Below are positions 1 to 64,000 of a stretch of DNA of 64,000 bases, piece after piece. The stretch spans positions 186,001 to 250,000 of the forward strand of contig NZ_CP158374.1 of NCBI RefSeq assembly GCF_040267705.1, read 5' to 3'. The notes below the pieces were generated by a model. That model made no database searches. It was given only the letters and a program-made list of their open reading frames with translations, and was not told the origin of the DNA. Origin of the DNA: Agromyces sp. G08B096. GTDB lineage: Bacteria > Actinomycetota > Actinomycetes > Actinomycetales > Microbacteriaceae. The translations under genes were made by a program, and so were the position numbers. The stretch's first letter is position 1. Each line of letters starts with the position of its first letter.

Positions 1-67
1 ATCTCGGCGACGCCCTGCGGCGCCGCACGCCCGCGGTCCGGGCCTCCCGGGCGGGGTGACACCGTTC

Positions 68-73
68 TAGGCT
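68..73 (+). promoter_or_regulatory. -10-like element for a leaderless start
   Basis: A TAGGCT hexamer (TANNNT type) ends six bases before the ATG at 80, and no Shine-Dalgarno sequence lies between. This spacing is typical of leaderless actinobacterial transcripts. The 67 bases to its left show no recognisable gene end. The call is inference from spacing and motif only. Confidence 0.4.
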
Positions 74-79
74 CATCCC

Positions 80-1129
80 ATGCTCGCCACCGTCATCCAC
101 GCCGCCCGCGACATCCGCGTCGATCACGTTCCCGACCCCGTCCTCTCCACCGGTCGCGACGCGATCGTGAAGGTCGTCGCGGCGTGCGTGTGCGGATCCG
201 ACCTCTGGCCGTACCGGGGCATCACGCCCACGCGTGAGCCGCACCGCATCGGCCACGAGTTCGTCGGCGTCGTCGAGGCCGTCGGCGACGAGGTCGAGCG
301 TGTGAACGTCGGCGACTTCGTGATCGCCCCGTTCTACGTGTGCGACAACACGTGCGTGAACTGCCGAAACGGCGTCTCGACGTCGTGCCTGCACGGCGGC
401 TGGTGGGGCGGCGACGACCGCGACGGCGGGTTCGCCGACGGCGGGCAGGGTGAGCGCGTGCGGGTGCCGCTCGCCGACGGGACGCTCGTCGTCGTCCCCG
501 GCCCGGTGGCCGACGAGGAGGTGCCCGGCCTCCTGACCCTCGCCGACGTCATGGGCACCGGCCACCACGCGGCGGTGTCGGCCGGCGTCCGCGAGGGCAG
601 CACGGTCGCGGTCGTCGGCGACGGCGCGGTCGGACTCTGCGCGGTCATCGCGGCGCGCCGGCTCGGGGCATCCGTCGTCATCGCGATGTCGCGGCACCGC
701 GAGCGGCAGGACCTCGCACGCGAGTTCGGCGCGACCCACATCGTCGCCGAGCGCGGCACCGCAGGGGTGACCGCGGTCCGCGAGCTCACGGGCGGCATCG
801 GCGCCGACTGCGTGCTCGAGTGCGTCGGGACGAAGGAGTCGATGGACCAGGCGATCCGGTCGGCGCGTCCGGGCGGGATGGTCGGCTACGTCGGCGTGCC
901 GAATGGCGGCCCAGAGCTGCCGGTGCGCCGGCTGTTCGACACCAATGTCGGCGTCAACGGCGGGGTGGCGCCGGTGCGCGGCTACATCGAGGAGCTGCTG
1001 CCCGACGTGCGGTCCGGCGCGATCCGGCCGGGTCGGGTCTTCGACCTCGAGCTGCCGCTCGCCGACGCCGCCGAGGCGTACGCCGCCATGGACGAGCGCC
1101 GCGCGATCAAGGTGCTGCTGCGGCCGTGA
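80..1129 (+). CDS. zinc-dependent alcohol dehydrogenase (MDR family)
   Basis: A 349-residue medium-chain dehydrogenase/reductase, expected to oxidise an alcohol or reduce an aldehyde or ketone with NAD(P) in the cytoplasm. The catalytic zinc site is visible as Cys38 (CVCGSD) and His59-Glu60 (GHEF). A cysteine cluster near residues 92-106 (CDNTCVNCRNG...C) is the structural-zinc loop. A Rossmann motif VVGDGAVGL lies near residue 177. The length is normal for the family. The gene overlaps the following PPOX-like gene by four bases (GTGA), so the two are probably co-transcribed. The substrate cannot be predicted from sequence alone. Confidence 0.9.
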   Translation: MLATVIHAARDIRVDHVPDPVLSTGRDAIVKVVAACVCGSDLWPYRGITPTREPHRIGHEFVGVVEAVGDEVERVNVGDFVIAPFYVCDNTCVNCRNGVSTSCLHGGWWGGDDRDGGFADGGQGERVRVPLADGTLVVVPGPVADEEVPGLLTLADVMGTGHHAAVSAGVREGSTVAVVGDGAVGLCAVIAARRLGASVVIAMSRHRERQDLAREFGATHIVAERGTAGVTAVRELTGGIGADCVLECVGTKESMDQAIRSARPGGMVGYVGVPNGGPELPVRRLFDTNVGVNGGVAPVRGYIEELLPDVRSGAIRPGRVFDLELPLADAAEAYAAMDERRAIKVLLRP

Positions 1130-1559
1130 CCGGAACGGCTGAGCGGATGCCTCCCATGCGGGCGCTGTCCGGGCGCGTCGCCGATCGGCTCGAGCGCGAG
1201 ACGGTGATGTGGTTCACGACGGTGAACGGACGCGGCACACCGGTGCCGACGCCCGTCTGGTTCGTGCGGACCGGCGACGAGTTGCTGCTGCTGTCGCAGC
1301 CGGGCACGCCGAAGCTCGCGAACCTCGCCCGCAATCCGCGCGTCGCCTGCACTTCAACACCGGTGACGACGGCAACGACGTGGCGGTGTTCACCGGCACG
1401 GCCCGGGTCGGCGAGGAGCCGCTCGACGATGCGGACTGGCGGGTCTACGCGGAGAAGTACGCGGCGGAGTTCGCGCCCATCGGGATGACGCCGGAGGAGT
1501 ACCGGGCGAGCTACTCGGTGCCGGTCCGGGTCTCGGTGGAGCGCGTCCGCTCCTGGTGA
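1126..1559 (+). pseudogene. PPOX-type flavin/F420-binding protein, frameshifted
   Basis: Two frames together make one pyridoxamine-5'-phosphate-oxidase-like protein of about 144 residues. Frame 1 begins at GTG 1126 (or ATG 1147) and gives the N-terminal barrel (MWFTTVNGRGTPVPTPVWF, then KLANLARNPRVA). The frame then breaks near 1347-1350, and the next frame continues with LHFNTGDDGNDVAVFTG and runs to the stop at 1557-1559. One added C in the gcctgcac stretch would join RVA directly to LHFNT, the expected family sequence. It is either a genuine one-base deletion or a sequencing error. The gene starts inside the stop codon of the dehydrogenase. Confidence 0.75.
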
Positions 1560-1560
1560 C

Positions 1561-1588
1561 GGCTGGGGCGGCGGGTGCCGCCCCAGCC
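1561..1588. terminator. GC-rich hairpin between convergent genes
   Basis: A perfect 12-bp stem (GGCTGGGGCGGC paired with GCCGCCCCAGCC) with a four-base GGGT loop fills the gap between two convergent genes. There is no U-tract, as is usual in high-GC actinobacteria. It probably acts on both strands. Confidence 0.7.
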
Positions 1589-1595
1589 GCGTCGA

Positions 1596-2438
1596 TCAGC
1601 CGCCGAAGTCGGCTCGGTGATCGGCGGCCCACTGGGCGTAGGTCCGCGCGGGGTGCCCGGTGATCTGCTCGATGACGTCGTTGACCGGCGCGGGCTTGCC
1701 GACTGCCTGTGCCATGAGCGCGAACAGTGCGGCCAGGAACTCGGGGTCCATGAACTGGCTCATCTGCTCCAGCACGGGCTCCGGGTCGAGGTCCTCGACG
1801 GTGAGCGTGCGCCCGAGCGTCGTGCCGAGGAGGTGGACCTGTTGGGTCTGGGTCAGCGATTCGGGTCCGGTCAGGTCGTAGGCCCGCTCCGCGTGCCCGC
1901 CGCCGATCAGGATGCGGGCGGCCACCTCGGCGACGTCGCGCTCGTGCACGGCACTGAAGGCCGCTTCGGTGTACGGCGCGCGGATGACGTCACCGCCCTG
2001 GAGCTGCATCGCGAATGTCAACGAGTTGATGGCGGGGAACAGCAGCCGCAGGAACGTCCACTCGATTCCGGATGCCTCGATGGCCTGCTCGACCTCGCGG
2101 TGGTACCGGGCGATCACGTCGGGCTGCCGCTCGGCGCCCGGGACGACCGCGCCCGAGGACAGGAGTACCAGCCGCTTCACCCCGGCCTGGCCCGCGGCCG
2201 CCAGCAGCGGGGCGACATCCATCCCGTACTGCAGAACCAGGAAGGCGGCCTCGACGCCGGCCAACGCCGCCGGCAGCGTCTCGGGCTTGGTCAGATCGGC
2301 CCGGACGACGTCGACGCCCTTCGGGAGCCCGGCCCGCTGCGGAGTGCGGGTCAGGGCCCGCACCGGGGCACCCGCGGCGACCAACTCATCCACCGCCTGA
2401 CGTCCGAAGTGAGCGGTGGCACCGATGACGAGATACAT
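1596..2438 (-). CDS. NmrA/SDR-family NAD(P)-binding reductase
   Basis: A 280-residue atypical short-chain dehydrogenase. The start MYLVIGATAHFG holds the NAD(P)-binding GxxxxxG-type motif and is preceded by an AAAGGA ribosome site, which decides it over the longer open frame. The protein resembles NmrA-like quinone or redox-sensing reductases (VDVVRADLTKPETLPAALAGV, then a hydrophobic strand and SSGAVVPG). It lies 62 bp downstream of the epoxide hydrolase on the same strand, so it may belong to the TetR-controlled unit. The substrate is unknown, and it could be regulatory rather than catalytic. Confidence 0.8.
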   Translation of the reverse strand: MYLVIGATAHFGRQAVDELVAAGAPVRALTRTPQRAGLPKGVDVVRADLTKPETLPAALAGVEAAFLVLQYGMDVAPLLAAAGQAGVKRLVLLSSGAVVPGAERQPDVIARYHREVEQAIEASGIEWTFLRLLFPAINSLTFAMQLQGGDVIRAPYTEAAFSAVHERDVAEVAARILIGGGHAERAYDLTGPESLTQTQQVHLLGTTLGRTLTVEDLDPEPVLEQMSQFMDPEFLAALFALMAQAVGKPAPVNDVIEQITGHPARTYAQWAADHRADFGG

Positions 2439-2500
2439 GGGGTTTCCTTTCGTGGGAACTGAGGGGGTCCGAGGTGGGTCCGCCGGCAGCCGGCAGCTGA

Positions 2501-3613
2501 TCAGCGGACGTCGCCGACGGAGGCGAAGAAGGTGGTGATGTCGTCGGCGGTCTGCTGCGGCTCGAGGTGGGCGGCGTAGTGGCCGCCGCGCTCGTAGGTG
2601 GTCCACCGCCGGATGTTCGCGTGGTCGCGCTCGGCGAACCGGCGGATGGTGGCGAAGTCTCCCTTCGCCTGGGCGAGCGCGGTCGGCACCGTCGTGGGCC
2701 CGGGGCGCTCGCCCGCCTCCTGCGCCCGCTTCTGCGCGAGGGCGTTCTCCCGGTACAGCCGCAGCGCCGAGCCCTGCGTCCCGGTGAACCAGTAGACGGC
2801 GGCGTTGGCGACCGTGAACGCCGGGTCGAGGTCACCCATGAGCTGGACGTTCCAGCCGAGCAGCCCGGCGGGCGAGTCGGCGAGCGAGTGCGCGAGCGTC
2901 TGCGGCTGCTGGGACTGCAGGACGTTGAACGCACCGATGTTCTCCCAGAACCAGCCGAGGTGGGCGAGCGCGGCCTGCTCGTGCTCGTCGAGGTCGACCA
3001 GCTCGGCCGGGTCTCCCGAGGGGAACGAATAGAGCTGCGTCACGTGCACGCCGACGACGTGGTCGGGGTCGAGCCGGCCGACCTCGGGCGAGATCATCGA
3101 GCCCCCGTCGTTGCCCACCGCACCGTACCGCTCGTAGCCGAGCCGGTGCATGAGCTCGACCCAGGCACGTGCGATGCGCGCGTTGTCCCAGCCGCGTTCG
3201 GTGGTGGGGCCGGAGAACCCGAAGCCCGGGATCGACGGCAGGACGACGTCATAGCCCGCGGCGGTGAGGGGCTCGATGAGGTCGAGGTGCTCGACGACGG
3301 AGCCCGGCCAGCCGTGCGTGAGGATGAGGCCGATGGCGTCCGGGCGCCCGGAGCGGACGTGGATCGCGTGCACCCGCTGACCGTCGATGACGGTCTCGAT
3401 CTGCGGGTACGCGTTGATCCGTGCCTCCAGGGCGCGCCAGTCGAAGTCCTCGAGCCAGTACCGCACGAGCTCCCGGACGCTGCCCACGCTCGTGCCGTCC
3501 TCGCCGTCCTCCCCGATCTGGTCGGTGAACCGGGTGCGGGCGAGGCGCTCACGCGCGTCGTCGATCTCGGCCTGCGGGATGTCGATCCGGGTGGGCGTGA
3601 CCTGGGCGTTCAT
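2501..3613 (-). CDS. epoxide hydrolase family protein (EHN plus alpha/beta hydrolase)
   Basis: A 370-residue protein with the N-terminal EHN domain of microsomal-type epoxide hydrolases (IDIPQAEIDDARERLARTRF) followed by an alpha/beta hydrolase fold. HGWPGS forms the oxyanion-hole motif. GNDGGS carries the aspartate nucleophile expected for epoxide hydrolases. The family opens epoxides to vicinal diols. The start MNAQVT follows a GGAGG-type ribosome site, and the longer frame upstream runs through the promoter and operators. It diverges from the TetR gene across two palindromes, so repression by that regulator is likely. Confidence 0.87.
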   Translation of the reverse strand: MNAQVTPTRIDIPQAEIDDARERLARTRFTDQIGEDGEDGTSVGSVRELVRYWLEDFDWRALEARINAYPQIETVIDGQRVHAIHVRSGRPDAIGLILTHGWPGSVVEHLDLIEPLTAAGYDVVLPSIPGFGFSGPTTERGWDNARIARAWVELMHRLGYERYGAVGNDGGSMISPEVGRLDPDHVVGVHVTQLYSFPSGDPAELVDLDEHEQAALAHLGWFWENIGAFNVLQSQQPQTLAHSLADSPAGLLGWNVQLMGDLDPAFTVANAAVYWFTGTQGSALRLYRENALAQKRAQEAGERPGPTTVPTALAQAKGDFATIRRFAERDHANIRRWTTYERGGHYAAHLEPQQTADDITTFFASVGDVR

Positions 3614-3641
3614 GGTGCCTCCGTTGATCCTGAGTTCGGAA

Positions 3642-3690
3642 CGGAACGTAACGTTCCGCTGAAATGACAGTAGCGGAACGTTCTGTTCCG
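3642..3690. promoter_or_regulatory. paired TetR operators between divergent genes
   Basis: Two near-perfect 17-bp palindromes of the same sequence class occur at 3642-3658 (CGGAACGTAACGTTCCG) and 3674-3690 (CGGAACGTTCTGTTCCG). Their centres are 32 bp apart, about three helical turns. They lie between the epoxide hydrolase and the TetR gene. The repeated half-site CGGAAC and its position strongly suggest the operators of the adjacent TetR protein. Confidence 0.8.
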
Positions 3691-3695
3691 CACAA
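3667..3695 (-). promoter_or_regulatory. promoter of the epoxide hydrolase unit, overlapped by an operator
   Basis: On the minus strand TTGTGC (3690-3695) and TACTGT (3667-3672) are separated by exactly 17 bp, a standard sigma-70-type layout. The 17-bp spacer is occupied almost base for base by the second palindrome, so a bound repressor would block polymerase directly. Confidence 0.6.
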
Positions 3696-3744
3696 GTGAT
3701 ATCGTCGAGACGTTCCTGACGACCCCCGACCATCGGAGTGGACG

Positions 3745-4410
3745 ATGAGCACCCCGAGTACGGAAGCCCCGCTGAGCGGCCGGCGCGCCCAGGCGGCCCG
3801 CAACGACACCGCGATCCTCGACGCCGCCCGCGAGGTCTTCATGGCGGCGCCCGACGCCCCCGTCGCGGCGGTCGCCAAGGCCGCCGGCGTGGGCATCAGC
3901 GCCCTGTACCGCCGGTACCCCGGCAAGGAGGAGCTGCTTGCGACGCTCTGCCTCGACGGGCTGCGGCGCTTCGTCGACGTCGCACGGTCCGCCCTGGACG
4001 TCGCCGACCCGTGGGACGCGTTCCAGGCGTTCCTGCGCGGCATCGTCGACGCGGACGTGCACTCCCTCACCGTCCACCTGGCGGGGCGCTTCACGCCGAC
4101 GCCGGAGCACGGCGCGCTGGCCGAGGAGTCCGGGCGGCTCGCGGGGGAGATCCTGCACCGGGCGCAGGAGGCCGGGGCAGTGCGGTCCGACGTCGTCGAC
4201 GCCGACCTGCCGATGATCTACGAGCAGCTCGCCGCGATCCGCCTCGGAGACGCCGAGCGGGTCGCCGAGCTGCGACGCCGGTACCTCGAGCTCCACCTGG
4301 CCGGGCTGCGCGCGGACGCCGCGCCGCACGAGGCGCTGCCCGGCTCTGCGCCGTCGCAGGCCGAGCTCGGCGCCCGCTGGCGCCGGGACGTCACGGGAAC
4401 CGCGGGCTAG
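3745..4410 (+). CDS. TetR-family repressor
   Basis: A 221-residue regulator with the usual TetR plan. The N-terminal helix-turn-helix lies around residues 18-60 (NDTAILDAAREVFM...AVAKAAGVGISALYRRYPGKEEL), followed by a helical ligand-binding domain. A GGAG ribosome site sits seven bases before the ATG. It diverges from the epoxide hydrolase and nearest-neighbour logic makes it the likely reader of the two palindromes at 3642-3690. It would be released by an unknown small molecule, perhaps an epoxide or toxic organic compound. Confidence 0.9.
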   Translation: MSTPSTEAPLSGRRAQAARNDTAILDAAREVFMAAPDAPVAAVAKAAGVGISALYRRYPGKEELLATLCLDGLRRFVDVARSALDVADPWDAFQAFLRGIVDADVHSLTVHLAGRFTPTPEHGALAEESGRLAGEILHRAQEAGAVRSDVVDADLPMIYEQLAAIRLGDAERVAELRRRYLELHLAGLRADAAPHEALPGSAPSQAELGARWRRDVTGTAG

Positions 4411-4452
4411 CACTCTGGCCTCGCGCGCCATCCGCGCGCCCTCGGCCGCGGC

Positions 4453-4959
4453 TCAGGCGTCGATGTCGTCGAGCCGGGCGATCACGACCTCGAGCAGGCG
4501 GGCGAGCTCGCCGCGCTCGTCGTCGCTGAGGTCTTGCAGCACATCGGACTCGACGACGTCGGAGCCGCGGATCGCGAGGCTGAACAGCTCCCACCCCTCG
4601 TCGGTGAGGCTCACCAGGATCCGCGTGCGGTTGCCCGGGTCGGCCGCACGCTCGACGAGCCCGCGCTCGGCGAGCTTGTCGAGCCGGTGCGTCATCGAGG
4701 AGGGCGCGACGTTCGAGAGATCGGCGAGCTGGCTCGGGGTGAGTGCCTCGCCGGCCTTCGCGAGCGAGGTGACGACGGCCCACTCGCCCGCCGTGACGTC
4801 GAGGTCGGCGAGCTGTCGCGCGTACCACTGGTCGAGCTTCTTGGTGAGGCTCTGCACGGCGGTGATCACCCGTTGCACCGACTCCTCGCCGCCCGCGGCG
4901 ACGTAGGTCGTGACGGCGCGACGGTGCAGCTCGGGTGCGGTCGGGCGTCGCTTGGGCAT
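4453..4959 (-). CDS. MarR-family regulator
   Basis: A 168-residue winged-helix regulator. The core reads LDVTAGEWAVVTSLAKAGEALTPSQLADLSNVAPSSMTHRLDKLAERGLVERAADPGNRTRILVSLT in pieces, the classic MarR recognition helix and beta wing. It is transcribed away from an MFS transporter 132 bp distant, the common arrangement of a repressor guarding an efflux pump. A 22-bp palindrome overlaps its start codon, which suggests autoregulation. The ligand is unknown. Confidence 0.9.
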   Translation of the reverse strand: MPKRRPTAPELHRRAVTTYVAAGGEESVQRVITAVQSLTKKLDQWYARQLADLDVTAGEWAVVTSLAKAGEALTPSQLADLSNVAPSSMTHRLDKLAERGLVERAADPGNRTRILVSLTDEGWELFSLAIRGSDVVESDVLQDLSDDERGELARLLEVVIARLDDIDA

Positions 4960-5008
4960 GCGGGAATTCTCGCATGCGAACTTCGGTTGCTAATATTTCG
5001 ATATCGAA
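4956..5008. promoter_or_regulatory. MarR operator candidates
   Basis: Two palindromes lie in the divergent MarR/MFS gap. The first, at 4956-4977, is a 22-bp inverted repeat (GCATGCG arms around GAATTC with one mismatched pair) that covers the MarR start codon. The second, at 4997-5008, is the perfect 12-mer TTCGATATCGAA and directly follows a TAATAT -10-like element on the plus strand. Either or both could be bound by MarR. Confidence 0.6.
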
Positions 5009-5029
5009 GACTTCGGATTCGAACTCGAT

Positions 5030-5060
5030 GGATGCCTCGGGCCCCATGCCCGGGGCATCC
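5030..5060. repeat. GGATGCC-type hairpin in the MFS leader
   Basis: A 13-bp stem begins with GGATGCCTCGGGC and closes with GCCCGGGGCATCC (one T-G wobble), with a five-base loop. It lies between the MarR/MFS promoter region and the MFS start. The same GGATGCC...GGCATCC architecture recurs in other gaps of this window. Confidence 0.65.
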
Positions 5061-5091
5061 GTTCGTCTGCTCACCCGGGAAGGAGACCGCC

Positions 5092-6456
5092 GTGCGCGCC
5101 AAACTGCTCATCCTCGCCTCGGCCATCGGCATGCTGGGCTGGGGCGCCGTGCTGCCCTACCAGTACGCCTACGCCGCCGACACCCGCGGCTGGGGCGCGT
5201 TCGTCGCCGCCGCGGCCTCCTCCCTGTTCTCCGTGGGTGCGCTCGTGGCGGCGCCGCTCGCGGGGCGCCTCGCCGACCGGTTCAACCCCGTGCACGTCGC
5301 CGTCGTGGCACAGCTCATCGGAGCGGCGGGCGTCGCCGCTCTCGTCTTCGTCGACCACCCTGCGGCGTTCCTCGGCGGCATGCTCGTCTTCGGGCTCGGC
5401 CTCTCGGCCGCGGTGCCCGCGAAGCAGGTCCTCGCGCTGCAGTGGTCCTCCTCGGACGACCGCCGCCGCGTCTTCGCGTACAAGTTCACCGGCGAATCGC
5501 TCGGCATGGCCGCCGGCGCCTTCCTCGCCGGGCAGATCGTCGATCTCGACCGGCCCGACGGACTCGACATCGGCTTCGCCATGGCCGCGGCCGGCTTCGT
5601 CCTCTCCTCAGGCCTCATCGCCCTCGCCGGACGCGGCGCGGTCGCCCACCCCGAGTTCCCGACGTCCACCTCGTCGCTGCCCGCCGTCGGAGACGCCCGG
5701 CCCGACGCGCGCACCGGGGTGCTCCGGGCGATCGCGACGACGCCGGCGCTCCGCTGGACGGCGGTCGTCACGGTCGCCCTCGCGCTCGGGTTCTACGCCC
5801 AGTTCGAGTCCGGCCTGCCCGCGTACGGCATCACCGTGCTGGGCGTCGACCCGTCCGCGATCGGCATCGCGGCCGCCGTCAACTGCATCGTCATCGTGGC
5901 CCTGCAGGTCGTGATGGTGCGCCTCACGGCCAAGCGGAGCGCGCCCGCCCTGCTCATGGCCGTCGGCGGCATCTGGGTGCTGTCCTGGCTCGTGCTCTCC
6001 GCCGCGCAGTTCGCCCCGGGAGTGGCATCCGCCCTGTTCGTCATGACGTACGGCATCTTCGCCGTCGGCGAGACGATCTACAGCCCGGTGCTGAACCCGC
6101 TCACCGCGTCGCTCGCGCCCAGGGGCATGGTCGGCCAGACCCTCGGTACGATCTCAGCCCTGCAGACCTCGTTCTCGGCCGCCGGCCCCCTCATCGCGGG
6201 GGTGCTGCTCGGCGCCGGCCTCGCCGACGCGTTCCTCGGCATGCACCTCGTGGTGAGCGCGATCGCGGTGTTCGCCGCCTGGCGGGTGCACCGCGCGCTC
6301 GCCGCGACGAGCCCGGACGGCGACGGCGACGCCATCGGGCGCCGTCGGTCGGCGGATCACGCGCGACGCACGCCCACCAGGCGAGGCCCGCTCGCCGCGA
6401 CCGGGCGTCCGGCTGAGGCGGATTCGGGATCGGCCGCGACCCGGAGTCCGGCGTAG
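5092..6456 (+). CDS. MFS transporter, probable drug/metabolite exporter
   Basis: A 454-residue major facilitator protein with about twelve hydrophobic segments and the loop 2-3 signature GRLADRF. The GTG start at 5092 follows GGAAGGAG; the longer upstream frame antisense to MarR is spurious. The adjacent divergent MarR gene suggests an efflux role with ligand-controlled expression. The C-terminal tail of about 50 residues after the last membrane segment is rich in Arg, Ala and Asp and overlaps the 3' end of the convergent glycosidase gene by 100 bp, so its sequence is constrained by the antisense gene. Confidence 0.85.
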   Translation: MRAKLLILASAIGMLGWGAVLPYQYAYAADTRGWGAFVAAAASSLFSVGALVAAPLAGRLADRFNPVHVAVVAQLIGAAGVAALVFVDHPAAFLGGMLVFGLGLSAAVPAKQVLALQWSSSDDRRRVFAYKFTGESLGMAAGAFLAGQIVDLDRPDGLDIGFAMAAAGFVLSSGLIALAGRGAVAHPEFPTSTSSLPAVGDARPDARTGVLRAIATTPALRWTAVVTVALALGFYAQFESGLPAYGITVLGVDPSAIGIAAAVNCIVIVALQVVMVRLTAKRSAPALLMAVGGIWVLSWLVLSAAQFAPGVASALFVMTYGIFAVGETIYSPVLNPLTASLAPRGMVGQTLGTISALQTSFSAAGPLIAGVLLGAGLADAFLGMHLVVSAIAVFAAWRVHRALAATSPDGDGDAIGRRRSADHARRTPTRRGPLAATGRPAEADSGSAATRSPA

Positions 6457-8735
6457 ATCCGTGGCGCGCCGTCGAGCACGATCTCGGCGGTGCGCCCGGC
6501 GACCGGGAGCGAACGACGGCGTCCGATCGCATCGATCTCGACGAGCGAGTCGCCGACGGTGGTCACGGCCAGCGGAACCTTGGTCGGCCAGGGGTCGACC
6601 CAGACCTCGGGGGCGGGGAAGGAGTCGGTGCCCGTCTCGTGCTCGGCGTTCAGCACGTAGCCGTCCGCCCGGCTCCACAGCACGACCAGATCCCCGTCGG
6701 CACGCCGGAAGTGCAGGCCCTTGAGGTCGGCCTGGCCGAGGTCGAGCCATCCGCCGAACTCCGCCTCGTCGAGCAGGCGAGCCGCGTTCGCGTAGGCGAG
6801 CAGCGACGGCTTCGCGCTGAGATCGCGGTTCATGAGCCCGAAGTGGTACTCGACGTTGTCGGGGTTCGCGACCTGGGGCATCCCGAGCACGCTGTCGTGG
6901 AACTGGTACCAGAGCACGCCGCGGATGCCCTCCGCCTTCGCGAGCGCGAGCGTGAGGAAGACATTCTCGGCGGCGTGCCGGTAGGTGTCGTTCCACCATG
7001 CGTTCGGACGGGTGCAGGCATAGGCCTCGGTGAGCCAGATCTCCTTCTCGCCGTACTGCTGCATGAGCGCCTTCAGCTTCTTCAGGCCGCCGAAGAAGTT
7101 CCAGTACCCGCCGTTCGCCGACGCGTCGTCGTCGTCCTCGGGGTCGTAGTCGGGCGTGAAGTTGCCGCGACCGGGGTGGAACGCGAACGCGTCGATGAGG
7201 TCCCACCCGCCGGCGGCGTGGAACGCCTTCACCCACGGCTCGTCCATGCCCGCGAGGCCGTTGTTCATGATCTTCATCGTCGAGCCGATCGCCGCCGCGC
7301 GATCGACCACGGGCCGCAGCGCGAGATCGACGTACGCCTGCGCCGCGACCCCCGTGTTGAAGGGGCGGTTCAGCTCGTTGCCGACCTCGAAGTACTCGGC
7401 GCCCGCCGCGATCGCCACGTCGAGGTTCGCCGCGGCCCAGGCCGCCGCTTCCGCGGAGGTCGCGGTCAGCGACGGCTGCAGCTCGATGTTGTGCGACATC
7501 CCTCTCGCGTCGAACGCCGAGGGCGGCAGGCCGGGGCCGCCCTCGTACGAGATGCGCACTCGGCTGACGCCCGCCCGCTGCCAGAGGTCGAGGAGCGCGT
7601 CGGCCGAGGGGCGCAGCAGCCAGGGGTAGTTCGCGATGCCGAACATGCTCGCGGCCGACGGCCCGGCCGCCGGCTCGGCAGGCATCACCGCGAGGTTCGT
7701 CCGCGCGAAGGCCTCGTCCGCGCCGGCGCGGACGGTCACCTCCGTGACGTAGACGCCCTCGGCGGGCGGCGCGAACGTGAAGGTCGGCGCCGCGGTGGTG
7801 CGGGCGCCGACGTCGACGAGGCGCGTCTCGTCGGCGAGCACGTCGCCGTCGTACCCGCGGACCCACCAGTGCACCTCGACCTGCTTCGCGGTCTCCGCAC
7901 CGTTCGCGACGAGGGCGGTCAGCGTGATGGGCGCGTCGTTCGGCGCCAGCAGGTTGAAGTCGCGGTCGGTCCAGAGCTCGATGCCGAGCGCGTCGCCGAG
8001 CCCGATCGAGGCCGTCGCCGAGGGGCGCGTGGCGGTGAAGAAGAAGTCGGCGGTGCTGAGGTATCCCCCGCCGTCGGCGGGGACGCCGGGGGAGTGGATC
8101 CAGGTGGCGCTGGTCCAGGCCTGGCGCGAGCGTTCGAGCAGGAACATGCCGTGCTGCGCGCCCCAGGTGGAGGTGTGCGCCACGCCGACCATCTCCTCGA
8201 ACGGGATGCCGCCGCCGGCATCGCGCGTCCACCTCGTCACCGCGACGTAGCCGTCGGGCTCGGTGGCGCCGGCGATCGCGCGGCTGAAGAGGAAGCCGTC
8301 GGGGATGAGGGTGGAGGCGCCGTCGACGTGCCACTCGAGGTGCACGTGTTTCGTGGAGACCGTGATGGTGCCGACGACGGTCGTCGGCCCGGCTGCGGCG
8401 CCGAAGACGTACTCCATGCGGATGGCCGGCTGCCCGTCGGCCGTGGTGACGAGGCTCGGCGTCCCGCCGGTGGAGACGTGGATGCCGCTCACGGAGTCCT
8501 TCACCTGGAACCGCGAGCCCTGCGATCGGGTGACGCCGGCGCCGTCGCGGATCGCGATGCGTCCGCCGACGCTCGCGAGCACGCTGATCCCGGATGCGGA
8601 CAGGGTCACGTCTCCCGCGGCCGCCGAGGCGGTGACAGGTGAGCGCTCCGCGAGGACCACGACGCCGGCGGCGAGGCCCGCGCCCAGGAATCCACGGCGG
8701 CTGAGCCCGCGCGGGCTCTTCGGTGTCGACGACAT
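6357..8735 (-). CDS. Tat-exported glycoside-hydrolase-like protein
   Basis: A 792-residue secreted protein. A twin-arginine signal (LSRRGFLGAGLAAGVVVL) leads to an N-terminal beta-rich region and a (beta/alpha)8 clan-A-like domain. The likely acid/base Glu lies in FEVGNELNRPF and the likely nucleophile Glu in IWLTEAYA, the pattern seen in GH39/GH5-type enzymes. A beta C-terminal domain follows. GGAGGAG precedes the start at 8735. It diverges from the LacI-led sugar operon and shares its operator region, so it probably releases the sugar that operon imports. The family assignment and substrate are uncertain. Confidence 0.7.
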   Translation of the reverse strand: MSSTPKSPRGLSRRGFLGAGLAAGVVVLAERSPVTASAAAGDVTLSASGISVLASVGGRIAIRDGAGVTRSQGSRFQVKDSVSGIHVSTGGTPSLVTTADGQPAIRMEYVFGAAAGPTTVVGTITVSTKHVHLEWHVDGASTLIPDGFLFSRAIAGATEPDGYVAVTRWTRDAGGGIPFEEMVGVAHTSTWGAQHGMFLLERSRQAWTSATWIHSPGVPADGGGYLSTADFFFTATRPSATASIGLGDALGIELWTDRDFNLLAPNDAPITLTALVANGAETAKQVEVHWWVRGYDGDVLADETRLVDVGARTTAAPTFTFAPPAEGVYVTEVTVRAGADEAFARTNLAVMPAEPAAGPSAASMFGIANYPWLLRPSADALLDLWQRAGVSRVRISYEGGPGLPPSAFDARGMSHNIELQPSLTATSAEAAAWAAANLDVAIAAGAEYFEVGNELNRPFNTGVAAQAYVDLALRPVVDRAAAIGSTMKIMNNGLAGMDEPWVKAFHAAGGWDLIDAFAFHPGRGNFTPDYDPEDDDDASANGGYWNFFGGLKKLKALMQQYGEKEIWLTEAYACTRPNAWWNDTYRHAAENVFLTLALAKAEGIRGVLWYQFHDSVLGMPQVANPDNVEYHFGLMNRDLSAKPSLLAYANAARLLDEAEFGGWLDLGQADLKGLHFRRADGDLVVLWSRADGYVLNAEHETGTDSFPAPEVWVDPWPTKVPLAVTTVGDSLVEIDAIGRRRSLPVAGRTAEIVLDGAPRIYAGLRVAADPESASAGRPVAASGPRLVGVRRA

Positions 8736-8771
8736 CGTCGCTCCTCCTCCGCGTGTCGACGGTGACACGCT

Positions 8772-8900
8772 GCTAATACCTATTATCAACGGGGTCTTGA
8801 CCATGCTCGGCCGAGCGGAGGCGACTTGTCAAGAGGAGTTGCGCATTTTGATGATGCGTATTAGCGTCACTGCTCGACGTTCCGCCAATAGGCATTATCA
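8772..8900. promoter_or_regulatory. three LacI-type operator candidates
   Basis: Three related sites lie in the divergent gap. The first is 8774-8785 within GCTAATACCTATTATCA, with TAATA/TATTA half-sites around CC. The second is 8852-8866 (TGATGCGTATTAGCG, read as CTAATACGCATCA on the other strand). The third is 8885-8900 (CCAATAGGCATTATCA). The AT-rich half-sites stand out against the GC-rich background. The first lies nearest the glycosidase and the other two nearest lacI, which suggests co-repression of both directions. Confidence 0.65.
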
Positions 8901-8914
8901 GTTCAGGAGTTCAG

Positions 8915-9958
8915 ATGGCATCGAAGCCTCGTCGGATCACCCAGCGGGAGATCGCCCGCATCGCCGGGGTGAGCCAGACCACCGTGTCGATGGTGCTCAA
9001 CGATCGCGACGGCTCCAACGTGCGCATCCCCGAGGAGACCCGCGCCCGGGTGAAGGCCGCCATCGAGGCATCCACCTACGTCGCCGATCCGGCGGCCCGC
9101 CGGCTCGCCGGCCTCGACAACCAGATCGTCGGCGTCTTCACCTACGAGGCGGCGCTCTCCCCCGAGAGCATGGACTTCTACGGCCCCCTGCTGAACGGCA
9201 TCGAACGGGCGGCGGAACGGATCGGCTGCGACCTGCTGTTCTTCACCAGCTCCCCCGTCGAAGACGGCCGGCGGAGCCTGTTCCACCGCAAGACCCGGCT
9301 GCGCCTCGCCGACGGCTGCATCCTGCTCGGTCAGCAGATGGATGCCGCAGAACTCGAGCGCCTCGTCGACGAGCGCTTCCCGTTCGTCGCCGTCGGCCGC
9401 CGCGACGAGACCGAGGCGCGCGTGCCCTATGTCGGGCTCGACTACGTCACCCCGACCCTCGCCCTCGTCGACCGGGCCCGCGAGCTCGGCCACGAACGTG
9501 CCGTCTACCTGCGTCGCGACCGGACCAGCCCGACCGCCCGCGACCGCCTCGGCGCCGTCGAGACCGCCGACGCCGAGGCGCGGCTGGCCTTCGCGATCAC
9601 CGGCGAGGGCGACCTCGACGGGCTCGCCGAGCTCGTCCGTTCGCACGCTGCGACCATCGTCTTCGCCGAGGACGTCTTCCTCGCCGAGGACGCGATCCAC
9701 GCGCTCACCACGGCCGGCGCAGCCGTGCCGGGCGAGGTCTCCATCGCCGCCCTCGCCGAGGTCCGGGGTCACCGCACGGGTGAGCGGGCGCTCACGGGCT
9801 TCCGCGTCCCGCGCGAGCGCGTCGCCGCCGCCGCGCTCGAACTGCTCCAGCAGCTGATCACCGCGCCCGCCGACGAGTGGGACGAGCTCGACCTGCAGCG
9901 CGTGCTCCAGGCCGAGGTCGAAGCCGGCGAGACCCTCGTCGAACGAGCTGCGCGGTGA
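8915..9958 (+). CDS. LacI-family sugar-responsive repressor
   Basis: A 347-residue regulator. The N-terminal LacI helix-turn-helix reads QREIARIAGVSQTTVSMVLN, followed by the hinge helix and a periplasmic-binding-like effector domain from about residue 65. An AGGAG site sits five bases before the ATG. Its stop overlaps the GTG start of the FAD oxidoreductase, so it heads the sugar operon. It presumably binds the three operator-like sites at 8772-8900 and is released by a sugar derived from the glycosidase or GH13 substrate. Confidence 0.9.
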   Translation: MASKPRRITQREIARIAGVSQTTVSMVLNDRDGSNVRIPEETRARVKAAIEASTYVADPAARRLAGLDNQIVGVFTYEAALSPESMDFYGPLLNGIERAAERIGCDLLFFTSSPVEDGRRSLFHRKTRLRLADGCILLGQQMDAAELERLVDERFPFVAVGRRDETEARVPYVGLDYVTPTLALVDRARELGHERAVYLRRDRTSPTARDRLGAVETADAEARLAFAITGEGDLDGLAELVRSHAATIVFAEDVFLAEDAIHALTTAGAAVPGEVSIAALAEVRGHRTGERALTGFRVPRERVAAAALELLQQLITAPADEWDELDLQRVLQAEVEAGETLVERAAR

Positions 9959-11547
9959 GGGCGCTCGAGGCCGATGTCGCCGTCATCGGCGGCGGGCTCG
10001 GCGGCGTCGCCGCGGCCCTCGCCGCGCTCGAGCGGGGCCTCCGGGTCGTGCTCACGGAGGAGCACGCGTGGCTCGGCGGCCAGCTCACCTCCCAGGCCGT
10101 GCCGCCCGACGAGCACATCTGGGTCGAGCAGTTCGGCGTCACCGCGAGATACCGCGCGCTTCGCGAGGGCATCCGCGACTACTACCGGCGCCACTACCCG
10201 CTCACCGAGGCGGCCCGCGCGGACCGCGCGCTGAACCCCGGCCGGGGCCGGGTGAGCCGGCTCTGCCACGAGCCGCGGGTGGCCGAGGCCGTGATCGGCG
10301 CGAGGCTCGCGCCGTTCGAGGCGAGCGGGCGGCTCGTCGTCGTCCGGGGCGCCGCGCCCGTCGACGCCGTCATGGACGGCGATGTCGTCCGCGAGGTCGT
10401 CGTCGCCCACCGCGACGGCGAACGCGTCACGATCCGTGCCCCGTTCGTCCTCGACGCGACCGAGACGGGCGACCTCCTGCCCCTCACCGGCACCGACTAC
10501 GTCGTCGGCAGCGAGTCACGCTCCAAGACGGGCGAGCCGAGCGCCCCCGAGGTCGCGGACCCGGCCAATGTGCAGTCGATCGCCTGGTGCTTCGCCTTCG
10601 ACCACGTCGACGGCGACCACACCATCGACCGACCCGACGACTACGACCACTGGCGTGCCCTCGAGCCATCGTTCTGGGGCGCGCCGATGCTCTCGTTCGT
10701 CGCCCCCAACCCCCGCACGCTCCGGCCCGAGGCGCGCACGCTCGAGGTCAACCCCGACGTCGAGCGGAACGGCGACCCGCGCATCGACGCGGGCGACCAG
10801 GACCTCTGGACGTTCCGCCGGATCGCGGCCAGGCAGACCTTCCGCGAGGGCTTCTACGACAGCGACATCGTGCTCGCCAACTGGCCCCAGCTCGACTACC
10901 TCGGCGGCTCCATCATCGACACCGACGACCGCGAGCGGCACCTCGCCGCGGCCAAGGCGCAGTCGCGGGCGTACTTCTACTGGCTGCAGACCGAGGCGCC
11001 CCGGCCCGACGGCGGAACCGGCTGGCCCGGTCTGCGGCTGCGAGGCGACGTCACCGGCACCGAGGACGGATTCGCACAGGCCCCGTACATCCGCGAGTCG
11101 CGCCGCATCCGCGCCCGTCGCACGATCGTCGAACAGGACGTCTCGGTCGCCGTCCGCGGACATGCCGGGCCCGCGACCTTCCCCGACTCCGTCGGAGTCG
11201 GCATGTACCGCATCGACCTGCACCCCTCCACCGGCGGCGACAACTACATCGACGTCGAGTGCGCGCCCTTCGAGATCCCGCTCGGCGCGCTCGTGCCCGT
11301 GCGGACGAAGAACCTCCTCCCCGCCGCCAAGAACATCGGCACCACCCACATCACCAACGGCGCCTACCGCCTGCACCCCGTGGAGTGGAACGTCGGCGAG
11401 GCGGCGGGGGAGCTCGCGGCGTTCTGCCTCGAGCACCTGATCCATCCGGGCGACGTCGTCTCGGATCCGGAACTGATCGAGCAGTTCCAGCACCGGCTCA
11501 CCGCAGCGGGAGTCGAAATCCACTGGCCCGAGATCCTCGGCTACTAG
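9955..11547 (+). CDS. FAD-dependent oxidoreductase
   Basis: A 530-residue flavoprotein of the FAD_oxidored type. The dinucleotide motif VIGGGLGGVAAALAALERG lies near residue 9 and is followed by EEHAWLGGQLTSQ, a signature of this family in carbohydrate clusters. Near the C-terminus are KNLLPAAKNIGTTHITNGAYRLHPVEW, typical of the flavin-binding closure. The GTG start overlaps the lacI stop (GTGA). It sits inside an ABC sugar-import operon, so it may oxidise a sugar or sugar alcohol, but the substrate cannot be read from the sequence. There is no export signal, so it is cytoplasmic. Confidence 0.8.
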   Translation: MRALEADVAVIGGGLGGVAAALAALERGLRVVLTEEHAWLGGQLTSQAVPPDEHIWVEQFGVTARYRALREGIRDYYRRHYPLTEAARADRALNPGRGRVSRLCHEPRVAEAVIGARLAPFEASGRLVVVRGAAPVDAVMDGDVVREVVVAHRDGERVTIRAPFVLDATETGDLLPLTGTDYVVGSESRSKTGEPSAPEVADPANVQSIAWCFAFDHVDGDHTIDRPDDYDHWRALEPSFWGAPMLSFVAPNPRTLRPEARTLEVNPDVERNGDPRIDAGDQDLWTFRRIAARQTFREGFYDSDIVLANWPQLDYLGGSIIDTDDRERHLAAAKAQSRAYFYWLQTEAPRPDGGTGWPGLRLRGDVTGTEDGFAQAPYIRESRRIRARRTIVEQDVSVAVRGHAGPATFPDSVGVGMYRIDLHPSTGGDNYIDVECAPFEIPLGALVPVRTKNLLPAAKNIGTTHITNGAYRLHPVEWNVGEAAGELAAFCLEHLIHPGDVVSDPELIEQFQHRLTAAGVEIHWPEILGY

Positions 11548-11561
11548 GGAAGAGAACACAC

Positions 11562-12839
11562 ATGATCACAGCAACGAAGCTGGGCGGCGCGCTCGCGCTC
11601 GCCACGGCCGTCGGCCTCGCGGTCACCGGCTGCCAGAGCGGCCCGAGCGAGGCGCCGCCGACCACCGCCGCTCCCGGCAGCGTCGACCTGCGGATGACCG
11701 TCTGGACCTCGAACGAGGACCAGCTGGCGCTGTTCGACTCGATCGCCGAGTCGTACCGGGCCGACCACCCCGAGATCGGCACCATCACCTTCGAGAGCCT
11801 GCCGTTCGCCGACTACAACACGACGCTCACGACCCAGATCGCGGGCGGCAACGCACCCGACCTCGCCTGGATGGGCGACCTCTCGAAGGACCTCATCGCG
11901 TCCGACGCGCTCGTCCCGCTCACCGAGACCCTCGAAGCCACCGAGGGCTGGGAGTACGACGACCTGCTCGAGAGCGTCACGGCCGAGTTCTCGGTCGACG
12001 GCGAGCTGTACGCCTACCCGTTCTCGAACTCGCCGTTCGCGCTGTACCTCAACACCGACCTGCTCGCCCAGGCGGGGCAGACCCTCGACGACGACCCCAC
12101 GTGGGAGGAGGTCTCGGCCGTCGGCGCGGCGGTCAACCAGGCGACCGGCAAGGGCGGGTTCGTCATCCGCGACTTCAACTACTCCTCGTGGAACACGCTC
12201 GGCACGGTCTGGCCCGGCTGGGGCGCCGCCGCGTGGAACGCCGACGGCACGAAGTGCACGATGGACAGCCCGGAGATGGTCGACGCGTTCCAGTTCGTGC
12301 ACGACGCGATCTACGTCGACGGGTCGATGCCCGGCCCCGGGACCACCGCCGACTTCTTCGCCGGCGACTCGGCCTTCACCGTCGCCCAGGTCTCCCGAGC
12401 CTCGCTCCTCGACGGCTCCTTCGCCTACGACGTGATCCCCCTGCCCGCCGGGCCCGAGGGCGACTACTCGGTCATCGGCCAGGCCGGTGTCGGCGTGCTC
12501 TCCTCGAGCCCGCACGTGCAGGAGGCCACCGACTTCCTCGCCTACCTCACCAACCCCGAGAACGCGGCGCTGCTCGCCCAGTACTTCCCGCCGCCCCGCG
12601 AGTCGCTGCTCACCGGCGAGAAGCTGGCGGAGAACAACCCCAAGCTGACCGCCGAGCAGCTGCAGACCGTGGTCGTCGACCAGATCCCCGACGCGATCAC
12701 GCTGCCGAACCACACCAACCCCGCCGAGATCGCACAGACCGGCAAGACGGCGCTCGACGCGATGTGGACGCCCGACGCCGACGTGGAAGCCGTCCTCGGC
12801 TCGATGTGCGACGCGATCCAGCCTCTGCTGGCGAAGTGA
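11562..12839 (+). CDS. ABC sugar transporter, solute-binding lipoprotein
   Basis: A 425-residue type-1 extracellular solute-binding protein. The signal peptide ends in a lipobox (AVTGC) with lipidation expected at Cys24. The mature part begins with an STAPG-like linker and LRMTVWTSNEDQLALFDSIAESY, characteristic of the MalE/UgpB class. GGGAAGAGAA precedes the ATG. It is followed, with a four-base overlap, by two permease genes. No dedicated ATPase is encoded here, so a shared MsiK-type ATPase elsewhere is expected, as in other actinobacteria. It probably captures an oligosaccharide. Confidence 0.9.
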   Translation: MITATKLGGALALATAVGLAVTGCQSGPSEAPPTTAAPGSVDLRMTVWTSNEDQLALFDSIAESYRADHPEIGTITFESLPFADYNTTLTTQIAGGNAPDLAWMGDLSKDLIASDALVPLTETLEATEGWEYDDLLESVTAEFSVDGELYAYPFSNSPFALYLNTDLLAQAGQTLDDDPTWEEVSAVGAAVNQATGKGGFVIRDFNYSSWNTLGTVWPGWGAAAWNADGTKCTMDSPEMVDAFQFVHDAIYVDGSMPGPGTTADFFAGDSAFTVAQVSRASLLDGSFAYDVIPLPAGPEGDYSVIGQAGVGVLSSSPHVQEATDFLAYLTNPENAALLAQYFPPPRESLLTGEKLAENNPKLTAEQLQTVVVDQIPDAITLPNHTNPAEIAQTGKTALDAMWTPDADVEAVLGSMCDAIQPLLAK

Positions 12840-13807
12840 CCGCGACGCAGGTGAACCCGACGACCCGGGAGGCGGCCGACACGCCGCCCCCCGGGCCGCC
12901 GGCCGTGCGCGGCATCCGTCGCCCGTTCTGGACCACCCGGAGGCGCGACGCGCTCACCGGCTACCTCTTCGTCGCGCCCCAGCTCCTCGGCGTCGGCGTG
13001 TTCGTGCTCGTGCCCGTCGTCCTCGCCGTCTGGTACAGCCTGAACGAGTGGAACATCTTCCGCGGCGAGCTGACCTTCGTCGGCGGCGCGAACTATGCCG
13101 CGCTCCTGAACGACCCGCAGCTTCCCTCGGTGCTCGCGGCGACCGCCTGGTTCTCCATCGGCGTGGTCGTGCTGAACATCTCGCTCGGGCTCGCGCTCGC
13201 GGTGATGCTGAACCGGCGCTTCCGCGGCGTGACCGTCTTCCGGACGCTGTTCTTCTCGCCCGTGGTCGTCTCCGTGGTCGCGTGGACGCTGGTCTGGGGC
13301 TTCCTCCTGCAGGACAACGGCGGGATCAACGCCGCGCTCGAGACGATCGGCCTCGATGGCACCAACTGGCTGCTCCAGGGCGACACGGCGATGATCTCGG
13401 TCATCGTCACCCAGGTCATCCGCAGCGTCGGCGTGAACATGGTGCTCTTCCTCGCCGCGCTCCAGGGGGTGCCCGGCGAGCTCTACGAGGCGGCCCGCAT
13501 CGACGGCGCCCGCAACAGCACGATCTTCCTGCGGATCACGCTCCCGCTCATCTCCCCGACGCTGCTGCTCACGGCGATCCTCACCATCGTGGGCGCGCTG
13601 CAGTCGTTCGCGCAGATCGCGGTGCTCACCGAGGGCGGCCCCGGCCTCGCGACGACCGTGCTCGTCTACTACGTGTTCCAGCAGGCGTTCGAGTTCAACG
13701 ACATCGGCTACGGCTCGACGCTCGCGCTGATGCTGCTGACGTTCGTCATGCTGCTCACCCTGCTGCAGTGGCAGCTCCGACGGAAGTGGGTCTTCTATGA
13801 GGACTGA
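12836..13807 (+). CDS. ABC sugar transporter permease (MalF type)
   Basis: A 323-residue inner-membrane protein with six predicted helices. The cytoplasmic EAA loop, which contacts the ATPase, is visible as ELYEAARIDGARNSTIFLRITLPL. The GTG start overlaps the binding-protein stop by four bases. The N-terminal 40 residues are Pro/Arg-rich and cytoplasmic. It pairs with the following MalG-type permease. Confidence 0.9.
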   Translation: MTATQVNPTTREAADTPPPGPPAVRGIRRPFWTTRRRDALTGYLFVAPQLLGVGVFVLVPVVLAVWYSLNEWNIFRGELTFVGGANYAALLNDPQLPSVLAATAWFSIGVVVLNISLGLALAVMLNRRFRGVTVFRTLFFSPVVVSVVAWTLVWGFLLQDNGGINAALETIGLDGTNWLLQGDTAMISVIVTQVIRSVGVNMVLFLAALQGVPGELYEAARIDGARNSTIFLRITLPLISPTLLLTAILTIVGALQSFAQIAVLTEGGPGLATTVLVYYVFQQAFEFNDIGYGSTLALMLLTFVMLLTLLQWQLRRKWVFYED

Positions 13808-14633
13808 GCTGCTCAGGCGCGCTGCGCTCGTCGTCGCGCTCGCCGTGCTCGCCATCCCGTTCGTCATCCCGACGGTGTGGATGATCGCGTCGTCGTTCAA
13901 ACCGCTGTCGGAGATCTTCCAGTCGCCGCCGACGCTCTTCACCGGCTCGCCGACGCTCGACGCCTACGTCGAGGCCTTCACGTTCCAGCCGTTCGCGCAG
14001 CAGTACGTCAACAGCGTGTACATCGCCGTCGTCGTGACGCTGATCACGCTGGTCGTCTCGAGTCTGGCCGGGTACGCCTTCGCCCGGGTGCGCTTCCCGG
14101 GCGCGAACGCGCTCTTCCTCGTCGTCCTCGTCGGACTGCTGGTGCCGAGCGAGGTGACGATCGTGCCGCTGTTCCAGATGTTCAAGCAGGCGGGACTCGT
14201 GAACACCCACTGGCCGCTCATCCTCGTGACCGCGCTCGCCGGCCCCTGCGTGCTCGCGACGTTCATCATGCGCCAGTTCTTCATCGCCCTGCCCGGCGAG
14301 CTCGAGGAGGCGGCCCGGCTCGACGGACTCGGCCGTCCCGCCATCTGGATGCGGATCGCCCTGCCCCTCGCGAAGCCCGCACTGTCGGCGGTCGCGATCC
14401 TCACCTTCCTCGCCTCGTGGAACCTCTACCTCGAGCCGACCGTGTACCTCACCTCGCCCGAGCTGTTCACGCTGCCGCAGGCCCTCACCCGCTACACCGA
14501 CGCGTACGGCGGCGAGATGTGGAACACCCAGCTCGCCGCGGCGACGATGACGGTCGTGCCGATGCTCGTGGTGTTCGTCATCGCCCAACGGCAGTTCGTC
14601 GAAGGGCTCGCCCATTCGGGGCTGAAGGGATGA
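13797..14633 (+). CDS. ABC sugar transporter permease (MalG type)
   Basis: A 278-residue membrane protein of the carbohydrate ABC permease family 1 class. It has an N-terminal helix followed by SSFKPLSEIF and an EAA loop (ELEEAARLDGLGRPAIWMRIALPL). It overlaps the upstream permease by 11 bases and the downstream glucosidase by four, indicating tight translational coupling. Together with the other permease it forms the membrane channel of the importer. Confidence 0.9.
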   Translation: MRTELLRRAALVVALAVLAIPFVIPTVWMIASSFKPLSEIFQSPPTLFTGSPTLDAYVEAFTFQPFAQQYVNSVYIAVVVTLITLVVSSLAGYAFARVRFPGANALFLVVLVGLLVPSEVTIVPLFQMFKQAGLVNTHWPLILVTALAGPCVLATFIMRQFFIALPGELEEAARLDGLGRPAIWMRIALPLAKPALSAVAILTFLASWNLYLEPTVYLTSPELFTLPQALTRYTDAYGGEMWNTQLAAATMTVVPMLVVFVIAQRQFVEGLAHSGLKG

Positions 14634-16243
14634 GCGCCGACGAGTGGTGGCGCACCGCGGTCGTCTACGAGGTGTACCCGCGCAGCTTCCGCGACGGCGA
14701 CGGAGACGGCGTCGGCGACCTCGAGGGGGTCAGGCAGGGGCTGCCGTACCTGTCGTGGCTCGGCGTCGATGCGATCTGGTTCACCCCGTGGTACCGGTCG
14801 CCGATGGTTGACGGCGGCTACGACGTCGAGGACTACCGTGCGATCGACCCGACGTTCGGCACGCTCGAGGACGCGGAGCGGCTCATCGCCGAGGCCGCGC
14901 AGCTCGGCATCCGCACCATCATCGACCTCGTCCCGAACCACGTCTCGTCGGCGCATCCCTGGTTCCAGGCGGCGCTCGCATCGGAGCCCGGGTCGGATGC
15001 CCGGCGGCGGTTCTGGTTCCACCCGGGACGCGGGCCGGAGGGCGCCGACCCGCCCACGAGGTGGAAGAACAACTTCGGCGGGCCGTCCTGGTCGCGGACG
15101 ACGCTGGCCGACGGGCGGCCGGGCGAGTGGTACCTCCACCTCTTCGCCCCGGAGCAGCCCGACCTCGACTGGCGCCACCCCGACGTGGCGCGCGAGCACG
15201 AGGTGCTGCTGCGGTTCTGGTTCGACCGCGGGGTGGCCGGCGTCCGCATCGACTCGGCCGCGCACATCATGAAGGACCCCGAGCTGCCGGAGGACGACGG
15301 CAGCCATGCCCCCGGGCGCCACCCCAACCTCGATCGCGACGAGGTCCACCCCGTGTACCGGCGGTGGCGGGAGATCGCCGACGAGTACGACCCTCCTCGG
15401 GTGCTCGTGGGCGAGGTCTGGATCCCGGACCGGCAGCGGTTCGCCAGGTACCTCGACCCCGACGAGCTGCACACCGCGTTCAACTTCGACCTCATGACCC
15501 GGCCGTGGGATACCGCGTCTTACCGCGACTCGATCTCCCTCATGCTCGAGGCGCACGCACCGACCGGGGCGCCCTGCACCTGGGTGCTCTCCAATCACGA
15601 CGTCACGCGCCCCGTCACCCGCTTCGGGCGCGAGCACAGCGGCTTCTCATTCGAGGAGAAGGCGTGGAACGTGCCGACCGACCTCGCACTCGGCCGCCGG
15701 CGGGCGGAGGCCGCGGCCCTGCTCGTCGGTGCCCTGCCCGGGTCGCTCTACATCTATCAGGGCGACGAGCTCGGGCTGCCGGAGGTCGAGGACCTCGACC
15801 TCGCGGAGATCCAGGACCCCATGTACTTCCGCACCGGCGGGGCGAACCCCGGCCGCGACGGGTGCCGCGTCCCGCTTCCCTGGCGCGGCCAGGAGCCGCC
15901 CTTCGGCTTCTCACCGGACGGCGTGCGCACCTGGCTGAGCCAGCCCGCGGCCTGGGCGACGCTCACGGTGGCGGCGCAGGTCGAGCGCGAGCAGTCGACG
16001 CTGAACCTGTACCGGTGGATGCTCCGCCACCGAGCCGACCTGCCCGCCGACGGGTTCGCGTGGATCGACACGGGCGCAGCCGACGTGCTGGCGTTCCGTC
16101 GCGGCGACACCGTGTGCGTCACGAACTTCGGCTCGGCCGACCAAGACTTGCCCGACGGGCTGTACGTCTACCTCGCGAGCGCTCCGTCGCGGCGCGGCGT
16201 GATCGCGGCGAACTCGACGGTGTGGGCTACTCCCCGACGATGA
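14630..16243 (+). CDS. GH13 alpha-glucosidase
   Basis: A 537-residue alpha-amylase-family enzyme of the oligo-1,6-glucosidase/alpha-glucosidase type. All four conserved regions are visible: DLVPNH, GVRIDSAAH (nucleophile Asp208), LVGEVW (acid/base Glu262) and SNHDVTR (transition-state Asp324). There is no signal peptide, so it is a cytoplasmic enzyme acting on the imported oligosaccharide. Its ATG overlaps the permease stop (ATGA). The 3' end overlaps the convergent nitroreductase by 17 bases. The likely pathway is import, then hydrolysis of alpha-linked glucosides. Confidence 0.92.
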   Translation: MSADEWWRTAVVYEVYPRSFRDGDGDGVGDLEGVRQGLPYLSWLGVDAIWFTPWYRSPMVDGGYDVEDYRAIDPTFGTLEDAERLIAEAAQLGIRTIIDLVPNHVSSAHPWFQAALASEPGSDARRRFWFHPGRGPEGADPPTRWKNNFGGPSWSRTTLADGRPGEWYLHLFAPEQPDLDWRHPDVAREHEVLLRFWFDRGVAGVRIDSAAHIMKDPELPEDDGSHAPGRHPNLDRDEVHPVYRRWREIADEYDPPRVLVGEVWIPDRQRFARYLDPDELHTAFNFDLMTRPWDTASYRDSISLMLEAHAPTGAPCTWVLSNHDVTRPVTRFGREHSGFSFEEKAWNVPTDLALGRRRAEAAALLVGALPGSLYIYQGDELGLPEVEDLDLAEIQDPMYFRTGGANPGRDGCRVPLPWRGQEPPFGFSPDGVRTWLSQPAAWATLTVAAQVEREQSTLNLYRWMLRHRADLPADGFAWIDTGAADVLAFRRGDTVCVTNFGSADQDLPDGLYVYLASAPSRRGVIAANSTVWATPRR

Positions 16244-16820
16244 CGAGCTCGTCGAGGGGCTTGCGCACCCGCGGGGCGACCTCGCGCTCGCGCAGGCCGT
16301 CGGGGAGCGATTCGACATGGCCGAGCACCCCGATGGCGGTGACGGAGACGACCTCGAGCGAGTCGTCGAGCTCGAACGCGTCGTGCAGTCGCTGGGCGTC
16401 GAATCCGCCCATCTGGTGGGTGTGCAGGCCCTCGTGCTGCGCCTGCACGGTGAGGTGCGCGACGGCCTGGCCGAGGTCGTAGCGGGCCCATGGGCGGGGC
16501 CGGCCCTCGGGGTCGACGGTCTCGGCGAGGTTCACGACCAGCACGGCGGCCGAGTCGGCCCAGGCCTGGTTGAAGCCCAGCAGCCCGTCGTGGATCTTGG
16601 CGAACGCGTCGGTGCCGCGCCGGGCGACGATGAACCGCCACGGCTGCACGTTGTTGGCGGAGGGAGCCCAGCGGGCGGCTTCGAACACCGTGCGGAGCGT
16701 CTCGGTCGGGACGACGGCGGTGGGGTCGTAGGCGCGGGGGCTCCAGCGCTCGACGAGGGCGGAGATGAGCGGGGCCTCGGTGTCGGCGGTCCGGTCGGTC
16801 AGTTCGGTGACGAGCGTCAT
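16227..16820 (-). CDS. nitroreductase-family FMN oxidoreductase
   Basis: A 197-residue nitroreductase-like protein. The FMN-binding signatures ALVERWSPRAYDP and AARWAPSANNVQPWRFI lie near residues 17-60, and VSVTAIGVLGHVESLP near the C-terminus. The family reduces nitro compounds, quinones or enones with NAD(P)H. The start MTLVTELT at 16820 is chosen because the upstream frame is antisense to the subtilase leader. It is divergent from the subtilase gene, with a 160-bp gap. Confidence 0.85.
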   Translation of the reverse strand: MTLVTELTDRTADTEAPLISALVERWSPRAYDPTAVVPTETLRTVFEAARWAPSANNVQPWRFIVARRGTDAFAKIHDGLLGFNQAWADSAAVLVVNLAETVDPEGRPRPWARYDLGQAVAHLTVQAQHEGLHTHQMGGFDAQRLHDAFELDDSLEVVSVTAIGVLGHVESLPDGLREREVAPRVRKPLDELVIVGE

Positions 16821-16980
16821 GGTGGTGCAGCTTTCTCGGATGAGTTCCAGGGTGCCGGGGCCCCATCGTCCCGATTCATTCAAACGCATCGAGCCTGAGG
16901 GTATTCCGCGCGAGCCCTTCCCCCCGAACAGGGGGTATGCCAGAGTGGCCGCACCGATCCACAGAGGGAAAGGACACTTG

Positions 16981-18780
16981 ATGCCACGGATGAGATCCAT
17001 CGCGGCAGCGTCGGCGATCGCACTCGCGATCACGGCGCTGGCGGCCTCCCCGGCCACCGCCACCACCGCCACCGAGGAGGACGCGAGCGGCACGCGCGAA
17101 TACGTCGTGCTGTTCGCCGAGGGAGCCTCCGCCGACGAGACCCGCGCCGCCGTCGAAGCCGCCGGCGGCACCATCGTCAGCGAGAACAGCGAAGTCGGCG
17201 TCGCCACCGTCGTGACCACCGAGGCGGGCTTCGCCGACGCGGCCGCCGCGCAGGCGGTCATCGAGGGCACCGCGCAGAACCGCGTGATCGCGGATGTGCC
17301 GGACGCCGCGCGCACGGGCAACGGCGAAGCCCGGAAGACCGACGCGGTCGAGCAGGAGACCCGGCAGTCGGCCGGCGCCCCCGCTGCGACCCAGCGCGGG
17401 CAGGGCCACGGCAACGGCAACGGCAACGGCAACGGCCACGGGCGCGGCAACCTCACCGCCGAGCCGCTCGCCGACCTGCAGTGGGACATGCAGCAGATCG
17501 GCGCCACCGTCGACGGCTCGTACAAGTGGGAGCAGGGCTCGAAGAAGGTGCGCGTGGGCATCCTCGACACCGGCGTCGACGGCACGCACCCCGACATCGC
17601 GCCGAACTTCGACGCCGAGCTCAGCCGCAACTTCACGGTCGACATCCCCTACGACGCCAACGGCGAGCCCGTCGACGGTGCGTGCGAGGAGGACCCCGAC
17701 GGCTCCTGCGAGGACCCCGCCGACGTCGATGAGAACGGGCACGGCACGCACGTGGCATCCACCATCGGCTCGCCGATCAACGGCATCGGCATCGCCGGCG
17801 TCGCGCCGAACGTCGACCTGGTGAACCTCCGTGCCGGTCAGGACTCCGGGTACTTCTTCCTGCAGCCGTCGGTCGACGCGCTGACCTACGCGGGCAAGAA
17901 CGGCATCGACGTGGTCAACATGAGCTACTACGTCGACCCGTGGCTGTTCAACTGTACGAGCCACCCGGCCGACTCGCCCGCCGACCAGCAGGAGCAGCAG
18001 ACGATCATCCAGGCGATGCAGCGGGCGCTCGACTACGCGCGCAACCGCGGCGTCACGCTGGTCGCGGCCGCCGGGAACGAGGCATCCGACTACACGAAGG
18101 TGCTCACCGACGGCGGCAGCCCCGACTTCGCCGACGTGCCGGGCGAGGTGGCGTACACGCGCGACCTGCTCGACCCCGAGTCGTGCGTGTCGATGCCGTC
18201 CGAGGCGGAGGGCGTCGTCTCGGTCTCGAGCACCGGTATCTCCGAGCGGAAGGCGTACTACTCCAACTACGGCAACGGCTACATCGATGTCGCGGCGCCC
18301 GGTGGCGACGTCTACGACACCGCGGACGACACCCGCGACGTCACCAAGGGCATCCTCGCCGCGTACCCCGCGGCACTGGCCGAGGCCGAGGGCGCGATCG
18401 ACGAGAACGGCGAGGTCGTGGTCGACTGGGCGGTGAAGAGCTGCGACGAGTCCGGCGAGACCTGCGCGTACTACCAGTACCTGCAGGGCACCTCGATGGC
18501 GTCGCCGCACGCGGCCGGCGTCGCCGCGCTCATCGTGAGCAAGTACGGTCTGCCCGACCTGCTGCGCGGCGGCAAGTACCTGCCCGCGCAGGTGGTCGAG
18601 GCGAAGCTCGCCCACAGCGCCGTCGACACGGCGTGCCCGGTTCCCGCCGAGTTCACCTACACCCGACACCTGCCGAATGGCACGACGGCGACCGCCACGC
18701 ACGTCTGCGAGGGCGGCGCGACGGACAACGGGTTCTACGGCGAGGGCATCATCAGCGCGACCCGCGCGATCGGCCGCTGA
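16981..18780 (+). CDS. secreted S8 subtilisin-like serine protease
   Basis: A 599-residue exported protease. The signal peptide (MPRMRSIAAASAIALAIT) is followed by an inhibitor-I9-like propeptide to about residue 110, then a low-complexity GNGNGNG linker near residues 142-155. The catalytic triad is Asp196 (ILDTGVDGTHPD), His254 (NGHGTHVAS) and Ser505 (GTSMASPHAAG), with oxyanion Asn366 (AAGNEASD). Several cysteines in the catalytic domain suggest disulfides. An AAAGGA ribosome site precedes the ATG. It stands alone and is closed by a strong hairpin terminator. It is probably a general extracellular protease. Confidence 0.92.
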   Translation: MPRMRSIAAASAIALAITALAASPATATTATEEDASGTREYVVLFAEGASADETRAAVEAAGGTIVSENSEVGVATVVTTEAGFADAAAAQAVIEGTAQNRVIADVPDAARTGNGEARKTDAVEQETRQSAGAPAATQRGQGHGNGNGNGNGHGRGNLTAEPLADLQWDMQQIGATVDGSYKWEQGSKKVRVGILDTGVDGTHPDIAPNFDAELSRNFTVDIPYDANGEPVDGACEEDPDGSCEDPADVDENGHGTHVASTIGSPINGIGIAGVAPNVDLVNLRAGQDSGYFFLQPSVDALTYAGKNGIDVVNMSYYVDPWLFNCTSHPADSPADQQEQQTIIQAMQRALDYARNRGVTLVAAAGNEASDYTKVLTDGGSPDFADVPGEVAYTRDLLDPESCVSMPSEAEGVVSVSSTGISERKAYYSNYGNGYIDVAAPGGDVYDTADDTRDVTKGILAAYPAALAEAEGAIDENGEVVVDWAVKSCDESGETCAYYQYLQGTSMASPHAAGVAALIVSKYGLPDLLRGGKYLPAQVVEAKLAHSAVDTACPVPAEFTYTRHLPNGTTATATHVCEGGATDNGFYGEGIISATRAIGR

Positions 18781-18789
18781 CGCGGCCAG

Positions 18790-18825
18790 GTGGGCGGATG
18801 CCGCGACTCGGCGGCATCCGCCCAC
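18790..18825. terminator. hairpin terminator of the subtilase gene
   Basis: A perfect 15-bp stem (GTGGGCGGATGCCGC with its complement) and six-base loop lie nine bases after the subtilase stop and before the convergent HA-repeat gene. The stem contains the GGATGCC/GGCATCC pair seen in other intergenic hairpins of this window. It probably acts on both strands. Confidence 0.8.
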
Positions 18826-18852
18826 CGTCGTGTCCGGACGGGCCCGTGACGC

Positions 18853-20847
18853 TCAGGCGCCCCGGCGGTCCCAGCCCGGCATGTTGTCGTCGAGCCACCG
18901 GCGGTGGTGGCTCCGCATGGGCAGGCCGTCGCGGCGACGCGCCCGGTCGATCCACTCCCTGAGCACGCGGTCGGCGTGCGCCCGCGCCTCCGGCGCCAGT
19001 CCGACGCCCGGCCACGGGGCGGCCGCCCGCGTCCGCGACCCGGGCGGGCGGATCCGCCCGGACCATCCCGGCAGGTGCGCGTCCAGCCACGCGATCCGGT
19101 TCGGCTGCAGCTCGCCGCGACGGCGGGCCGTCCGCTGGGCGTCGAGCCACGTGCCGAGCGCCCGGGCCCGCGGGCTGGTCGACCGCGGAGACGGCAGGCG
19201 ACCCGCGGCGGACGTGAACCGTTCGACCTCGATGGCCTGGGCGAGCCAGGCGGCGAGGCGGCTGTCGCGCCACTCGGGCACGTGCTCGTCGAGCCACGCG
19301 CAGCGGTCGGCGGCGAGGCGCCCGGTGCGCTGCGCGGCCCGCTGGTTCGCGAGCCACACACCGAGCTCGCGTTCGAGCTCGGACGTGCCCGCGGCGCGGG
19401 TCGGCAGGCGCCCGTGCTCGGCGCGGAAGTCGAGCAGGCGCTCGGCGGTGGCCCGCCACGTCGCGAGGTGGTGGTCGTGCCAGCCCGGCAGATGGCGCGA
19501 GAGCCAGGTGCGCCGGCTCTCGGGCAGCAGGCCCGCGGCCTCGAGGGAACGCTGCCGGCCGAGCCAGACCGCGAGCGTGCGGGCACCCGGCTCGGGGCTG
19601 CGCACCGTGGGCGGGTGGCCGTGCCGGATGATGAACGCGGCGGCGGCGCGGGCGCGCGAGCGCCAGGCGTCCTCCTCAGTGCTGGCCCAGCCGGGAAGCA
19701 GGCGGTCGAGGTCGGCGCGGCGGTTCGGCAGGAGCCGGCCGGCTCGGGCTGCGCTGCGCTGTCCCGCGAGCCACACGGCGAGCCGGCGTTCGCCCTCGGC
19801 CGCGGCGGCCGAGCGCGCCGGGAGCCGGCCGTGGGCCTGCAGGAACGCCGCGGTCTCCTCGAGCCGGTCGCGCCACCGCTCCTCGGCCGGGCCGCTCGGG
19901 TCCAGCCAGCCCGGGACCCGCTCGTCGAGGGCCGCGTGCGACGCCTGCGACAACGTGCCGCGCGCCGCTGCGGCGCGCTGGGCTGCGAGCCAGCGGGCGA
20001 GCCGCTGCTCGCCGGGACCGCCGTCGCGCGCCGGCAGGCGGCCCCAGCTGCGCGCGAAGCCGGCGACGGCGTCGGCCAGCTCCATCCACGCCGCGAGGCG
20101 GGCGTCGGCCCAGCCCGGGATGGCCTGCTCGAGCCACGCCGACTGCTCGGCCTCGAGCCGGCCGGCCGCCGCCGCAGCCCGCTGATCGCGCAGCCAGCGG
20201 GCGAGCCGTCGCTCGGACGCATCGCCGCTCGAGCGCGGCAGTCGGCGCTGCTCGGTCCGGAAGCGGGCGAGCGACTCGGCGACGAGGTACCAGGACTCGG
20301 CGGACGGCGAGCGCCAGTACGGCAGGTTCAGATCGAGCCAGGTCCGCCGGTCGTCCGACAGGCGGCCGGCGTCGTGCGCGCGGCGCTGCGTGCGCAGCCA
20401 CGTGCCGAGCCGGCGCACCTCGACATCGGCCGAGGTGGACGAGGGGTACGCGCCGTGCTCGGCCACGTACAGCCCCACGCGGACGGCGGCTGCGCGCCAC
20501 GCGTGGTCGGCCGGCCGGCGCCAGCTCGGCACCTCCGCGTCGAGCCACTCGGCGCGGGCTCGCGGCAGGCGGCCGCGGTGCGCGGCCTCCCGCTGGTACT
20601 TCACCCAGCGCGCGAGCCGGCGTTCCTCGGCGTCGGCTCCGGCGCCCGTGCCGGGCAGCCGGCCGTGCTCGCGGGCGAAGGCGGCGAACGCGTCGGCGCG
20701 GGCGAACCAGTCGGCCTCGGTCTCGACGGCGTACAGGCCGGCCCCCCAGGCGCCGGCGCCCTCGGGCACCCGCCACTCAGCATTCGCCACGCGCGTCACC
20801 GCGCCGACCTCCTCCACCGAGCCTGCACCGGTCATTCCGTCCCCCAT
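18853..20847 (-). CDS. protein of nine tandem helicase-associated (HA) repeats, no helicase core
   Basis: A 664-residue protein (660 if the second ATG at 20835, preceded by GGGGGA, is used) made almost entirely of repeats of about 66 residues. Each follows the plan W-x...F...HGRLP...E-R-x-LA-x-WL-x2-QR...G-x-L...R-x2-LD...LPGW, the pattern of the helicase-associated domain family. Eight repeats are complete and the ninth, at the C-terminus, is diverged. There is no Walker A, DEAD-box or nuclease motif. HA domains in full helicases are thought to bind nucleic acid, so DNA or RNA binding is the inference. It is convergent with the subtilase and lies upstream of the flagellar cluster. Confidence 0.8.
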   Translation of the reverse strand: MGDGMTGAGSVEEVGAVTRVANAEWRVPEGAGAWGAGLYAVETEADWFARADAFAAFAREHGRLPGTGAGADAEERRLARWVKYQREAAHRGRLPRARAEWLDAEVPSWRRPADHAWRAAAVRVGLYVAEHGAYPSSTSADVEVRRLGTWLRTQRRAHDAGRLSDDRRTWLDLNLPYWRSPSAESWYLVAESLARFRTEQRRLPRSSGDASERRLARWLRDQRAAAAAGRLEAEQSAWLEQAIPGWADARLAAWMELADAVAGFARSWGRLPARDGGPGEQRLARWLAAQRAAAARGTLSQASHAALDERVPGWLDPSGPAEERWRDRLEETAAFLQAHGRLPARSAAAAEGERRLAVWLAGQRSAARAGRLLPNRRADLDRLLPGWASTEEDAWRSRARAAAAFIIRHGHPPTVRSPEPGARTLAVWLGRQRSLEAAGLLPESRRTWLSRHLPGWHDHHLATWRATAERLLDFRAEHGRLPTRAAGTSELERELGVWLANQRAAQRTGRLAADRCAWLDEHVPEWRDSRLAAWLAQAIEVERFTSAAGRLPSPRSTSPRARALGTWLDAQRTARRRGELQPNRIAWLDAHLPGWSGRIRPPGSRTRAAAPWPGVGLAPEARAHADRVLREWIDRARRRDGLPMRSHHRRWLDDNMPGWDRRGA

Positions 20848-21260
20848 CGGTCGCCTCGCCGCAACCCGTCGCGGCCGCCGGCCGCGACTTGGGCGGAGAT
20901 CCGCCCCCCGACGGATCTCCGCACGACCGCCGGCAACCCCCCGGAGAAGAGGCGATTCCCCGCTTGCGCGACAGCTGTCGTGATTCTCACAGCGTTGATT
21001 CAGGAAGCACAACAGGCCCGAGAAGGGGGGTGACGGATCCGCATCGCGTTCCGCGCGCGACGGGGCCGACTTCCGCGGAATCACGCGGATCGCCGGGGGA
21101 TGCCGGGTGGATGTCATCGCATCAAAACACCCCCGAAAGGGGGGTCGTCCCGATCGCGGCGTGTCGCCGTGGCGGGGCGTCGGACGGCCCTCGAGCGGTC
21201 GGCCCCGGCTCGCTCCGCCGCGTCGCCCGGAGACCCGCCGGGCATCGCGCGAACGCTCGA
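20848..21260. other. 413-bp gap with no gene
   Basis: Open frames here are overlaps of GC-rich shadows. The gap holds the leader of the HA-repeat gene, a perfect 12-bp palindrome CGACAGCTGTCG at 20969-20980 in an unusually AT-richer patch (20975-21015), and the terminator-like hairpin at 21129-21145. The palindrome may be a regulator site for the HA-repeat gene; no promoter is clear. Confidence 0.5.
21129..21145 (-). terminator. intrinsic terminator of the DGPA-motif gene
   Basis: Read on the minus strand, an ACCCCC/GGGGGT stem with a five-base loop is followed by GTTTTGAT. It lies 116 bp after the stop of the minus-strand gene at 21261. This is one of the few hairpins here with a T-rich tail. 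Confidence 0.55.
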
Positions 21261-21977
21261 TCAGTCGTGCCAGACGTCCGGCCAGGCGAGCGCGAGACGC
21301 CAGCTCAGCTCGCTCTCCGGCCAGCGCCGGACGAACGCGGCGACGCGCCGGTGGTCGCCCGCAGCCATCCACGGCTCCTCGAGCCGGGCCGGCCCGCCGC
21401 GGCGCCGCGCGAGCCGCCCCGACGCCTCCGCCCGCGAGCGCAGCTCGAGCCGTTCGAGCACCTCGGCAGGCGACGCGGCCTCCACGCCATGCTCGAACCA
21501 GCGGGAACGCTCGGGCTGCGAGGCATCCTCGATCGCCGGGCCGTCGACCCGGTGCAGCCGTGGCCCCGTCGCCGACTCCTCGTAGTGGCGCCGCTCGCCG
21601 GTGCCGAGCACCCGCAGGCGCTGGTAGCCGCCGCAGGCGTGCCGCTCCGGGCGGCCGCGCCCGTCGAGCAGGCGGGTCTCCTCCACACCGCCCGACGTGA
21701 CCCACTGCTCCGCCCGGACCCGGCCGTCGGCGTCGAGCCATCGGAGGCAGCCGGCCGCATCCTGACCGTCGAAGACGAGCGGCACCGTCGGATCGTGCTC
21801 GGGCGACGGGATGCGGCGGCCGAACAGCCACGCCTCGCGGACGCTCAGGCGCTCGACCGCCCATCCGCGGGCACGATGGCGTTCGCCGCGGCGCCAGTAC
21901 GAGACGCCGTCCGGATGCCGGTGTCGTTCGGTCCAGCCCTCGACGGGATGCGGACGGAGGGGGGTGGTCGGGTTCAC
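21261..21977 (-). CDS. hypothetical protein with HRxDGPA-type motif
   Basis: A 238-residue protein starting at GTG 21977 behind GAGGAG. It holds an LHRVDGPAIE...RWFEHGVE segment near residues 144-170, resembling the HRxDGPA / W-x2-G-x repeat of small phage- and toxin-associated proteins. Earlier WTERHRHPDGVSYWRRGERHRARGW repeats the theme more loosely. It is rich in Arg, Trp and Glu, with no signal peptide or membrane helix. I do not recognise a function. It stands between the HA-repeat gene and the flagellar cluster, transcribed away from the latter. Confidence 0.6.
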   Translation of the reverse strand: MNPTTPLRPHPVEGWTERHRHPDGVSYWRRGERHRARGWAVERLSVREAWLFGRRIPSPEHDPTVPLVFDGQDAAGCLRWLDADGRVRAEQWVTSGGVEETRLLDGRGRPERHACGGYQRLRVLGTGERRHYEESATGPRLHRVDGPAIEDASQPERSRWFEHGVEAASPAEVLERLELRSRAEASGRLARRRGGPARLEEPWMAAGDHRRVAAFVRRWPESELSWRLALAWPDVWHD

Positions 21978-22183
21978 GGGCGGGGGCTCCTCGGGTGGGC
22001 GCCGTCGGGGGAGGACGGACGCAGGGCGACCGGCGATCGGGCGGCCGCGCGCGGGGGTTCGCGGGCGGCCGGCCGAAGGCGCCGGGGGGTGCGTGATCGG
22101 GTGTTCGGGGGCGGGGCCGGTGCGTCCCCCGTTCGGCGGACCGAGCGGGGCGCACTCACACCATGCGCGGACACGTTCCGGCG

Positions 22184-22213
22184 CTTACCACCGGGCCGTC
22201 GACGACCGATGGT
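22184..22213 (+). promoter_or_regulatory. weak sigma-28-type promoter candidate for flgN-flgK-flgL-fliW
   Basis: CTTACC and CCGATGGT are 16 bp apart, 47 bp before the flgN ATG. They resemble the four stronger flagellar promoters (CTAACG/C, 15 bp, CCGAyAGT) but differ at one -35 base and in the -10, and have one extra spacer base. It is plausible because this operon otherwise has no recognisable promoter. Confidence 0.4.
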
Positions 22214-22260
22214 GAACACCGGCGGGACGAGCCCGCCGCACGAGCGCGGAAGGAGCCGGG

Positions 22261-22737
22261 ATGGGCCTGCACGAGCTGTCCGCCGTCCTGTGGCGCGAAC
22301 GCGAGCTGCTCGACGTGCTGCTCTACAAGCTCGACGTCGAACGGCTGCTCCTCGCGACCGACCGGCACCGGTGGCTCGGACGAGCGGCGCACGAGATCGC
22401 CTACGTCACCGACCGGCTGAAGGAGGTCGGCCTGGCGCGGGCGGTGGAGTCCGGCGAGGCTGCCGAGGAGCTCGGCGTCGGTGCCGACGCCACGCTCCGG
22501 GAACTCGCCGAGGCCACCGAGGATCCCGTATGGCGGGACATCCTCGAAGCCCACCTCGCGGCGCTCCGCGACGTGACCGCCGAGATCGCGGCCCTCCGCG
22601 ACGCCAACGAGCTGCTGCTGCGCCGCACCGCGACGACCGCGCCGCCCGGTGGCCGGCCGGCCGGCCACGACACCTACGACGCATCCGGCCGGACCCGCGT
22701 CGCCCACGCCGCCACGCTCGTCGACGAGGAGACCTGA
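22261..22737 (+). CDS. flgN: FlgN-type flagellar export chaperone
   Basis: A 158-residue, mostly helical protein. It starts GLHELSAVLWRERELLDVLLYKL and has LRELAEATEDP...LEAHLAALRDVTAEI, the long heptad-like helices of FlgN. The family binds the C-termini of FlgK and FlgL in the cytoplasm and delivers them to the export gate. It is placed directly before flgK with a two-base gap, and GGAAGGAG precedes the ATG. The assignment rests on helical character plus context, since FlgN is poorly conserved. Confidence 0.85.
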   Translation: MGLHELSAVLWRERELLDVLLYKLDVERLLLATDRHRWLGRAAHEIAYVTDRLKEVGLARAVESGEAAEELGVGADATLRELAEATEDPVWRDILEAHLAALRDVTAEIAALRDANELLLRRTATTAPPGGRPAGHDTYDASGRTRVAHAATLVDEET

Positions 22738-22739
22738 CC

Positions 22740-24155
22740 ATGAGCACCTTCGCCGGACTCACCACGAGCTACACCGGCCTCTCCGCCGCCCGGGCGGCCA
22801 TCGAGCTCGCCGGCCAGAACATCACCAACGTGCACACGCCGGGCTACACCCGGCAGCGGGTCGACCTGTCGGCCAACCCCGCGCTCGGCACCGTCGGCGT
22901 GCTCGCGCTGCCCCGGAGTGGCGCGGGCCAGGGGGTCACCGTCACGGGGATCAGCCGGCTCGCCGACGACCTGCTCACCGCGTCGGTGCGCACCGCGTCG
23001 GCGGCCGCCGGCTACCACGCGAGCCGCTCGGACCTGCTCGCCCAGCTCGAGGACGGACTGCACGAGCCCGGCGCGAACGGGCTCTCGGCGCAGCTGCAGG
23101 AGTTCTGGGCGTCCTGGCAGGACCTGGGCAACGCCGCGGGCGACGGGGCCGCCGCCGCCGTCGTCATCGAGGAGGCCACCGCTCTCGCCTCCCGCATCGG
23201 CGAGGGCTACCGTGCCGTCGCCGACCAGTGGAAGGCGGCACGCGCCGATGCCGCCGCGATGGTCGAGGACGTGAACCAGGCCGCCGCGCGCGTGGCCGAG
23301 CTGAACGACGTCATCCGCCGCACCTCGCTCGGCGGCGGCTCGGTCAACGAGCTCCTCGACGAGCGCGACCGGGTCGCGGGCGACCTCGCCGCGCTCGCCG
23401 GCGGCGTGGTGCACGACCGCGGCGACGGCACGGTCGACGTCCTCGTGGCGGGCAACCCCGTCGTCGCGGGAACCGTCGCTCACCGTGTCGCCCTCGCCGG
23501 GCCGACGACCCCCGGCGGCGGTCCGGTGCAGCTCGAGTGGGAGCGCCGACCCGGTACGCCGATCGCCCTCGACGGCGGAGCGCTCGCCGGCACCGTCTCG
23601 ATGCTCGCGCCCGCCTCCGGCGGATCGGGCGGCCCGCTCGCCGAGGCGCTCGCCTCGTACGACGCGTTCGCCACGACCCTCGCCGCGCAGGTCAACGCCG
23701 TGCACCGCCAAGGCGTCACCACGACCGGCGCGACCGGGCTCGACTTCTTCGCCACCGACCCCGCGCTGCCGCCCGCCCTCGGCCTGCGGGTGGTGCCGAC
23801 GGGCGCCGACGGCATCGCCGCCGCCGCCCCGGGCGCCGGAGCCCTCGACGGCTCCAACGCCGACCGCATCGCCCAGCTCGCGAAGGGCGCCGGGTCGCCC
23901 GACGCCGTCTGGTCGGCGTTCGTCGCCCGCGTCGGCGTCACCGCCGGCGCCGAGCACGACCGCGCCGCGGTCACCGAACTGGGCCGGGCGAGCGCCCTCG
24001 CCCGGCAGCTGTCGACCTCGTCGGTCGACCTCGACGAGGAGAACCTCAACCTCGTCGCCGCCCAGACCGCGTACCAGGGAGCGGCACGGGTGTTCACCGC
24101 GATCGACGAGATGCTCGACGTCCTCGTCAACCGCACCGGCCTGGTCGGGAGGTAG
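22740..24155 (+). CDS. flgK: flagellar hook-associated protein 1
   Basis: A 471-residue FlgK. The conserved N-terminus reads TSYTGLSAARAAIELAGQNITNVHTPGYTRQRV. The C-terminal coiled segment reads SVDLDEENLNLVAAQTAYQGAARVFTAIDEMLDVLVN. It forms the junction between hook and filament with FlgL. The ATG at 22740 follows GGAG inside the end of flgN. The central domain is shorter than that of enteric FlgK, as is usual in Gram-positives. Confidence 0.95.
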   Translation: MSTFAGLTTSYTGLSAARAAIELAGQNITNVHTPGYTRQRVDLSANPALGTVGVLALPRSGAGQGVTVTGISRLADDLLTASVRTASAAAGYHASRSDLLAQLEDGLHEPGANGLSAQLQEFWASWQDLGNAAGDGAAAAVVIEEATALASRIGEGYRAVADQWKAARADAAAMVEDVNQAAARVAELNDVIRRTSLGGGSVNELLDERDRVAGDLAALAGGVVHDRGDGTVDVLVAGNPVVAGTVAHRVALAGPTTPGGGPVQLEWERRPGTPIALDGGALAGTVSMLAPASGGSGGPLAEALASYDAFATTLAAQVNAVHRQGVTTTGATGLDFFATDPALPPALGLRVVPTGADGIAAAAPGAGALDGSNADRIAQLAKGAGSPDAVWSAFVARVGVTAGAEHDRAAVTELGRASALARQLSTSSVDLDEENLNLVAAQTAYQGAARVFTAIDEMLDVLVNRTGLVGR

Positions 24156-24161
24156 GAGCCC

Positions 24162-25043
24162 ATGATCCAGCGAGTCACCAGCACCACGATGATGCAGGCG
24201 TCGATGCGCAACCTGCAGTCGGCCACCGCCCAGCTGGCGCGCGCGCAGGAGCGCGCCTCCGGGTTCCAGGCGATCACGCGGCCCTCCGACGATCCGGCAG
24301 CCACCGCCGCCGCGATCGGCGTGCGCGGAGCGCAGCGGGCGAACGCCCAGTACGCCCGCAACATCCAGGATGGGAACGGCTGGTTGAGCACGATCGATTC
24401 CGCCCTCGACAGCACCACCAAGCTGCTGCAGCGGGCGCGCGACCTCACCCTGCAGGGCGCGAACGACGGCGCGATGTCGCCCACGCAGAAGGAGGCGATC
24501 GCGGCCGAGATCGAGTCGATCCGCGACCTGCTGCTCGCCCAGTCGAACACGAGCTACCTCGGCCGCTCGGTCTTCGCGGGCACCTCCGACGCCGGGCACG
24601 CGTTCGCCGCCGACTACTCCTTCACCGGCGGGCTCGGATCGGTCGAGCGCCGCATCGACGACGGCACCACGGTCCGCGTCGACGTCGACGGGTCGGAGGT
24701 GTTCGGCACGGGCGCCGCGTCGGCGTTCGCGACGCTCGACCGCATCGCGGCCGACCTCCGCGGCGGCGGCGACGTCCGCGCCAACCTCGCCGCCCTCGAC
24801 GGCCACCGGGAGGCCGTGCTCCGCGTCCACGCGGGCGTCGGCGCCCGGCACGGCACCGTGCTCGCCGCCGTCGACCGCAACCTCGGCGACAAGATCGGGC
24901 TCGAGGCCGCCCGGTCGAGCCTCGAGGACCTCGACGTGGCCGAGGTCGCCATCGAGCTGTCGATGCGCGAGGTCGGGCACCAGGCGGCGCTCGCCGCGAC
25001 GGCCCGCGCGGTGCGGCCGACGCTCATGGACTACCTGGCATGA
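24162..25043 (+). CDS. flgL: flagellar hook-associated protein 3
   Basis: A 293-residue FlgL. The flagellin-like N-terminus has RNLQSATAQLARAQERASGFQAITRPSDDPAATAAAI, and the C-terminus has LEDLDVAEVAIELSMREV. It joins FlgK to the filament. The ATG is six bases after flgK with an AGGAG site, and its stop overlaps the fliW start. Confidence 0.95.
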   Translation: MIQRVTSTTMMQASMRNLQSATAQLARAQERASGFQAITRPSDDPAATAAAIGVRGAQRANAQYARNIQDGNGWLSTIDSALDSTTKLLQRARDLTLQGANDGAMSPTQKEAIAAEIESIRDLLLAQSNTSYLGRSVFAGTSDAGHAFAADYSFTGGLGSVERRIDDGTTVRVDVDGSEVFGTGAASAFATLDRIAADLRGGGDVRANLAALDGHREAVLRVHAGVGARHGTVLAAVDRNLGDKIGLEAARSSLEDLDVAEVAIELSMREVGHQAALAATARAVRPTLMDYLA

Positions 25044-25411
25044 CCCGCCTCGACTTCCTGGCGCCGCCGTACGGGTTCACCTCGACGGCGTTCGAGCTCG
25101 TCGCGGTCGGCGGCTCCGACGGGCTCGCCGCCCTCCGCGAGGCGGCGGGCAGTGCGCGGCTGTTCGTGCTCGAGGCGGCCCGGCACCTGCCGTCGTACCG
25201 CCCCGAGCTGCCCGCGATCGACGTCGAGGAGCTCGGCGGCCGGGAAGGCCTCGCGCTCTACCTCGTGGTGAACCCGTCGGGCGAGGCGATCACGGTGAAC
25301 CTCGCCGCCCCGATCCTGGTCGCCGCCGACGGGCGAGCGCGCCAGGTCATCCTCGACCGCGGCGGCTGGCCGATGCGGATGCCCCTCGCCGAGGTGCTCG
25401 CGGCCGCGTAG
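25040..25411 (+). CDS. fliW: flagellar assembly factor FliW
   Basis: A 123-residue FliW. Conserved pieces are the hydrophobic start DFLAPPYGF, LYLVVNPSGEAITVNLAAPILV and the C-terminal AADGRARQVILD. In other bacteria FliW binds CsrA and relieves its repression of flagellin translation, and is itself titrated by free flagellin. The ATG overlaps the flgL stop (ATGA). It is convergent with csrA, only 13 bp away, so both partners of the switch are encoded tail to tail. Confidence 0.92.
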   Translation: MTRLDFLAPPYGFTSTAFELVAVGGSDGLAALREAAGSARLFVLEAARHLPSYRPELPAIDVEELGGREGLALYLVVNPSGEAITVNLAAPILVAADGRARQVILDRGGWPMRMPLAEVLAAA

Positions 25412-25424
25412 CCGGCCGGACGGG

Positions 25425-25667
25425 TCAGTTCCCGGGTCTCGCGAGCAAGCGCGCGAGCGCGGCGGCCGCCTCGGGCGAGGCATCCACGGCGGCCTCGCGA
25501 TTGGCGGAGGCGACGTCGACGACGATCTCCTCGCGCTGGATGCGGCGATCCCGCGGGGCGTGGATGCCGAGGCGCACCGAGTTGTCGCCCCGCACCTCCA
25601 GCACCGTGACGACGATGTCGTCGCCGATGAGCACGCGTTCGTTCGACTTCCGTGTCAGTACCAGCAT
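25425..25667 (-). CDS. csrA: carbon storage regulator CsrA
   Basis: An 80-residue RNA-binding translational regulator. The N-terminus [18 protein letters not shown] and [13 protein letters not shown] are diagnostic, including the RNA-binding Arg in RREEI-like context. It is longer than the usual 60-70 residues, with an Ala-rich tail after residue 55 that may reflect FliW contact. A likely target is the fliC leader, which holds GGA motifs at its ribosome site. Confidence 0.93.
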
Positions 25668-25715
25668 CCCTGCATCTCCTCCCGGCCGCAGACTCCCCGG
25701 CGGCCGTCACCCAGG

Positions 25716-26726
25716 TCATGCGCGGCGCGGCACCGGCTCTACCCAGCCGACGCGGAGTCCGAGCCCGCCGACCCACGACGGATCGCGGGTGAGCCCGACG
25801 CCGACGACGCCGATCGCGTGGAGGCCGACCTGCTGCGCGAGTCGTCGCAACCACTGCGCCGAGTCATCGGCCGTCCGGCCGGCATCGACCGCCGCCCACA
25901 CCTCGTCGGGCCGGAGCTCCGCGAGCCAGCCGAAGTCGTCGTCGAGGGCCGCGGCCGAGCCGGTGACGAGCACCGCCCGGTCGGACTCGACGGCCGCCAT
26001 CCGCGCCTCCAGTGCGCGACGCCGCGCGGCGGCCGGGTCGCCGCCGACGGGTGAGCGGCGAGACGCGGCACCGGATGCCTCGTCCACGACGTCTCCCGAG
26101 GCGCCGGCCCCGCCCGGGCCGTCGAGGCGCAGGTAGCGCCGCTGGGCGGTCGCGGTGAGCCCGCGGACGAGCCGCTCGGCGTCGTCGCCGAGTCCGACCA
26201 CGGCCACGAGGTCGCCCGCGGCGGGGGCGAGCGCGATGAGGCCCGCGGCATCCGCCGGAGGGACGCCCGCGCCCGCGCGCGAGGGGGAGGCGGGCAGGGG
26301 GATGGCGGACGGCGCGGGCGGCGGGACATCCCCCAGCGCGTGCTGCAGACGCGCGAGCAGGTCGCCGAAGTCGTCGCCCGCCGACGCGCCGGTCTGCCCG
26401 CCCGCCGCCGGGCCGGCATGCGCGGCCGCCGACGCTCCGGGCGACCCGGACGCTCCGGCAGGTCCGCGTCCATCGCCCTGGTCGGCCTCTGCGAGGAGCG
26501 AGAGGATGCCGCCGCGATCGAGCCGCTCGGGCGCCACGCCGCCGGCGGGGGCCGCGTCGTCGGGGACCACGACGGTCGCCTCGATCTCCTCGCTCGCGAG
26601 GAAACGGCCGACGCCGCGGCGGGTCACCCGGGTCGCCTCGACGATGCGCGCCTCGGGCCCGAAACCGAGCAGCACCTCCTCGCGCAGCTGCTCGAGGGTC
26701 TTCGCCCTACGCCGGAAGCTCGGCAT
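25716..26726 (-). CDS. FlhF-like protein with degenerate GTPase domain
   Basis: A 336-residue protein between csrA and flhA, the usual place of flhF. Residues 8-60 (KTLEQLREEVLLGFGPEARIVEATRV) match the FlhF N-terminal B domain. A variable Ala/Gly-rich linker follows. The C-terminal half has the strand order of an SRP-type GTPase (DLVAVVGLGDDAERLV, then AVLVTGSAAALDDD, DEVWAAVDAGRTADD, LHAIGVVGVGL). However, the P-loop GxxGxGKT is replaced by GLGDDAERL. It probably cannot bind GTP in the normal way. It overlaps the flhA stop by 20 bases. The FlhF relationship is an inference from position and the B-domain match. Confidence 0.6.
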   Translation of the reverse strand: MPSFRRRAKTLEQLREEVLLGFGPEARIVEATRVTRRGVGRFLASEEIEATVVVPDDAAPAGGVAPERLDRGGILSLLAEADQGDGRGPAGASGSPGASAAAHAGPAAGGQTGASAGDDFGDLLARLQHALGDVPPPAPSAIPLPASPSRAGAGVPPADAAGLIALAPAAGDLVAVVGLGDDAERLVRGLTATAQRRYLRLDGPGGAGASGDVVDEASGAASRRSPVGGDPAAARRRALEARMAAVESDRAVLVTGSAAALDDDFGWLAELRPDEVWAAVDAGRTADDSAQWLRRLAQQVGLHAIGVVGVGLTRDPSWVGGLGLRVGWVEPVPRRA

Positions 26727-28755
26727 CGGCTCGGATCACCCCCACCGTCTCGATCGCGGCTCCGCCGGCCGTGGCCTGCTGGTACGAGAGCACGGGCGTG
26801 CCCGGCAGCTGCGCCTCGACGAGCCGGTGGATCGCGGGCCGCAGCGCCGGCGCGCACACCAGCACGGCGCGTCCGCCGTCGGCGTCGCCCGCGGCGACCT
26901 GCCGGCGGATGCCGCCGAGCACCTGCTCGATGGCGTCGGGCGGCAGCAGGATCTGGCTGCCCTGCTCGCTCGGCCGGAGCCCCTCGAGCATGCGCTGCTC
27001 GAGCAGCGGGTCGATCATGAGCACGCGCAGCGACCCGCCCTCGGCGTAGGCGGCCGGGATCACCGCGCCGAGCGCGTCGCGGGCGGCCTCGACGAGCTGC
27101 TCGGGGTCGGTGGTGGTCTTCGCCTTGAGCGATACCGCCTCGAAGATGCGCCCGAGGTCGTTGATCGGCACGCGTTCGGCGAGGAGCCCCTGCAGCACTC
27201 GCTGCACCTCGGCGAGCGAGAGGGGTGAGGGGGTGAGCTCGTCGACGGCGGCGGGGTTCTCCGCCCGGACCCCCTCCGTGAGCACGCGCACGTCCTCGCG
27301 GGAGAGCAGGCGCGCGGCGTGCTCCGTGACGAGGCTGGAGAGGTGCGTGACGATCACCGACACGCGGTCGACGACGGTCGCACCCGCGAGCTCGGCGGTG
27401 CGTCGGGCCTCGACGGGGATCCACTTGCCCGGCAGGCCCCACACCGGCTCGACGGTCGCGTCGCCCGGCAGCGCCTCCAGGCCGTCGCCGAGCGCGAGCG
27501 CTCGGCCGGGCGGGGCGGTGCCGCGCCCCGCCTCGACGCCCGCGACGCGGATCGAGTACGTCGAGGGCGGCAGCTCCACGCTGTCGCGGGTCCGCACCGG
27601 CGGGATCACGAAGCCGAGCTCGAGCGCGATCTTCCGCCGGAGACCCTTCACGCGGGCCAGGAGGTCGTCGGCGGACCCGTTCACGAGGTCGACGAGGTCG
27701 GGCGCGAGGCCGATCTCGAGGGCGTGCACGCGGGCCTGTCCGAGCAGGTCCTCTGGGGTCTCGGCCTTCGGGGCGGAGGCATCCAGCTCCTCCATCCGCA
27801 CGGCCCGCTCGGCCTCGCGCTCGCGCGTCCGCACACGCTGCGCGAGCACGAGCAGCGCCGCCGCGGCGATGAGGAACGGGATGATCGGCATGCCGGGGAT
27901 GAGCCCCATGAGCCCCGCCGCGGCCGCGGCGATGAGCAGCGCCGTGCGCGACTGGGTGAGCTGGGCGGAGGCGTTGCCGCCCATGTCGGCGTCGGTGTTC
28001 GACCGGGTGACGACCATGCCGGTCGAGACCGCCATCAGCAGCGCCGGGATCTGCGTGACCAGGCCGTCGCCGATGGTGAGCAGCGTGTACGTGTCGAGCG
28101 CGTCGCCGATGTCCATGCCGCGCTGCAGCATCCCCATCGCGATGCCGCCGACGATGTTGATCAGGATGATGACGATGCCCGCGATCGCGTCGCCCTTCAC
28201 GAACTTCGACGCGCCGTCCATCGCGCCGTAGAAGTCCGCCTCCGCGGAGACCTCCGCGCGGCGGCGCCTCGCCTCCGACTCGGTGATGAGTCCGGCGTTC
28301 AGGTCGGCGTCGATCGCCATCTGCTTGCCGGGCATCGCGTCGAGCGTGAAGCGCGCCCCGACCTCGGCGACGCGCTCGGCGCCCTTCGTCACGACGACGA
28401 ACTGGATGACGACGAGGATGAGGAACACGACCGCGCCGATGACGATCGAACCGCCCACGGCGACGTGCCCGAAGGCCTGGATCACCTGCCCCGCGTAGCC
28501 TTCGCCCAGCACGAGCCGGGTCGACGCGACGTTCAGGCCCAGACGGAACAGCGTCGCCACGAGCAGCAGCGATGGGAAGACCGAGAAGTCCAGCGGCTTC
28601 TTCACGAACATCGTCGTCAGCAGGATCACGAGGGCGAACAGGATGTTCACCACGATCAGCCCGTCGAGCAGCCACGCCGGCACGGGCACGATGAGCAGCA
28701 GCAGGATGCCCACCACGCCGAGCGGGACGGCGATCATCGAGACGTTCCGGTTCAT
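26707..28755 (-). CDS. flhA: flagellar export gate protein FlhA
   Basis: A 682-residue FlhA. About eight membrane helices occupy residues 1-310 (VPLGVVGILLLLIVPVPAWLLDGLIVVN at the start). The FHIPEP-type loop FTLDAMPGKQMAIDADLNAGLI is clear. A large cytoplasmic domain with LVDLVNGSADDLL and the C-terminal PALRPAIHRLVEAQ follows. It forms the nonameric ring that receives export substrates. The start at 28755 is chosen from MNRNVSM; the open frame beyond is flhB shadow. It overlaps flhB by four bases. Confidence 0.96.
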   Translation of the reverse strand: MNRNVSMIAVPLGVVGILLLLIVPVPAWLLDGLIVVNILFALVILLTTMFVKKPLDFSVFPSLLLVATLFRLGLNVASTRLVLGEGYAGQVIQAFGHVAVGGSIVIGAVVFLILVVIQFVVVTKGAERVAEVGARFTLDAMPGKQMAIDADLNAGLITESEARRRRAEVSAEADFYGAMDGASKFVKGDAIAGIVIILINIVGGIAMGMLQRGMDIGDALDTYTLLTIGDGLVTQIPALLMAVSTGMVVTRSNTDADMGGNASAQLTQSRTALLIAAAAAGLMGLIPGMPIIPFLIAAAALLVLAQRVRTREREAERAVRMEELDASAPKAETPEDLLGQARVHALEIGLAPDLVDLVNGSADDLLARVKGLRRKIALELGFVIPPVRTRDSVELPPSTYSIRVAGVEAGRGTAPPGRALALGDGLEALPGDATVEPVWGLPGKWIPVEARRTAELAGATVVDRVSVIVTHLSSLVTEHAARLLSREDVRVLTEGVRAENPAAVDELTPSPLSLAEVQRVLQGLLAERVPINDLGRIFEAVSLKAKTTTDPEQLVEAARDALGAVIPAAYAEGGSLRVLMIDPLLEQRMLEGLRPSEQGSQILLPPDAIEQVLGGIRRQVAAGDADGGRAVLVCAPALRPAIHRLVEAQLPGTPVLSYQQATAGGAAIETVGVIRADAELPA

Positions 28756-29855
28756 GGGCGACCTCCGGTGGGTTGCATGGTGGAGAGCGAGTGGATGCCG
28801 CGGAGCGCGGCGCGTCCGCGCCGCCTCAGCACCGCGACGAAGGCGAGCAGCACGGCGACCGCCTGGTACAGGTCGACGGGGATCTCGTGGCCGACCGCGC
28901 AGCCGGCGTGGAGGGCGCGGGCGAGCGGGATGTCGCGCACCATCGGCACGCCCGTGCGCTCGGCCTCCTCGCGGATGCGGGTCGCGACGTGGCCTTTGCC
29001 CTTCGCGACGAGCCGGGGCGCGCTCTTGCCCGGCTCGTAGCGGAGGGCGACGGCGACATGGGTCGGGTTCACCACGACGACGTCGGCGTCGGCGATGGCG
29101 GCGATCATCCGATTCCGGCTCATCGCGAGCTGCCTGGCCCGGCGCTGGGACTTGATCAGCGGGTCGCCGTCGGTGTGCTTGTGCTCGTCCTGCAGCTCGC
29201 GCTTGGTCATCATCGTGTGCTTGCGGTTGCGGCGGGCGACGACGAGGACGTCGGCCGCGGCGAGCCCGAGCCCGGCCGCGACGGCGGCGAGCACGAGCCA
29301 GGTCGTGCCGTCGGCGGCGGCCTGGAGCACGGCGTTCAGCGGCAGGCCGCCCGCACCGAGCAGCACGGGCATGAGACCCTGCACGACGAGGAGCAGCACG
29401 CCCGCGACGACGGCGGACTTCACGAGCGCCTTCACGCCCTGCCAGACGGCCTGCATGCCGAATATGCGCTTCAGCCCGCCGACCGGCTCGAGGTGCTCGA
29501 ACCGCACGAACTTCTTCCGCAGGTGCACGCCGCCCTGCAGGGCGGCCGCGGCGAGGACCGCGCCCGCGACGACGGCGAGCATCCAGCCGACGCTCGGCAG
29601 CACCGACGCGAAGCCGACGTCGAGCGCGTGCACCGCCGCGAGCGGGTCGGGGTCGGCGGCGGCATCCGCGACGGCGGCGAACTGGGCGACGGCGGCGTCG
29701 GTGGCGGCGCTGATGGTCGCTGGGATCATCAGGGCGGCCGCGCCGATGCCGACCCACGCCGTGAGGTCCTGCGAGCGCTGCAGCTTGCCCTGCTCGTAGA
29801 CCTCGCGCAGCCGCTTCTCGGTCGCGCGTTCGGTGCGTTCGCCGCTGTCGGACAT
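28752..29855 (-). CDS. flhB: flagellar export switch protein FlhB
   Basis: A 367-residue FlhB. It starts GERTERATEKRLREVYEQGKLQRSQDL, has four membrane helices and then the autocleavage motif VVVVNPTHVAVALRYE, where cleavage occurs between Asn and Pro. It controls the switch from rod/hook to filament export. The ATG at 29855 is preferred over GTG 29861 because GGGAGG lies ten bases ahead. It overlaps the flhA start by four bases. A short extra tail (GIHSLSTMQPTGG) follows the conserved domain. Confidence 0.95.
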   Translation of the reverse strand: MSDSGERTERATEKRLREVYEQGKLQRSQDLTAWVGIGAAALMIPATISAATDAAVAQFAAVADAAADPDPLAAVHALDVGFASVLPSVGWMLAVVAGAVLAAAALQGGVHLRKKFVRFEHLEPVGGLKRIFGMQAVWQGVKALVKSAVVAGVLLLVVQGLMPVLLGAGGLPLNAVLQAAADGTTWLVLAAVAAGLGLAAADVLVVARRNRKHTMMTKRELQDEHKHTDGDPLIKSQRRARQLAMSRNRMIAAIADADVVVVNPTHVAVALRYEPGKSAPRLVAKGKGHVATRIREEAERTGVPMVRDIPLARALHAGCAVGHEIPVDLYQAVAVLLAFVAVLRRRGRAALRGIHSLSTMQPTGGRP

Positions 29856-29857
29856 GC

Positions 29858-30616
29858 TCACCCCGCCTCCCGCATGGCGGCCATCGCGTCGGAGGCGAGC
29901 GCCTCGACGACGGCGGGCAGCGCGACGAACACGGTGCCGGCGAGGGCGAGGGTGAGCAGGATCTTCAGCGGGAAGCCGAGCGAGAAGGCGTTGAGGGCCG
30001 GAGCCACGCGGGTGAGGAGGCCGAGGCCGAGGTCGGCGAGGAAGAGCACCACGATGAGCGGCGCCGCGATCTGCGCCGCCGCGACGAGCATGCCGGTCAC
30101 GGCGTGGATCGCCTGCTCCGCGGATGCGGCGAGGTCGATGGCGCTGCCGACGGGGATCGCGTCGAACGAGGCGAACACCCCGCTGAAGACCACGAGGTAC
30201 GCCCCCGACGAGACCAGCAGCGCGATGCCGGCGAGATGGAACAGGCGGGCGAACTGCGCGCCCTGCACCATGGACTGCGGGTCGTACCCCATGGCCAGCT
30301 GGAACCCGCCGAAAAGGTCGAGCAGGCTCCCGGCCGACTGGATCGCCGAGAAGATCACGAGGACGAGGAATCCGAGGGCCGCCCCGGTGACGAGCTCGGC
30401 GACGATCGCGCCGAAGAACGCCCCGCCCTCGGCCGGCACGTACCCCGCCGCGACGCGCGGCGACACCGCGAGACCCAGCCCGACCGCGAGCGCCGCCTTC
30501 ACTCGCCCAGGCACCGCGCCGTACGAGAACGGCGGCGCGATCACCACGAACGCGGCCATCCGCACGCTCGCGAGCATCACCGCCTCGAGCCAGCCCGCAT
30601 CGATCGTGAACCCCAT
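29858..30616 (-). CDS. fliR: flagellar export protein FliR
   Basis: A 252-residue membrane protein with six hydrophobic segments. It begins GFTIDAGWLEAVMLASVRMAAFVVIAPPFS, the FliR signature, and continues with FLVLVIFSAIQSAGSLLDLFGG. It belongs to the FliPQR export core. The ATG overlaps the fliQ stop by one base. Confidence 0.93.
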   Translation of the reverse strand: MGFTIDAGWLEAVMLASVRMAAFVVIAPPFSYGAVPGRVKAALAVGLGLAVSPRVAAGYVPAEGGAFFGAIVAELVTGAALGFLVLVIFSAIQSAGSLLDLFGGFQLAMGYDPQSMVQGAQFARLFHLAGIALLVSSGAYLVVFSGVFASFDAIPVGSAIDLAASAEQAIHAVTGMLVAAAQIAAPLIVVLFLADLGLGLLTRVAPALNAFSLGFPLKILLTLALAGTVFVALPAVVEALASDAMAAMREAG

Positions 30617-30891
30617 CAGCCGCCCCCGACGAGCGACGGGATGCGCGCGAACAGGTCGAGCGTGAACGCCACGATCTCGCTGATCATCCAGTGCCCGCAC
30701 ACCACGAGCGCGATGCCGACGGCGACCGCCTTCGGCACGAACGAGAGCGTGACCTCCTGGATCTGGGTGATCGACTGCACGAGCGAGACGGCGAACCCGA
30801 CGACGAGGGCCGTCACGAGCACGGGCGCACCGAGCTTCGCCGCCACGATGAGGCCCTGCAGCCCGATGTCGAGCACGGCCGCGCTGTCCAT
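30616..30891 (-). CDS. fliQ: flagellar export protein FliQ
   Basis: A 91-residue, two-helix membrane protein with the FliQ hallmark PVLVTALVVGFAVSLVQSITQIQEVTLSFVPK. Its length is typical. It sits between fliP and fliR with one-base junctions on both sides. It is part of the FliP5Q4R1 export core. Confidence 0.95.
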   Translation of the reverse strand: MDSAAVLDIGLQGLIVAAKLGAPVLVTALVVGFAVSLVQSITQIQEVTLSFVPKAVAVGIALVVCGHWMISEIVAFTLDLFARIPSLVGGG

Positions 30892-31739
30892 CAGCCGCCT
30901 CCCCGGTAGCTGGAGACGAGGGTCGTGGCGAGCAGTCCCCACCCGTCGACGAGGATGAACAGCAGGATCTTGAACGGCAGCGAGATCATCACCGGCGGCA
31001 GCATCATCATGCCCATCGACATGAGCGCCGCGGAGACGACGAGGTCGATCACGAGGAACGGCACGAAGACGACGAAACCGATGATGAACGCCGACCGGAG
31101 CTCGGAGATGAGGAAGGCGGGGATGAGGGTCGCGAAGTCGACGGCCGCGGCATCCTCGGGGTTCGGCAGCCCGGCGGCCCGCGTCATCAGGGCGAGGTCC
31201 TCCTCGCGGGTGAACGAGAGCATCCACTCGCGCAGCGGCGCGCTGCCGGCCTCGACGGCCTGCCCGAAGTCGAGCGTGCCGTCGAGGTAGGGCTGCACGC
31301 CGAGCTCGTTCACCTGGGTGAGCACGGGCTGCATCACGAAGATCGACAGGAACAGCGCGAGGCCCGCGAGCACCTGGTTCGGCGGTACGGCGGGCAGCGA
31401 CAGGGCATTCCGCGCCATCGCGAGCACCACGAAGATCTTCGTGAACGAGGTCATCATGATCAGCAGCGACGGGGCGACCGCGAGCAGCGTGATCGAGATC
31501 AGCGTGACGATCGCCGACGACGGGGTGCCGTCGGGGCCGTTGATCTCCACGCCGTAGCCGCCGCCGTTGTCCGCCGGCGGGGCCGGCTCCGCAGGCGGCG
31601 CGGGGTCGATGGGTTCGGCGAAGCCCGGCAGGGTCTGCGTCGCCACGAGGAGCAGCGCGATGACGGTGGAAGCGGCCGCGATCGCGGCGACCCGTGCGGG
31701 CTTGCCCGACCGGCGGCTGCCGGTCGAGGCGGGCGTCAT
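30891..31739 (-). CDS. fliP: flagellar export protein FliP
   Basis: A 282-residue FliP. A membrane anchor near residues 17-38 is followed by a Pro-rich linker. The FliP core has MMTSFTKIFVVLAMARNALSLPAVPPNQVL and later LIPAFLISELRSAFIIGFVVFVPFLVIDLV, both family signatures. The start at 31739 overlaps the fliO stop as ATGA. It forms the central pore of the export gate. Confidence 0.95.
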   Translation of the reverse strand: MTPASTGSRRSGKPARVAAIAAASTVIALLLVATQTLPGFAEPIDPAPPAEPAPPADNGGGYGVEINGPDGTPSSAIVTLISITLLAVAPSLLIMMTSFTKIFVVLAMARNALSLPAVPPNQVLAGLALFLSIFVMQPVLTQVNELGVQPYLDGTLDFGQAVEAGSAPLREWMLSFTREEDLALMTRAAGLPNPEDAAAVDFATLIPAFLISELRSAFIIGFVVFVPFLVIDLVVSAALMSMGMMMLPPVMISLPFKILLFILVDGWGLLATTLVSSYRGGG

Positions 31740-32278
31740 AGGCCGAGGCCCTCCTTCACCCCGGCGAGCGAGCGCTTCCATGTCTCGGCCGAGAGGATCG
31801 ACCCGCGGCGCGTTCCGTGCGGTGCGGGTGCGGTGGGCAGGGCGGATGCTGCCGCCAGTGCGGGTGCCGCGGGCAGTGCGGATGCCGCGGACAGGGCGGA
31901 TGCCGCGGACGCGGCATCCGACTCGGCCGGGTCGTCCGCGAGCGGCGGGACGGCGGCGAGCACGCGGCCGAAGTCGGCGCGCGGCTCGCGGCCGGACTCC
32001 TCGTCAGCGGGATCCGCCGCGGCGCCGGCGGGCGACGGGCGATCGCTCAGCACGGTCACGCCGTGCTCCGTGACGCCCAGCATCAGCCGGCGCCCGTCGG
32101 CGTCGACGACGACCATCGACGCCTTCGGCGCGAGCGACTGCCGGGCCACGACCGTGACGAGCTGCGTCTTCCTGGTCCGCGCGCGGCTCCTGGTGACGCG
32201 CCGGTGCGCGTACCAGACGACCGCGAGCACGACGCCGAGCGAGACGGCGACGCGCAGCACGAGGAAGACGGTGTCCAC
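31736..32278 (-). CDS. fliO: flagellar protein FliO
   Basis: A 180-residue bitopic protein. One N-terminal membrane helix (DTVFLVLRVAVSLGVVLAVVWY) is followed by the small FliO beta domain (VVARQSLAPKASMVVVDADGRRLMLGVTEHGVTVL). The rest is an Ala/Pro-rich low-complexity tail. It assists FliP assembly. The GTG start shares one base with the fliN stop TAG. Confidence 0.85.
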   Translation of the reverse strand: MDTVFLVLRVAVSLGVVLAVVWYAHRRVTRSRARTRKTQLVTVVARQSLAPKASMVVVDADGRRLMLGVTEHGVTVLSDRPSPAGAAADPADEESGREPRADFGRVLAAVPPLADDPAESDAASAASALSAASALPAAPALAAASALPTAPAPHGTRRGSILSAETWKRSLAGVKEGLGL

Positions 32279-32952
32279 TACTGCGGGCCGTCTTGGGCGT
32301 CGAGGATGCGGGTCACGCGCACGGCGTAGTCCTGGTCGACGACGACGACCTCGCCGTGCGCGATGATGCGGCCGTTCAGCAGGATGTCGGCCGGCGCCCC
32401 GGCCGAGCGGTCGAGCTCGACCACGGCGCCCGGCTCGAGGTTCAGGATGTCGCGCACCGTCATCCGGGTGCGCCCGATCTCCACCGTGAGCGCCATCTCG
32501 ACGTCGTTGATGCGGGCGAGGTTCGCCCCGTCCTCGCCGCCGGCGGGGCGGCGGCCGGCGAGGCGCTCGCGCGTGGCCAGCCAGCCGGCGACACGGCCCG
32601 ACTCGTCGAGCAGCTCGAGCACCGTGGCATCCTCGGCGGCCAGCAGGCTCGCGTCGCGCCGCACCTCGCCGAGCACCCCGGTGCCGAACGTGCGGGCGGC
32701 GGCCGCGAGCGCCGGCTGCACGAGATGCGCCGCGTCGAGGCCGTCCTCGCCGTCGAGCGAGCCCGCGGCGGCGAACCCGACCGCCACGTCGACCGTGCTG
32801 GCGCCGACCAGGGCGGCCTCGAACGCCTCCGCGGCATCCGTCACCGGCGCGGACGCCGGGCCGCCGACGCTCCACGCGTGCTCGCTCGGCAGGGTGCGGA
32901 CGAAGGCCTCTGCGGCCTCGAGCGCGGTCGACGGGGGCGCGGTGAGGGTCAT
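32278..32952 (-). CDS. fliN: flagellar motor switch protein FliN (FliY-like length)
   Basis: A 224-residue C-ring protein. The C-terminal SpoA/FliN domain is clear (DVEMALTVEIGRTRMTVRDILNLEPGAVVELDRSAGAPADILLNGRIIAHGEVVVVD). About 130 residues precede it, with a CheC-like or FliY-like character, so it is longer than enteric FliN. Family members form the lower C-ring and dock FliH. The ATG overlaps the fliM stop by four bases. Confidence 0.92.
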   Translation of the reverse strand: MTLTAPPSTALEAAEAFVRTLPSEHAWSVGGPASAPVTDAAEAFEAALVGASTVDVAVGFAAAGSLDGEDGLDAAHLVQPALAAAARTFGTGVLGEVRRDASLLAAEDATVLELLDESGRVAGWLATRERLAGRRPAGGEDGANLARINDVEMALTVEIGRTRMTVRDILNLEPGAVVELDRSAGAPADILLNGRIIAHGEVVVVDQDYAVRVTRILDAQDGPQ

Positions 32953-33848
32953 GATGCGGTCTCCAGCGTGTCGATGATGGTGCAGGCGAGGCGGGTGCCC
33001 GTGCGGCCCACGGCGGCGCGACCCAGCACGTGCCCGTCGACGCTCACCCGGAACGGCGTGCGGGCCGGCTGGCGGAGCGGGATCAGGTCACCCACCGCGA
33101 GGTCGAGCACCGCGCGCGGCGTGACCGGCACGGGGTCGAGCTGCACGGCGAAGTCGACGGGGGTGAGCGACACCTGCGAGGCGACGAGCGATCGCGCCCG
33201 GTCGGTGGCGACCACGGGGTTCGCGTCGCCGAGGCCCCGGAGGAGCACGTCGGCCGGGAACGCGACCGTCGCCGGCGCGGACTGCTCGCCGCACTCCACG
33301 GTGAACGACGCCACGATCATGAGCGCCGACGTCGAGGCCGCCTGCGCGAACTGGGCGTTGTGGTGGATCGTGTCGAACTCCAGGTCGGCGGGCAGCACCC
33401 GGCCGAGCGAGTACCGCAGGTCGTCGAGCAGATCGTCGCCGAGGGCGAGGACCAGCTGCTGCTCGATCTCCGTGAAGGTGCGCTCGGGCTCGCGGTGCTC
33501 GCCGGTGCCGCCCAGCATGTGGCTGAGCCAGGTGAGGGCCGCGACCGCGGGGAACTGGATGACCGCCTTCTCGGCCTCGTCGCCGATGCGGCAGAGCACC
33601 ATGGTCGTCGAGGCCGGGAGCGACGCGGCGTACTCGTCGTAGGTGTGCATGTTCACCTGGTGGAAGGTCGCCTGCGAGCGGGTCCGCACGTTCGCGGTGA
33701 GCTGCGTGCCCCACTGCCGGGCGAAGGTCTCGAACGCGAGCTCCAGCACGCGCGAGTGCTCGCGTGCGAGCGTCGTGGGGCGGCGGAAGTCGTACGCGTG
33801 GACCGTCGCGGCGGTCGCCTGGGACGGCGGCGGGGTTCTGCGAGGCAC
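32949..33848 (-). CDS. fliM: flagellar motor switch protein FliM lacking the CheY-binding peptide
   Basis: A 299-residue FliM from the GTG at 33848. It enters the family sequence at VHAYDFRRPTTLAREHSRVLELAFETFARQ, continues through the CheC-like middle domain (NMHTYDEYAASLP, FTEIEQQLVLALGDDLLDDL) and ends in a SpoA domain (LAVGDLIPLRQPARTPFRV). The N-terminal LSQDEIDALL-type peptide that binds phospho-CheY is absent, and no such sequence lies upstream in frame. No ribosome site precedes the GTG. A sigma-28-like -10 ends seven bases ahead, so the message may be leaderless. It heads the fliM-N-O-P-Q-R-flhB-flhA run. Confidence 0.9.
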   Translation of the reverse strand: MPRRTPPPSQATAATVHAYDFRRPTTLAREHSRVLELAFETFARQWGTQLTANVRTRSQATFHQVNMHTYDEYAASLPASTTMVLCRIGDEAEKAVIQFPAVAALTWLSHMLGGTGEHREPERTFTEIEQQLVLALGDDLLDDLRYSLGRVLPADLEFDTIHHNAQFAQAASTSALMIVASFTVECGEQSAPATVAFPADVLLRGLGDANPVVATDRARSLVASQVSLTPVDFAVQLDPVPVTPRAVLDLAVGDLIPLRQPARTPFRVSVDGHVLGRAAVGRTGTRLACTIIDTLETAS

Positions 33849-33855
33849 GTCGTGG

Positions 33856-33884
33856 ACTATCGGCTGCCGCGACGGGCCGGTTAG
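33856..33884 (-). promoter_or_regulatory. sigma-28-type promoter of fliM operon
   Basis: On the minus strand CTAACC (33879-33884), 15 bp, CCGATAGT (33856-33863). The -10 is the closest of the set to the classical CCGATAA. It ends seven bases before the fliM GTG, so transcription should begin at or next to the start codon. Confidence 0.75.
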
Positions 33885-33910
33885 CGCGGGCGAGAGGCCG
33901 GGTGCACGGC

Positions 33911-34720
33911 TCAGCCCGCACCCTGCTGGCCGATGCCCGCGTACAGCTGGGGCAGCAGCTCGCGCACCGCGTCGGGCTCGTCCGAGAGCACGACGACGTC
34001 GACGCGCCGGTTCAGGGCGGCGGATGCCTCGTCCGCACCGTTCGCGACCGGTCGGGCCGACCCGAACCCGACCGCCGCCGCGCGCGGCGCGGCGATGCCC
34101 GTCTGCTCGACGAGGAAGCGCACCACCTGCGTCGCGCGGCCGCTCGCGAGCTCCCAGTCGGTCGGGAACGGGCCGGGAGAGCCGTGCGGATCGGCGTGGC
34201 CCTCGACCCGCACCTCGTCGTCGACCGTGCCGAGCACGCCGCCGACGACGCCGAGCACGGCGCGTGCCTTCTGGCTGAGCTCCACGCTGTTGCCCTCGAA
34301 GTAGGTCTCCGCGCCGACGAGGCGGACCGTGAGCCCGCGGTCGTCGATGTCGTAGGCGACCGCGTCCTGCAGGCCCTGCGCCGCGAGGCCCGCATCGATG
34401 CGATCGCGCAGTTCGAGCAGCCGGTCGAGCTCGCGCCGGGCGAGGTCGAGCGCCGACGGGTCGGAGGGCTCGTCGGTGCGGAGATCGGCCGGCACGACAT
34501 ACCCCTCGGAGATGTCCGTGTGCTCCGACGGCTCCTGCCCGAACCCGGTGGCCAGCGAGTTGCTGAGCGCCTCGAACTTCTCCGCGTCGACCGACGACAT
34601 CGCGAACAGCACGATGAACATGCACATGAGCACCGTGACCATGTCCATGTACGAGGCCATCCAGCGCTCGTCGTTGTGCACGTCCGAGTCGGCGCCGCGC
34701 CGACGCCGCCTGGCGCTCAT
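33911..34720 (-). CDS. motB: flagellar stator protein MotB
   Basis: A 269-residue MotB. A short basic N-terminus precedes one membrane helix with the proton-binding Asp26 (MASYMDMVTVLMCMFIVLFA). A plug/linker region and a C-terminal OmpA-like peptidoglycan-binding domain follow (VRVEGHADPHG...LASGRATQVVRFLVEQTGI...ANGADEASAALNRRVDVVVL). The ERW-D pattern and Asp are typical of a proton-type stator. It overlaps motA by four bases. Confidence 0.94.
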   Translation of the reverse strand: MSARRRRRGADSDVHNDERWMASYMDMVTVLMCMFIVLFAMSSVDAEKFEALSNSLATGFGQEPSEHTDISEGYVVPADLRTDEPSDPSALDLARRELDRLLELRDRIDAGLAAQGLQDAVAYDIDDRGLTVRLVGAETYFEGNSVELSQKARAVLGVVGGVLGTVDDEVRVEGHADPHGSPGPFPTDWELASGRATQVVRFLVEQTGIAAPRAAAVGFGSARPVANGADEASAALNRRVDVVVLSDEPDAVRELLPQLYAGIGQQGAG

Positions 34721-35481
34721 GCGGCCTCGAGCTGCTCCACGCCCGGCGCGATGGCGCGCAGGCGCTCGCCGAGGATGCGCGGCTGGCTGCCGGACTGCAC
34801 CGCGAGCGCGCCCTCCATGACGAGGGTCATGTTCTCCGCCTCGAGGGTCGTCAGCCGGGCGATGCGATCGCCGAGCGGCAGCCAGATGAAGTTCGCCGAG
34901 AGCAGGCCCCAGAGGGTCGCCACGAACGCGGTCGCGATCGATGGCCCGAGTGTGTCGGGCGAGTCGAGCTTCTCGAGCACGTGGGTGAGTGACACGACGG
35001 TGCCGATGATGCCGACGGTGGGCGCGTAGCCGCCGAGCGCCTTGAAGAACCTGGCCGACTGCATGCCGACCCGCTCCTTCGAGGCGACCTCCTCCTCCAG
35101 CAGTGTGCGGAGCTCGTCGCCGTCGGTGCCGTCGGCGATGTTCTGCAGCGCGTTCCTGAGGAACGGGTCCTCGGTCTCCGCGGCATCCTGCTCGAGCGAC
35201 AGCAACCCCTCGCGCCTGGCCTTCTCGGCGAGCTCGACGAGCCGGTCGATGGTGTCCTGCGGCTTCGCCGTGCGGCCGCGGATCGCACGCGGCACGGCCC
35301 GGAACGCCCGCATCGCGTCGGAGAGGGTGGCGCCGGCGATGCCGACGGCGATCGTCGCGCCGAAGACGAGCACCATCGGCGCGGGGATGAGCAGGGCGTC
35401 GACGTGGGCGCCCTCGAGGGTGATCATCGCGTACAGCGAGCCGAACGCGAGGACGATGCCGATGAGGAATGCGAGGTCCAT
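34717..35481 (-). CDS. motA: flagellar stator protein MotA
   Basis: A 254-residue, four-helix stator subunit. The cytoplasmic loop and the conserved Pro-Gly region before helix 3 (FKALGGYAPTVGIIGTVVSLTHVL) are visible. The start MDLAFLIGIVLAFGSLYAMI at 35481 lies two bases after the flbD stop. It probably uses protons, judging from overall MotA-like character, though the ion cannot be proved by eye. Confidence 0.94.
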   Translation of the reverse strand: MDLAFLIGIVLAFGSLYAMITLEGAHVDALLIPAPMVLVFGATIAVGIAGATLSDAMRAFRAVPRAIRGRTAKPQDTIDRLVELAEKARREGLLSLEQDAAETEDPFLRNALQNIADGTDGDELRTLLEEEVASKERVGMQSARFFKALGGYAPTVGIIGTVVSLTHVLEKLDSPDTLGPSIATAFVATLWGLLSANFIWLPLGDRIARLTTLEAENMTLVMEGALAVQSGSQPRILGERLRAIAPGVEQLEAA

Positions 35482-35483
35482 GG

Positions 35484-35735
35484 TCAGTCCGCTCTCGGTG
35501 CGACGGCGAGCCGGGGCCCGGGCCGGGGATCGTCGCCTACGAGCTCCTCGGCGCGGGCGAGCACCCGGGCGCGGAACTCCACGATCTCCCGAACGATCTC
35601 GGCGAGCGACTCGGTGACGACGTAGCTGGTGCCGTCGACCATCAGCAGGGTCGTGTCGGGGCTTTCGTGCACGCGCTCGATGAGGTCGGCGTTCAGCGCG
35701 AACCGACTGCCGTTCAGTCGCGTGACGACGATCAT
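35484..35735 (-). CDS. flbD: FlbD/SwrD family protein
   Basis: An 83-residue protein with the FlbD pattern MIVVTRLNGSRFALNADLIERVHESPDTTLLMVDGTSYVV. It is the first gene of the flbD-motA-motB unit. The homologue SwrD in Bacillus raises stator torque for swarming. The link to motA/motB here, with a two-base gap, fits that role. A sigma-28-type promoter lies 45 bp upstream. Confidence 0.88.
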   Translation of the reverse strand: MIVVTRLNGSRFALNADLIERVHESPDTTLLMVDGTSYVVTESLAEIVREIVEFRARVLARAEELVGDDPRPGPRLAVAPRAD

Positions 35736-35779
35736 GCACTTCCTCCGGACGTGAGGGCCCGGCGAAGGGGCCGCTCTCC

Positions 35780-35808
35780 ACTGTCGGCGGCGGGCGGGCG
35801 AGCGTTAG
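35780..35808 (-). promoter_or_regulatory. sigma-28-type promoter of flbD-motA-motB
   Basis: On the minus strand CTAACG (35803-35808), 15 bp, CCGACAGT (35780-35787). It is identical in both boxes to the flgB and fliC promoters. The expected leader to flbD is about 38 bases. Confidence 0.78.
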
Positions 35809-35861
35809 GGCGGGGCCCGCCGCGCCCGCCGCGCCACCGAACGCCGCCCGGAACACAGCGA

Positions 35862-35900
35862 ATCCGGGCCGGGACGCCGGCGAGGCATCCCGGCCCGGAT
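35862..35900 (-). terminator. hairpin terminator after flgE
   Basis: A perfect 13-bp stem (ATCCGGGCCGGGA with TCCCGGCCCGGAT) and a 13-base loop lie 15 bp beyond the flgE stop. It separates the flgE unit from the flbD promoter. There is no U-tract. Confidence 0.7.
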
Positions 35901-35914
35901 CGGGCGCGCGGGCG

Positions 35915-37075
35915 TCAGCGCTTCAGGTTGGTGAGCTCCTGCAGCACCTCGTCGGAGGTGGTGATGATGCGGGCGTTCGCCTGGAACCCGCGCTGGGCGA
36001 TGATGAGGTTCGTGAACTCCTGCGAGAGGTCGACGTTCGACATCTCGAGGTAGCCGCTCGCAAGGGCGCCGTAGCCCGGGTCGCCGGCGGCGCCGAGCTC
36101 GACGGCGCCCGTGTTCGCGGTCGCCCGGTACCGGGAGTCGCCGGCCTTCTCGAGCCCGCCGGGGTTCACGAAGGTGGCCAGGGCGATGCGCCCGACGGCC
36201 TCGGTGGCGCCGTTGGAGAAGGCGCCGGTGATGGTGCCGTCGGGGCCGATCGAGTACGAGTCGAGGGTGCCCGCGGCGCGGCCGTCCTGCCCGGCGACCT
36301 TCAGCGTGCTGAGGTCGGCGTAGCCGGTCACGCCGGCGAGGTCGACCGTGACGCCGCCGACGGTGAGCGTGGTGGGGCCCGTGGGCAGGCCGTCGGCGAA
36401 GGTGAGGGTGTCGAGGGTCGCCGTGCCGTCGCTCACCTCCCAGCCGGCGGCGTTGCGCGTGAACGTCAGCGTCACCGTCGTGGCCGTGCCGTCTGGACCG
36501 TAGACGTCGAGGTCCCGCACGATCTCGGTGCCGGCCGCGGCGTCGCTCGGCAGGTTGCCCGAGAAGCGCACCTCCGTCGTCGCGACGGCGGGCGAGACCG
36601 CGCCGCGCGGCAGCGTGATGTTGGCGAGGCCGCCGCCCTGGTTGACGACGCCGCCGACGGCGTTCCAGCCCATGACGAGCGCGCCGTCGGGCGTGACGAG
36701 CCGGCCCTGCGCGTCGAAGTCGAAGCCGCCGGCGCGCGTGTACAGCGTCTCGCCGCCGGCCTGCACGACGAAGAAGCCGTCGCCGGAGATCATGAGGTCG
36801 CTGGCGCGGCCGGTCGCCTGCGCCGAGCCCTGCGAGAAGTTCGTGCTGATGCCGGCGAGCTGCACGCCGAGGCCCACCTGGGCGGGGTTGGTGCCGCCGA
36901 TCGCGGCGCCCGGCGCCCCGCCGCCCTGGATGAGCTGCGACAGCGTGTCCTGGAACTGCGTGGCCGAGCCCTTGAAGCCGGCGGTGTTGACGTTCGCGAT
37001 GTTGTTGCCGGTGACGTCGAGCATCGTCTGGTGGGCGCGGAGCCCGGAGATGCCGGAGAAGAGCGAGCGGAGCAT
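35915..37075 (-). CDS. flgE: flagellar hook protein FlgE
   Basis: A 386-residue hook protein. The N-terminal rod signature FSGISGLRAHQTMLDVTGNNIANVNTAGFKG and the C-terminal DLSQEFTNLIIAQRGFQANARIITTSDEVLQEL flank beta-rich D1/D2 domains. The start at 37075 follows AAAGG. It comes after flgD with a 62-bp gap. No separate flgG or flgF is present, so this may be the only long axial rod/hook family member in the cluster. Confidence 0.94.
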   Translation of the reverse strand: MLRSLFSGISGLRAHQTMLDVTGNNIANVNTAGFKGSATQFQDTLSQLIQGGGAPGAAIGGTNPAQVGLGVQLAGISTNFSQGSAQATGRASDLMISGDGFFVVQAGGETLYTRAGGFDFDAQGRLVTPDGALVMGWNAVGGVVNQGGGLANITLPRGAVSPAVATTEVRFSGNLPSDAAAGTEIVRDLDVYGPDGTATTVTLTFTRNAAGWEVSDGTATLDTLTFADGLPTGPTTLTVGGVTVDLAGVTGYADLSTLKVAGQDGRAAGTLDSYSIGPDGTITGAFSNGATEAVGRIALATFVNPGGLEKAGDSRYRATANTGAVELGAAGDPGYGALASGYLEMSNVDLSQEFTNLIIAQRGFQANARIITTSDEVLQELTNLKR

Positions 37076-37137
37076 GGTCTGGCCTTTCGGTTCGGCGCCG
37101 GGCGCCCGGCGGTGCGGACGGCGGCGCGGGTCTGGGG

Positions 37138-37560
37138 TTACTTGCGGACGGCGGTGATGCGGTCGAGGGCGATGGCCTTGCCGTCCACGTCGATGAGCGG
37201 CACGGGTCCGGCGAACGAGACGGTGCCGGCGACGCCGGTGACGGGCTTGCCGTCCTTGTCGAGGTACTCGACCGTGCGGCCGATGAGCTCGGCGGCGGAG
37301 CTGCGCATCTGCAGCGAGAACGCCTCCTCCTGCTGGGTGGCGAGCGCGTTCAGGCGCTCCATCATCGCCAGCTGGGTCGTCTGCCCGATCATCTCGTTGG
37401 TGTCCATGGGCGAGGACGGGTCCTGGTGGGCGAGCTGGGTGACGAGCAGCTTCATGAACAGCTCGCCATCCATCTCCTGCTTGGGCACGCGGGTGGTGGG
37501 CGGCTGGGTGTAGAGGCCGGAGGTCCCGCCGGCTGCGGTGGCGCTCACTGGGTCGGTCAT
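37138..37560 (-). CDS. flgD: flagellar hook scaffold protein FlgD
   Basis: A 140-residue FlgD. The conserved part reads MDGELFMKLLVTQLAHQDPSSPMDTNEMIGQTTQLAMMERLN. The protein is short, with only a small C-terminal beta segment (VEYLDKDGKPVTGVAGTVSF), as in many Gram-positives. It caps the growing hook and is lost when the hook is complete. It lies between fliK and flgE. Confidence 0.93.
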   Translation of the reverse strand: MTDPVSATAAGGTSGLYTQPPTTRVPKQEMDGELFMKLLVTQLAHQDPSSPMDTNEMIGQTTQLAMMERLNALATQQEEAFSLQMRSSAAELIGRTVEYLDKDGKPVTGVAGTVSFAGPVPLIDVDGKAIALDRITAVRK

Positions 37561-37569
37561 GGATGCTCC

Positions 37570-39021
37570 TCAGGCGATGACGTCGAGCCCGCCGCCGGGC
37601 TGCCCGGGGGCTGCCGCGAACGTGCGGGCGGGGTCGAGGCGGTCGGCGGAGTGGCCGGGCCGCGGGTCGGTGGCGGCGGCGCTGCGCCGGTCGGCCGGTT
37701 CGTCGCGACGGGGGCCCGGGCCGGTGTGCGGATCGGGGTCGGCACCCTGGTCGGGGCGGCGCCCGCCGCTGCCGGCATCGTCGGCGGCGAGGTCGATGCT
37801 CGCGCCGACCCCCGCGGCGGCGGCGTCGCGACGCAGCTCGCCGAGCACGTGGCGGAGCGCCTCGCGGCCGGCGTCGCCGGGGGCGTGCACCTCGATCCGG
37901 ATGCCGTCGCCGTGCGAGACGGCCCGGAGCGTGACAGGCCCCAGCTCCTCGGGGGCGATGCGCACGAGCACCGATCCGTCGGTGCCGCTGCGGGCGAGCG
38001 AGACGAGGGGGCCGCTGAGCTGCTGGGCGAGGCGTTCCGATCCGGGCGCCGCCGCGGACGTCGGCGCCGGTGCGGTCGGTGCGGCCGCCGGTGCGGGCGC
38101 CGTCTGCGGCGTGACCAGTGACGCGGCGGATGCCCCGGCCTGCGCCTGGGTGGCCTCGGCCGCCACCCGGACGGGCGCGTCGGGGGCGGGTGCCGGGCCG
38201 CTCGTGCGGCGGGCCTCTGCGGCGGCGCCCGGGATGGCCGCGCCGGCGGTCGTGCTCGGGGCGCCTGCCGCGCCCGCGGCGGGGTCTGCCGCCGTGCCCG
38301 CGGGGTGACCGGCGGCAGCGGCCGAAGCGGTCGCCGAGGCGCCGGGCGCGGCCGGGGCGGCCCACGTGCCGGCTGCTGCACGGTCTCCCAGTGCGGGCGG
38401 GAGACCCGACGCCGTAGCAGGGGAGGGGGAAGGTGCCCCGGCGGGCGGAGCCGCGAGGGAGTCGCCGGCGCCGCGGGGTGGTGCGGTGCCGGACGGCGGG
38501 GATCCCGCCGGGGCGGTCGATGGGGCCGGAACGGCCGGTGCGCCGACGGATGCCGCACGCGGGGCCGCGCTCGGCGCGGTCGGTGCCGCGCCGGCGGCGA
38601 CGGTGGTGGCTGCCGACGGGCCGGTGCCGTCGGCCTCGCCGAGCGCCGGCGACGCCGGAACGTCGGTGTCGCCGGGTGCGCCGCCCGGGATGGCGGCGGG
38701 GGACGAGGCATCCGGATGCGCGTGCACCTGACCGGCCGGCGCGTTGACGGCGTCGGGCCGGCCGACCGGCGAGGCCTCGGATGCGGCGGACGTGTCAGAC
38801 CCGGCCGCGGCGGGGCCCTCGCCCGCCGGGCCGGGCTCGTGCGCGAGAGCGTCATCGCGGTTCGGGCGCTGGGCGGCCGGCGCGTCGGGCCGCGCGGGGG
38901 AGTCGGCCGCGGCATCCGCGGCGTGCAGGGCGGCGGCGAAGCGCTCGCCGGAGTCCCGCGGGCCGCTCGGCACCGGCCGGGCCGCCGGCGGCGGCCCGGT
39001 GACGATCGCGCCCGCGTTCAC
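37570..39021 (-). CDS. fliK: flagellar hook-length control protein FliK
   Basis: A 483-residue protein. The first about 330 residues are a low-complexity Ala/Pro/Gly-rich ruler. The C-terminal Flg_hook domain is clear (GSVLVRIAPEELGPVTLRAVSHGDGIRIEVHAPGDAGREALRHVLGEL). It measures hook length and triggers the FlhB switch. The stop lies nine bases before flgD and the start overlaps the NlpC/P60 gene by four bases. Confidence 0.88.
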   Translation of the reverse strand: MNAGAIVTGPPPAARPVPSGPRDSGERFAAALHAADAAADSPARPDAPAAQRPNRDDALAHEPGPAGEGPAAAGSDTSAASEASPVGRPDAVNAPAGQVHAHPDASSPAAIPGGAPGDTDVPASPALGEADGTGPSAATTVAAGAAPTAPSAAPRAASVGAPAVPAPSTAPAGSPPSGTAPPRGAGDSLAAPPAGAPSPSPATASGLPPALGDRAAAGTWAAPAAPGASATASAAAAGHPAGTAADPAAGAAGAPSTTAGAAIPGAAAEARRTSGPAPAPDAPVRVAAEATQAQAGASAASLVTPQTAPAPAAAPTAPAPTSAAAPGSERLAQQLSGPLVSLARSGTDGSVLVRIAPEELGPVTLRAVSHGDGIRIEVHAPGDAGREALRHVLGELRRDAAAAGVGASIDLAADDAGSGGRRPDQGADPDPHTGPGPRRDEPADRRSAAATDPRPGHSADRLDPARTFAAAPGQPGGGLDVIA

Positions 39022-39701
39022 GAGGCGCTCCGCAGCAGGGCCTGGAGCTGCGCGGCGAGAAGGAGGTCGGTGAGGGCCTGGCGGTCGATGCCGGCGCCCG
39101 CGAGCGAGGTGGCGGCCGGCATCGCAGACGCCGCGATCGGCGCCGCCGAGGCCGCGGCCGGAGCCGGCTCGGCCGGGGCGACCCGCCGGATCGTCTGGAT
39201 GTCGGCATCGGTGAGGTAGTTCGGCTGGTACGACACCGTGCGGCCTTCGTACGGGGCGTGCACGATCATGCCGTCGCCCGCGTAGATGACGACGTGGTCG
39301 GCGTTGTGGGTCACGATCAGATCGCCCGGCTGCGCCTCGGCGAGCGAGCCCACCTCGGTGCCGATGTGCTGCTGCTGCGAGACGCGGCGCGGTGCCTCGA
39401 TGCCGAGCGTGCCGAGCACCTGCTGCACGAGCCCGGAGCAGTCGATGCCCGAGCGGTCGTTGCCCCCGAGCACGTAGGGCACGCCGAGGTAGGTCTTCGC
39501 CTCGTCGACGATCGCCCGGCCGGTTGCGGCGCCCGCACCGGGGGCGGCGCCCACGGTCGAGGGCTGCTGCGCGGCGAGCACGGGGGCGAACGCCGCGGCC
39601 GAGTCCGACCGGCCGGTCGGCGCGGTGACCTCGCGTCCCTCGAGCGCCGCGACGGTGCGGGTGATCTCGTCGATGCGTCCGAGCGCCTCGATGATCGGCA
39701 T
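39018..39701 (-). CDS. NlpC/P60 peptidoglycan hydrolase of the flagellar operon
   Basis: A 227-residue C40 cysteine peptidase. The catalytic Cys is in GIDCSGLVQ, the His in HNADHVVIYAG, and a third polar residue follows near IVHAPYEGR. The N-terminal 60 residues are helical and linker-like, and there is no signal peptide, so export through the flagellar apparatus is possible. It lies between fliJ and fliK with short junctions. By position it could replace the muramidase FlgJ and open the wall for the rod, which is an inference. Confidence 0.85.
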   Translation of the reverse strand: MPIIEALGRIDEITRTVAALEGREVTAPTGRSDSAAAFAPVLAAQQPSTVGAAPGAGAATGRAIVDEAKTYLGVPYVLGGNDRSGIDCSGLVQQVLGTLGIEAPRRVSQQQHIGTEVGSLAEAQPGDLIVTHNADHVVIYAGDGMIVHAPYEGRTVSYQPNYLTDADIQTIRRVAPAEPAPAAASAAPIAASAMPAATSLAGAGIDRQALTDLLLAAQLQALLRSAS

Positions 39702-39702
39702 G

Positions 39703-40128
39703 TCAGGCTCCTTCCCGTCGGGCCGCGCGCGCGGACCCCAGTTCGTCGAGGCGGAGCTGCTCCGCCCGCAGGTCTTCGGCGGCGGCCGCGGTCAGGTGCG
39801 CGGTCTCGAGCCGCTCCAGAGCCCGCACCCGGCGGTCCGCGGCCTCGTGCGCGGCGCGTGCCTCCTCGGCCTCGGCAGCCTGAGCGGCGCGGAGCATCCG
39901 CAGCTCGCCGAGCCGCGCCTCGATCGAGGCGCGGCCCGCCGCCACGGCCCGGAGCGTGTCGAGGTCGGTGCCGGGCTCGCCGAACGCGGCGAGCTCGTGC
40001 AGCGCCCGGGTTCGCAGCGCGTCGCTGTCGCGGAGCCGGGCGTTCCGGCCCGCGAGGACGCTGCGGGCCTGCTCCTCCTGCACGCGCCGCACGCGGAGCA
40101 GGGCGTCGAGCCGGAATCCGCGGGTCAT
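39703..40128 (-). CDS. fliJ: flagellar export protein FliJ
   Basis: A 141-residue, almost wholly coiled-coil protein (RLDALLRVRRVQEEQARSVLAGRNARL, then long Ala/Glu/Arg helices). The length and position directly after fliI are typical of FliJ, the central stalk of the export ATPase. Sequence identity in this family is low, so context carries much of the weight. The ATG overlaps the fliI stop by four bases. Confidence 0.85.
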   Translation of the reverse strand: MTRGFRLDALLRVRRVQEEQARSVLAGRNARLRDSDALRTRALHELAAFGEPGTDLDTLRAVAAGRASIEARLGELRMLRAAQAAEAEEARAAHEAADRRVRALERLETAHLTAAAAEDLRAEQLRLDELGSARAARREGA

Positions 40129-41504
40129 GCCGCCGCCCCCAGCGCCTGCGCCAGCGCGCGAAGCCCGGCCGCGGTCTCCGCGAGCGGCGCGGCCTCGCCG
40201 ATCGGCTGGCGGAGGAACCGCTCGATCGCGGCATCCTGGGCGATCGCGGCGTCGACGAGCGGGTTCGCGCCGGGCTGGTAGGCGCCCACGTCGATGAGGT
40301 CCTGCGCCTGCGCGCGCGCCGCGAGCGCACGCCGCAGGATCGTGGCCTCGGCCTGCTGATCGGCCGGCTGCACGGCGCGCGCGACCCGCGACACCGAGCC
40401 GAGCGCGTCGACCGAGGGGAACCGGCCGGCGACCGCGAGCTTCCGGTCGAGCACGACGTGGCCGTCGAGGATCGAGCGCGCCGCGTCGGCGATGGGCTCG
40501 TTGTGGTCGTCGCCGTCGACGAGCACGGTGTACACGCCCGTGATCGAGCCGCGCTCGGCGGTGCCGGCCCGCTCGAGGAGCCGGCCGAGCAGGGCGAACG
40601 TCGAGGGCGGGTAGCCGCGGGTCGCCGGCGGCTCGCCCGCCGAGAGGCCGACCTCGCGCTGGGCCATCGCGACCCGGGTGAGGGAGTCCATCATGAGCAC
40701 GACGTCGAGCCCCTGCTCGCGCTCGTGCTCGGCGATGCGCGTGGCGAGCTGCGCGGCGCGGAGTCGCATGGGCGCGGGCTCGTCGGCGGTGGCCACGACC
40801 ACGATCGACCTGGCGAGCCCTTCGGCGCCGAGGTCGTCCTCGAGGAACTCGCGCACCTCGCGGCCGCGCTCGCCGATGAGGGCGATGACCGATCGTTCGG
40901 CGTCCGTGCCGCGCGCGATCATCGACAGCAGCGACGACTTGCCGACACCCGACCCGGCGAAGAGGCCGAGTCGCTGCCCGCGGCCGAGCGGCACGAGGGC
41001 GTCGAGCACGCGGACCCCCGTGCCGAGCTGGCGGTCGATGCGGGCGCGGGACATGGGCGTCGGGGCGGCCGAGGCGAGGTCGACGGTGCGCACGCCCGTG
41101 AGCGGGCCGCCGCCGTCGATGGGTCGCCCGAGTCCGTCGATCACCCGCCCGAGCAGGCCGGCTCCGACCGGGGCGCCCGCGGTGCGCAGGCGCCGGCGCA
41201 CCTCGAGGCCGGTCTCGACGCGGAGCGCCGGGGTGAGCGGCAGGCACGACGCGATGCCGGGGCGCACGGCCACGACCTCCGCGACCGCGGCGGGGTCGCC
41301 GCCGAGCTCGACGAGATCTCCTGCGGCGAGCGTGAGCCCTTCGACCTCGATCGCGAGGCCGACCGCGCTGCGCACGCGGCCGACGCGCTCGGGGGCGGCG
41401 GCGCGCAGGGCATCGGCGAGGCCGCGGGGCACGGCAGGGTTCGCCGCCCGCGTCGTCGCCGGCCGCGTCGTCGCCGGCCGGGTGATCGTCGTCGTGGGGG
41501 TCAT
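40125..41504 (-). CDS. fliI: flagellum-specific ATPase FliI
   Basis: A 459-residue export ATPase. Walker A (GLFAGSGVGKSSLL) lies near residue 180. Walker B and the family box read VVLMMDSLTRVAMAQREVGLSAGEPPATRGYPPS. It powers substrate unfolding with FliH and FliJ. The start at 41504 (MTPTTTITRP) is followed by a Thr/Pro/Ala tract made of short tandem repeats (about 41410-41490). The ATG overlaps the fliH stop by four bases. Confidence 0.96.
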   Translation of the reverse strand: MTPTTTITRPATTRPATTRAANPAVPRGLADALRAAAPERVGRVRSAVGLAIEVEGLTLAAGDLVELGGDPAAVAEVVAVRPGIASCLPLTPALRVETGLEVRRRLRTAGAPVGAGLLGRVIDGLGRPIDGGGPLTGVRTVDLASAAPTPMSRARIDRQLGTGVRVLDALVPLGRGQRLGLFAGSGVGKSSLLSMIARGTDAERSVIALIGERGREVREFLEDDLGAEGLARSIVVVATADEPAPMRLRAAQLATRIAEHEREQGLDVVLMMDSLTRVAMAQREVGLSAGEPPATRGYPPSTFALLGRLLERAGTAERGSITGVYTVLVDGDDHNEPIADAARSILDGHVVLDRKLAVAGRFPSVDALGSVSRVARAVQPADQQAEATILRRALAARAQAQDLIDVGAYQPGANPLVDAAIAQDAAIERFLRQPIGEAAPLAETAAGLRALAQALGAAA

Positions 41505-42154
41505 CCGGCCGCCTCCTCGAACGCGCGCCGAGCGCGGTCGAGCGCGGAGGCGATGCGGGCGTCGAGCAGGCCGTCGGGCAGCGCCGCGACGGCGTCGCCC
41601 TGGGCGAGCGCCGCGTCCGCCTCGAAGGCGACGCCATCGCGATCGGGCAGGGCGCCGGCGGCCGTCAGCAGCTCGAGGTCGGCGGGATGCAGCCGGATGA
41701 CGAGCGGGGCCTCGGTCTCCTCGTGCGCCAGCACGCGGGCGACGGCGGCGGCCGCGGCACGCGTCGGGTCGGCGGCCGCGTCCGCGCCGAGCACGGCAGC
41801 GGTGAGGCTCAGCACGCCGTCGGCGAGTGCTCGGTCGGCGTCGGCGAGCACGGGCGCCGCGGTCGCGCGCACCGCCGCGCACGCGGCATCCAACCGGGCG
41901 ACGGCCTCGGCGACCCGGCGTTCCCGCTCAGCCTCGGCGGAGGCGTTCCGGTGTGCGAGCTCGGTCAGCAGGCGCGCCCGCTCCCGCTCGGTGCGGCGCC
42001 GCCCGCGGGCGAGCCCCATGGCGTAGCCGCGCTGCACGGCGGCGGGCACGCCGGCGGCGGGCGAACCGCCCGCGGTCACCCCGAGGTCGGGGAAGGGCAG
42101 CACCTCGAACGCGTCCGCCGGAGCGGCCGCGCCGGCCTCACGCGACGTACTCAT
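41501..42154 (-). CDS. fliH: flagellar assembly protein FliH
   Basis: A 217-residue stator of the export ATPase. It has a central Ala/Arg/Glu coiled coil (RERARLLTELAHRNASAEAERERRVAEAV) and a C-terminal VIRLHPADLELL...ALAQGDAVAALPDGLLDARIASALDRARRA, the FliH/V-ATPase-E pattern. The ATG at 42154 is preferred over 42160 because GGGGGGA then sits five bases ahead. It overlaps the end of fliG by 17 bases. Confidence 0.88.
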   Translation of the reverse strand: MSTSREAGAAAPADAFEVLPFPDLGVTAGGSPAAGVPAAVQRGYAMGLARGRRRTERERARLLTELAHRNASAEAERERRVAEAVARLDAACAAVRATAAPVLADADRALADGVLSLTAAVLGADAAADPTRAAAAAVARVLAHEETEAPLVIRLHPADLELLTAAGALPDRDGVAFEADAALAQGDAVAALPDGLLDARIASALDRARRAFEEAAG

Positions 42155-43151
42155 CGGCATCCCCCCGGTGCACGGTGATCTCGCCCTCCTCGGCGAGCTC
42201 GCGGATGGCGCGGACCAGGTCGGCTCGCGCCTCCTCGACCTGCGACAGACGGACCTGGCCGAGCAGCGCGGCCTCGCTGTCCAGCAGCTCGCGGTTGCGC
42301 TCGGAGAGGTTCTGCCGGATCTTCTGGTCGACGGCGGCCGGTGCGCCGCGGAGCGCGACGGCGAGCGCGGCCATGTCGGTGCCGCGCACGACGCGCTGCA
42401 CGTCGCGGTCGTCGAGGCGGACGACGTCGGTGAACGTGAGCAGGCGGCTGCGCACCTCCTCGGCGAGGTCGGGATTGCGGGCCTCGAGGGCGTCGAGCAC
42501 GGCGCGCTCGGTGGCGACGGGGGCGCGGTTGATGATGTCGACGAGGGGCTGCACGCCGCCGACCACCTCGGTCGCGGCGCGGGGCGAGATCATGGATGCC
42601 GCGCGCGCCTTCAGCGTCGACGAGACGATGGCGATCGCCGCAGGCGTGGCGCTGGTCATCTGCGCGATGCACTCCGCGACGTCGGCGCGACGGTCGTCGG
42701 GCAGGCCGGCGAGGATGCTCGACGCCTGCGCCGGGCGCAGGTGCGTGAGCACCACGGCGACCGTCTGCGGCAGTTCGGCGTCGAGGAGGGAGACGACCTG
42801 CGCGGGCTCGGCGCTGTCGAGGAACTCGAACGACTTGCCGGCGAGCGAGGAGGCGACGCGGTTCATGACGCCCGCGGCCCGGTCGGCCCCGAACGAGGAG
42901 GCGAGCAGGTCCTCGGCGAGCTCACGGCCGCCCCGGGCGCCGATCCGCCCGGCGACCGCAAGGTCGTGGAACTCGGAGATCGCGAGGTCGGTGGTGGTGG
43001 CGTCGACGCGCTGCAGGCGGATGATCTCCGCGGTGATCTCCGCGGCCTCCGACTCGGTGAACCCCTTCAGCAGCGCGGCCGCCTGCTCGCGCTCGAGGTT
43101 CATCAGCACGACGGCGACCTTCTGCGCGCCGGTCAGCGCGGCGGTGCTCAT
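42138..43151 (-). CDS. fliG: flagellar motor switch protein FliG
   Basis: A 337-residue rotor protein. The N-terminal domain begins GAQKVAVVLMNLEREQAAALLKGFTESE and contacts FliF. The middle domain has the EHPQ-type position as AELPQTVAVVLTHLRPAQASSIL. The C-terminal torque helix has RLDDRDVQRVVRGTDMAALAVAL and AAVDQKIRQNLSERNRELL with the charged residues that face MotA. The start overlaps the fliF stop. Confidence 0.96.
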   Translation of the reverse strand: MSTAALTGAQKVAVVLMNLEREQAAALLKGFTESEAAEITAEIIRLQRVDATTTDLAISEFHDLAVAGRIGARGGRELAEDLLASSFGADRAAGVMNRVASSLAGKSFEFLDSAEPAQVVSLLDAELPQTVAVVLTHLRPAQASSILAGLPDDRRADVAECIAQMTSATPAAIAIVSSTLKARAASMISPRAATEVVGGVQPLVDIINRAPVATERAVLDALEARNPDLAEEVRSRLLTFTDVVRLDDRDVQRVVRGTDMAALAVALRGAPAAVDQKIRQNLSERNRELLDSEAALLGQVRLSQVEEARADLVRAIRELAEEGEITVHRGDADEYVA

Positions 43152-44707
43152 GCGGGCGTCCGATCATCGAGCATGGCACGCAACAGCTGCGCGGTGCGAT
43201 CGGGGTCCTGCTCGGCCATGCGGGCGATCTCGGCGCGCTTCGCATCGGCCGGGTCGGGCTCGCGGGGGCCGGACGGCAGGGCGACGGGGTCGGGCTCGGG
43301 CTCGAACACCTGCTCGTAGTGCGGCACGGCCTCCTCGAGCTCGAGCGGCTCGCGCTTGGCGCGGAACCGGCGGCCCATGACGATGGCGCCGATGATGCCG
43401 ATGACGAGCACGACGGCGGCGAGGATGCCCCAGCGCACGAGCTCGGCGAGCCGCTCGGCCTCGGCGTCGGCCTCGGCGGCACGGAGCGCCTCGGTGGCCT
43501 GCTGGGCGTCCGTGGTGCTGAAGTCGACGAGCTGCACGCTGATCTCGTCGCCGCGTTCGGGGTCGATGCCGGCGGCGGCCGCGACGAGGTCCTGCACCTC
43601 GGCGACGCGGAGCCCCTCGGCCGCGGCGCGGTCGATCGCGACCGACACCGACTGTCGCGCGACGGCGCCGGCGGGGATGCTGCGGGTCTCGGTGACCTTG
43701 TCGACGGCGTTGTTCCGCACGGTCTCCTCGGAGGTGTACGTGCCGTCGCCGCCGTCGCCGCCCGGCACGGCGATGTTGTCGGGGCCGAGCACGCCCGCCT
43801 GCGCGCCGCCCGTGCCGGTGTACTCCTCGGTGTTGACCGATTCGTTCAGGGCGGGGGTGTCGGCGGCGGCCTCGAAGCGCTCGCTCGTCACCTCGGCGGA
43901 CTCGTCGCTGATGGTCGCGGCGACGGCCACGGTGGCGTTGCCGCCGCCGACGATGCGGTCGAGCATCTGCTGCACCGATGCCGCGACGCGGGTCTCGTAG
44001 TCGCCGGCTCGGGTGTCGTTGCCGCCGCCCGGGCCGGTGCCGAGCGCGGAGAGGACGTTGCCGTCGGCGTCGACGATGGCGACGTCCTCGACCTTCATGC
44101 CCTCGACGGCGGCGCTCGTGAGGTGGGCGATGGCCTCGACCTGCGACGTGGTGAGCGTGGTGCCGGCGGCCGTCTCGATGAACACCGACGCCGTCGGGTC
44201 GCGCTGCTCCTCGACGAACACGGTCTCCTCCGGCAGGGCGAGCTGCACGGCCGCCGACTTGACGCCCGACATCGCGGAGATCGTGCGGGCGAGCTCGCCC
44301 TCGATGGCGCGCTTGTAGGTCACGGACTGCTGGAACGCCGAGGTCGTCACGCCCATCTCGTCGAGCAGCGCGTACCCGCCCGTCGATGACGACGGGAGCC
44401 CGGCGGCGGCGGCCTTGAGCCGCTCCTCGTAGACGACCTCCTGCGGCACGAGCACCGTCGAGCCGCCGTCGGCGAGCTCGTACGGCACGTTGGCCGACCG
44501 GAGCTGCTCGACGACCGCGTTGGCGTCGGCGCCCGCGAGCCCCGAGAACAGCGGCGTGTACGCGGGACGCGACAGCCAGGCGCCGAGGGCCACCACGCCC
44601 ACGGCGAGGAGGGCGACGGCGAGGACCGCGAGCACGCGCTGCGCGACGCTGAACCCGCCGATGAACCCACCGATGCGGGCGAGACCGGCTTTGATCGGGG
44701 CGGGCAT
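43148..44707 (-). CDS. fliF: flagellar MS-ring protein FliF
   Basis: A 519-residue MS-ring protein with two membrane helices, near residues 24-46 and 430-450. The ring-building motifs are visible (LFSGLAGADANAVVEQLRSANVPYELADGG, ELARTISAMSGVKSAAVQLALPEE). The C-terminal cytoplasmic tail RMAEQDPDRTAQLLRAMLDD binds FliG. The start is chosen at MPAPIKAG (44707), which overlaps the fliE stop. Confidence 0.96.
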   Translation of the reverse strand: MPAPIKAGLARIGGFIGGFSVAQRVLAVLAVALLAVGVVALGAWLSRPAYTPLFSGLAGADANAVVEQLRSANVPYELADGGSTVLVPQEVVYEERLKAAAAGLPSSSTGGYALLDEMGVTTSAFQQSVTYKRAIEGELARTISAMSGVKSAAVQLALPEETVFVEEQRDPTASVFIETAAGTTLTTSQVEAIAHLTSAAVEGMKVEDVAIVDADGNVLSALGTGPGGGNDTRAGDYETRVAASVQQMLDRIVGGGNATVAVAATISDESAEVTSERFEAAADTPALNESVNTEEYTGTGGAQAGVLGPDNIAVPGGDGGDGTYTSEETVRNNAVDKVTETRSIPAGAVARQSVSVAIDRAAAEGLRVAEVQDLVAAAAGIDPERGDEISVQLVDFSTTDAQQATEALRAAEADAEAERLAELVRWGILAAVVLVIGIIGAIVMGRRFRAKREPLELEEAVPHYEQVFEPEPDPVALPSGPREPDPADAKRAEIARMAEQDPDRTAQLLRAMLDDRTPA

Positions 44708-45057
44708 CAGGCCTGCATCCGCATGATCTCGTTGAACGCCTCGACTCCGCGGTTGCGGACGGCGGCGACGAGCTCGAGCGTCACCGCCGCGCGCGAGGAG
44801 GCGAGCGTCGCCTGGTGGATGTCGGTGAGGTCGCCCGTGATGGCCCGCATCGCGAGCTGCTTCGACTCGCCCTGCAGCGCCTGGGCGCCGTCGACGGCGC
44901 CGGCGAGGGCCTGGGCGAACCCGGTCGCCCCGGCGGGGTTCACGGCGTCGGCGCCCGATGCCCGGGCGCCGGTCGCGCCGGCCGGGTCGGCCAGGTACCC
45001 CGTCTGCGTCACGCCTGCGGCCCCGGATGCCGCGGCGGCCACGGCCTCGACCGGCAT
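44707..45057 (-). CDS. fliE: flagellar hook-basal body protein FliE
   Basis: A 116-residue MS ring-rod adaptor. The C-terminal part SKQLAMRAITGDLTDIHQATLASSRAAVTLELVAAVRNRGVEAFNEIMRMQ is diagnostic. The first 45 residues are an Ala/Gly-rich leader not seen in enteric FliE. It sits between flgC and fliF with one-base junctions. Confidence 0.93.
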   Translation of the reverse strand: MPVEAVAAAASGAAGVTQTGYLADPAGATGARASGADAVNPAGATGFAQALAGAVDGAQALQGESKQLAMRAITGDLTDIHQATLASSRAAVTLELVAAVRNRGVEAFNEIMRMQA

Positions 45058-45449
45058 CAGCCGCGCCCGATCTGGAGGGCCGCGAGGTAGGTCTCGCGGG
45101 CACGGTCGACGACGGCGGCGTTGGCCTGGTAGCCGCGCTGCGCCATGATGAGCGCGCCCATCTGGCTCGACATGTCGATGTCGGGGTAGCGGACGTACCC
45201 GTCGGCGTCGGCGAGGGGGTGGTCGGGCTGATACGCCAGCCGACCCTCGGCGTCGCCGAAGGCGGCGCCCTGAACGTAGACGCCGGTCGTGCCCGCGCCC
45301 GCCTGGGCGATGACGTAGCGGGCCTGGAACGCGTCGCCCGCGGTGCTCGTCGCGGTGTTCGCGTTGGCGAGGTTGTCGGAGACGGCGTCGAGCCACTTGC
45401 GGTGCACGGTGAGGGCGGTGCCGGCGATGCCGATCGCGTCGAAGGTCAT
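45057..45449 (-). CDS. flgC: flagellar proximal rod protein FlgC
   Basis: A 130-residue rod protein. The N-terminus FDAIGIAGTALTVHRKWLDAVSDNLANANTA and C-terminus DMSSQMGALIMAQRGYQANAAVVDRARETYLAALQIGRG are the paired rod helices. It starts 13 bp after the flgB stop and runs into fliE. Confidence 0.95.
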   Translation of the reverse strand: MTFDAIGIAGTALTVHRKWLDAVSDNLANANTATSTAGDAFQARYVIAQAGAGTTGVYVQGAAFGDAEGRLAYQPDHPLADADGYVRYPDIDMSSQMGALIMAQRGYQANAAVVDRARETYLAALQIGRG

Positions 45450-45462
45450 GGTCGGGCTCCGG

Positions 45463-45807
45463 TCATCCGTTCAGGCGCATCGCGGTGCGCAGGGAGGTGA
45501 ACTGCCCGTTCGCGGCCTGGCTCGCGAACTGGAACCGCAGGACGGTGTCGATGTTCGATAGCGTCTCGGTGTCGAGGTTGACGTTGTTGCCGTTCAGCTG
45601 CGTCGGCTCGAGCGACCGCGCGGTGGTCGCCCGGGTGGCGCCGTCGCCGGCGGCGATGGAAGCGGCGAGCGCCTGCTCGAACTGGACGCGCTGGGCTCGG
45701 TAGCCGGGCGTGCTGACGTTCGCGATGTTGTTGGCGATGGCGCGCTGGCGCGCCGCCAGCCCGTCGAGCGCGCTCGAGAGCGCGAGCGCCGACACGGAAT
45801 CGAACAC
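45463..45807 (-). CDS. flgB: flagellar proximal rod protein FlgB
   Basis: A 114-residue rod protein from the GTG at 45807, preceded by GGGGGA. LSSALDGLAARQRAIANNIANVSTPGYRAQRVQFE and the C-terminal RFQFASQAANGQFTSLRTAMR are typical. It is the first gene of the large flgB-C-fliE-F-G-H-I-J-peptidase-fliK-flgD-flgE run. A sigma-28-type promoter lies 74 bp upstream. Confidence 0.94.
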   Translation of the reverse strand: MFDSVSALALSSALDGLAARQRAIANNIANVSTPGYRAQRVQFEQALAASIAAGDGATRATTARSLEPTQLNGNNVNLDTETLSNIDTVLRFQFASQAANGQFTSLRTAMRLNG

Positions 45808-45880
45808 GAGTGGTCCCCCAGATGGTGCAGCGGGCGGCCGGTCCCTGGCCTGGTCGTCGAGCGATCCGTGCTCGCGCGAC

Positions 45881-45909
45881 ACTGTCGGTCGTGTGCGCCG
45901 GTGCGTTAG
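45881..45909 (-). promoter_or_regulatory. sigma-28-type promoter of the flgB operon
   Basis: On the minus strand CTAACG (45904-45909), 15 bp, CCGACAGT (45881-45888). The boxes are identical to those before fliC and flbD. The expected leader to flgB is about 66 bases. Confidence 0.78.
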
Positions 45910-45928
45910 CCGGATGCCTCGCGCCGGG

Positions 45929-46255
45929 CTACGCCGTGCGGTCGAGGTAGACCGGTCGCGAGGGGACGGCGGCCGGGCGCGACCGGCGCTGCGCGGCGAG
46001 CTGCTCGAGCTCACGGGCGAGGTCGAGCCGGGCCTGCTCGGTGGCGGCGATCCGTCGCCGCAGCGCCTCGAGCGCGTCCGCGGCCGCGTCGGCGAGCTCC
46101 GGGGGCAGCGGTGAGGGCGGCGGAGCCGGGAGGGCGATGGCACCCGGGTTCGAGCTGCCGGGGCCCGAGAAGTCGTCCCGGTCCGAGGCATCCGTCTCGC
46201 TCGTGAGCCGGCCGAGGTAGGCCGCCCACGCCGCCGCGACGTCGTCAGCCGACAT
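45929..46255 (-). CDS. small protein after fliS, possible FliT-like chaperone
   Basis: A 108-residue protein. It has a short helical start (DDVAAAWAAYLGRLTSE), a Pro/Ser-rich middle and a C-terminal helix (ELADAAADALEALRRRIAATEQARLDLARELEQLAAQRR). The position after fliD-fliS, with an 11-base overlap, is where fliT is found in other bacteria, so a FliD chaperone role is possible. Sequence alone does not establish this. Confidence 0.55.
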   Translation of the reverse strand: MSADDVAAAWAAYLGRLTSETDASDRDDFSGPGSSNPGAIALPAPPPSPLPPELADAAADALEALRRRIAATEQARLDLARELEQLAAQRRSRPAAVPSRPVYLDRTA

Positions 46256-46646
46256 GCGCCGCCCCGGTCGTGCTTCGGGCCGGGCTCGCCTCGGCAGCCT
46301 CGTGCCAGGCGCGCCGCAGCGGTTCGAGCCGCGCGATGCACTCGCGGGTGAGCTCGACGTCGCGGCCGATGTTCGCCCGCACGAGGGCCTGGAAGACGTA
46401 GTCGTAGATCGCCATGAGCCGGCTCGCGCCGTCCCACAGGTCGACGTCGAGCGAGCGCTGCAGCTCGATGACGATGTCCTGGGCGTGCGTCAGCTGCCCG
46501 CCGGCCTCCGGCCAGTCGCCCGCGAGCTGGGCGGCCTCTGCGCGGTGCAGGTCGAGCAGGAGCCGGTCGTACAGCATCGTCAGCAGCCTGCTGGGCGAGG
46601 CGCTCAGGATGGCGGTGCGCCGGTACTCCGCGCTGCGGTCGATCAC
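46245..46646 (-). CDS. fliS: flagellin export chaperone FliS
   Basis: A 133-residue helical chaperone. SPSRLLTMLYDRLLLDLHRAEAAQLAGDW and DVDLWDGASRLMAIYDYVFQALVRANIGRD match FliS. It binds the flagellin C-terminus before export. It lies 20 bp after fliD. Confidence 0.93.
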   Translation of the reverse strand: MIDRSAEYRRTAILSASPSRLLTMLYDRLLLDLHRAEAAQLAGDWPEAGGQLTHAQDIVIELQRSLDVDLWDGASRLMAIYDYVFQALVRANIGRDVELTRECIARLEPLRRAWHEAAEASPARSTTGAAHVG

Positions 46647-46666
46647 GTCGGCTCCTCCGGTCGGGG

Positions 46667-48061
46667 CTACTTCTCGGTGCGGGGGGTCCAGCTCGGCAGG
46701 CCGGCGAGCTGGGAGGCGAGGTAGTCGGACTGCGCGTTCATGGTGCTGAGCGCGACCTCGAGCGCGGCGTACGTGCGCCGCAGCTCCGCCTCGCGCTGCT
46801 CCAGCCTTCGCCCCCAGTTCGTGATCTGGTCGTCCATGTCCTTGATGAGCGATTGACGGCTCTCGATCTGCTTGGTGAGCAGCCCGTCGTACTTGTCGGA
46901 GTACCGGTCGGCGACCTCGGCCACGCGTCCGGCGATCGTGCCGAACGCCGCCTGCACCTTCGCCGGCTCGGCGGCCATGGCGGCCTGGAACTTCTCGGCG
47001 TCGAACTCGAGCTCGCCCTCCTTCGAGAAGCTGATGCCGAACGGCGCGAGCGACGCGCCGTCGACGGGCGCCTGGATGGCGGCGACGAGCGCCTGGCGCA
47101 GGGTGCGCACGTTCGAGTCGCTCGTGAAGCTGCCGACGGCCGTGATGGCGTTGCCCTCGGCATCGGTGGTCTTCGTGGTCGCGGACTTCTGCGTGATGAA
47201 GGTGAGGATCTTCCGCACCTCGTCGAGGAACGCGGATGCCGCCTCCGACGAGGCCTTCACGTCGGCGCCGACGGTGATGGAGACGGGGTCGGCGGTCGGC
47301 TTCGACACGGTCACGTCGACGCCTGGAAGGAGATCGTCGAACGTGTTCGACGCGCTCGTGACCTCCTGGGCGGCCGGGGTGCCGGCCCAGAGCGTCACCG
47401 CGGCGTCCTGGCCCTGCCGCACGAGTGCGGCGCCGGCGACGCTCTGCAGATCGACGGCGGTGCCGGCGTCGAGGTCGGCCGCGCTGCCCTGGTAGACGCG
47501 GAAGGCGGCGTCGGCGCCGGTCTCGGTCGAGGCGAACTGGAGCCGGTAGAGCGGCTGGCCGGAGGCATCCGTGCCGGCCTGGATGCGGGTCGCGGTGATC
47601 CCGAGCTCGGCGTTGTTGACGGCCCGCGCGATCTCGGCGACCGAGTCGCCGGTGGCGACGACCTGGCTGCGGGTGCCGTCGGGGCGCACCACGGTGAGCA
47701 CGGGCGGGGAGCCGGGCCAGGTCGGCATGGCCGCGGAGACCATCACGTGCGCGCTCGCGACGCGCGTCACGGTGAGGTCGATGCCGCCGGTGGCGGCGCC
47801 CTCGCCGGCCGTGACCGAGACGGAGGCGTCGGAGGAGGTCGTGGTGAAGCGGGCGATCGCCGACGGCTTCGTCGCCGTCGTGGCCTGCTCGAGAAGACGG
47901 GCGAGCGCGGTGTTCAGCCCCTGGAAGTCGGTGAGCGCGACGTTGGCCTTCTGCCGGTTGGCGTTCAGCAGGGTGCGCGGTGCCGCCTCGATGCTCATCA
48001 GCTTGGTGATGAGCTCGGTCGTGTCGAGGCCGCTGGCGAGGCCGTCGAGGGAGATGCCCAT
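46667..48061 (-). CDS. fliD: flagellar filament cap protein FliD
   Basis: A 464-residue HAP2. The N-terminus GISLDGLASGLDTTELITKLMSIEAAPRTLL and the C-terminal coiled coil (ERYSDKYDGLLTKQIESRQSLIKDMDDQITNWGRRLEQRE in part) are diagnostic. It caps the filament and folds incoming flagellin. The ribosome site is weak. Its leader contains a 5-bp tandem repeat and it follows the fliC hairpin. Confidence 0.95.
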   Translation of the reverse strand: MGISLDGLASGLDTTELITKLMSIEAAPRTLLNANRQKANVALTDFQGLNTALARLLEQATTATKPSAIARFTTTSSDASVSVTAGEGAATGGIDLTVTRVASAHVMVSAAMPTWPGSPPVLTVVRPDGTRSQVVATGDSVAEIARAVNNAELGITATRIQAGTDASGQPLYRLQFASTETGADAAFRVYQGSAADLDAGTAVDLQSVAGAALVRQGQDAAVTLWAGTPAAQEVTSASNTFDDLLPGVDVTVSKPTADPVSITVGADVKASSEAASAFLDEVRKILTFITQKSATTKTTDAEGNAITAVGSFTSDSNVRTLRQALVAAIQAPVDGASLAPFGISFSKEGELEFDAEKFQAAMAAEPAKVQAAFGTIAGRVAEVADRYSDKYDGLLTKQIESRQSLIKDMDDQITNWGRRLEQREAELRRTYAALEVALSTMNAQSDYLASQLAGLPSWTPRTEK

Positions 48062-48076
48062 GGCGCGTCCGTTCGA

Positions 48077-48111
48077 GTCGGTGGGTCGGGTCGGGTCGGG
48101 TCGAGTCGGGT
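48077..48111. repeat. 5-bp tandem repeat in the fliD leader
   Basis: Imperfect tandem copies of GGGTC/TCGGG (about six to seven units, with GTGGG and GAGTC variants) lie 16-50 bp before the fliD start. Such a tract can slip during replication and change the leader length. Confidence 0.7.
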
Positions 48112-48155
48112 CTGCGGTGCGGTGCCTGAAGTCGTGCGTGCGGTGCGGTGGAAAC

Positions 48156-48216
48156 GGGCGAGCCCGGCGGCGGTGCGGGCGGGGAGGTCCCCGTCCGTGC
48201 GCCGCCGGGCTCGCCC
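48156..48216 (-). terminator. long hairpin after fliC
   Basis: A perfect 17-bp stem (48156-48172 with 48200-48216) is topped by a further inner stem of about nine pairs (CGGGCGGGG with CCCCGTCCG, one wobble). It starts 14 bp after the fliC stop and precedes fliD. It could terminate most fliC transcripts or protect their 3' end, lowering fliD expression relative to fliC. Confidence 0.8.
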
Positions 48217-48229
48217 CGGCCGGGTCGGC

Positions 48230-49075
48230 CTAGCCGAGCAGCTTCAGCACGCCCTGGTTGGCCTGGTTGGCCTGGGCGAGCATCGACGTGCCGGCCTGCG
48301 AGAGGATGCTGGCGCGGGTGTAGTTCACCATCTCCGCCGCCATGTCGGTGTCGCGGATGCGCGACTCCGCGGCCGACAGGTTCTCGGCCGAGACGTTCAG
48401 CGTGCGGATGGTCGACTCGAACCGGTTCTGCTGCGCACCGAGGTCGGCGCGAGCGGTCGAGATCGCCGTGATGGCGGCGTCGATCGCGGTCACCGTGGTC
48501 TTCGAGGTGGCGTTGTCGGTGACCACGAAGCCCGCGCCGGCGGCGGTGCCGTCGGCCGAGGCCAGCGTGCCGACCGCGGTGCCCACGTTGGCCAGGTTGA
48601 CGGTGATGGTGTCGTTCGCCGTGTCGCCCGCGCCGACCTGGAAGTTCAGCGAGCCGCCCTGCAGCAGGTCGATCCCGTTGAAGTTCACACCCTCGGTGAT
48701 GCGGTACAGCTCGAGGCTGAGCGCGTCGGCCTCCTTCTGGATCGCCCCGCGCGACTCAGCGTTGTTCGAGTCGTTGCCGCCCTGGACGGCGAGGTCGCGC
48801 ATGCGGTGCAGGATGTTGTGCACCTCGGTCAGGGCGCCTTCAGCGGTCTGGATGACCGAGATGCCGTCCTGGGCGTTGCGCGCCGCGACCTTGGTGCCGG
48901 AGATCTGCGAGCGCAGGCCCTCCGAGATCGCGAGGCCGGCGGCGTCGTCCGCCGCGCGGTTGATCCGCAGACCGCTCGAGAGCTTCTCGAGCGACTTCGA
49001 CAGGTCGTTCTGGGTGTTGGTCAGGTTGCGGTGAGCGTTGAACGCCGCGACGTTCGTGTTGATCTGCATACCCAT
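48230..49075 (-). CDS. fliC: flagellin
   Basis: A 281-residue flagellin. The D0/D1 N-terminus reads MQINTNVAAFNAHRNL...SLEKLSSGLRINRAADDAAGLAISE, and the C-terminus reads RDTDMAAEMVNYTRASILSQAGTSMLAQANQ and ends VLKLLG. Between them is only a short variable part, so the outer D2/D3 domains are almost absent. GGAAGAG precedes the ATG at 49075. It has its own sigma-28-type promoter and a leader with GGA motifs that could bind CsrA. Confidence 0.97.
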   Translation of the reverse strand: MGMQINTNVAAFNAHRNLTNTQNDLSKSLEKLSSGLRINRAADDAAGLAISEGLRSQISGTKVAARNAQDGISVIQTAEGALTEVHNILHRMRDLAVQGGNDSNNAESRGAIQKEADALSLELYRITEGVNFNGIDLLQGGSLNFQVGAGDTANDTITVNLANVGTAVGTLASADGTAAGAGFVVTDNATSKTTVTAIDAAITAISTARADLGAQQNRFESTIRTLNVSAENLSAAESRIRDTDMAAEMVNYTRASILSQAGTSMLAQANQANQGVLKLLG

Positions 49076-49125
49076 GAGAGATCTCTTCCTTGATCGTGGG
49101 ACGCCGGCCCATCCGTGGACCGGCA
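49076..49125 (-). promoter_or_regulatory. fliC leader with candidate CsrA sites
   Basis: The predicted leader holds GGA motifs at 49087-49089 (within the ribosome site AAGGAAG) and 49112-49114, with a third at its 5' edge (49126-49128). A 10-bp palindrome AGAGATCTCT lies between the ribosome site and the ATG. Spaced GGA motifs, one at the ribosome site, are what CsrA recognises in flagellin leaders elsewhere. Confidence 0.5.
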
Positions 49126-49131
49126 TCCACG

Positions 49132-49160
49132 ACTGTCGGGTGCGGCGGGCAGGCCGTTAG
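49132..49160 (-). promoter_or_regulatory. sigma-28-type promoter of fliC
   Basis: On the minus strand CTAACG (49155-49160), 15 bp, CCGACAGT (49132-49139). The distance from the T of TAA to CCGA is 20 bases, equal to the classical FliA promoter. It lies in the short gap between the sigma-factor gene and fliC. Confidence 0.82.
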
Positions 49161-49221
49161 CCGGGTGGTCGAACGGATGTCCCGCGCCCGACCCGCGCGC
49201 GGTGTTCCGCGCCGCGCGCCG

Positions 49222-50010
49222 TCAGTGCACGTGGTCGACGGCCGGCACCCCGAGCCGGCCCGCGAGCTCGTCGAGGTAGCGCCGCGCGCGGCCGGTCGCC
49301 GCGGCGGGCGTCTCCTGCGGCAGCTGTTCCTGATCGTGGTAGCCGGCGGTGCCGAGCCGAAGCAGCCGGAGCGCCTCGGTGCGCTGCTGCGAGACGGCGG
49401 AGTGGGTGACGCCGAGCTCTGCGGCGAGCTCCGTCACGGTGCGGTCCTCGAGGTAGATCGCCTCGACGACGTACCGCAACCGCTCGGGCAGCGCCTGCAC
49501 CGCGTGCCGCACGAAGTCGACGCGCTCGCGCACCATGATCTCGGTGTCGGGCAGCGGGACGTCCGCCGATTCGGAGCCCGCGAACGTCTCGTCGAACGGG
49601 CCGATGCGCCGGTTCGCGAGCGAGGCCTGCTCGGCCGCGGTCGCCTGGTCGACGCCGAGGGCGCTGGCGAGCTCGGCGGTGCTCGGCTGCCGGCCGAGGG
49701 TGCCGTGCAGCTCCTCCTGCACGGCCAGCGTGCGCTTGATGGTCTGCCTGGTCGACCGCTTCGCCCAGTCGGCCGCCCGCATCTCGTCGCGGATCGCGCC
49801 GAGGATCCGCTCGCGCGCGTACGCGCCGAACGGCACGCCGCGCGCCTCGTCATACGCGTCGACGGCCTGGACGAGCGCGACCGCTCCGGCCTGCGCGAGG
49901 TCGTCCCGCGACAGGTGCGTGGCGCTCGCCATGACCCTCGATACGAGGAATCCGACGAGCGGCAGGTGCTCGACGATCATCCGATCCCGGCTCGTGGTGG
50001 TGCGATTCAC
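49222..50010 (-). CDS. fliA: FliA/WhiG-type sigma factor
   Basis: A 262-residue sigma-28-class factor from the GTG at 50010, preceded by GGGGGGA. Region 2 is visible as MIVEHLPLVGFLVSRVMASATHLSRDDLAQAGAVALVQAVDAYDEARGVPFGAYARERILGAIRDEMR, region 3 as RQPSTAELASALGVD, and region 4 as LPERLRYVVEAIYLEDRTVTELAAELGVTHSAVSQQRTEAL. It is upstream of fliC and presumably reads the CTAACG/CCGACAGT promoters. No anti-sigma FlgM is found in the window. Confidence 0.93.
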   Translation of the reverse strand: MNRTTTSRDRMIVEHLPLVGFLVSRVMASATHLSRDDLAQAGAVALVQAVDAYDEARGVPFGAYARERILGAIRDEMRAADWAKRSTRQTIKRTLAVQEELHGTLGRQPSTAELASALGVDQATAAEQASLANRRIGPFDETFAGSESADVPLPDTEIMVRERVDFVRHAVQALPERLRYVVEAIYLEDRTVTELAAELGVTHSAVSQQRTEALRLLRLGTAGYHDQEQLPQETPAAATGRARRYLDELAGRLGVPAVDHVH

Positions 50011-50476
50011 CGGTGTCCCCCCAATGCTCGGTGCACGACTCCGCCGGCAGCGCCGAGCGGAGTCGATGTCCCGTTCATGCGCGGCACCGGCGAGCGGCAT
50101 CCGGATGCCCCGTGACGGGCCCGTTCCGCCGAGCAGGACGGGCGCACGACGGGGCACGGCGGTGCCGCTGCGCGGGTCATGAGTTGGGGGCATGCCCGCG
50201 CAGCGGCCGTCCTCCACTGCAGGGAGGCGGTGCACAGCGCGCCGTGCAGGCAGAGCTATCGGCCGCGACACGGCGGCCGTCAGTTCCGCGCCGAGGAAGT
50301 CGCGGGATTCGTGCATCGATCGGTTCGCGCCGTGCAGCCCTCCGGGCTGCCGATGTGCCGTCGCTCCGGCGATCCGGGCCGAGCAGGCGGGCTCGTGCAT
50401 CACGTGTCGACACCGCGCGGGAGGCGGCCGCCGGATGGCCCGGCTCGGGGCATGCGGCCTCGCTCACGCTGGGGGC
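50011..50476. other. 466-bp divergent gap upstream of fliA and the sigma-like gene
   Basis: No gene is supported here. It contains a 9-bp hairpin (CGACTCCGC with GCGGAGTCG, 50036-50065) in the fliA leader and the 14-bp perfect palindrome GGCATCCGGATGCC at 50096-50109. There is no sigma-28-type box. The length suggests a regulated control region for two divergent sigma-like genes, but no promoter is obvious. Confidence 0.5.
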
Positions 50477-51541
50477 ATGAGCACTTCCGAAGCGCCCGTC
50501 ACGGACGTCGACCGGATGCCGCCGCGCGTCCGCGACTGGACGATCGACCTCGCCGCCGCCGATGCCGGCGACCGGCGAGCCGCCGCCGCGGACCTCGTCG
50601 AGGAGGTGAGCCGTGCGGTGCGGGGCCTCCGCCGCCGGGTCGGCCTCGGCGACGCCGACGTGCAGGACGCCATCGGCGAGACGCTGCTCGAACTCGTGAA
50701 GCGCATCGAGCAGGGCCATCCGGTGCCGGGCGCGATCGTGCAGCGCATCGCCACGACCGTGTGCTCCCGATTCGTCAACGGACCCGTCCGGCACGAGACC
50801 GCGAAGGCGCTGCGCCTGCTCAAGGACCGCGTCGCGGAGACCGAGGCGAGACTCGGCCGGTCGCTGTCGCCGCGCGCCGTCGAACGCCTCGCGGAGGAGA
50901 TCCGGCTCGGGGCCGACTTCCACCCGCGGCACCGGCCGGTCGAGCGCTTCCACCTCGTCGAGGGCTTCTCGAAGCCGGCGTCGATGGACCAGTTCGCGCC
51001 CGACGCGCTCGACGCGTTCCTGCACCGCGCCACGGCCGGCTCGGAATCGGGGTACCTCGGCGCCGGAGGCGCCTGCGACACGCTGCTCGACGAGCTCCAG
51101 CTCGGCCTCCGGTCGCGCGCCGAGGTGCGCCGGCTGCTGTGGGCGGCCGTCTCGGCCGACGAGCAGCTGCCGCCGGCCGGCGCCGGGCGGGTGCCCGCGA
51201 CCGTCGCCGCCGACCTCGTCGCGTATGTCGCCGGCCTGCCGGAGGGCGTCGTGACCGCCTGCCGTCAGCACCTCGAGGGCCGCAGCACCAAGGCCACGGT
51301 CGCCCTGTTCGCGCCGTTCTCAGAGCCCGCTCCCGCCGACCGCGACCAGATCGCGCGCTACCTCGCCGGACGGCCCGCGCACGCCACCGCGATCTGGGAG
51401 AGCGCCCTCGCCGGGGCCACCGAAACGGGGGAACCGTCCATCGCTTCGAAACGAGGGCGAGTCAGGGACTGGCCCCGCACCGGGGGACGTGTTTCAGTTG
51501 AAGCATGCCCCCCGCACAGCGCGCTCCCTCTCCACGTCTGA
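50477..51541 (+). CDS. sigma-factor-like orphan protein
   Basis: A 354-residue protein divergent from fliA. Residues 30-110 resemble sigma-70 region 2 (ADLVEEVSRAVRGLRRRVGLGDADVQDAIGETLLELVKRI, then GAIVQRIATTVCSRFVN). The next segment, VAETEARLGRSLSPRAVERLAEEIRLG, resembles region 3. No convincing region 4 helix-turn-helix is seen; the C-terminal half is unrecognised and ends in a basic tail. It is either a diverged sigma factor or a protein that mimics one. GGGGGC precedes the ATG. The flagellar link is by position only. Confidence 0.6.
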   Translation: MSTSEAPVTDVDRMPPRVRDWTIDLAAADAGDRRAAAADLVEEVSRAVRGLRRRVGLGDADVQDAIGETLLELVKRIEQGHPVPGAIVQRIATTVCSRFVNGPVRHETAKALRLLKDRVAETEARLGRSLSPRAVERLAEEIRLGADFHPRHRPVERFHLVEGFSKPASMDQFAPDALDAFLHRATAGSESGYLGAGGACDTLLDELQLGLRSRAEVRRLLWAAVSADEQLPPAGAGRVPATVAADLVAYVAGLPEGVVTACRQHLEGRSTKATVALFAPFSEPAPADRDQIARYLAGRPAHATAIWESALAGATETGEPSIASKRGRVRDWPRTGGRVSVEACPPHSALPLHV

Positions 51542-51565
51542 CCCACCTGCGAGCACCCGGCGGCG

Positions 51566-52021
51566 ATGGCCGCTGAGCGCCGACCGACCTGGCTCGTGCT
51601 CGACCGGCTCGACCCGCCGCGACGACGCGCCGCGCTCGCGCACCTGCGGGGGCACCGTCCCGTCGGCATGGTCGGCCAGGGGGTCCGCAACGAACGCTTC
51701 TACCGCGATCTGACGGTGCGGTCGGTCGCGGCGTTCACCGACGACGACGTCGAACCCTGGGGCATCCTCGAGACCGTGGAGCACGGCGCGGTGGTGGTGC
51801 CCTACGAGATCGCGCTGGCGGCCGACCTGCCGCGCGCGCCGGTGGCGCTCCGGCGGCTCGCCGCGCGCGTCGGGCCGATGAACCAGCGACTCGCGCGCGC
51901 GCAGGCCGCGCGCGATGCGAGCCCAGCCGTGGTGCGGCTCCGGGAACGCTTCATCGCTGCGGCGATCGCGCACGCGACGCTGCACCGGCAGCTCGAGCTC
52001 TGGGGGCAGAGCGAGGGCTAG
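51566..52021 (+). CDS. hypothetical protein
   Basis: A 151-residue protein with no signal peptide or membrane helix. It starts RRPTWLVLDRLDPPRRRAALAHLRGHRPVG, has a middle beta-like part (VRSVAAFTDDDVEPWGILETVEHGAVVVPYEIAL) and ends in an Arg/Ala-rich helix. I do not recognise it. It lies 24 bp after the sigma-like gene on the same strand, so the two may form an operon. The 3' end overlaps the convergent aldolase by four bases. The ribosome site is weak. Confidence 0.5.
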   Translation: MAAERRPTWLVLDRLDPPRRRAALAHLRGHRPVGMVGQGVRNERFYRDLTVRSVAAFTDDDVEPWGILETVEHGAVVVPYEIALAADLPRAPVALRRLAARVGPMNQRLARAQAARDASPAVVRLRERFIAAAIAHATLHRQLELWGQSEG

Positions 52022-53094
52022 ACCGCCGCGAGCTCCTCGCGGATGCCGGCGACGAAGGCGTCGATGTCGGCCTCGGTCGTGTCGAAGGAGCACATCCAGC
52101 GCACCTCGCCGCGCGCGGCGTCCCAGTCGTAGAAGCGGAATCCGCGTTCGCGGAGCCGGTCGGCCACGCCGGCGGGCAGGCTCGCGAAGACACCGTTCGA
52201 CTGCGTCTCCTGGGTGAAGCCGAGGCCCGGCAGCTCGCCCGCGGCGATGCCCGCGTCGAGGGCGTCCCGGAGACGCCGGGCCATCGCGTTCGCGTGCGAC
52301 GCGCTCCGCAGCCACAGGTCGCCCTCATACAGGGCGATGAGCTGGGCGGAGACGAAGCGCATCTTCGACGCGAGCTGCATGTTGAGCTTGCGGAGGTAGG
52401 TGAGCCCCTCGACCGCCTCGGGGTTCAGCACGACGATCGCCTCGGCGCCGAGGGCGCCGTTCTTCGTGCCGCCGACGCTCAGCACGTCGACGCCGGAGTC
52501 GCGGGTGAAGGCGCGCAGCGGCTGGCCGAGCGAGGCGCCCGCGTTCGACAGGCGCGCACCGTCCATGTGCAGGCGCATGCCCAGCGAGTGCGCGTGGTCG
52601 GCGATCGCCCGCACCTCGTCGGCCGTGTACGCCGTGCCGAGCTCGGTCGTCTGCGTGATCGACACGACGAGCGGCTGCGCGCGGTGCTCGTCGCCCCAAC
52701 CCCACGCCTCCTCGTCGATGAGCTCGGGGGTGAGCTTGCCATCGGGGGCCTGCACGGTGAGCAGCTTCATGCCGCCCACGCGCTCCGGGGCGCCGCCCTC
52801 GTCGGAGTTGATGTGCGCCGTCTTGGCGGAGATGACCGCGCCCCAGCGCGGCAGCATCGACTGCAGGCCGGTGACGTTCGCGCCCGTGCCGTTGAACACC
52901 GGGAACGCCTCGACGCCCTCGCCGAAGTGCTGGGCGAAGACCTCCTGCAGCCGAGCGGTGTAGTGGTCCTCGCCGTAGGCGACCTGGTGGCCGCCGTTCG
53001 CCGCGGCGATGGCGTCGAGCACCTCGGGGTGCACGCCCGAGTAGTTGTCGGAGGCGAAGCCGCGGAACGTCGTGTCGTGGAGCTGGTCGGTCAC
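52018..53094 (-). CDS. low-specificity threonine aldolase
   Basis: A 358-residue PLP enzyme of the beta-eliminating lyase/threonine aldolase family. It starts FASDNYSGVHPEVLDAIAAANGGHQVAYGED, typical of the family. HMDGARLSNAGASLG carries the PLP-interacting Asp, and the Schiff-base Lys lies in VGGTKNGALG. It cleaves L-threonine to glycine and acetaldehyde. The GTG at 53094 fits the family start better than the longer frame. Confidence 0.88.
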   Translation of the reverse strand: MTDQLHDTTFRGFASDNYSGVHPEVLDAIAAANGGHQVAYGEDHYTARLQEVFAQHFGEGVEAFPVFNGTGANVTGLQSMLPRWGAVISAKTAHINSDEGGAPERVGGMKLLTVQAPDGKLTPELIDEEAWGWGDEHRAQPLVVSITQTTELGTAYTADEVRAIADHAHSLGMRLHMDGARLSNAGASLGQPLRAFTRDSGVDVLSVGGTKNGALGAEAIVVLNPEAVEGLTYLRKLNMQLASKMRFVSAQLIALYEGDLWLRSASHANAMARRLRDALDAGIAAGELPGLGFTQETQSNGVFASLPAGVADRLRERGFRFYDWDAARGEVRWMCSFDTTEADIDAFVAGIREELAAV

Positions 53095-53166
53095 CGCACC
53101 ATCCTGCCATCCGCCCGCCCCGCGCCTGCCATCGGCCCGCTCCACCTTTGGACGCGATCCGGCGCC

Positions 53167-54267
53167 TCAGCGGCCGCGCAGCGCCTCCGCGAAGGGCACG
53201 CGGGCGCCCGTGCGCAGCAGCGAGTGCCGGTAGATGCGCTCGCCGGCGAGCACGGCGACCGCCGTCGTCGCCAGCAGGATCGCCAGCGAGAGCAGGGGCT
53301 CCCACCACGCCGCCTGCTCGAGGAAGATCCGCACCGGCATGCCGACGGGGGCCGAGAACGGGACGTAGCTCATCACCGCGAGCACGGTCGGGTTGTCGTT
53401 GAAGAAGATGACGAGGAAATAGGGGATCATCACGAGCATCGTCACGGGCGTCGTGACCGTGCCCACGTCCTCCAGCCGCGACACGGTCGCCGCCGTCGCC
53501 GCGAACAGCGCCGAGAGCATCACGAAGCCGAACGCGAAGAACACCACGAACCACACGACCGAGGCGCCGAGCCCGCCGAGGAGCACCCGCTGGCCGGTGA
53601 GCGCGAGTCCGAGGATCGCGAGCGCCGCGATCGCGACGACCTGCCCGAGCGCGAGCGCGGAGTTGCCGAGGATCTTGCCCGTGAGCAGCTGCCGCGGCGA
53701 GACCGTGGCGATGAGGATCTCGACGATACGCGTCTGCTTCTCCTCCACGACCGACTGCGCGATGGTCTGGCCGAAGGTCAGGGCGGCGAAGAAGAACACG
53801 ATGCCGAAGCCGAAGGCCACGAAGTAGGCCAGCAGCGGGTCGGCGGCCGCCCGCTCGAGCAGCTCGACCGAGGGTCGCACCGAGAGCGCGCCGACCACCT
53901 GGTTCGGCGGCGAGTCGAGGCCGATCACCGTGATCCCGAGCGGGTCGGATGCCTCGTCCGCGACGATCGCCTCGACGTCGCCGGCCCGCAGCATCCGTTC
54001 GGCGGCCGCGAGGTCGTCTGCGACGACCGGCTCGAGACCTGGCGCCTCGGCCGCGGCGGCGGATGCCTCGCCCACGACGGCGACCCTCGCCGGGTCGTCG
54101 TTCGAGCCGAACACCGACCCGAGGACGACGGAGACGAGGACGGCGGCCATGAGCACGAGCGTGGAGATGACGAACGCCTTGCTGCGGAGCCGGGTCGAGA
54201 TCTCGCGGCCGGCGATGAGGCCGACGGTCTCGGTGAACCGGGGCCGGTGGTGCGGGGCGTCGGTCAC
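53167..54267 (-). CDS. ABC-2 exporter permease (NatB-like)
   Basis: A 366-residue membrane protein. An N-terminal helix follows the conserved REISTRLRSKAFVISTL, then a roughly 150-residue extracellular loop, then five C-terminal helices with QTIAQSVVEEKQTRIVEILIATVSPRQLLTGKILGN, the ABC-2 signature. The GTG start overlaps the ATPase stop by four bases. The pair probably exports a peptide, drug or ion; the cargo is unknown. Confidence 0.87.
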   Translation of the reverse strand: MTDAPHHRPRFTETVGLIAGREISTRLRSKAFVISTLVLMAAVLVSVVLGSVFGSNDDPARVAVVGEASAAAAEAPGLEPVVADDLAAAERMLRAGDVEAIVADEASDPLGITVIGLDSPPNQVVGALSVRPSVELLERAAADPLLAYFVAFGFGIVFFFAALTFGQTIAQSVVEEKQTRIVEILIATVSPRQLLTGKILGNSALALGQVVAIAALAILGLALTGQRVLLGGLGASVVWFVVFFAFGFVMLSALFAATAATVSRLEDVGTVTTPVTMLVMIPYFLVIFFNDNPTVLAVMSYVPFSAPVGMPVRIFLEQAAWWEPLLSLAILLATTAVAVLAGERIYRHSLLRTGARVPFAEALRGR

Positions 54268-55148
54268 TGCACGACCTCCTTGAAGATCTGGGCGAGGGTG
54301 GTCTGCTCGCGGCTGAAGCTGACGACGTCGCCGCGCGACACCGCCTCGGCGAGCACGGCGCGGCGCGCGGCATCCGATTCGGCCTCGAACAGCGCCCACC
54401 CGCCGTCGAACCCGACGACCGTGACGCCCGGGATGCCGCGCACCCAGCCCGCGTCGCCCGTGGTGAGCAGCTCCCAGCGGTCGGAGCCGTGCTCCTCACG
54501 GAGCGCGTCGCGGGAGCCCGCGGCGCGGACCCGGCCCCCGGCGATGATGACGAGGTCGTCGCAGAGCCGCTCGACGACGTCGAGCTGGTGCGAGGAGAAC
54601 AGCACGGGCGCGCCCTGCGCGGCGACATCCGCGAGCACCGTCTGCACCGTCTCGACGGCCATGGGGTCGAGCCCGGAGAACGGCTCGTCGAGTACGAGCA
54701 GCTCGGGTCGGTGCACGAGCGCGGTCGCGATCTGCGCGCGCTGCTGGTTGCCGAGCGAGAGCGACTCGACGGTGTCGTCCAGGCGCTCGCCGAGGCCGAG
54801 CCGGTCGAGCAGCTCGGTCGCGTTCCGGCGCGCGGCGGCCGCGCTCCAGCCGTGCAGCCGGGCGAAGTAGACCGTCTGCTCGAGCACCTTCATCTTGGGG
54901 TAGAGGCCCCGCTCCTCCGGCATGTAGCCGAAGCGGCGTCGGTCGGCGGCGTCGACGGCGCGCCCGTCGAGCGCGACCGTCCCGCCGTCGGCGGCGAGCA
55001 CCCCGAGGATGATCCGCATCGTCGTGGTCTTCCCGGCGCCGTTGCCGCCCACGAAGCCGGTGAGCCGGCCGTCGCCGACGGTGAAGCCGACGTCGTCGAG
55101 CGCGAGGCGGTCGCCGTAGCGCTTGGTGATCCCCTGCAGTTCGAGCAT
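54264..55148 (-). CDS. ABC exporter ATP-binding protein
   Basis: A 294-residue ATPase. Walker A is GGNGAGKTTT, the signature is SLSLGNQQRAQIA (a Q-variant of LSGGQ), and Walker B is LLVLDEPFSGLDP. A C-terminal accessory domain follows after residue 215. The ATG at 55148 fits the family start (LELQGITKRYGD); GTG 55190 is a less likely alternative. It is coupled to the permease. Confidence 0.9.
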   Translation of the reverse strand: MLELQGITKRYGDRLALDDVGFTVGDGRLTGFVGGNGAGKTTTMRIILGVLAADGGTVALDGRAVDAADRRRFGYMPEERGLYPKMKVLEQTVYFARLHGWSAAAARRNATELLDRLGLGERLDDTVESLSLGNQQRAQIATALVHRPELLVLDEPFSGLDPMAVETVQTVLADVAAQGAPVLFSSHQLDVVERLCDDLVIIAGGRVRAAGSRDALREEHGSDRWELLTTGDAGWVRGIPGVTVVGFDGGWALFEAESDAARRAVLAEAVSRGDVVSFSREQTTLAQIFKEVVQ

Positions 55149-55161
55149 GGCTCCACGGTAG

Positions 55162-55185
55162 GGATGCCTCGCCGGCGGGGCATCC
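55162..55185. repeat. GGATGCC-type hairpin
   Basis: GGATGCCTCG... pairs with ...CGGGGCATCC around a short CCGG loop, with one T-G wobble. It lies between the ABC ATPase start and the MFS gene. The design, including the T-G pair after GGATGCC, matches the hairpin at 5030-5060. Confidence 0.6.
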
Positions 55186-55279
55186 GTCACCCGGCGGGTT
55201 TCGGCGGCCGGTCTTCCCCGCCGCTCCGCCGTGCGGGGGAGGATGGCCGCGCGGGGTTCCGGATGTCGGCGGCGGTGGC

Positions 55280-55285
55280 TAACCT
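55280..55285 (+). promoter_or_regulatory. -10-like element for a leaderless MFS start
   Basis: TAACCT ends six bases before the GTG at 55292, and no ribosome site is present. This matches the TANNNT spacing of leaderless actinobacterial transcripts. Confidence 0.5.
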
Positions 55286-55291
55286 ACGCGG

Positions 55292-56773
55292 GTGAGCGAG
55301 ACCTCCGACGAGCAGGCCGAGGCGGCAGCGCCGCACCCTGCGGTCGTGCCGCCGCCGAACGGCATGCGCACCTTCCTGCAGGTGCTGGTCAACACCGCGC
55401 TCGCCAACGTCACGACGAGCTTCCTCTGGTTCGCGCTGACGTTCTGGGTCTACCTCGAGACCCGTTCGGTGCTCGCCACCGGCATCATCGGCGGGGCCTA
55501 CATGCTGCTCATCGCGTTCTTCGCGATGCTGTTCGGCACCATCGTCGACCGTCACCGCAAGCTGCAGGTGATGATCTTCTCGAGCCTCGTCACGCTGGGC
55601 TCGTTCGTCGTCGCGGGCGTGCTCTACCTGCTGCAGCCCGAGTCCGCCCTGGTCGACCTCGGCGGCCCCTGGTTCTGGGCGTTCTCGGGCATCATCCTCT
55701 TCGGCTCGGTCGTCGAGCACATGCGGAACATCGCGCTCTCGACCACCGTCACCCTGCTCGTGCCCGAAGAACGGCACGCGAACGCGAACGGCATGGTCGG
55801 CACCGTGCAGGGCATCGCCTTCATCGTGACGAGCGTGTTCTCCGGGCTCGCCATCGGATTGCTCGGCATGGGGTGGACCCTGGTCATCGCGATCGCGCTC
55901 ACCCTCGTGGCGCTCGTGCACCTCTTCTTCCTGAAGGTGCCCGAGGAACAGCCCGTGCCCGCAGAGGGCGAGCGCGCCTCGACCATCGACTTCCGCGGCA
56001 GCGTGCGCGCCGTGCGCGCGGCCCCCGGCCTGTTCGCCCTCATCGTCTTCGCGACGTTCAACAACCTCATCGGCGGCGTGTACATGGCGCTGATGGACCC
56101 GTACGGCCTGACGCTGTTCCCGGTGGAGGCGTGGGGGGTCGTCCTCGGCGTCACCGCGACCGGCTTCATCATCGGCGGGCTCGTGGTCGCGAAGTTCGGG
56201 CTCGGTGCGAACCCCATCCGCACGATGCTGCTCGTGGTGATCGCGATGGGCGTGCTCGGCGCGCTGTTCACCATCCGCGACTGGTGGTGGCTGTACGCCG
56301 TCGGGATCTGGGCGTACATGTGCCTCATCCCGGTCGTGGAGGCGTCGGAGCAGACCGTCATCCAGAAGGTCGTGCCGTTCCGGCAGCAGGGTCGCGTGTT
56401 CGGATTCGCCGCGGCGATCGAGTCGGCGGCCGCGCCGATCACCGCGTTCCTCATCGCCCCGATCGCCGAGTTCTGGATCATCCCCTACATGGACTCCGAC
56501 GCGGGGCGTTCGACGTGGGGCTGGGTCCTCGGCGACGGCGAGGGTCGCGGTATCGCGCTCGTCTTCCTGTTCTCGGGCCTCGCGATGGTGGTGCTCGCGG
56601 TGCTCGCCTTCGCCACCCGGTCGTACCGCATCCTCTCGGCCGAGTACACGGGCGCCTCCGCGGATGTCGCGGACTCGGCGGCCGGAGCCGGCGCGGGGAA
56701 CCCCGCGGACGCCGCGCACGACGGAACCGAGCCCGCCGCGGCGGACGGCGCGGCGTCGCGACCCGGCGCCTGA
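55292..56773 (+). CDS. MFS transporter
   Basis: A 493-residue major facilitator with about ten to twelve helices. It has FFAMLFGTIVDRHRK as the loop 2-3 motif, AFSGIILFGSVVEHMRNIALSTTVTLLVPEERHANANGMVGTVQG in the helix 4-5 region, and an Ala/Gly-rich cytoplasmic tail. The pattern is close to the MFS_3/enterobactin-exporter-like group. The substrate is unknown. It is convergent with the response regulator, with a 10-bp gap. Confidence 0.85.
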   Translation: MSETSDEQAEAAAPHPAVVPPPNGMRTFLQVLVNTALANVTTSFLWFALTFWVYLETRSVLATGIIGGAYMLLIAFFAMLFGTIVDRHRKLQVMIFSSLVTLGSFVVAGVLYLLQPESALVDLGGPWFWAFSGIILFGSVVEHMRNIALSTTVTLLVPEERHANANGMVGTVQGIAFIVTSVFSGLAIGLLGMGWTLVIAIALTLVALVHLFFLKVPEEQPVPAEGERASTIDFRGSVRAVRAAPGLFALIVFATFNNLIGGVYMALMDPYGLTLFPVEAWGVVLGVTATGFIIGGLVVAKFGLGANPIRTMLLVVIAMGVLGALFTIRDWWWLYAVGIWAYMCLIPVVEASEQTVIQKVVPFRQQGRVFGFAAAIESAAAPITAFLIAPIAEFWIIPYMDSDAGRSTWGWVLGDGEGRGIALVFLFSGLAMVVLAVLAFATRSYRILSAEYTGASADVADSAAGAGAGNPADAAHDGTEPAAADGAASRPGA

Positions 56774-56783
56774 CCGGCGTCCG

Positions 56784-57569
56784 TCAGGAGCCCGCGCGGA
56801 CGACCCCGTGCTCGTACGCGTAGACGACCGCGTGCACGCGGTCTCGCAGCCCGAGCTTCTGCAGCACCTTCGACACGTGCGTCTTGACCGTGGCCTCGCC
56901 CACCCAGAGCCGCTCGGCGATCTCCGCGTTCGAGATGCCGAGCGCGAGCAGCTGGAGCACCTCGCGCTCCCGCTCGGTGAGGGTCGCAAGCGCGGCCGGC
57001 GCCTCACGGCGGTGCCCGGCATCCGCGGCCGAGGGCGGCGCGCCCGCGTCACCGAGCGCGTCCGTTCGCGCAGACGGTGCCCGCTCGGGCGGAACCGTGG
57101 AGTCGGAACGGACACCTTCGCCGCCGCGGTCGGCATCCCGCCGCGCCGCCGCCGCGATCACCGCGCGGGTCACATCGGGGGAGAGCAGGGCATCGCCGCG
57201 GGCGAGCACCTGCACCGCCTCGATCAGCTGCTCGGGGGTGGAGTTCTTCAGCAGGAACCCGCTCGCACCCGCGTCGAGGGCCTGGAACAGGTAATCCTCG
57301 CGGTTGAACGTCGTGAGCACGAGCACCGAGGGGCGGCCCTCCCCGGCGTGCGCCGAGACGATGCGGCGGGTGGCCTCGAGTCCGTCCATGCCGGGCATCT
57401 GCACGTCCATGCACACGACGTCGGGTCGGAGGCTCTCGACGGCGGCGACCGCGGCGGCGCCATCGGCCGCCTCGCCGACGACCTCGATGCCGGGCTCGGA
57501 GTCGAGGATCGTGCGGAAGCCGGCGCGCACGAGCGCCTGGTCGTCGACGATGAGCACGCGCACGCTCAC
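56784..57569 (-). CDS. NarL/LuxR-family response regulator
   Basis: A 261-residue regulator. The receiver domain (VRVLIVDDQALVRAGF) has its phosphoacceptor Asp in VVCMDVQMPGMDG. An unusually long, charged linker of about 55 residues follows. The C-terminal LuxR helix-turn-helix is LTEREREVLQLLALGISNAEIAERLWVGEATVKTHVSKVLQKL. The GTG start overlaps the kinase stop (GTGA). It pairs with the adjacent kinase. Confidence 0.92.
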   Translation of the reverse strand: MSVRVLIVDDQALVRAGFRTILDSEPGIEVVGEAADGAAAVAAVESLRPDVVCMDVQMPGMDGLEATRRIVSAHAGEGRPSVLVLTTFNREDYLFQALDAGASGFLLKNSTPEQLIEAVQVLARGDALLSPDVTRAVIAAAARRDADRGGEGVRSDSTVPPERAPSARTDALGDAGAPPSAADAGHRREAPAALATLTEREREVLQLLALGISNAEIAERLWVGEATVKTHVSKVLQKLGLRDRVHAVVYAYEHGVVRAGS

Positions 57570-58897
57570 GAGGCCTCCCCCGTCCGTCGGAGTGGCAGGC
57601 CGGCCCGGACGAGGAAGCCGCCGCGGCGTCGCGGCCCCACCTCGAGGGCGCCGCCGACGGCCGAGACGCGTTCCCGCATGCCGATGAGGCCCAACCCGCC
57701 CGAGCCGGGGACGCCGTTCGCCTCGGCGCGCGCCGCGGCGACGCCCGTGTCGGTCACCTCGACCTCGAGCGCGCCCGGCTCCCACCGCAGCCGGACCTCG
57801 GCGCTCGCGCCCGGGCCCGCGTGCTTCCGCACATTCGTCAGCGCCTCCTGCACGAGCCGGTACGCCGTCACCTGCACCACGGGGCTCGCGTCGCGGGGCT
57901 CGCCGATCACGGTGAGCGAGGCCGGCACGCCGCTCGCGATCGAGTCCTCGACGAGGCCGGGCAGATCCTCGAGCCCGCGCGGCGCCGGATCGACGGCCTG
58001 CGCGCCCGCCGCGGCATCCTCGTCGCCCGTGCCGTGCCGGAGTGTGCCGAGGAGCCCGTGCAGCTCGGCGACCGCCTCGCGCGCGCTCTCCTCGATCGCC
58101 GAGAGCGACGTCGCCGCCTGCTCGGGGTCGCGCGCGAGCACCCGTCGCGCTGCGCCCGCCTGCACGCCGATGACGGAGACGTGGTGGGCGACGACGTCGT
58201 GCAGCTCACGTGCGATGCGGAGCCGCTCGAGCGCGACGGCCTGCTCGCGCGACCGCTCGCGCTCGGCTGCGAGCTCGTCCGTCCGCTGCCTGAGCGCCGC
58301 GGTCGACCGGGCCGACGCCGCGGCGGCATCGCCGAAGTACCACGCGCCGCCGAAGTACAGCAGGTTCGTGAGCACGTTGATCAGGGCGAACGCGACGTAC
58401 GGCGACAGCGGCCCGTCGGTCTCGCGCGCCAGCGACGGCGGCAGATCGGGCGCGTTCGAGGCGATGACGAGCCCCCAGAACAGCCACACGAACATGGCCG
58501 CGACGATCACGGCGCGCACCGCGGTGGCGCGACGGCGGCTGCGCCCCCACGCGCCGACCGAGTAGATCGCGATGAAGAGGGTGATGTTGCTGAACAGCGC
58601 CTCCCCGATCTGGGCGATGCCCCCGGCGATGAACGCCGCGCTCAGCACCACCGCGACGACCTCGGGCCAGCGCCGCCGGAAGGCGAGCGGCGCGGTCATG
58701 GCGAGCGACCACAGCACCGTCAGCCAGAACGGCGCATCCTCCCCGTACCCGGTGGTGCGGTAGAGCGCCGAGCTCGCGAGGGTGCCGGCGAAGAGCACGA
58801 CCGCGAGCACGGCGTCGTATCGGCGGTCGGCGGCCGTCGGCGCGGGGCGGACCCACTCGACGCCGTCGATCACGGGCGGGGCGGTGGCGGTCACCAC
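57566..58897 (-). CDS. sensor histidine kinase (HisKA_3 type)
   Basis: A 443-residue kinase. Several membrane helices lie in residues 25-190. The phosphoacceptor His is in ELHDVVAHHVSVIGVQAGAARRVL, and the ATPase domain has VQEALTNVRKHAGPGASAEVRL and GSGGLGLIGMRERV. There is no separate extracellular sensor domain, so it probably senses membrane or cell-wall stress. A TAGCGT element lies five bases before GTG 58897, suggesting a leaderless message; GTG 58894 is an alternative. Confidence 0.92.
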   Translation of the reverse strand: MVTATAPPVIDGVEWVRPAPTAADRRYDAVLAVVLFAGTLASSALYRTTGYGEDAPFWLTVLWSLAMTAPLAFRRRWPEVVAVVLSAAFIAGGIAQIGEALFSNITLFIAIYSVGAWGRSRRRATAVRAVIVAAMFVWLFWGLVIASNAPDLPPSLARETDGPLSPYVAFALINVLTNLLYFGGAWYFGDAAAASARSTAALRQRTDELAAERERSREQAVALERLRIARELHDVVAHHVSVIGVQAGAARRVLARDPEQAATSLSAIEESAREAVAELHGLLGTLRHGTGDEDAAAGAQAVDPAPRGLEDLPGLVEDSIASGVPASLTVIGEPRDASPVVQVTAYRLVQEALTNVRKHAGPGASAEVRLRWEPGALEVEVTDTGVAAARAEANGVPGSGGLGLIGMRERVSAVGGALEVGPRRRGGFLVRAGLPLRRTGEAS

Positions 58898-58909
58898 TTC
58901 ACGCTAACG

Positions 58910-58932
58910 GGATGCCCCGGGCGGGGGCATCC
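58910..58932. terminator. GGATGCC-type hairpin
   Basis: A perfect 9-bp stem (GGATGCCCC with GGGGCATCC) and a five-base loop lie 25 bp after the stop of the DHFR-like gene and ahead of the kinase. It is another member of the recurrent GGATGCC pairs. It probably ends the ArsR operon. Confidence 0.6.
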
Positions 58933-58956
58933 GTCGCGCGACGGAGCCCCCACCGC

Positions 58957-59523
58957 TCACCGCAGGCGGTAGTGCAGCCCGACGTGCCCGCTCGGGTGGG
59001 TCACCGCGTGGTCGAGCGCGAGCCGGCGCACGCCGAGGTCGGGCGGCGTGAACGTGCGCCCGGCGCCGATGAGGACGGGCACGATCCTGAGCCGGAGCTC
59101 GTCGACCGCGCCGGCGCGGAGCAGCCCGTCGGCGAGGGTCAGGCTGCCCCACACGATCACGCCGCCGTCGAGGGAGTCGGCGAGGGCGCGTGCGGCCGCA
59201 ACGCCGTCGCCGCGGTGGATCCGGGCCGGTGCGTCGTCGCCCCACGGGGCATCCGTCAGGGTGTTGCTCACGACGTGCTTCGCGAGGCGGGCGATGGGCG
59301 TGGCGACGGGCTCGATCGCCGGATCGGCGGTCGGCCAGTAGGCGGCGAACATCTCGTACGTGACGCGGCCGAGGAGCATCGCCTCGACGCCCTCGAGCAT
59401 CTCGAGCTGATCGGCGTCGGTGGCGTTGAAGTCCTCGATCGCCTCGAAGAACGAGATGCCGCCGTCGGCGTCGGTCGCGAAGCCGTCGACCGAGACGATC
59501 TGCTCGACGATGAGCCGGCCCAT
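58957..59523 (-). CDS. RibD C-terminal/dihydrofolate-reductase-like protein
   Basis: A 188-residue reductase-like protein of the RibD_C/DHFR fold. It begins RLIVEQIVSVDGFATDADGG and has VEAMLLGRVTYEMFAAYWPT, the family NADPH-binding pattern, then GGVIVWGSLTLADGLLRAGAVDELRLRIVPVLIGAG. It overlaps the SRPBCC gene by one base and is the last gene of the ArsR-led trio. The substrate is unknown. Confidence 0.87.
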   Translation of the reverse strand: MGRLIVEQIVSVDGFATDADGGISFFEAIEDFNATDADQLEMLEGVEAMLLGRVTYEMFAAYWPTADPAIEPVATPIARLAKHVVSNTLTDAPWGDDAPARIHRGDGVAAARALADSLDGGVIVWGSLTLADGLLRAGAVDELRLRIVPVLIGAGRTFTPPDLGVRRLALDHAVTHPSGHVGLHYRLR

Positions 59524-59984
59524 CAGCGTTCCGCCGCGTCGAGGTGCTCGCCGAGGAGGTCGAACGCCGAGTTCCAGCCGTCGTAGACGTCCTCGTCGCC
59601 GGGCGCCGCGTCGATGCCGACGAGGTGGAACAGCATCTCGGTGCGGTGGCCGTCGAGCTCGCGGAGGGTGACGGTGATGAGCGGTGCCTCGTCGTCGGCG
59701 TCGCCCGGCGATCCCCACGTGAAGACGAGCCGCTCGGGCGGCGTCACCTCCCGGTAGACGCCGGAGGTCGGGTACTCCCGGCCGTCGGGTCCGACCATCG
59801 TGTAGGCATAGCGTCCGCCGGCGCGAGCGTCGACGGAGACGGTGCCGGCCTTGATCCACACGTCGCGCGGATGCCACCACTCGGCGGCGTCGGCCGTCTC
59901 GGTCCACGCGCGCCAGACCAGCTCGCGGGGCGCGTCGAAGATGCGGGTGATGGTGAACTGCGCGGTCGCGGTGCGCTCGGTCAT
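59523..59984 (-). CDS. SRPBCC (AHSA1-like) protein
   Basis: A 153-residue START/Bet-v-1-fold protein. It has FTITRIFDAPRELVWRAWTETADAAEWWHP at the start and FTWGSPGDADDEAPLITVTLRELDGHRTEMLFHL in the core, ending with GWNSAFDLLGEHLDA. The family binds hydrophobic ligands. It overlaps arsR by four bases. The ArsR-SRPBCC pairing is common in actinobacteria. Confidence 0.9.
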   Translation of the reverse strand: MTERTATAQFTITRIFDAPRELVWRAWTETADAAEWWHPRDVWIKAGTVSVDARAGGRYAYTMVGPDGREYPTSGVYREVTPPERLVFTWGSPGDADDEAPLITVTLRELDGHRTEMLFHLVGIDAAPGDEDVYDGWNSAFDLLGEHLDAAER

Positions 59985-60319
59985 GAGGATTCCCCCTTCA
60001 GTCGGCGGAGGTGCTCGTCGAGCAGGTCGAACCGCTCGTTCCACTCGCCGCGGTGGCGCTCCACCCACTCGGATGCCTCGTCCAGCGGCTCGGTGCGCAG
60101 GGTGCAGGTGCGCCACTGCGCGTGGGCGGTGCGCTCGATCAGGCCGGCGCGTTCCAGCACGTTGAGGTGCTGCGAGATCGCGGGTCGGCTCATCGCGAAC
60201 GGCTCGGCGAGCTCGCCGACGGTGGCCGGCCCGGCGGCGAGGCGCGAGAGCATCGCGCGCCGTGTCGGGTCGGCGAGGGCCTGGAAGACCAGGCTGAGCC
60301 CGTCGGTGGCACCACCCAT
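59981..60319 (-). CDS. ArsR-family winged-helix repressor
   Basis: A 112-residue repressor. The helix-turn-helix is FQALADPTRRAMLSRLAAGPATVGELAEPFAMSRPAISQHLNVLERAGLIERT. It lacks the cysteine metal box, so it probably senses an organic ligand rather than metal. AAGGAG precedes the ATG. A 15-bp inverted repeat upstream is the likely operator. It controls the downstream SRPBCC and RibD-like genes. Confidence 0.9.
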   Translation of the reverse strand: MGGATDGLSLVFQALADPTRRAMLSRLAAGPATVGELAEPFAMSRPAISQHLNVLERAGLIERTAHAQWRTCTLRTEPLDEASEWVERHRGEWNERFDLLDEHLRRLKGESS

Positions 60320-60344
60320 GTAAGCAACTCCTTATGTAACAGTT

Positions 60345-60359
60345 CGCTTAACCTAAGCG
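60345..60359. promoter_or_regulatory. ArsR operator candidate
   Basis: CGCTTA-ACC-TAAGCG is a perfect 6-3-6 inverted repeat 26 bp before the arsR ATG, in an AT-rich patch. Its position over the likely promoter suggests autorepression. Confidence 0.6.
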
Positions 60360-60428
60360 GATGATGCGGCCGCGTCAAGACCCGCATGCCGATTCGCCGG
60401 ACCGCCCGCGGCGCTACGCTCAGTGCTC

Positions 60429-60971
60429 ATGACCGCCACCGCCGCTCCGGCGAGCACGCCGGGCCCCGACGCATCCGCCCCCAACCTGCGCCTGCGCGAG
60501 CGACCCTTCGACTGGTTCTTCATCGTCGTCTTCTCGCTGTTCACCGTGACCAGCATGATCAGCGACATGCTGCCGACGCTCGGCGTCGACTTCTCCGAGC
60601 CGTCGCCGAACTTCCTCGTCAACGCCAACTGGTGGTACGCGCACGACACCGACCCGCTGTTCATGCACCCGCCCGTCTGGATGCGGATCGTCACCGGGCT
60701 CTCGGCGTTCGTCTACCCGGTCTTCTACGTGCTGCTCGTCATCTCGCTCGTCCGGGGCTGGAACTGGATCCAGCTGCCGAGCGTCATCTACGCGACGATG
60801 ATCGCCTCCATCACGGGCATCATCGTGTTCGGCGTCGAATTCTTCGGCGAGCCCGAATGGGTGACCCCGAACCCGGCGAAATTCCTCGCGTTCAACCTGC
60901 CCTACGTCCTCATCCCGATCCTGCTGCTCATCCGCATGCGCCGGCCGATGCCGTTCACACGGAGGTTCTGA
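60429..60971 (+). CDS. four-helix membrane protein, EXPERA-like
   Basis: A 180-residue integral membrane protein. Four hydrophobic segments lie near residues 25-45, 80-105, 115-135 and 150-170. HPPVWMRIVTGLSAFVYPVFYVLLVISLVRGWNW and the later PYVLIPILLLIRM resemble the EXPERA fold of sterol-isomerase-type proteins, but this is tentative. A TACGCT element lies eight bases before the ATG, suggesting a leaderless start. The function is unknown. Confidence 0.65.
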   Translation: MTATAAPASTPGPDASAPNLRLRERPFDWFFIVVFSLFTVTSMISDMLPTLGVDFSEPSPNFLVNANWWYAHDTDPLFMHPPVWMRIVTGLSAFVYPVFYVLLVISLVRGWNWIQLPSVIYATMIASITGIIVFGVEFFGEPEWVTPNPAKFLAFNLPYVLIPILLLIRMRRPMPFTRRF

Positions 60972-61021
60972 ACCCGGCCCGACGCCACGACCCGACGCGC
61001 CGACCTGACGCGTCGACGCGC

Positions 61022-61059
61022 CGAACGGCCTCCCGCTCCGTCGAGCGGGAGGCCGTTCG
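61022..61059. terminator. bidirectional hairpin terminator
   Basis: A perfect 17-bp stem (CGAACGGCCTCCCGCTC and its complement) with a CGTC loop fills the gap between two convergent genes. It is one of the strongest hairpins in the window. Confidence 0.85.
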
Positions 61060-61094
61060 TGCGCGGGTCCGCAATGCTCGCGGGCCCGTCGCGC

Positions 61095-62720
61095 TCAGCG
61101 CCGGAAGTGCGAGCCCAACCGGTCGGCCGTGCGCTCGGCCGCCGTCGGCGAGGCCTTCGCCGTGCCGTTGACCGCGCTCGTGCTCATCGCGTAGGTGAGC
61201 ACCGCGTGCGCGATGGCGTCCGACATCTCGTCGAGGGCGATGGTGTTGATGTTGCCCTCGAGCGCCCCGCCGTAGGCGGCGTCGAGCGCCGCGTACAGCT
61301 CGGCGTCGGCTCCGTCGCCCACCGGGTCGAGACTGTCGCACGCCTGGTGGTAGCACGGGTCGTACGACACCGGCTCGCCCTCGAAGGTCGCGAGACCGCC
61401 GTACCAGGCGACCTGCTCAGCCGTCTTCGCGTCCTCGGCCCCGGTGAAGAGCCCGCCCGCCGGAATGCCGGCCGTGATGAACGCGTCGTAGTCCGACCGG
61501 CCGTCGAAGGCCGTGGGCTCCGACACGAGCCCCTGCGAGGCGAAGTAGTCGGTGAAGAGCCGCTCGATGCCGCCGCTGCCGTTCGGGCCGGTGCTGCCGA
61601 ACGCCGAGCCGTCGCCGTCGTAGACGAACCGCGCGAAGTTGGGCGAGGCCACCATGTCGAAGTTCAGGTACAGCGAGATGTCCTTCGTGGCCCGCTTGTC
61701 GAGCGAGTCGACGTAGGTCTGCGAACCGACGAGGCCCGCTTCCTCCGCGCCCCACCAGGCGAAGCGCACCGTGTTGCGCGGCTCGATGCCGAGCTCGGCC
61801 ATCTGCAGCGCGATCTCGAGCAGGGCCGCCGATCCCGAGCCGTTGTCGTTGATGCCGGCGCCGTCGGGCACCGAGTCGAGGTGGGCGCCGGCCATCACCA
61901 CGCGGTCGTCGCGGCCGGTCGGCGTCTCGGCGATCACGTTGGCGGTCGGCACATCGAGCTCGATGAGCGTGTCGGTGGCGAGGTGGATGGTGACCGGTCC
62001 CTCCTCGAGAAGCCCGGCGAGCTCGTCGCCGATCTCGAACGAGGTGCCGACGACCGGCAGGTCGGCGCTGAACTGGTCGCCCAGCGTCGGGTTCAGGGTG
62101 TCGGTGCGGCCCTCCTGGCCCTCGTTGAAGATGATGACGCCCACGGCTCCGGCGTCGAACGCGTTCTGCGCCTTCACCGAGAAATCGCACGTGCCGCGCT
62201 GCACGAGCGCGATGTTGCCCTCCACGAAGTCGGCGAAGTCCTCGGGCTCGCAGCCGCTCGTCGACGAGCCGGCCTCCGGTCCCGGCGGCAGCACGAGGTC
62301 GACCGCCTGGAGTTCGGCGGTGACGTCGCCGCTGCCCGAGTACTCGGCGGTGAAGAAGTCCTCACCGGCGACGTACGCCATCGGGTCGGGCGAGACGCGC
62401 TCGAACACCGGGTCCGAGAGCTCGCGGAACGAGTTGAACAGGAACTCCTGCACGGTCACCTCGTACCCGGCGTCTTCGAGCAGCCCGGCGACGTAGTCGA
62501 CCGAGGCGTCGTAGCCCGGTGTGCCGCTCGCCCGCGTGCCGTCGTTCGCATCGGCGATGTCCTGCAGGGCGGCGAGGTGATCCATCACCCCGTCGACCGT
62601 CACCGCCTCTCGCAACTCCGCCGTGTCGGTCGGGACGGCCGCGTACGCGGGTGCACCGGCCGTGGCGACGAGCGCGGCGGCGCCGATGAACGCCACCGCC
62701 ATCCGTTGGTTGGTCTTCAT
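61095..62720 (-). CDS. secreted M28 aminopeptidase with PA domain
   Basis: A 541-residue exported metallopeptidase. A signal peptide (RMAVAFIGAAALVATAGAPAYA) is followed by a protease-associated (PA) domain around residues 170-250 (GNIALVQRGTCDFSVKAQNAFDAGAVGVIIFNEG). The M28 core has the zinc ligands in AGAHLDSVPDGAGINDNGSG, WWGAEEAGLVGSQ, LNFDMVASP and YHQACDS. It resembles Streptomyces-type leucyl aminopeptidase and would trim peptides made by proteases such as the subtilase. GGGAGAAGAG precedes the ATG at 62720. Confidence 0.92.
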   Translation of the reverse strand: MKTNQRMAVAFIGAAALVATAGAPAYAAVPTDTAELREAVTVDGVMDHLAALQDIADANDGTRASGTPGYDASVDYVAGLLEDAGYEVTVQEFLFNSFRELSDPVFERVSPDPMAYVAGEDFFTAEYSGSGDVTAELQAVDLVLPPGPEAGSSTSGCEPEDFADFVEGNIALVQRGTCDFSVKAQNAFDAGAVGVIIFNEGQEGRTDTLNPTLGDQFSADLPVVGTSFEIGDELAGLLEEGPVTIHLATDTLIELDVPTANVIAETPTGRDDRVVMAGAHLDSVPDGAGINDNGSGSAALLEIALQMAELGIEPRNTVRFAWWGAEEAGLVGSQTYVDSLDKRATKDISLYLNFDMVASPNFARFVYDGDGSAFGSTGPNGSGGIERLFTDYFASQGLVSEPTAFDGRSDYDAFITAGIPAGGLFTGAEDAKTAEQVAWYGGLATFEGEPVSYDPCYHQACDSLDPVGDGADAELYAALDAAYGGALEGNINTIALDEMSDAIAHAVLTYAMSTSAVNGTAKASPTAAERTADRLGSHFRR

Positions 62721-62874
62721 ATCGATCTCTTCTCCCTGCGACTCTGCAGGACCGGGAGATGTGCCCGGACTCGTGGTTCGGGTACCACCGGTCGCGTTCA
62801 GGGTCGTCAGCGGATCCGATGCCGTCAAGGGGTGGATTCTCGGCCGGGAACGTGGCATGGGCCTCGTGCGGCAC

Positions 62875-63573
62875 TCAGATCTTGACGGGGAACGTGGCGA
62901 GCACGACGATGCCGACCGCCGCGACGGCGACCCCGAGTCCGAGCAGGGTCCAGCGCACCCAGGGCTGCAGGTCGCGTTGCGAGATCGCGACGAGGAAGAG
63001 GACGAGCGCGAAGAGCACCGTGAGGATGGAGTAGTCGTCGCCGCGCTGGTTGTTCTGCAGCGCCGCCTCGAACCTCGCGTCGGCGCGGGCGTTCGCGGCG
63101 GCCGCGTCCTCCGCGCCGGGCGGCACGTACTCCGGCATCGCGAACGGCCCCTGCGCCTCGCGGTCGCCGGCGTTCCACGCGTCGAACGCGACCCGGAACT
63201 CCGGGGAGAAGCGCTGCTCGATGTAGCTGGCGAGCGCCGCGTCGCCCCGGTCGGTGGCGAGCACCCACTGCACCCAGATCGCCTGATCGGCGGCGCGGGC
63301 GTCTCGGGCTCCGCTCGCGTGATCGGCGGCCTGCACCCGCGCGCTCGATGCCTGGCTGAAGGCGATCGACATCTCGCCGCCCCACTTCGACGACTGGAAG
63401 CCGCACCATGCGGTGAGCACGGCCACCGCTGACAGCAGGAACACCGCGATCGCATCGACCGTCTGCCGACGCCGGCGAGTCCGGCGCTCGGCGTCGTCGT
63501 CGCGGGCGGGCGCGCCCGGATCGGCGTCCCGGCCGGTGGTGCCGGTCGGTGCGGACTGCGGCGTCTCGGTCAC
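62875..63573 (-). CDS. membrane protein of unknown function
   Basis: A 232-residue protein. One helix lies near residues 38-58 (TVDAIAVFLLSAVAVLTAWCGFQSSKW), then a long exposed segment (ASSARVQAADHASGARDARAADQAIWVQW), then two helices at the C-terminus (YSILTVLFALVLFLVAISQ and LLGLGVAVAAVGIVVLATF). The basic RRTRRRRQT before helix 1 sets the topology. The layout resembles DUF4337-like proteins. The GTG start at 63573 is inferred from composition. Confidence 0.65.
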   Translation of the reverse strand: MTETPQSAPTGTTGRDADPGAPARDDDAERRTRRRRQTVDAIAVFLLSAVAVLTAWCGFQSSKWGGEMSIAFSQASSARVQAADHASGARDARAADQAIWVQWVLATDRGDAALASYIEQRFSPEFRVAFDAWNAGDREAQGPFAMPEYVPPGAEDAAAANARADARFEAALQNNQRGDDYSILTVLFALVLFLVAISQRDLQPWVRWTLLGLGVAVAAVGIVVLATFPVKI

Positions 63574-63649
63574 GCCTCGAGTCTGCCCGAGGCGGCGGGC
63601 CGACGGCGGTTGCGTCGCGCATGTCGTCGTGCGCGTCCCGGCGTCGAGG

Positions 63650-64000
63650 TCAGCCGAGCGGTTCCGTGCGGAGATCGCGCACGTGGTAGAACTCCTGATC
63701 CCAGAGCAGGTACACCAGCCAAGTCGGCAGCAGGTACGACTCCTGCAGGTAGTTCGCCTGGGAGGCATGGATGCTCCACCCCTCGTGCTTCTTGCCCACC
63801 TCGGCACTCATCGCGAGCTCAGGGTCGGGCTGGTGGTCGACGACGAACGCGCCGGTCTCGCCGCCGAACATGGCGAGCGCGGTCGACGGGCTGATCGTGT
63901 AGACGAGGTGGTCGGGACCCCGGTAGGCGCCGTCGGAGGCGGCGACCTCGGCGATCGCGAGCTCGGTGATCTCGCCCATCCGCATGTGGTCGCCGTGACC
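63650..64000 (-). CDS. partial hypothetical protein at the window edge
   Basis: The frame is open to the right edge (GHGDHMRMGEITELAIAEVAASDGAYRGPDHLVYTIS...), so the start lies outside or could be ATG 63985. At least 117 residues are visible, with no signal peptide or membrane helix. The C-terminus reads YLLPTWLVYLLWDQEFYHVRDLRTEPLG. I do not recognise the family. Confidence 0.55.
   Translation of the reverse strand, partial: GHGDHMRMGEITELAIAEVAASDGAYRGPDHLVYTISPSTALAMFGGETGAFVVDHQPDPELAMSAEVGKKHEGWSIHASQANYLQESYLLPTWLVYLLWDQEFYHVRDLRTEPLG

Follow-up and report, generated by a model that had tools for sequence, protein, structure and literature searches.

Do the flagellar genes of Agromyces sp. 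G08B096 follow the early/late order of enterics, or are early and late operons read alike by a single sigma factor? The window that raises this question is a stretch of 64,000 nucleotides (NZ_CP158374.1, positions 186,001 to 250,000), in which an earlier note, made from the sequence alone, had pointed out four near-identical sigma-28-type promoters and proposed a flat hierarchy under the local FliA-type protein. Here we computed promoter sites, their conservation, gene content and the covariation of a flagellin leader hairpin; we argue that the hierarchy is probably flat in transcription and that order may be imposed on the RNA instead.

FliA-Type Promoters in the Window and the Genome

The four sites that the note describes were confirmed; they lie on the minus strand in intergenic positions, and the strict motif of this FliA-type promoter (CTAACS-N15-CCGAYAGT) has these four matches in the window and none in 100 shuffles. 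They are exact matches located before fliM (33856..33884; 28.5 bits by weight matrix), flbD-motA-motB (35780..35808; 24.8 bits), the flgB operon (45881..45909; 23.7 bits) and fliC (49132..49160; 20.8 bits). With a TAA at −35, CCGATA at −10 and 20 bases from TAA to CCGA at each site, the distance that the note had given, they carry the features of promoters read by FliA (sigma-28). When the whole 3.59 Mb genome was scanned with CTAAC-N16-CCGAYAG, exact matches were again these four only; the random scatter that the note had named as its refutation was not seen, and chance is ruled out by the shuffles, the genome scan and the co-occurrence with FliP described below. One mismatch gives six places, one of them before fliA; when up to two are allowed, the genome (103+103) does not exceed its reversed control (144+127). 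The genome scan that the note proposed thus speaks for it, every exact site lying inside the cluster. A search with PF00015, the only profile used for MCP genes, found no match in this genome, and chemotaxis genes were dropped as further targets.

Two sites had escaped the first reading. One points toward fliA (50256..50283, minus strand, one mismatch, predicted leader of 237 nt) and at 22.1 bits scores above the fliC site; the next-best hit of the weight matrix within the window, at this very spot but on the opposite strand, has 11.9 bits, and the reversed-sequence control reaches at most 6.1 bits. Autoregulation of fliA through this site is possible. The other is a weaker site with a 17-nt spacer, CTTAC-N17-CCGATGG, before flgN-flgK-flgL-fliW (22184..22212, plus strand; flgN, 22261..22737, plus strand, FlgN PF05130), whose pattern matches four times in the genome and once in the control.

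Transcription is predicted to start 9 nt past the last G of CCGAYAG. For fliM (32949..33848, minus strand, FliM and FliMN_C domains) this places +1 at 33848, on the GTG start codon itself, and in 39 of 43 distinct regions from relatives the first in-frame start codon likewise falls on the predicted +1, the other four lying within 1 nt. The fliM message is therefore probably leaderless.

Conservation of the Promoter among Relatives

We counted the motif, with at most one mismatch, before genes of this genome and of up to 49 relatives, as raw counts that ignore kinship. It precedes flgN in 30/30 genomes (29/29 relatives without our own), fliC in 31/33 (30/32), flgB in 36/41 (35/40, one of them, in G055, misplaced), flbD (35484..35735, minus strand, FlbD PF06289) in 47/48 (46/47) and fliM in 45/50 (44/49), and is nearly absent before 14 other flagellar genes (9 of 454 upstream regions). 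Five of the counted fliM sites (G031, G055, G072, G105, G135) and the flgB site of G055 overrun the projected start codon and are misplaced or due to chance. Conversely, the flgB entries of G181 and G191 and the fliC entry of G191, scored as misses, are artefacts of cross-matches to other genes, the true fliC and flgB of these two genomes (located in L131 and L132) being left out of the count, and fliC of G170, also scored as a miss, has its site in an adjoining stretch (15.4 bits). In 150 genomes of the family, the strict motif occurs in 38 of the 46 with FliP and in 2 of the 104 without it. A class-wide form, CTNA-N15-17-[AG]CCGA, precedes flbD in 15/19, fliM in 10/19 and flgB in 9/17 cases, and other genes in 5/145. 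In G143 and G080, a site outside the cluster precedes exported, peptidase-like proteins that by eye appear similar to each other.

Since the motif is kept at the same places and is nearly absent before other cluster genes, the prediction of a single sigma-28-type promoter shared by early (flgB, fliM) and late (fliC, flgN-K-L, flbD-motAB) operons is strongly supported. Because it is kept before these operons and tracks FliP, it is also very likely, judging from sequence, that one FliA-type sigma reads them all. The flagellar promoter of Actinoplanes missouriensis is reportedly CTCA-N15-17-GCCGAA; that of the present family differs in having CTAAC or CTTAC at −35 and CCGATAG at −10. Before fliA the motif is found in 3 of 30 genomes; the two relatives among them (2/29, within 300 nt) both have N17 and one mismatch, and the sister genome G182 has no site within 300 nt, so that autoregulation of fliA was rejected as a general feature.

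GGA-Loop Hairpins ahead of fliC and flgB

The cluster also holds csrA (25425..25667, minus strand), above the cut-off of CsrA PF02599 and slightly below that of the NCBIfam model (68.7 bits against 70.1), and fliW (25040..25411, plus strand, FliW PF02623), the last gene of the flgN operon, with an ATG start on the open frame 22649-25411. In the family sample of 150 genomes, csrA is present in exactly the 46 that bear FliP. The flagellin gene fliC (48230..49075, minus strand, Flagellin_N and Flagellin_C) has a leader whose 5′ end folds into a hairpin with ACGGAU in the loop (49103..49124, minus strand), a putative first CsrA-type site, and a putative second one is the AAGGA near the Shine-Dalgarno sequence (49087..49091, minus strand). 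Together with csrA and fliW beside the flagellar genes, GGA in a flagellin leader hairpin and again at the Shine-Dalgarno sequence is the arrangement of CsrA-FliW homeostasis. Among leaders collected downstream of promoters found with at most one mismatch, a second ANGGA lies 12-18 nt ahead of the fliC start in 35/35 distinct sequences. In 26 of these sequences, six of the eight pairs of the hairpin changed on both sides, giving a covariation score that 0/500 shuffles reached and that collapsed in slid versions, and all 35 sequences give the same picture; the stems contain G-U pairs and double changes, and the loops a conserved ANGGA.

A second structure precedes flgB (45463..45807, minus strand, Flg_bb_rod), which encodes a rod protein and heads a large operon: the flgB leader opens with GGA-loop hairpins in tandem (45835..45873, minus strand), a putative CsrA-type double site. 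With a model of the tandem hairpin (R1), this leader is the only strong match in the genome (E 2.2e-7; the next 0.056). At least two GGA-loop hairpins are present in 35/35 distinct flgB leaders, where shuffling predicts 0.9, and 72 of the 84 tandem-hairpin sites (80 loci listed, in named genomes) lie just before flgB. The tandem flgB hairpins occur in many Actinomycetota, and we found neither these nor the covarying fliC hairpin in print. As a whole, the flgB leader of this genome folds less stably than its shuffles (z +1.61), and its hairpins have 4 bp. Of the five covariation measures for flgB, two are at chance (121/500 and 334/500). Elsewhere, the flbD leader of this genome contains no ANGGA, flgN leaders show GGA-loop hairpins at background level (13/34 vs. 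9.7 shuffled), and in positions 22000-51600 Rfam gives two matches of E 1 or better, neither of which reaches the gathering score or lies near the leaders.

An alternative that keeps transcription by FliA flat holds that these hairpins are DNA operators, attenuators near the start site or sites of another RNA-binding protein. Most of them, in fliC and flgB alike, start on or close to the FliA +1. From such a position, at the head of the transcript, a dyad operator could work too; the flgB stems scarcely vary, which fits DNA equally, and a CsrA role is read from the sequence. On the other hand, the ANGGA conserved in the loops and again before every distinct fliC start, the G-U pairs and double changes in the fliC stems, and the strict pairing of csrA with FliP in the family sample argue for RNA and for CsrA, and we regard this alternative as unlikely.

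Sigma Factors, FlgM, and What May Act above FliA

The fliA gene (49222..50010, minus strand) encodes a sigma factor with sigma-70 regions 2, 3 and 4. Its best NCBIfam family is FliA_WhiG (TIGR02479), with 131.5 bits below the cut-off of 189.6, and we therefore call it FliA-type by its location, domains and promoter, without filing it as a curated member. A plus-strand open reading frame beside fliA, which on inspection had looked like an unusual sigma factor, had no Pfam or NCBIfam match and was discarded. A FlgM profile found no match above its cut-off in the 150 family genomes, which a divergent FlgM could escape; weak matches (E 0.1 or better) occur in 11 of them, the best at 0.0026, and none in this genome, while the profile matched in five of 14 control genomes, E. 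coli and B. subtilis being among these five, with three matches above cut-off. With FlgM undetectable, there is no recognisable transcriptional checkpoint on assembly, and since the early flgB and fliM also carry the FliA promoter, the hierarchy is probably not of the enteric type.

A hidden early tier would be compatible with our main reading: an activator or a housekeeping promoter might also serve flgB and fliM, with FliA as a booster only. The Bacillus fla/che operon has such an extra sigma-D promoter. The motif is lacking before fliA in 27 of 30 genomes, and CCCGAA boxes, picked post hoc, are enriched there (24/35 regions vs. 2.15 expected), so that FliA is probably itself under another regulator; as to flgB and fliM themselves, the FliA +1 coincides with or lies close to the fliM start codon and the beginning of most fliC and flgB hairpins, and we consider such a tier quite unlikely. 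That another sigma factor reads the promoters alone or with FliA, such as the second TIGR02479-like protein of this genome (107.7 bits, genome position 1795731-1796345), is very improbable despite the divergence of the local FliA, given the classical FliA spacing of the motif, its co-occurrence with FliP and the place of fliA inside the cluster.

A Checkpoint on RNA?

The reading that we favour with some confidence is flat transcription by the FliA-type sigma, with CsrA-FliW gating how the flgB and flagellin operons are translated. The operons of flgB, flbD-motAB, fliM and fliC, and through its weaker site flgN-flgK-flgL-fliW, would be switched on jointly, and the order of assembly would more likely be set on RNA: CsrA would bind the flgB and fliC messages at their 5′ GGA-loop hairpins, and that of fliC also at the GGA of its Shine-Dalgarno sequence, and FliW would counteract CsrA while flagellin is being exported, along the lines of the scheme published for Bacillus subtilis. 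Being probably leaderless, fliM would escape this control. In this scheme four elements are inferred: that FliA uses the promoters, where transcription starts, that CsrA binds, and in which direction it acts on flgB. The note's flat order is best confined to transcription, as the conserved CsrA-type leader hairpins suggest ordering after transcription.

Parts of this plan have precedents. A flat transcriptional plan is already in print for A. missouriensis, whose flagellar cluster is the subject of Jang 2016 (J Bacteriol), and a lack of FlgM has been published too. For A. missouriensis, in line with what is proposed here, the available accounts describe a FliA-family sigma and genes transcribed together without a transcriptional checkpoint (PMC8306008, PMC8325347), and according to a 2021 review, post-transcriptional control is possible but unknown (PMC8306008). 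Our analysis differs in comparing the flgN, fliC, flgB, flbD and fliM promoters over many genomes of another family and in proposing a gate at the RNA level. The Hag-FliW-CsrA system of B. subtilis, as outlined in these sources, shares with the present cluster csrA, fliW and a flagellin leader with two GGA sites, one of which lies at the Shine-Dalgarno sequence (PMC4894983, PMC8306008, PMC2587704); unlike it, the present cluster has a tandem GGA-hairpin leader on the flgB operon too, and FlgM is undetectable. In the Campylobacter jejuni data, the messages bound by CsrA include many flagellar ones other than flagellin; flgI, flgH and flgE are strongly enriched, whereas flgB hardly is (0.7 to 1.6 fold), unlike the role proposed for it here (PMC4894983); as far as these accounts go, this species also retains a tiered RpoN/FliA hierarchy. 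For Kineococcus radiotolerans, the genome report of 2008 already records that FlgM is lacking, that csrA lies in the flagellar island and that CsrA probably has a site at the flagellin Shine-Dalgarno sequence; its passages on these points mention no promoters, 5′ hairpin or flgB leader (PMC2587704). Borrelia motility genes, in the account at hand, are also without a transcriptional cascade and have CsrA repressing flagellin translation, with housekeeping sigma-70 in place of FliA (PMC3757020).

For flagellated Actinomycetes in general we put forward, tentatively and at slightly less than even confidence, that the checkpoint has shifted from transcription to the RNA level: a single FliA promoter would fire early and late operons jointly, and CsrA, kept almost only with flagella, would gate the flgB operon through its tandem-hairpin leader and flagellin through its 5′ hairpin, so that flagellin export would feed back through FliW on basal-body synthesis too. 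The conserved leaders offer concrete RNA targets for the open question of post-transcriptional control in A. missouriensis. If the proposal is true, CsrA acting on the rod operon and flagellin can replace the FlgM checkpoint.

Promoter Sites in the Window and the Genome

The four sites that the earlier note had read as sigma-28-type promoters before fliM, flbD, flgB and fliC (33856-49160) are present: CTAACS-N15-CCGAYAGT has four matches in the window, all of them on the minus strand, against none in 100 shuffles. The genome scan that it had proposed as a check on random occurrence returned only these four as exact matches of CTAAC-N16-CCGAYAG in 3,593,141 bases, and with one mismatch six places, one of them upstream of fliA. 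With up to two mismatches the pattern (103+103) showed no excess over its reversed form (144+127) across the genome, and such loose scans are therefore uninformative. Scored with a weight matrix that drew on 124 sites in relatives, the window has five sites above 20 bits, the four and a promoter-like site facing fliA (50256-50283, minus strand, 22.1 bits); the next-best score, 11.9 bits, falls on the same spot but on the other strand, and the reversed control reached at most 6.1. The site upstream of flgN (22184-22212) is weaker and its spacer has 17 bases; this pattern matches four times in the genome against once in the control.

CCCGAA boxes are enriched upstream of fliA in relatives, being present in 24 of 35 regions where 2.15 would be expected, and this post hoc choice is a candidate operator for a regulator above FliA. 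Within the predicted fliA leader lies a strong hairpin (50140-50225, minus strand; z -3.1; 1 of 200 shuffles equally stable). Divergent from fliA lies a 354-codon reading frame (50477-51541, plus strand), 62-63% identical to counterparts at the same place in three relatives (G181, G182 and G191), for which no Pfam or NCBIfam family matched. The methyl-accepting chemotaxis domain PF00015 had no match in the whole genome despite its flagellar genes.

Conservation in Microbacteriaceae and Beyond

Among 150 family genomes, counting our own, the strict motif is present in 40 (82 sites in the tallied table, 6 in the reversed control) and FliP in 46; the motif occurs in 38 of the 46 but in 2 of the 104 others (Fisher p 3e-25, uncorrected for relatedness). 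In stretches from 45 flagellated relatives, with at most one mismatch and within 300 nt, it stands upstream of fliC in 25/26, flgB in 28/36, flbD in 35/42 and fliM in 35/45, of fliA in 0/19, and of 15 other genes pooled in 4/569, one being the flbD site counted again before motA. A wider count, which adds our genome, four species of the same genus and more stretches, used a relaxed motif (CTWAC, spacer 14-19, CCGANAG) and gave per genome flgN 30/30, fliC 31/33, flgB 36/41, flbD 47/48, fliM 45/50 and fliA 3/30 (29/29, 30/32, 35/40, 46/47, 44/49 and 2/29 without our own), where six of the sites, five at fliM and one at flgB, extend beyond the start codon as projected and may have arisen by chance; 14 other genes gave 9/454 upstream regions, some from overlapping stretches. 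flgN is divergent from and beside fliA in 18 of 20 relatives fetched past fliA, and in 17 of these 18 a site above 12 bits faces flgN.

In the flagellated congeners G182, G191 and G181, all 10 readable promoter sites (5, 3 and 2) have a 17-base spacer, a coordinated one-base shift from the 16 of our four main sites, and a fourth species, G170, is mixed. Within the genus, 60 genomes yielded FliP in only 5, and flagella have therefore often been lost or gained there. Two further genomes (G143, G080) hold a FliA-type site outside the flagellar cluster, before similar proteins that by eye look like exported peptidases.

In 20 flagellated genomes from other families of Actinomycetes the pattern CTNA-N15-17-[AG]CCGA, mostly CTCA with 16 bases, stands upstream of flbD in 15/19, fliM in 10/19, flgB in 9/17, fliC in 1/4 and other genes in 5/145, with one match in total in the reversed regions; part of the misses are visible near-matches (TCCGA in three stretches, L149-L151). 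This pattern is close to the reported flagellar promoter of Actinoplanes missouriensis, and the joint transcription of early and late operons is therefore probably old. Such a flat plan is not new, being already published for this one species: a review describes 33 flagellar genes transcribed simultaneously without checkpoint, with post-transcriptional control still unknown there (PMC8306008). The family-wide promoter set was not found in the open-licence literature.

Predicted Transcription Starts and the fliC Leader

Counted from the first C of the site, position 35 is mostly T (60%) and position 36 mostly G (81%), which agrees with a predicted pyrimidine-purine start at position 36. With +1 placed there, the first in-frame fliM start codon falls exactly on +1 in 39 of 43 distinct relatives' regions and is at most one base off in the remaining four, so that fliM is probably leaderless in the window (GTG at 33848) as in relatives, given these predicted starts.

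fliC leaders were collected where a promoter was recognised (61, 35 distinct), and all 61 hold at least two ANGGA, a CsrA-type site. A second one lies 12-18 nt upstream of the start codon in 35/35 distinct leaders, and the first GGA 10 nt past the predicted +1 in 31/35; by a strict rule, a GGA loop closed by a stem of 4 bp or more occurs in 31/35 against 4.5 expected from shuffles. For covariation 26 of the 35 were used, five being dropped as repeats over the 22 nt of the hairpin and four left out: six pairs of the 8-pair stem show changes on both sides, the score was matched by 0 of 500 shuffles, and slid versions fall from 0.300 to at most 0.062. A table of all 35 gives the same picture. CsrA control of actinobacterial flagellin was suggested in 2008 from the Shine-Dalgarno site, in a genome report (PMC2587704).

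A Tandem-Hairpin Leader Before flgB

At least two GGA-loop hairpins occur in 35/35 distinct flgB leaders (0.9 shuffled) and 14/44 flbD leaders (0.8 shuffled), shuffles preserving base content only, and in 3.7% of random 70-nt windows; flgN leaders, with at least one in 13/34 against 9.7 shuffled, are at background. We aligned 29 flgB leaders (20 from the family, 9 from others), in which 93.5% of cells are paired, a share that drops to 39.7% or less in slid versions; many leaders were trimmed to start at the first hairpin, so that the complete pairing of helix 1 is in part a result of that choice. There is little variation in the stems, and of five covariation measures two are at chance. Folded over its whole length, our flgB leader has no unusual stability (z +1.61). 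A covariance model from the 29 has the flgB leader as its sole strong match in our genome (E 2.2e-7; next 0.056), and at E <0.01 it matches upstream of flgB in 11 of 17 class stretches holding the gene, nine of which helped to build it while L142 and L151 did not; matches are weak or missing in L135, L136, L138, L139, L141 and L152.

Over the genome collection the exact tandem-hairpin pattern occurs in at least 120 stretches. Among 80 listed loci, whose organism names we take to be actinobacterial (including Microbacterium, Curtobacterium, Frigoribacterium, Arthrobacter, Cellulomonas, Nocardioides and four Actinoplanes species), flgB comes next after 72 of 84 sites; one of the other 12 is cut off, and four were translated, by eye three fliH-like and one cell-wall-hydrolase-like. 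The fliH-like genes behind this flgB-type leader belong to two Microbacterium genomes and one Frigoribacterium genome. The four Actinoplanes sites have CTCA-N16-GCCGA upstream, the next base being A three times and T once. The leader was not found in the open-licence literature.

FlgM, csrA and the Proposed Mechanism

None of the 150 family genomes had an FlgM match above cut-off, and 11 gave weak ones (E of 0.1 or lower); that later Actinobacteria classes lack FlgM has been published, and its absence was noted in 2008 in the Kineococcus radiotolerans genome report (PMC2587704). In the family sample csrA occurs in exactly the 46 FliP genomes. Among 246 class genomes csrA is found in 32 and FliP in 28, all 28 having csrA; the four with csrA and no FliP match are G214, G273, G295 and G421.

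The likeliest mechanism is that a single FliA-type sigma would turn on the main flagellar operons and CsrA-FliW would set their order at translation, both FliA use and CsrA binding being predicted; figures for rival explanations are not mutually exclusive. The earlier note's flat hierarchy would then apply to transcription, the motif preceding early (flgB, fliM) and late (fliC) genes alike in relatives, and the order would probably be set in translation. In Campylobacter, several basal-body and hook messages are among the targets of CsrA, whereas it scarcely binds flgB (PMC4894983). If CsrA represses flgB, basal-body synthesis would be coupled to flagellin export; if it stabilises the flgB message, CsrA would be an activator of the flgB operon.
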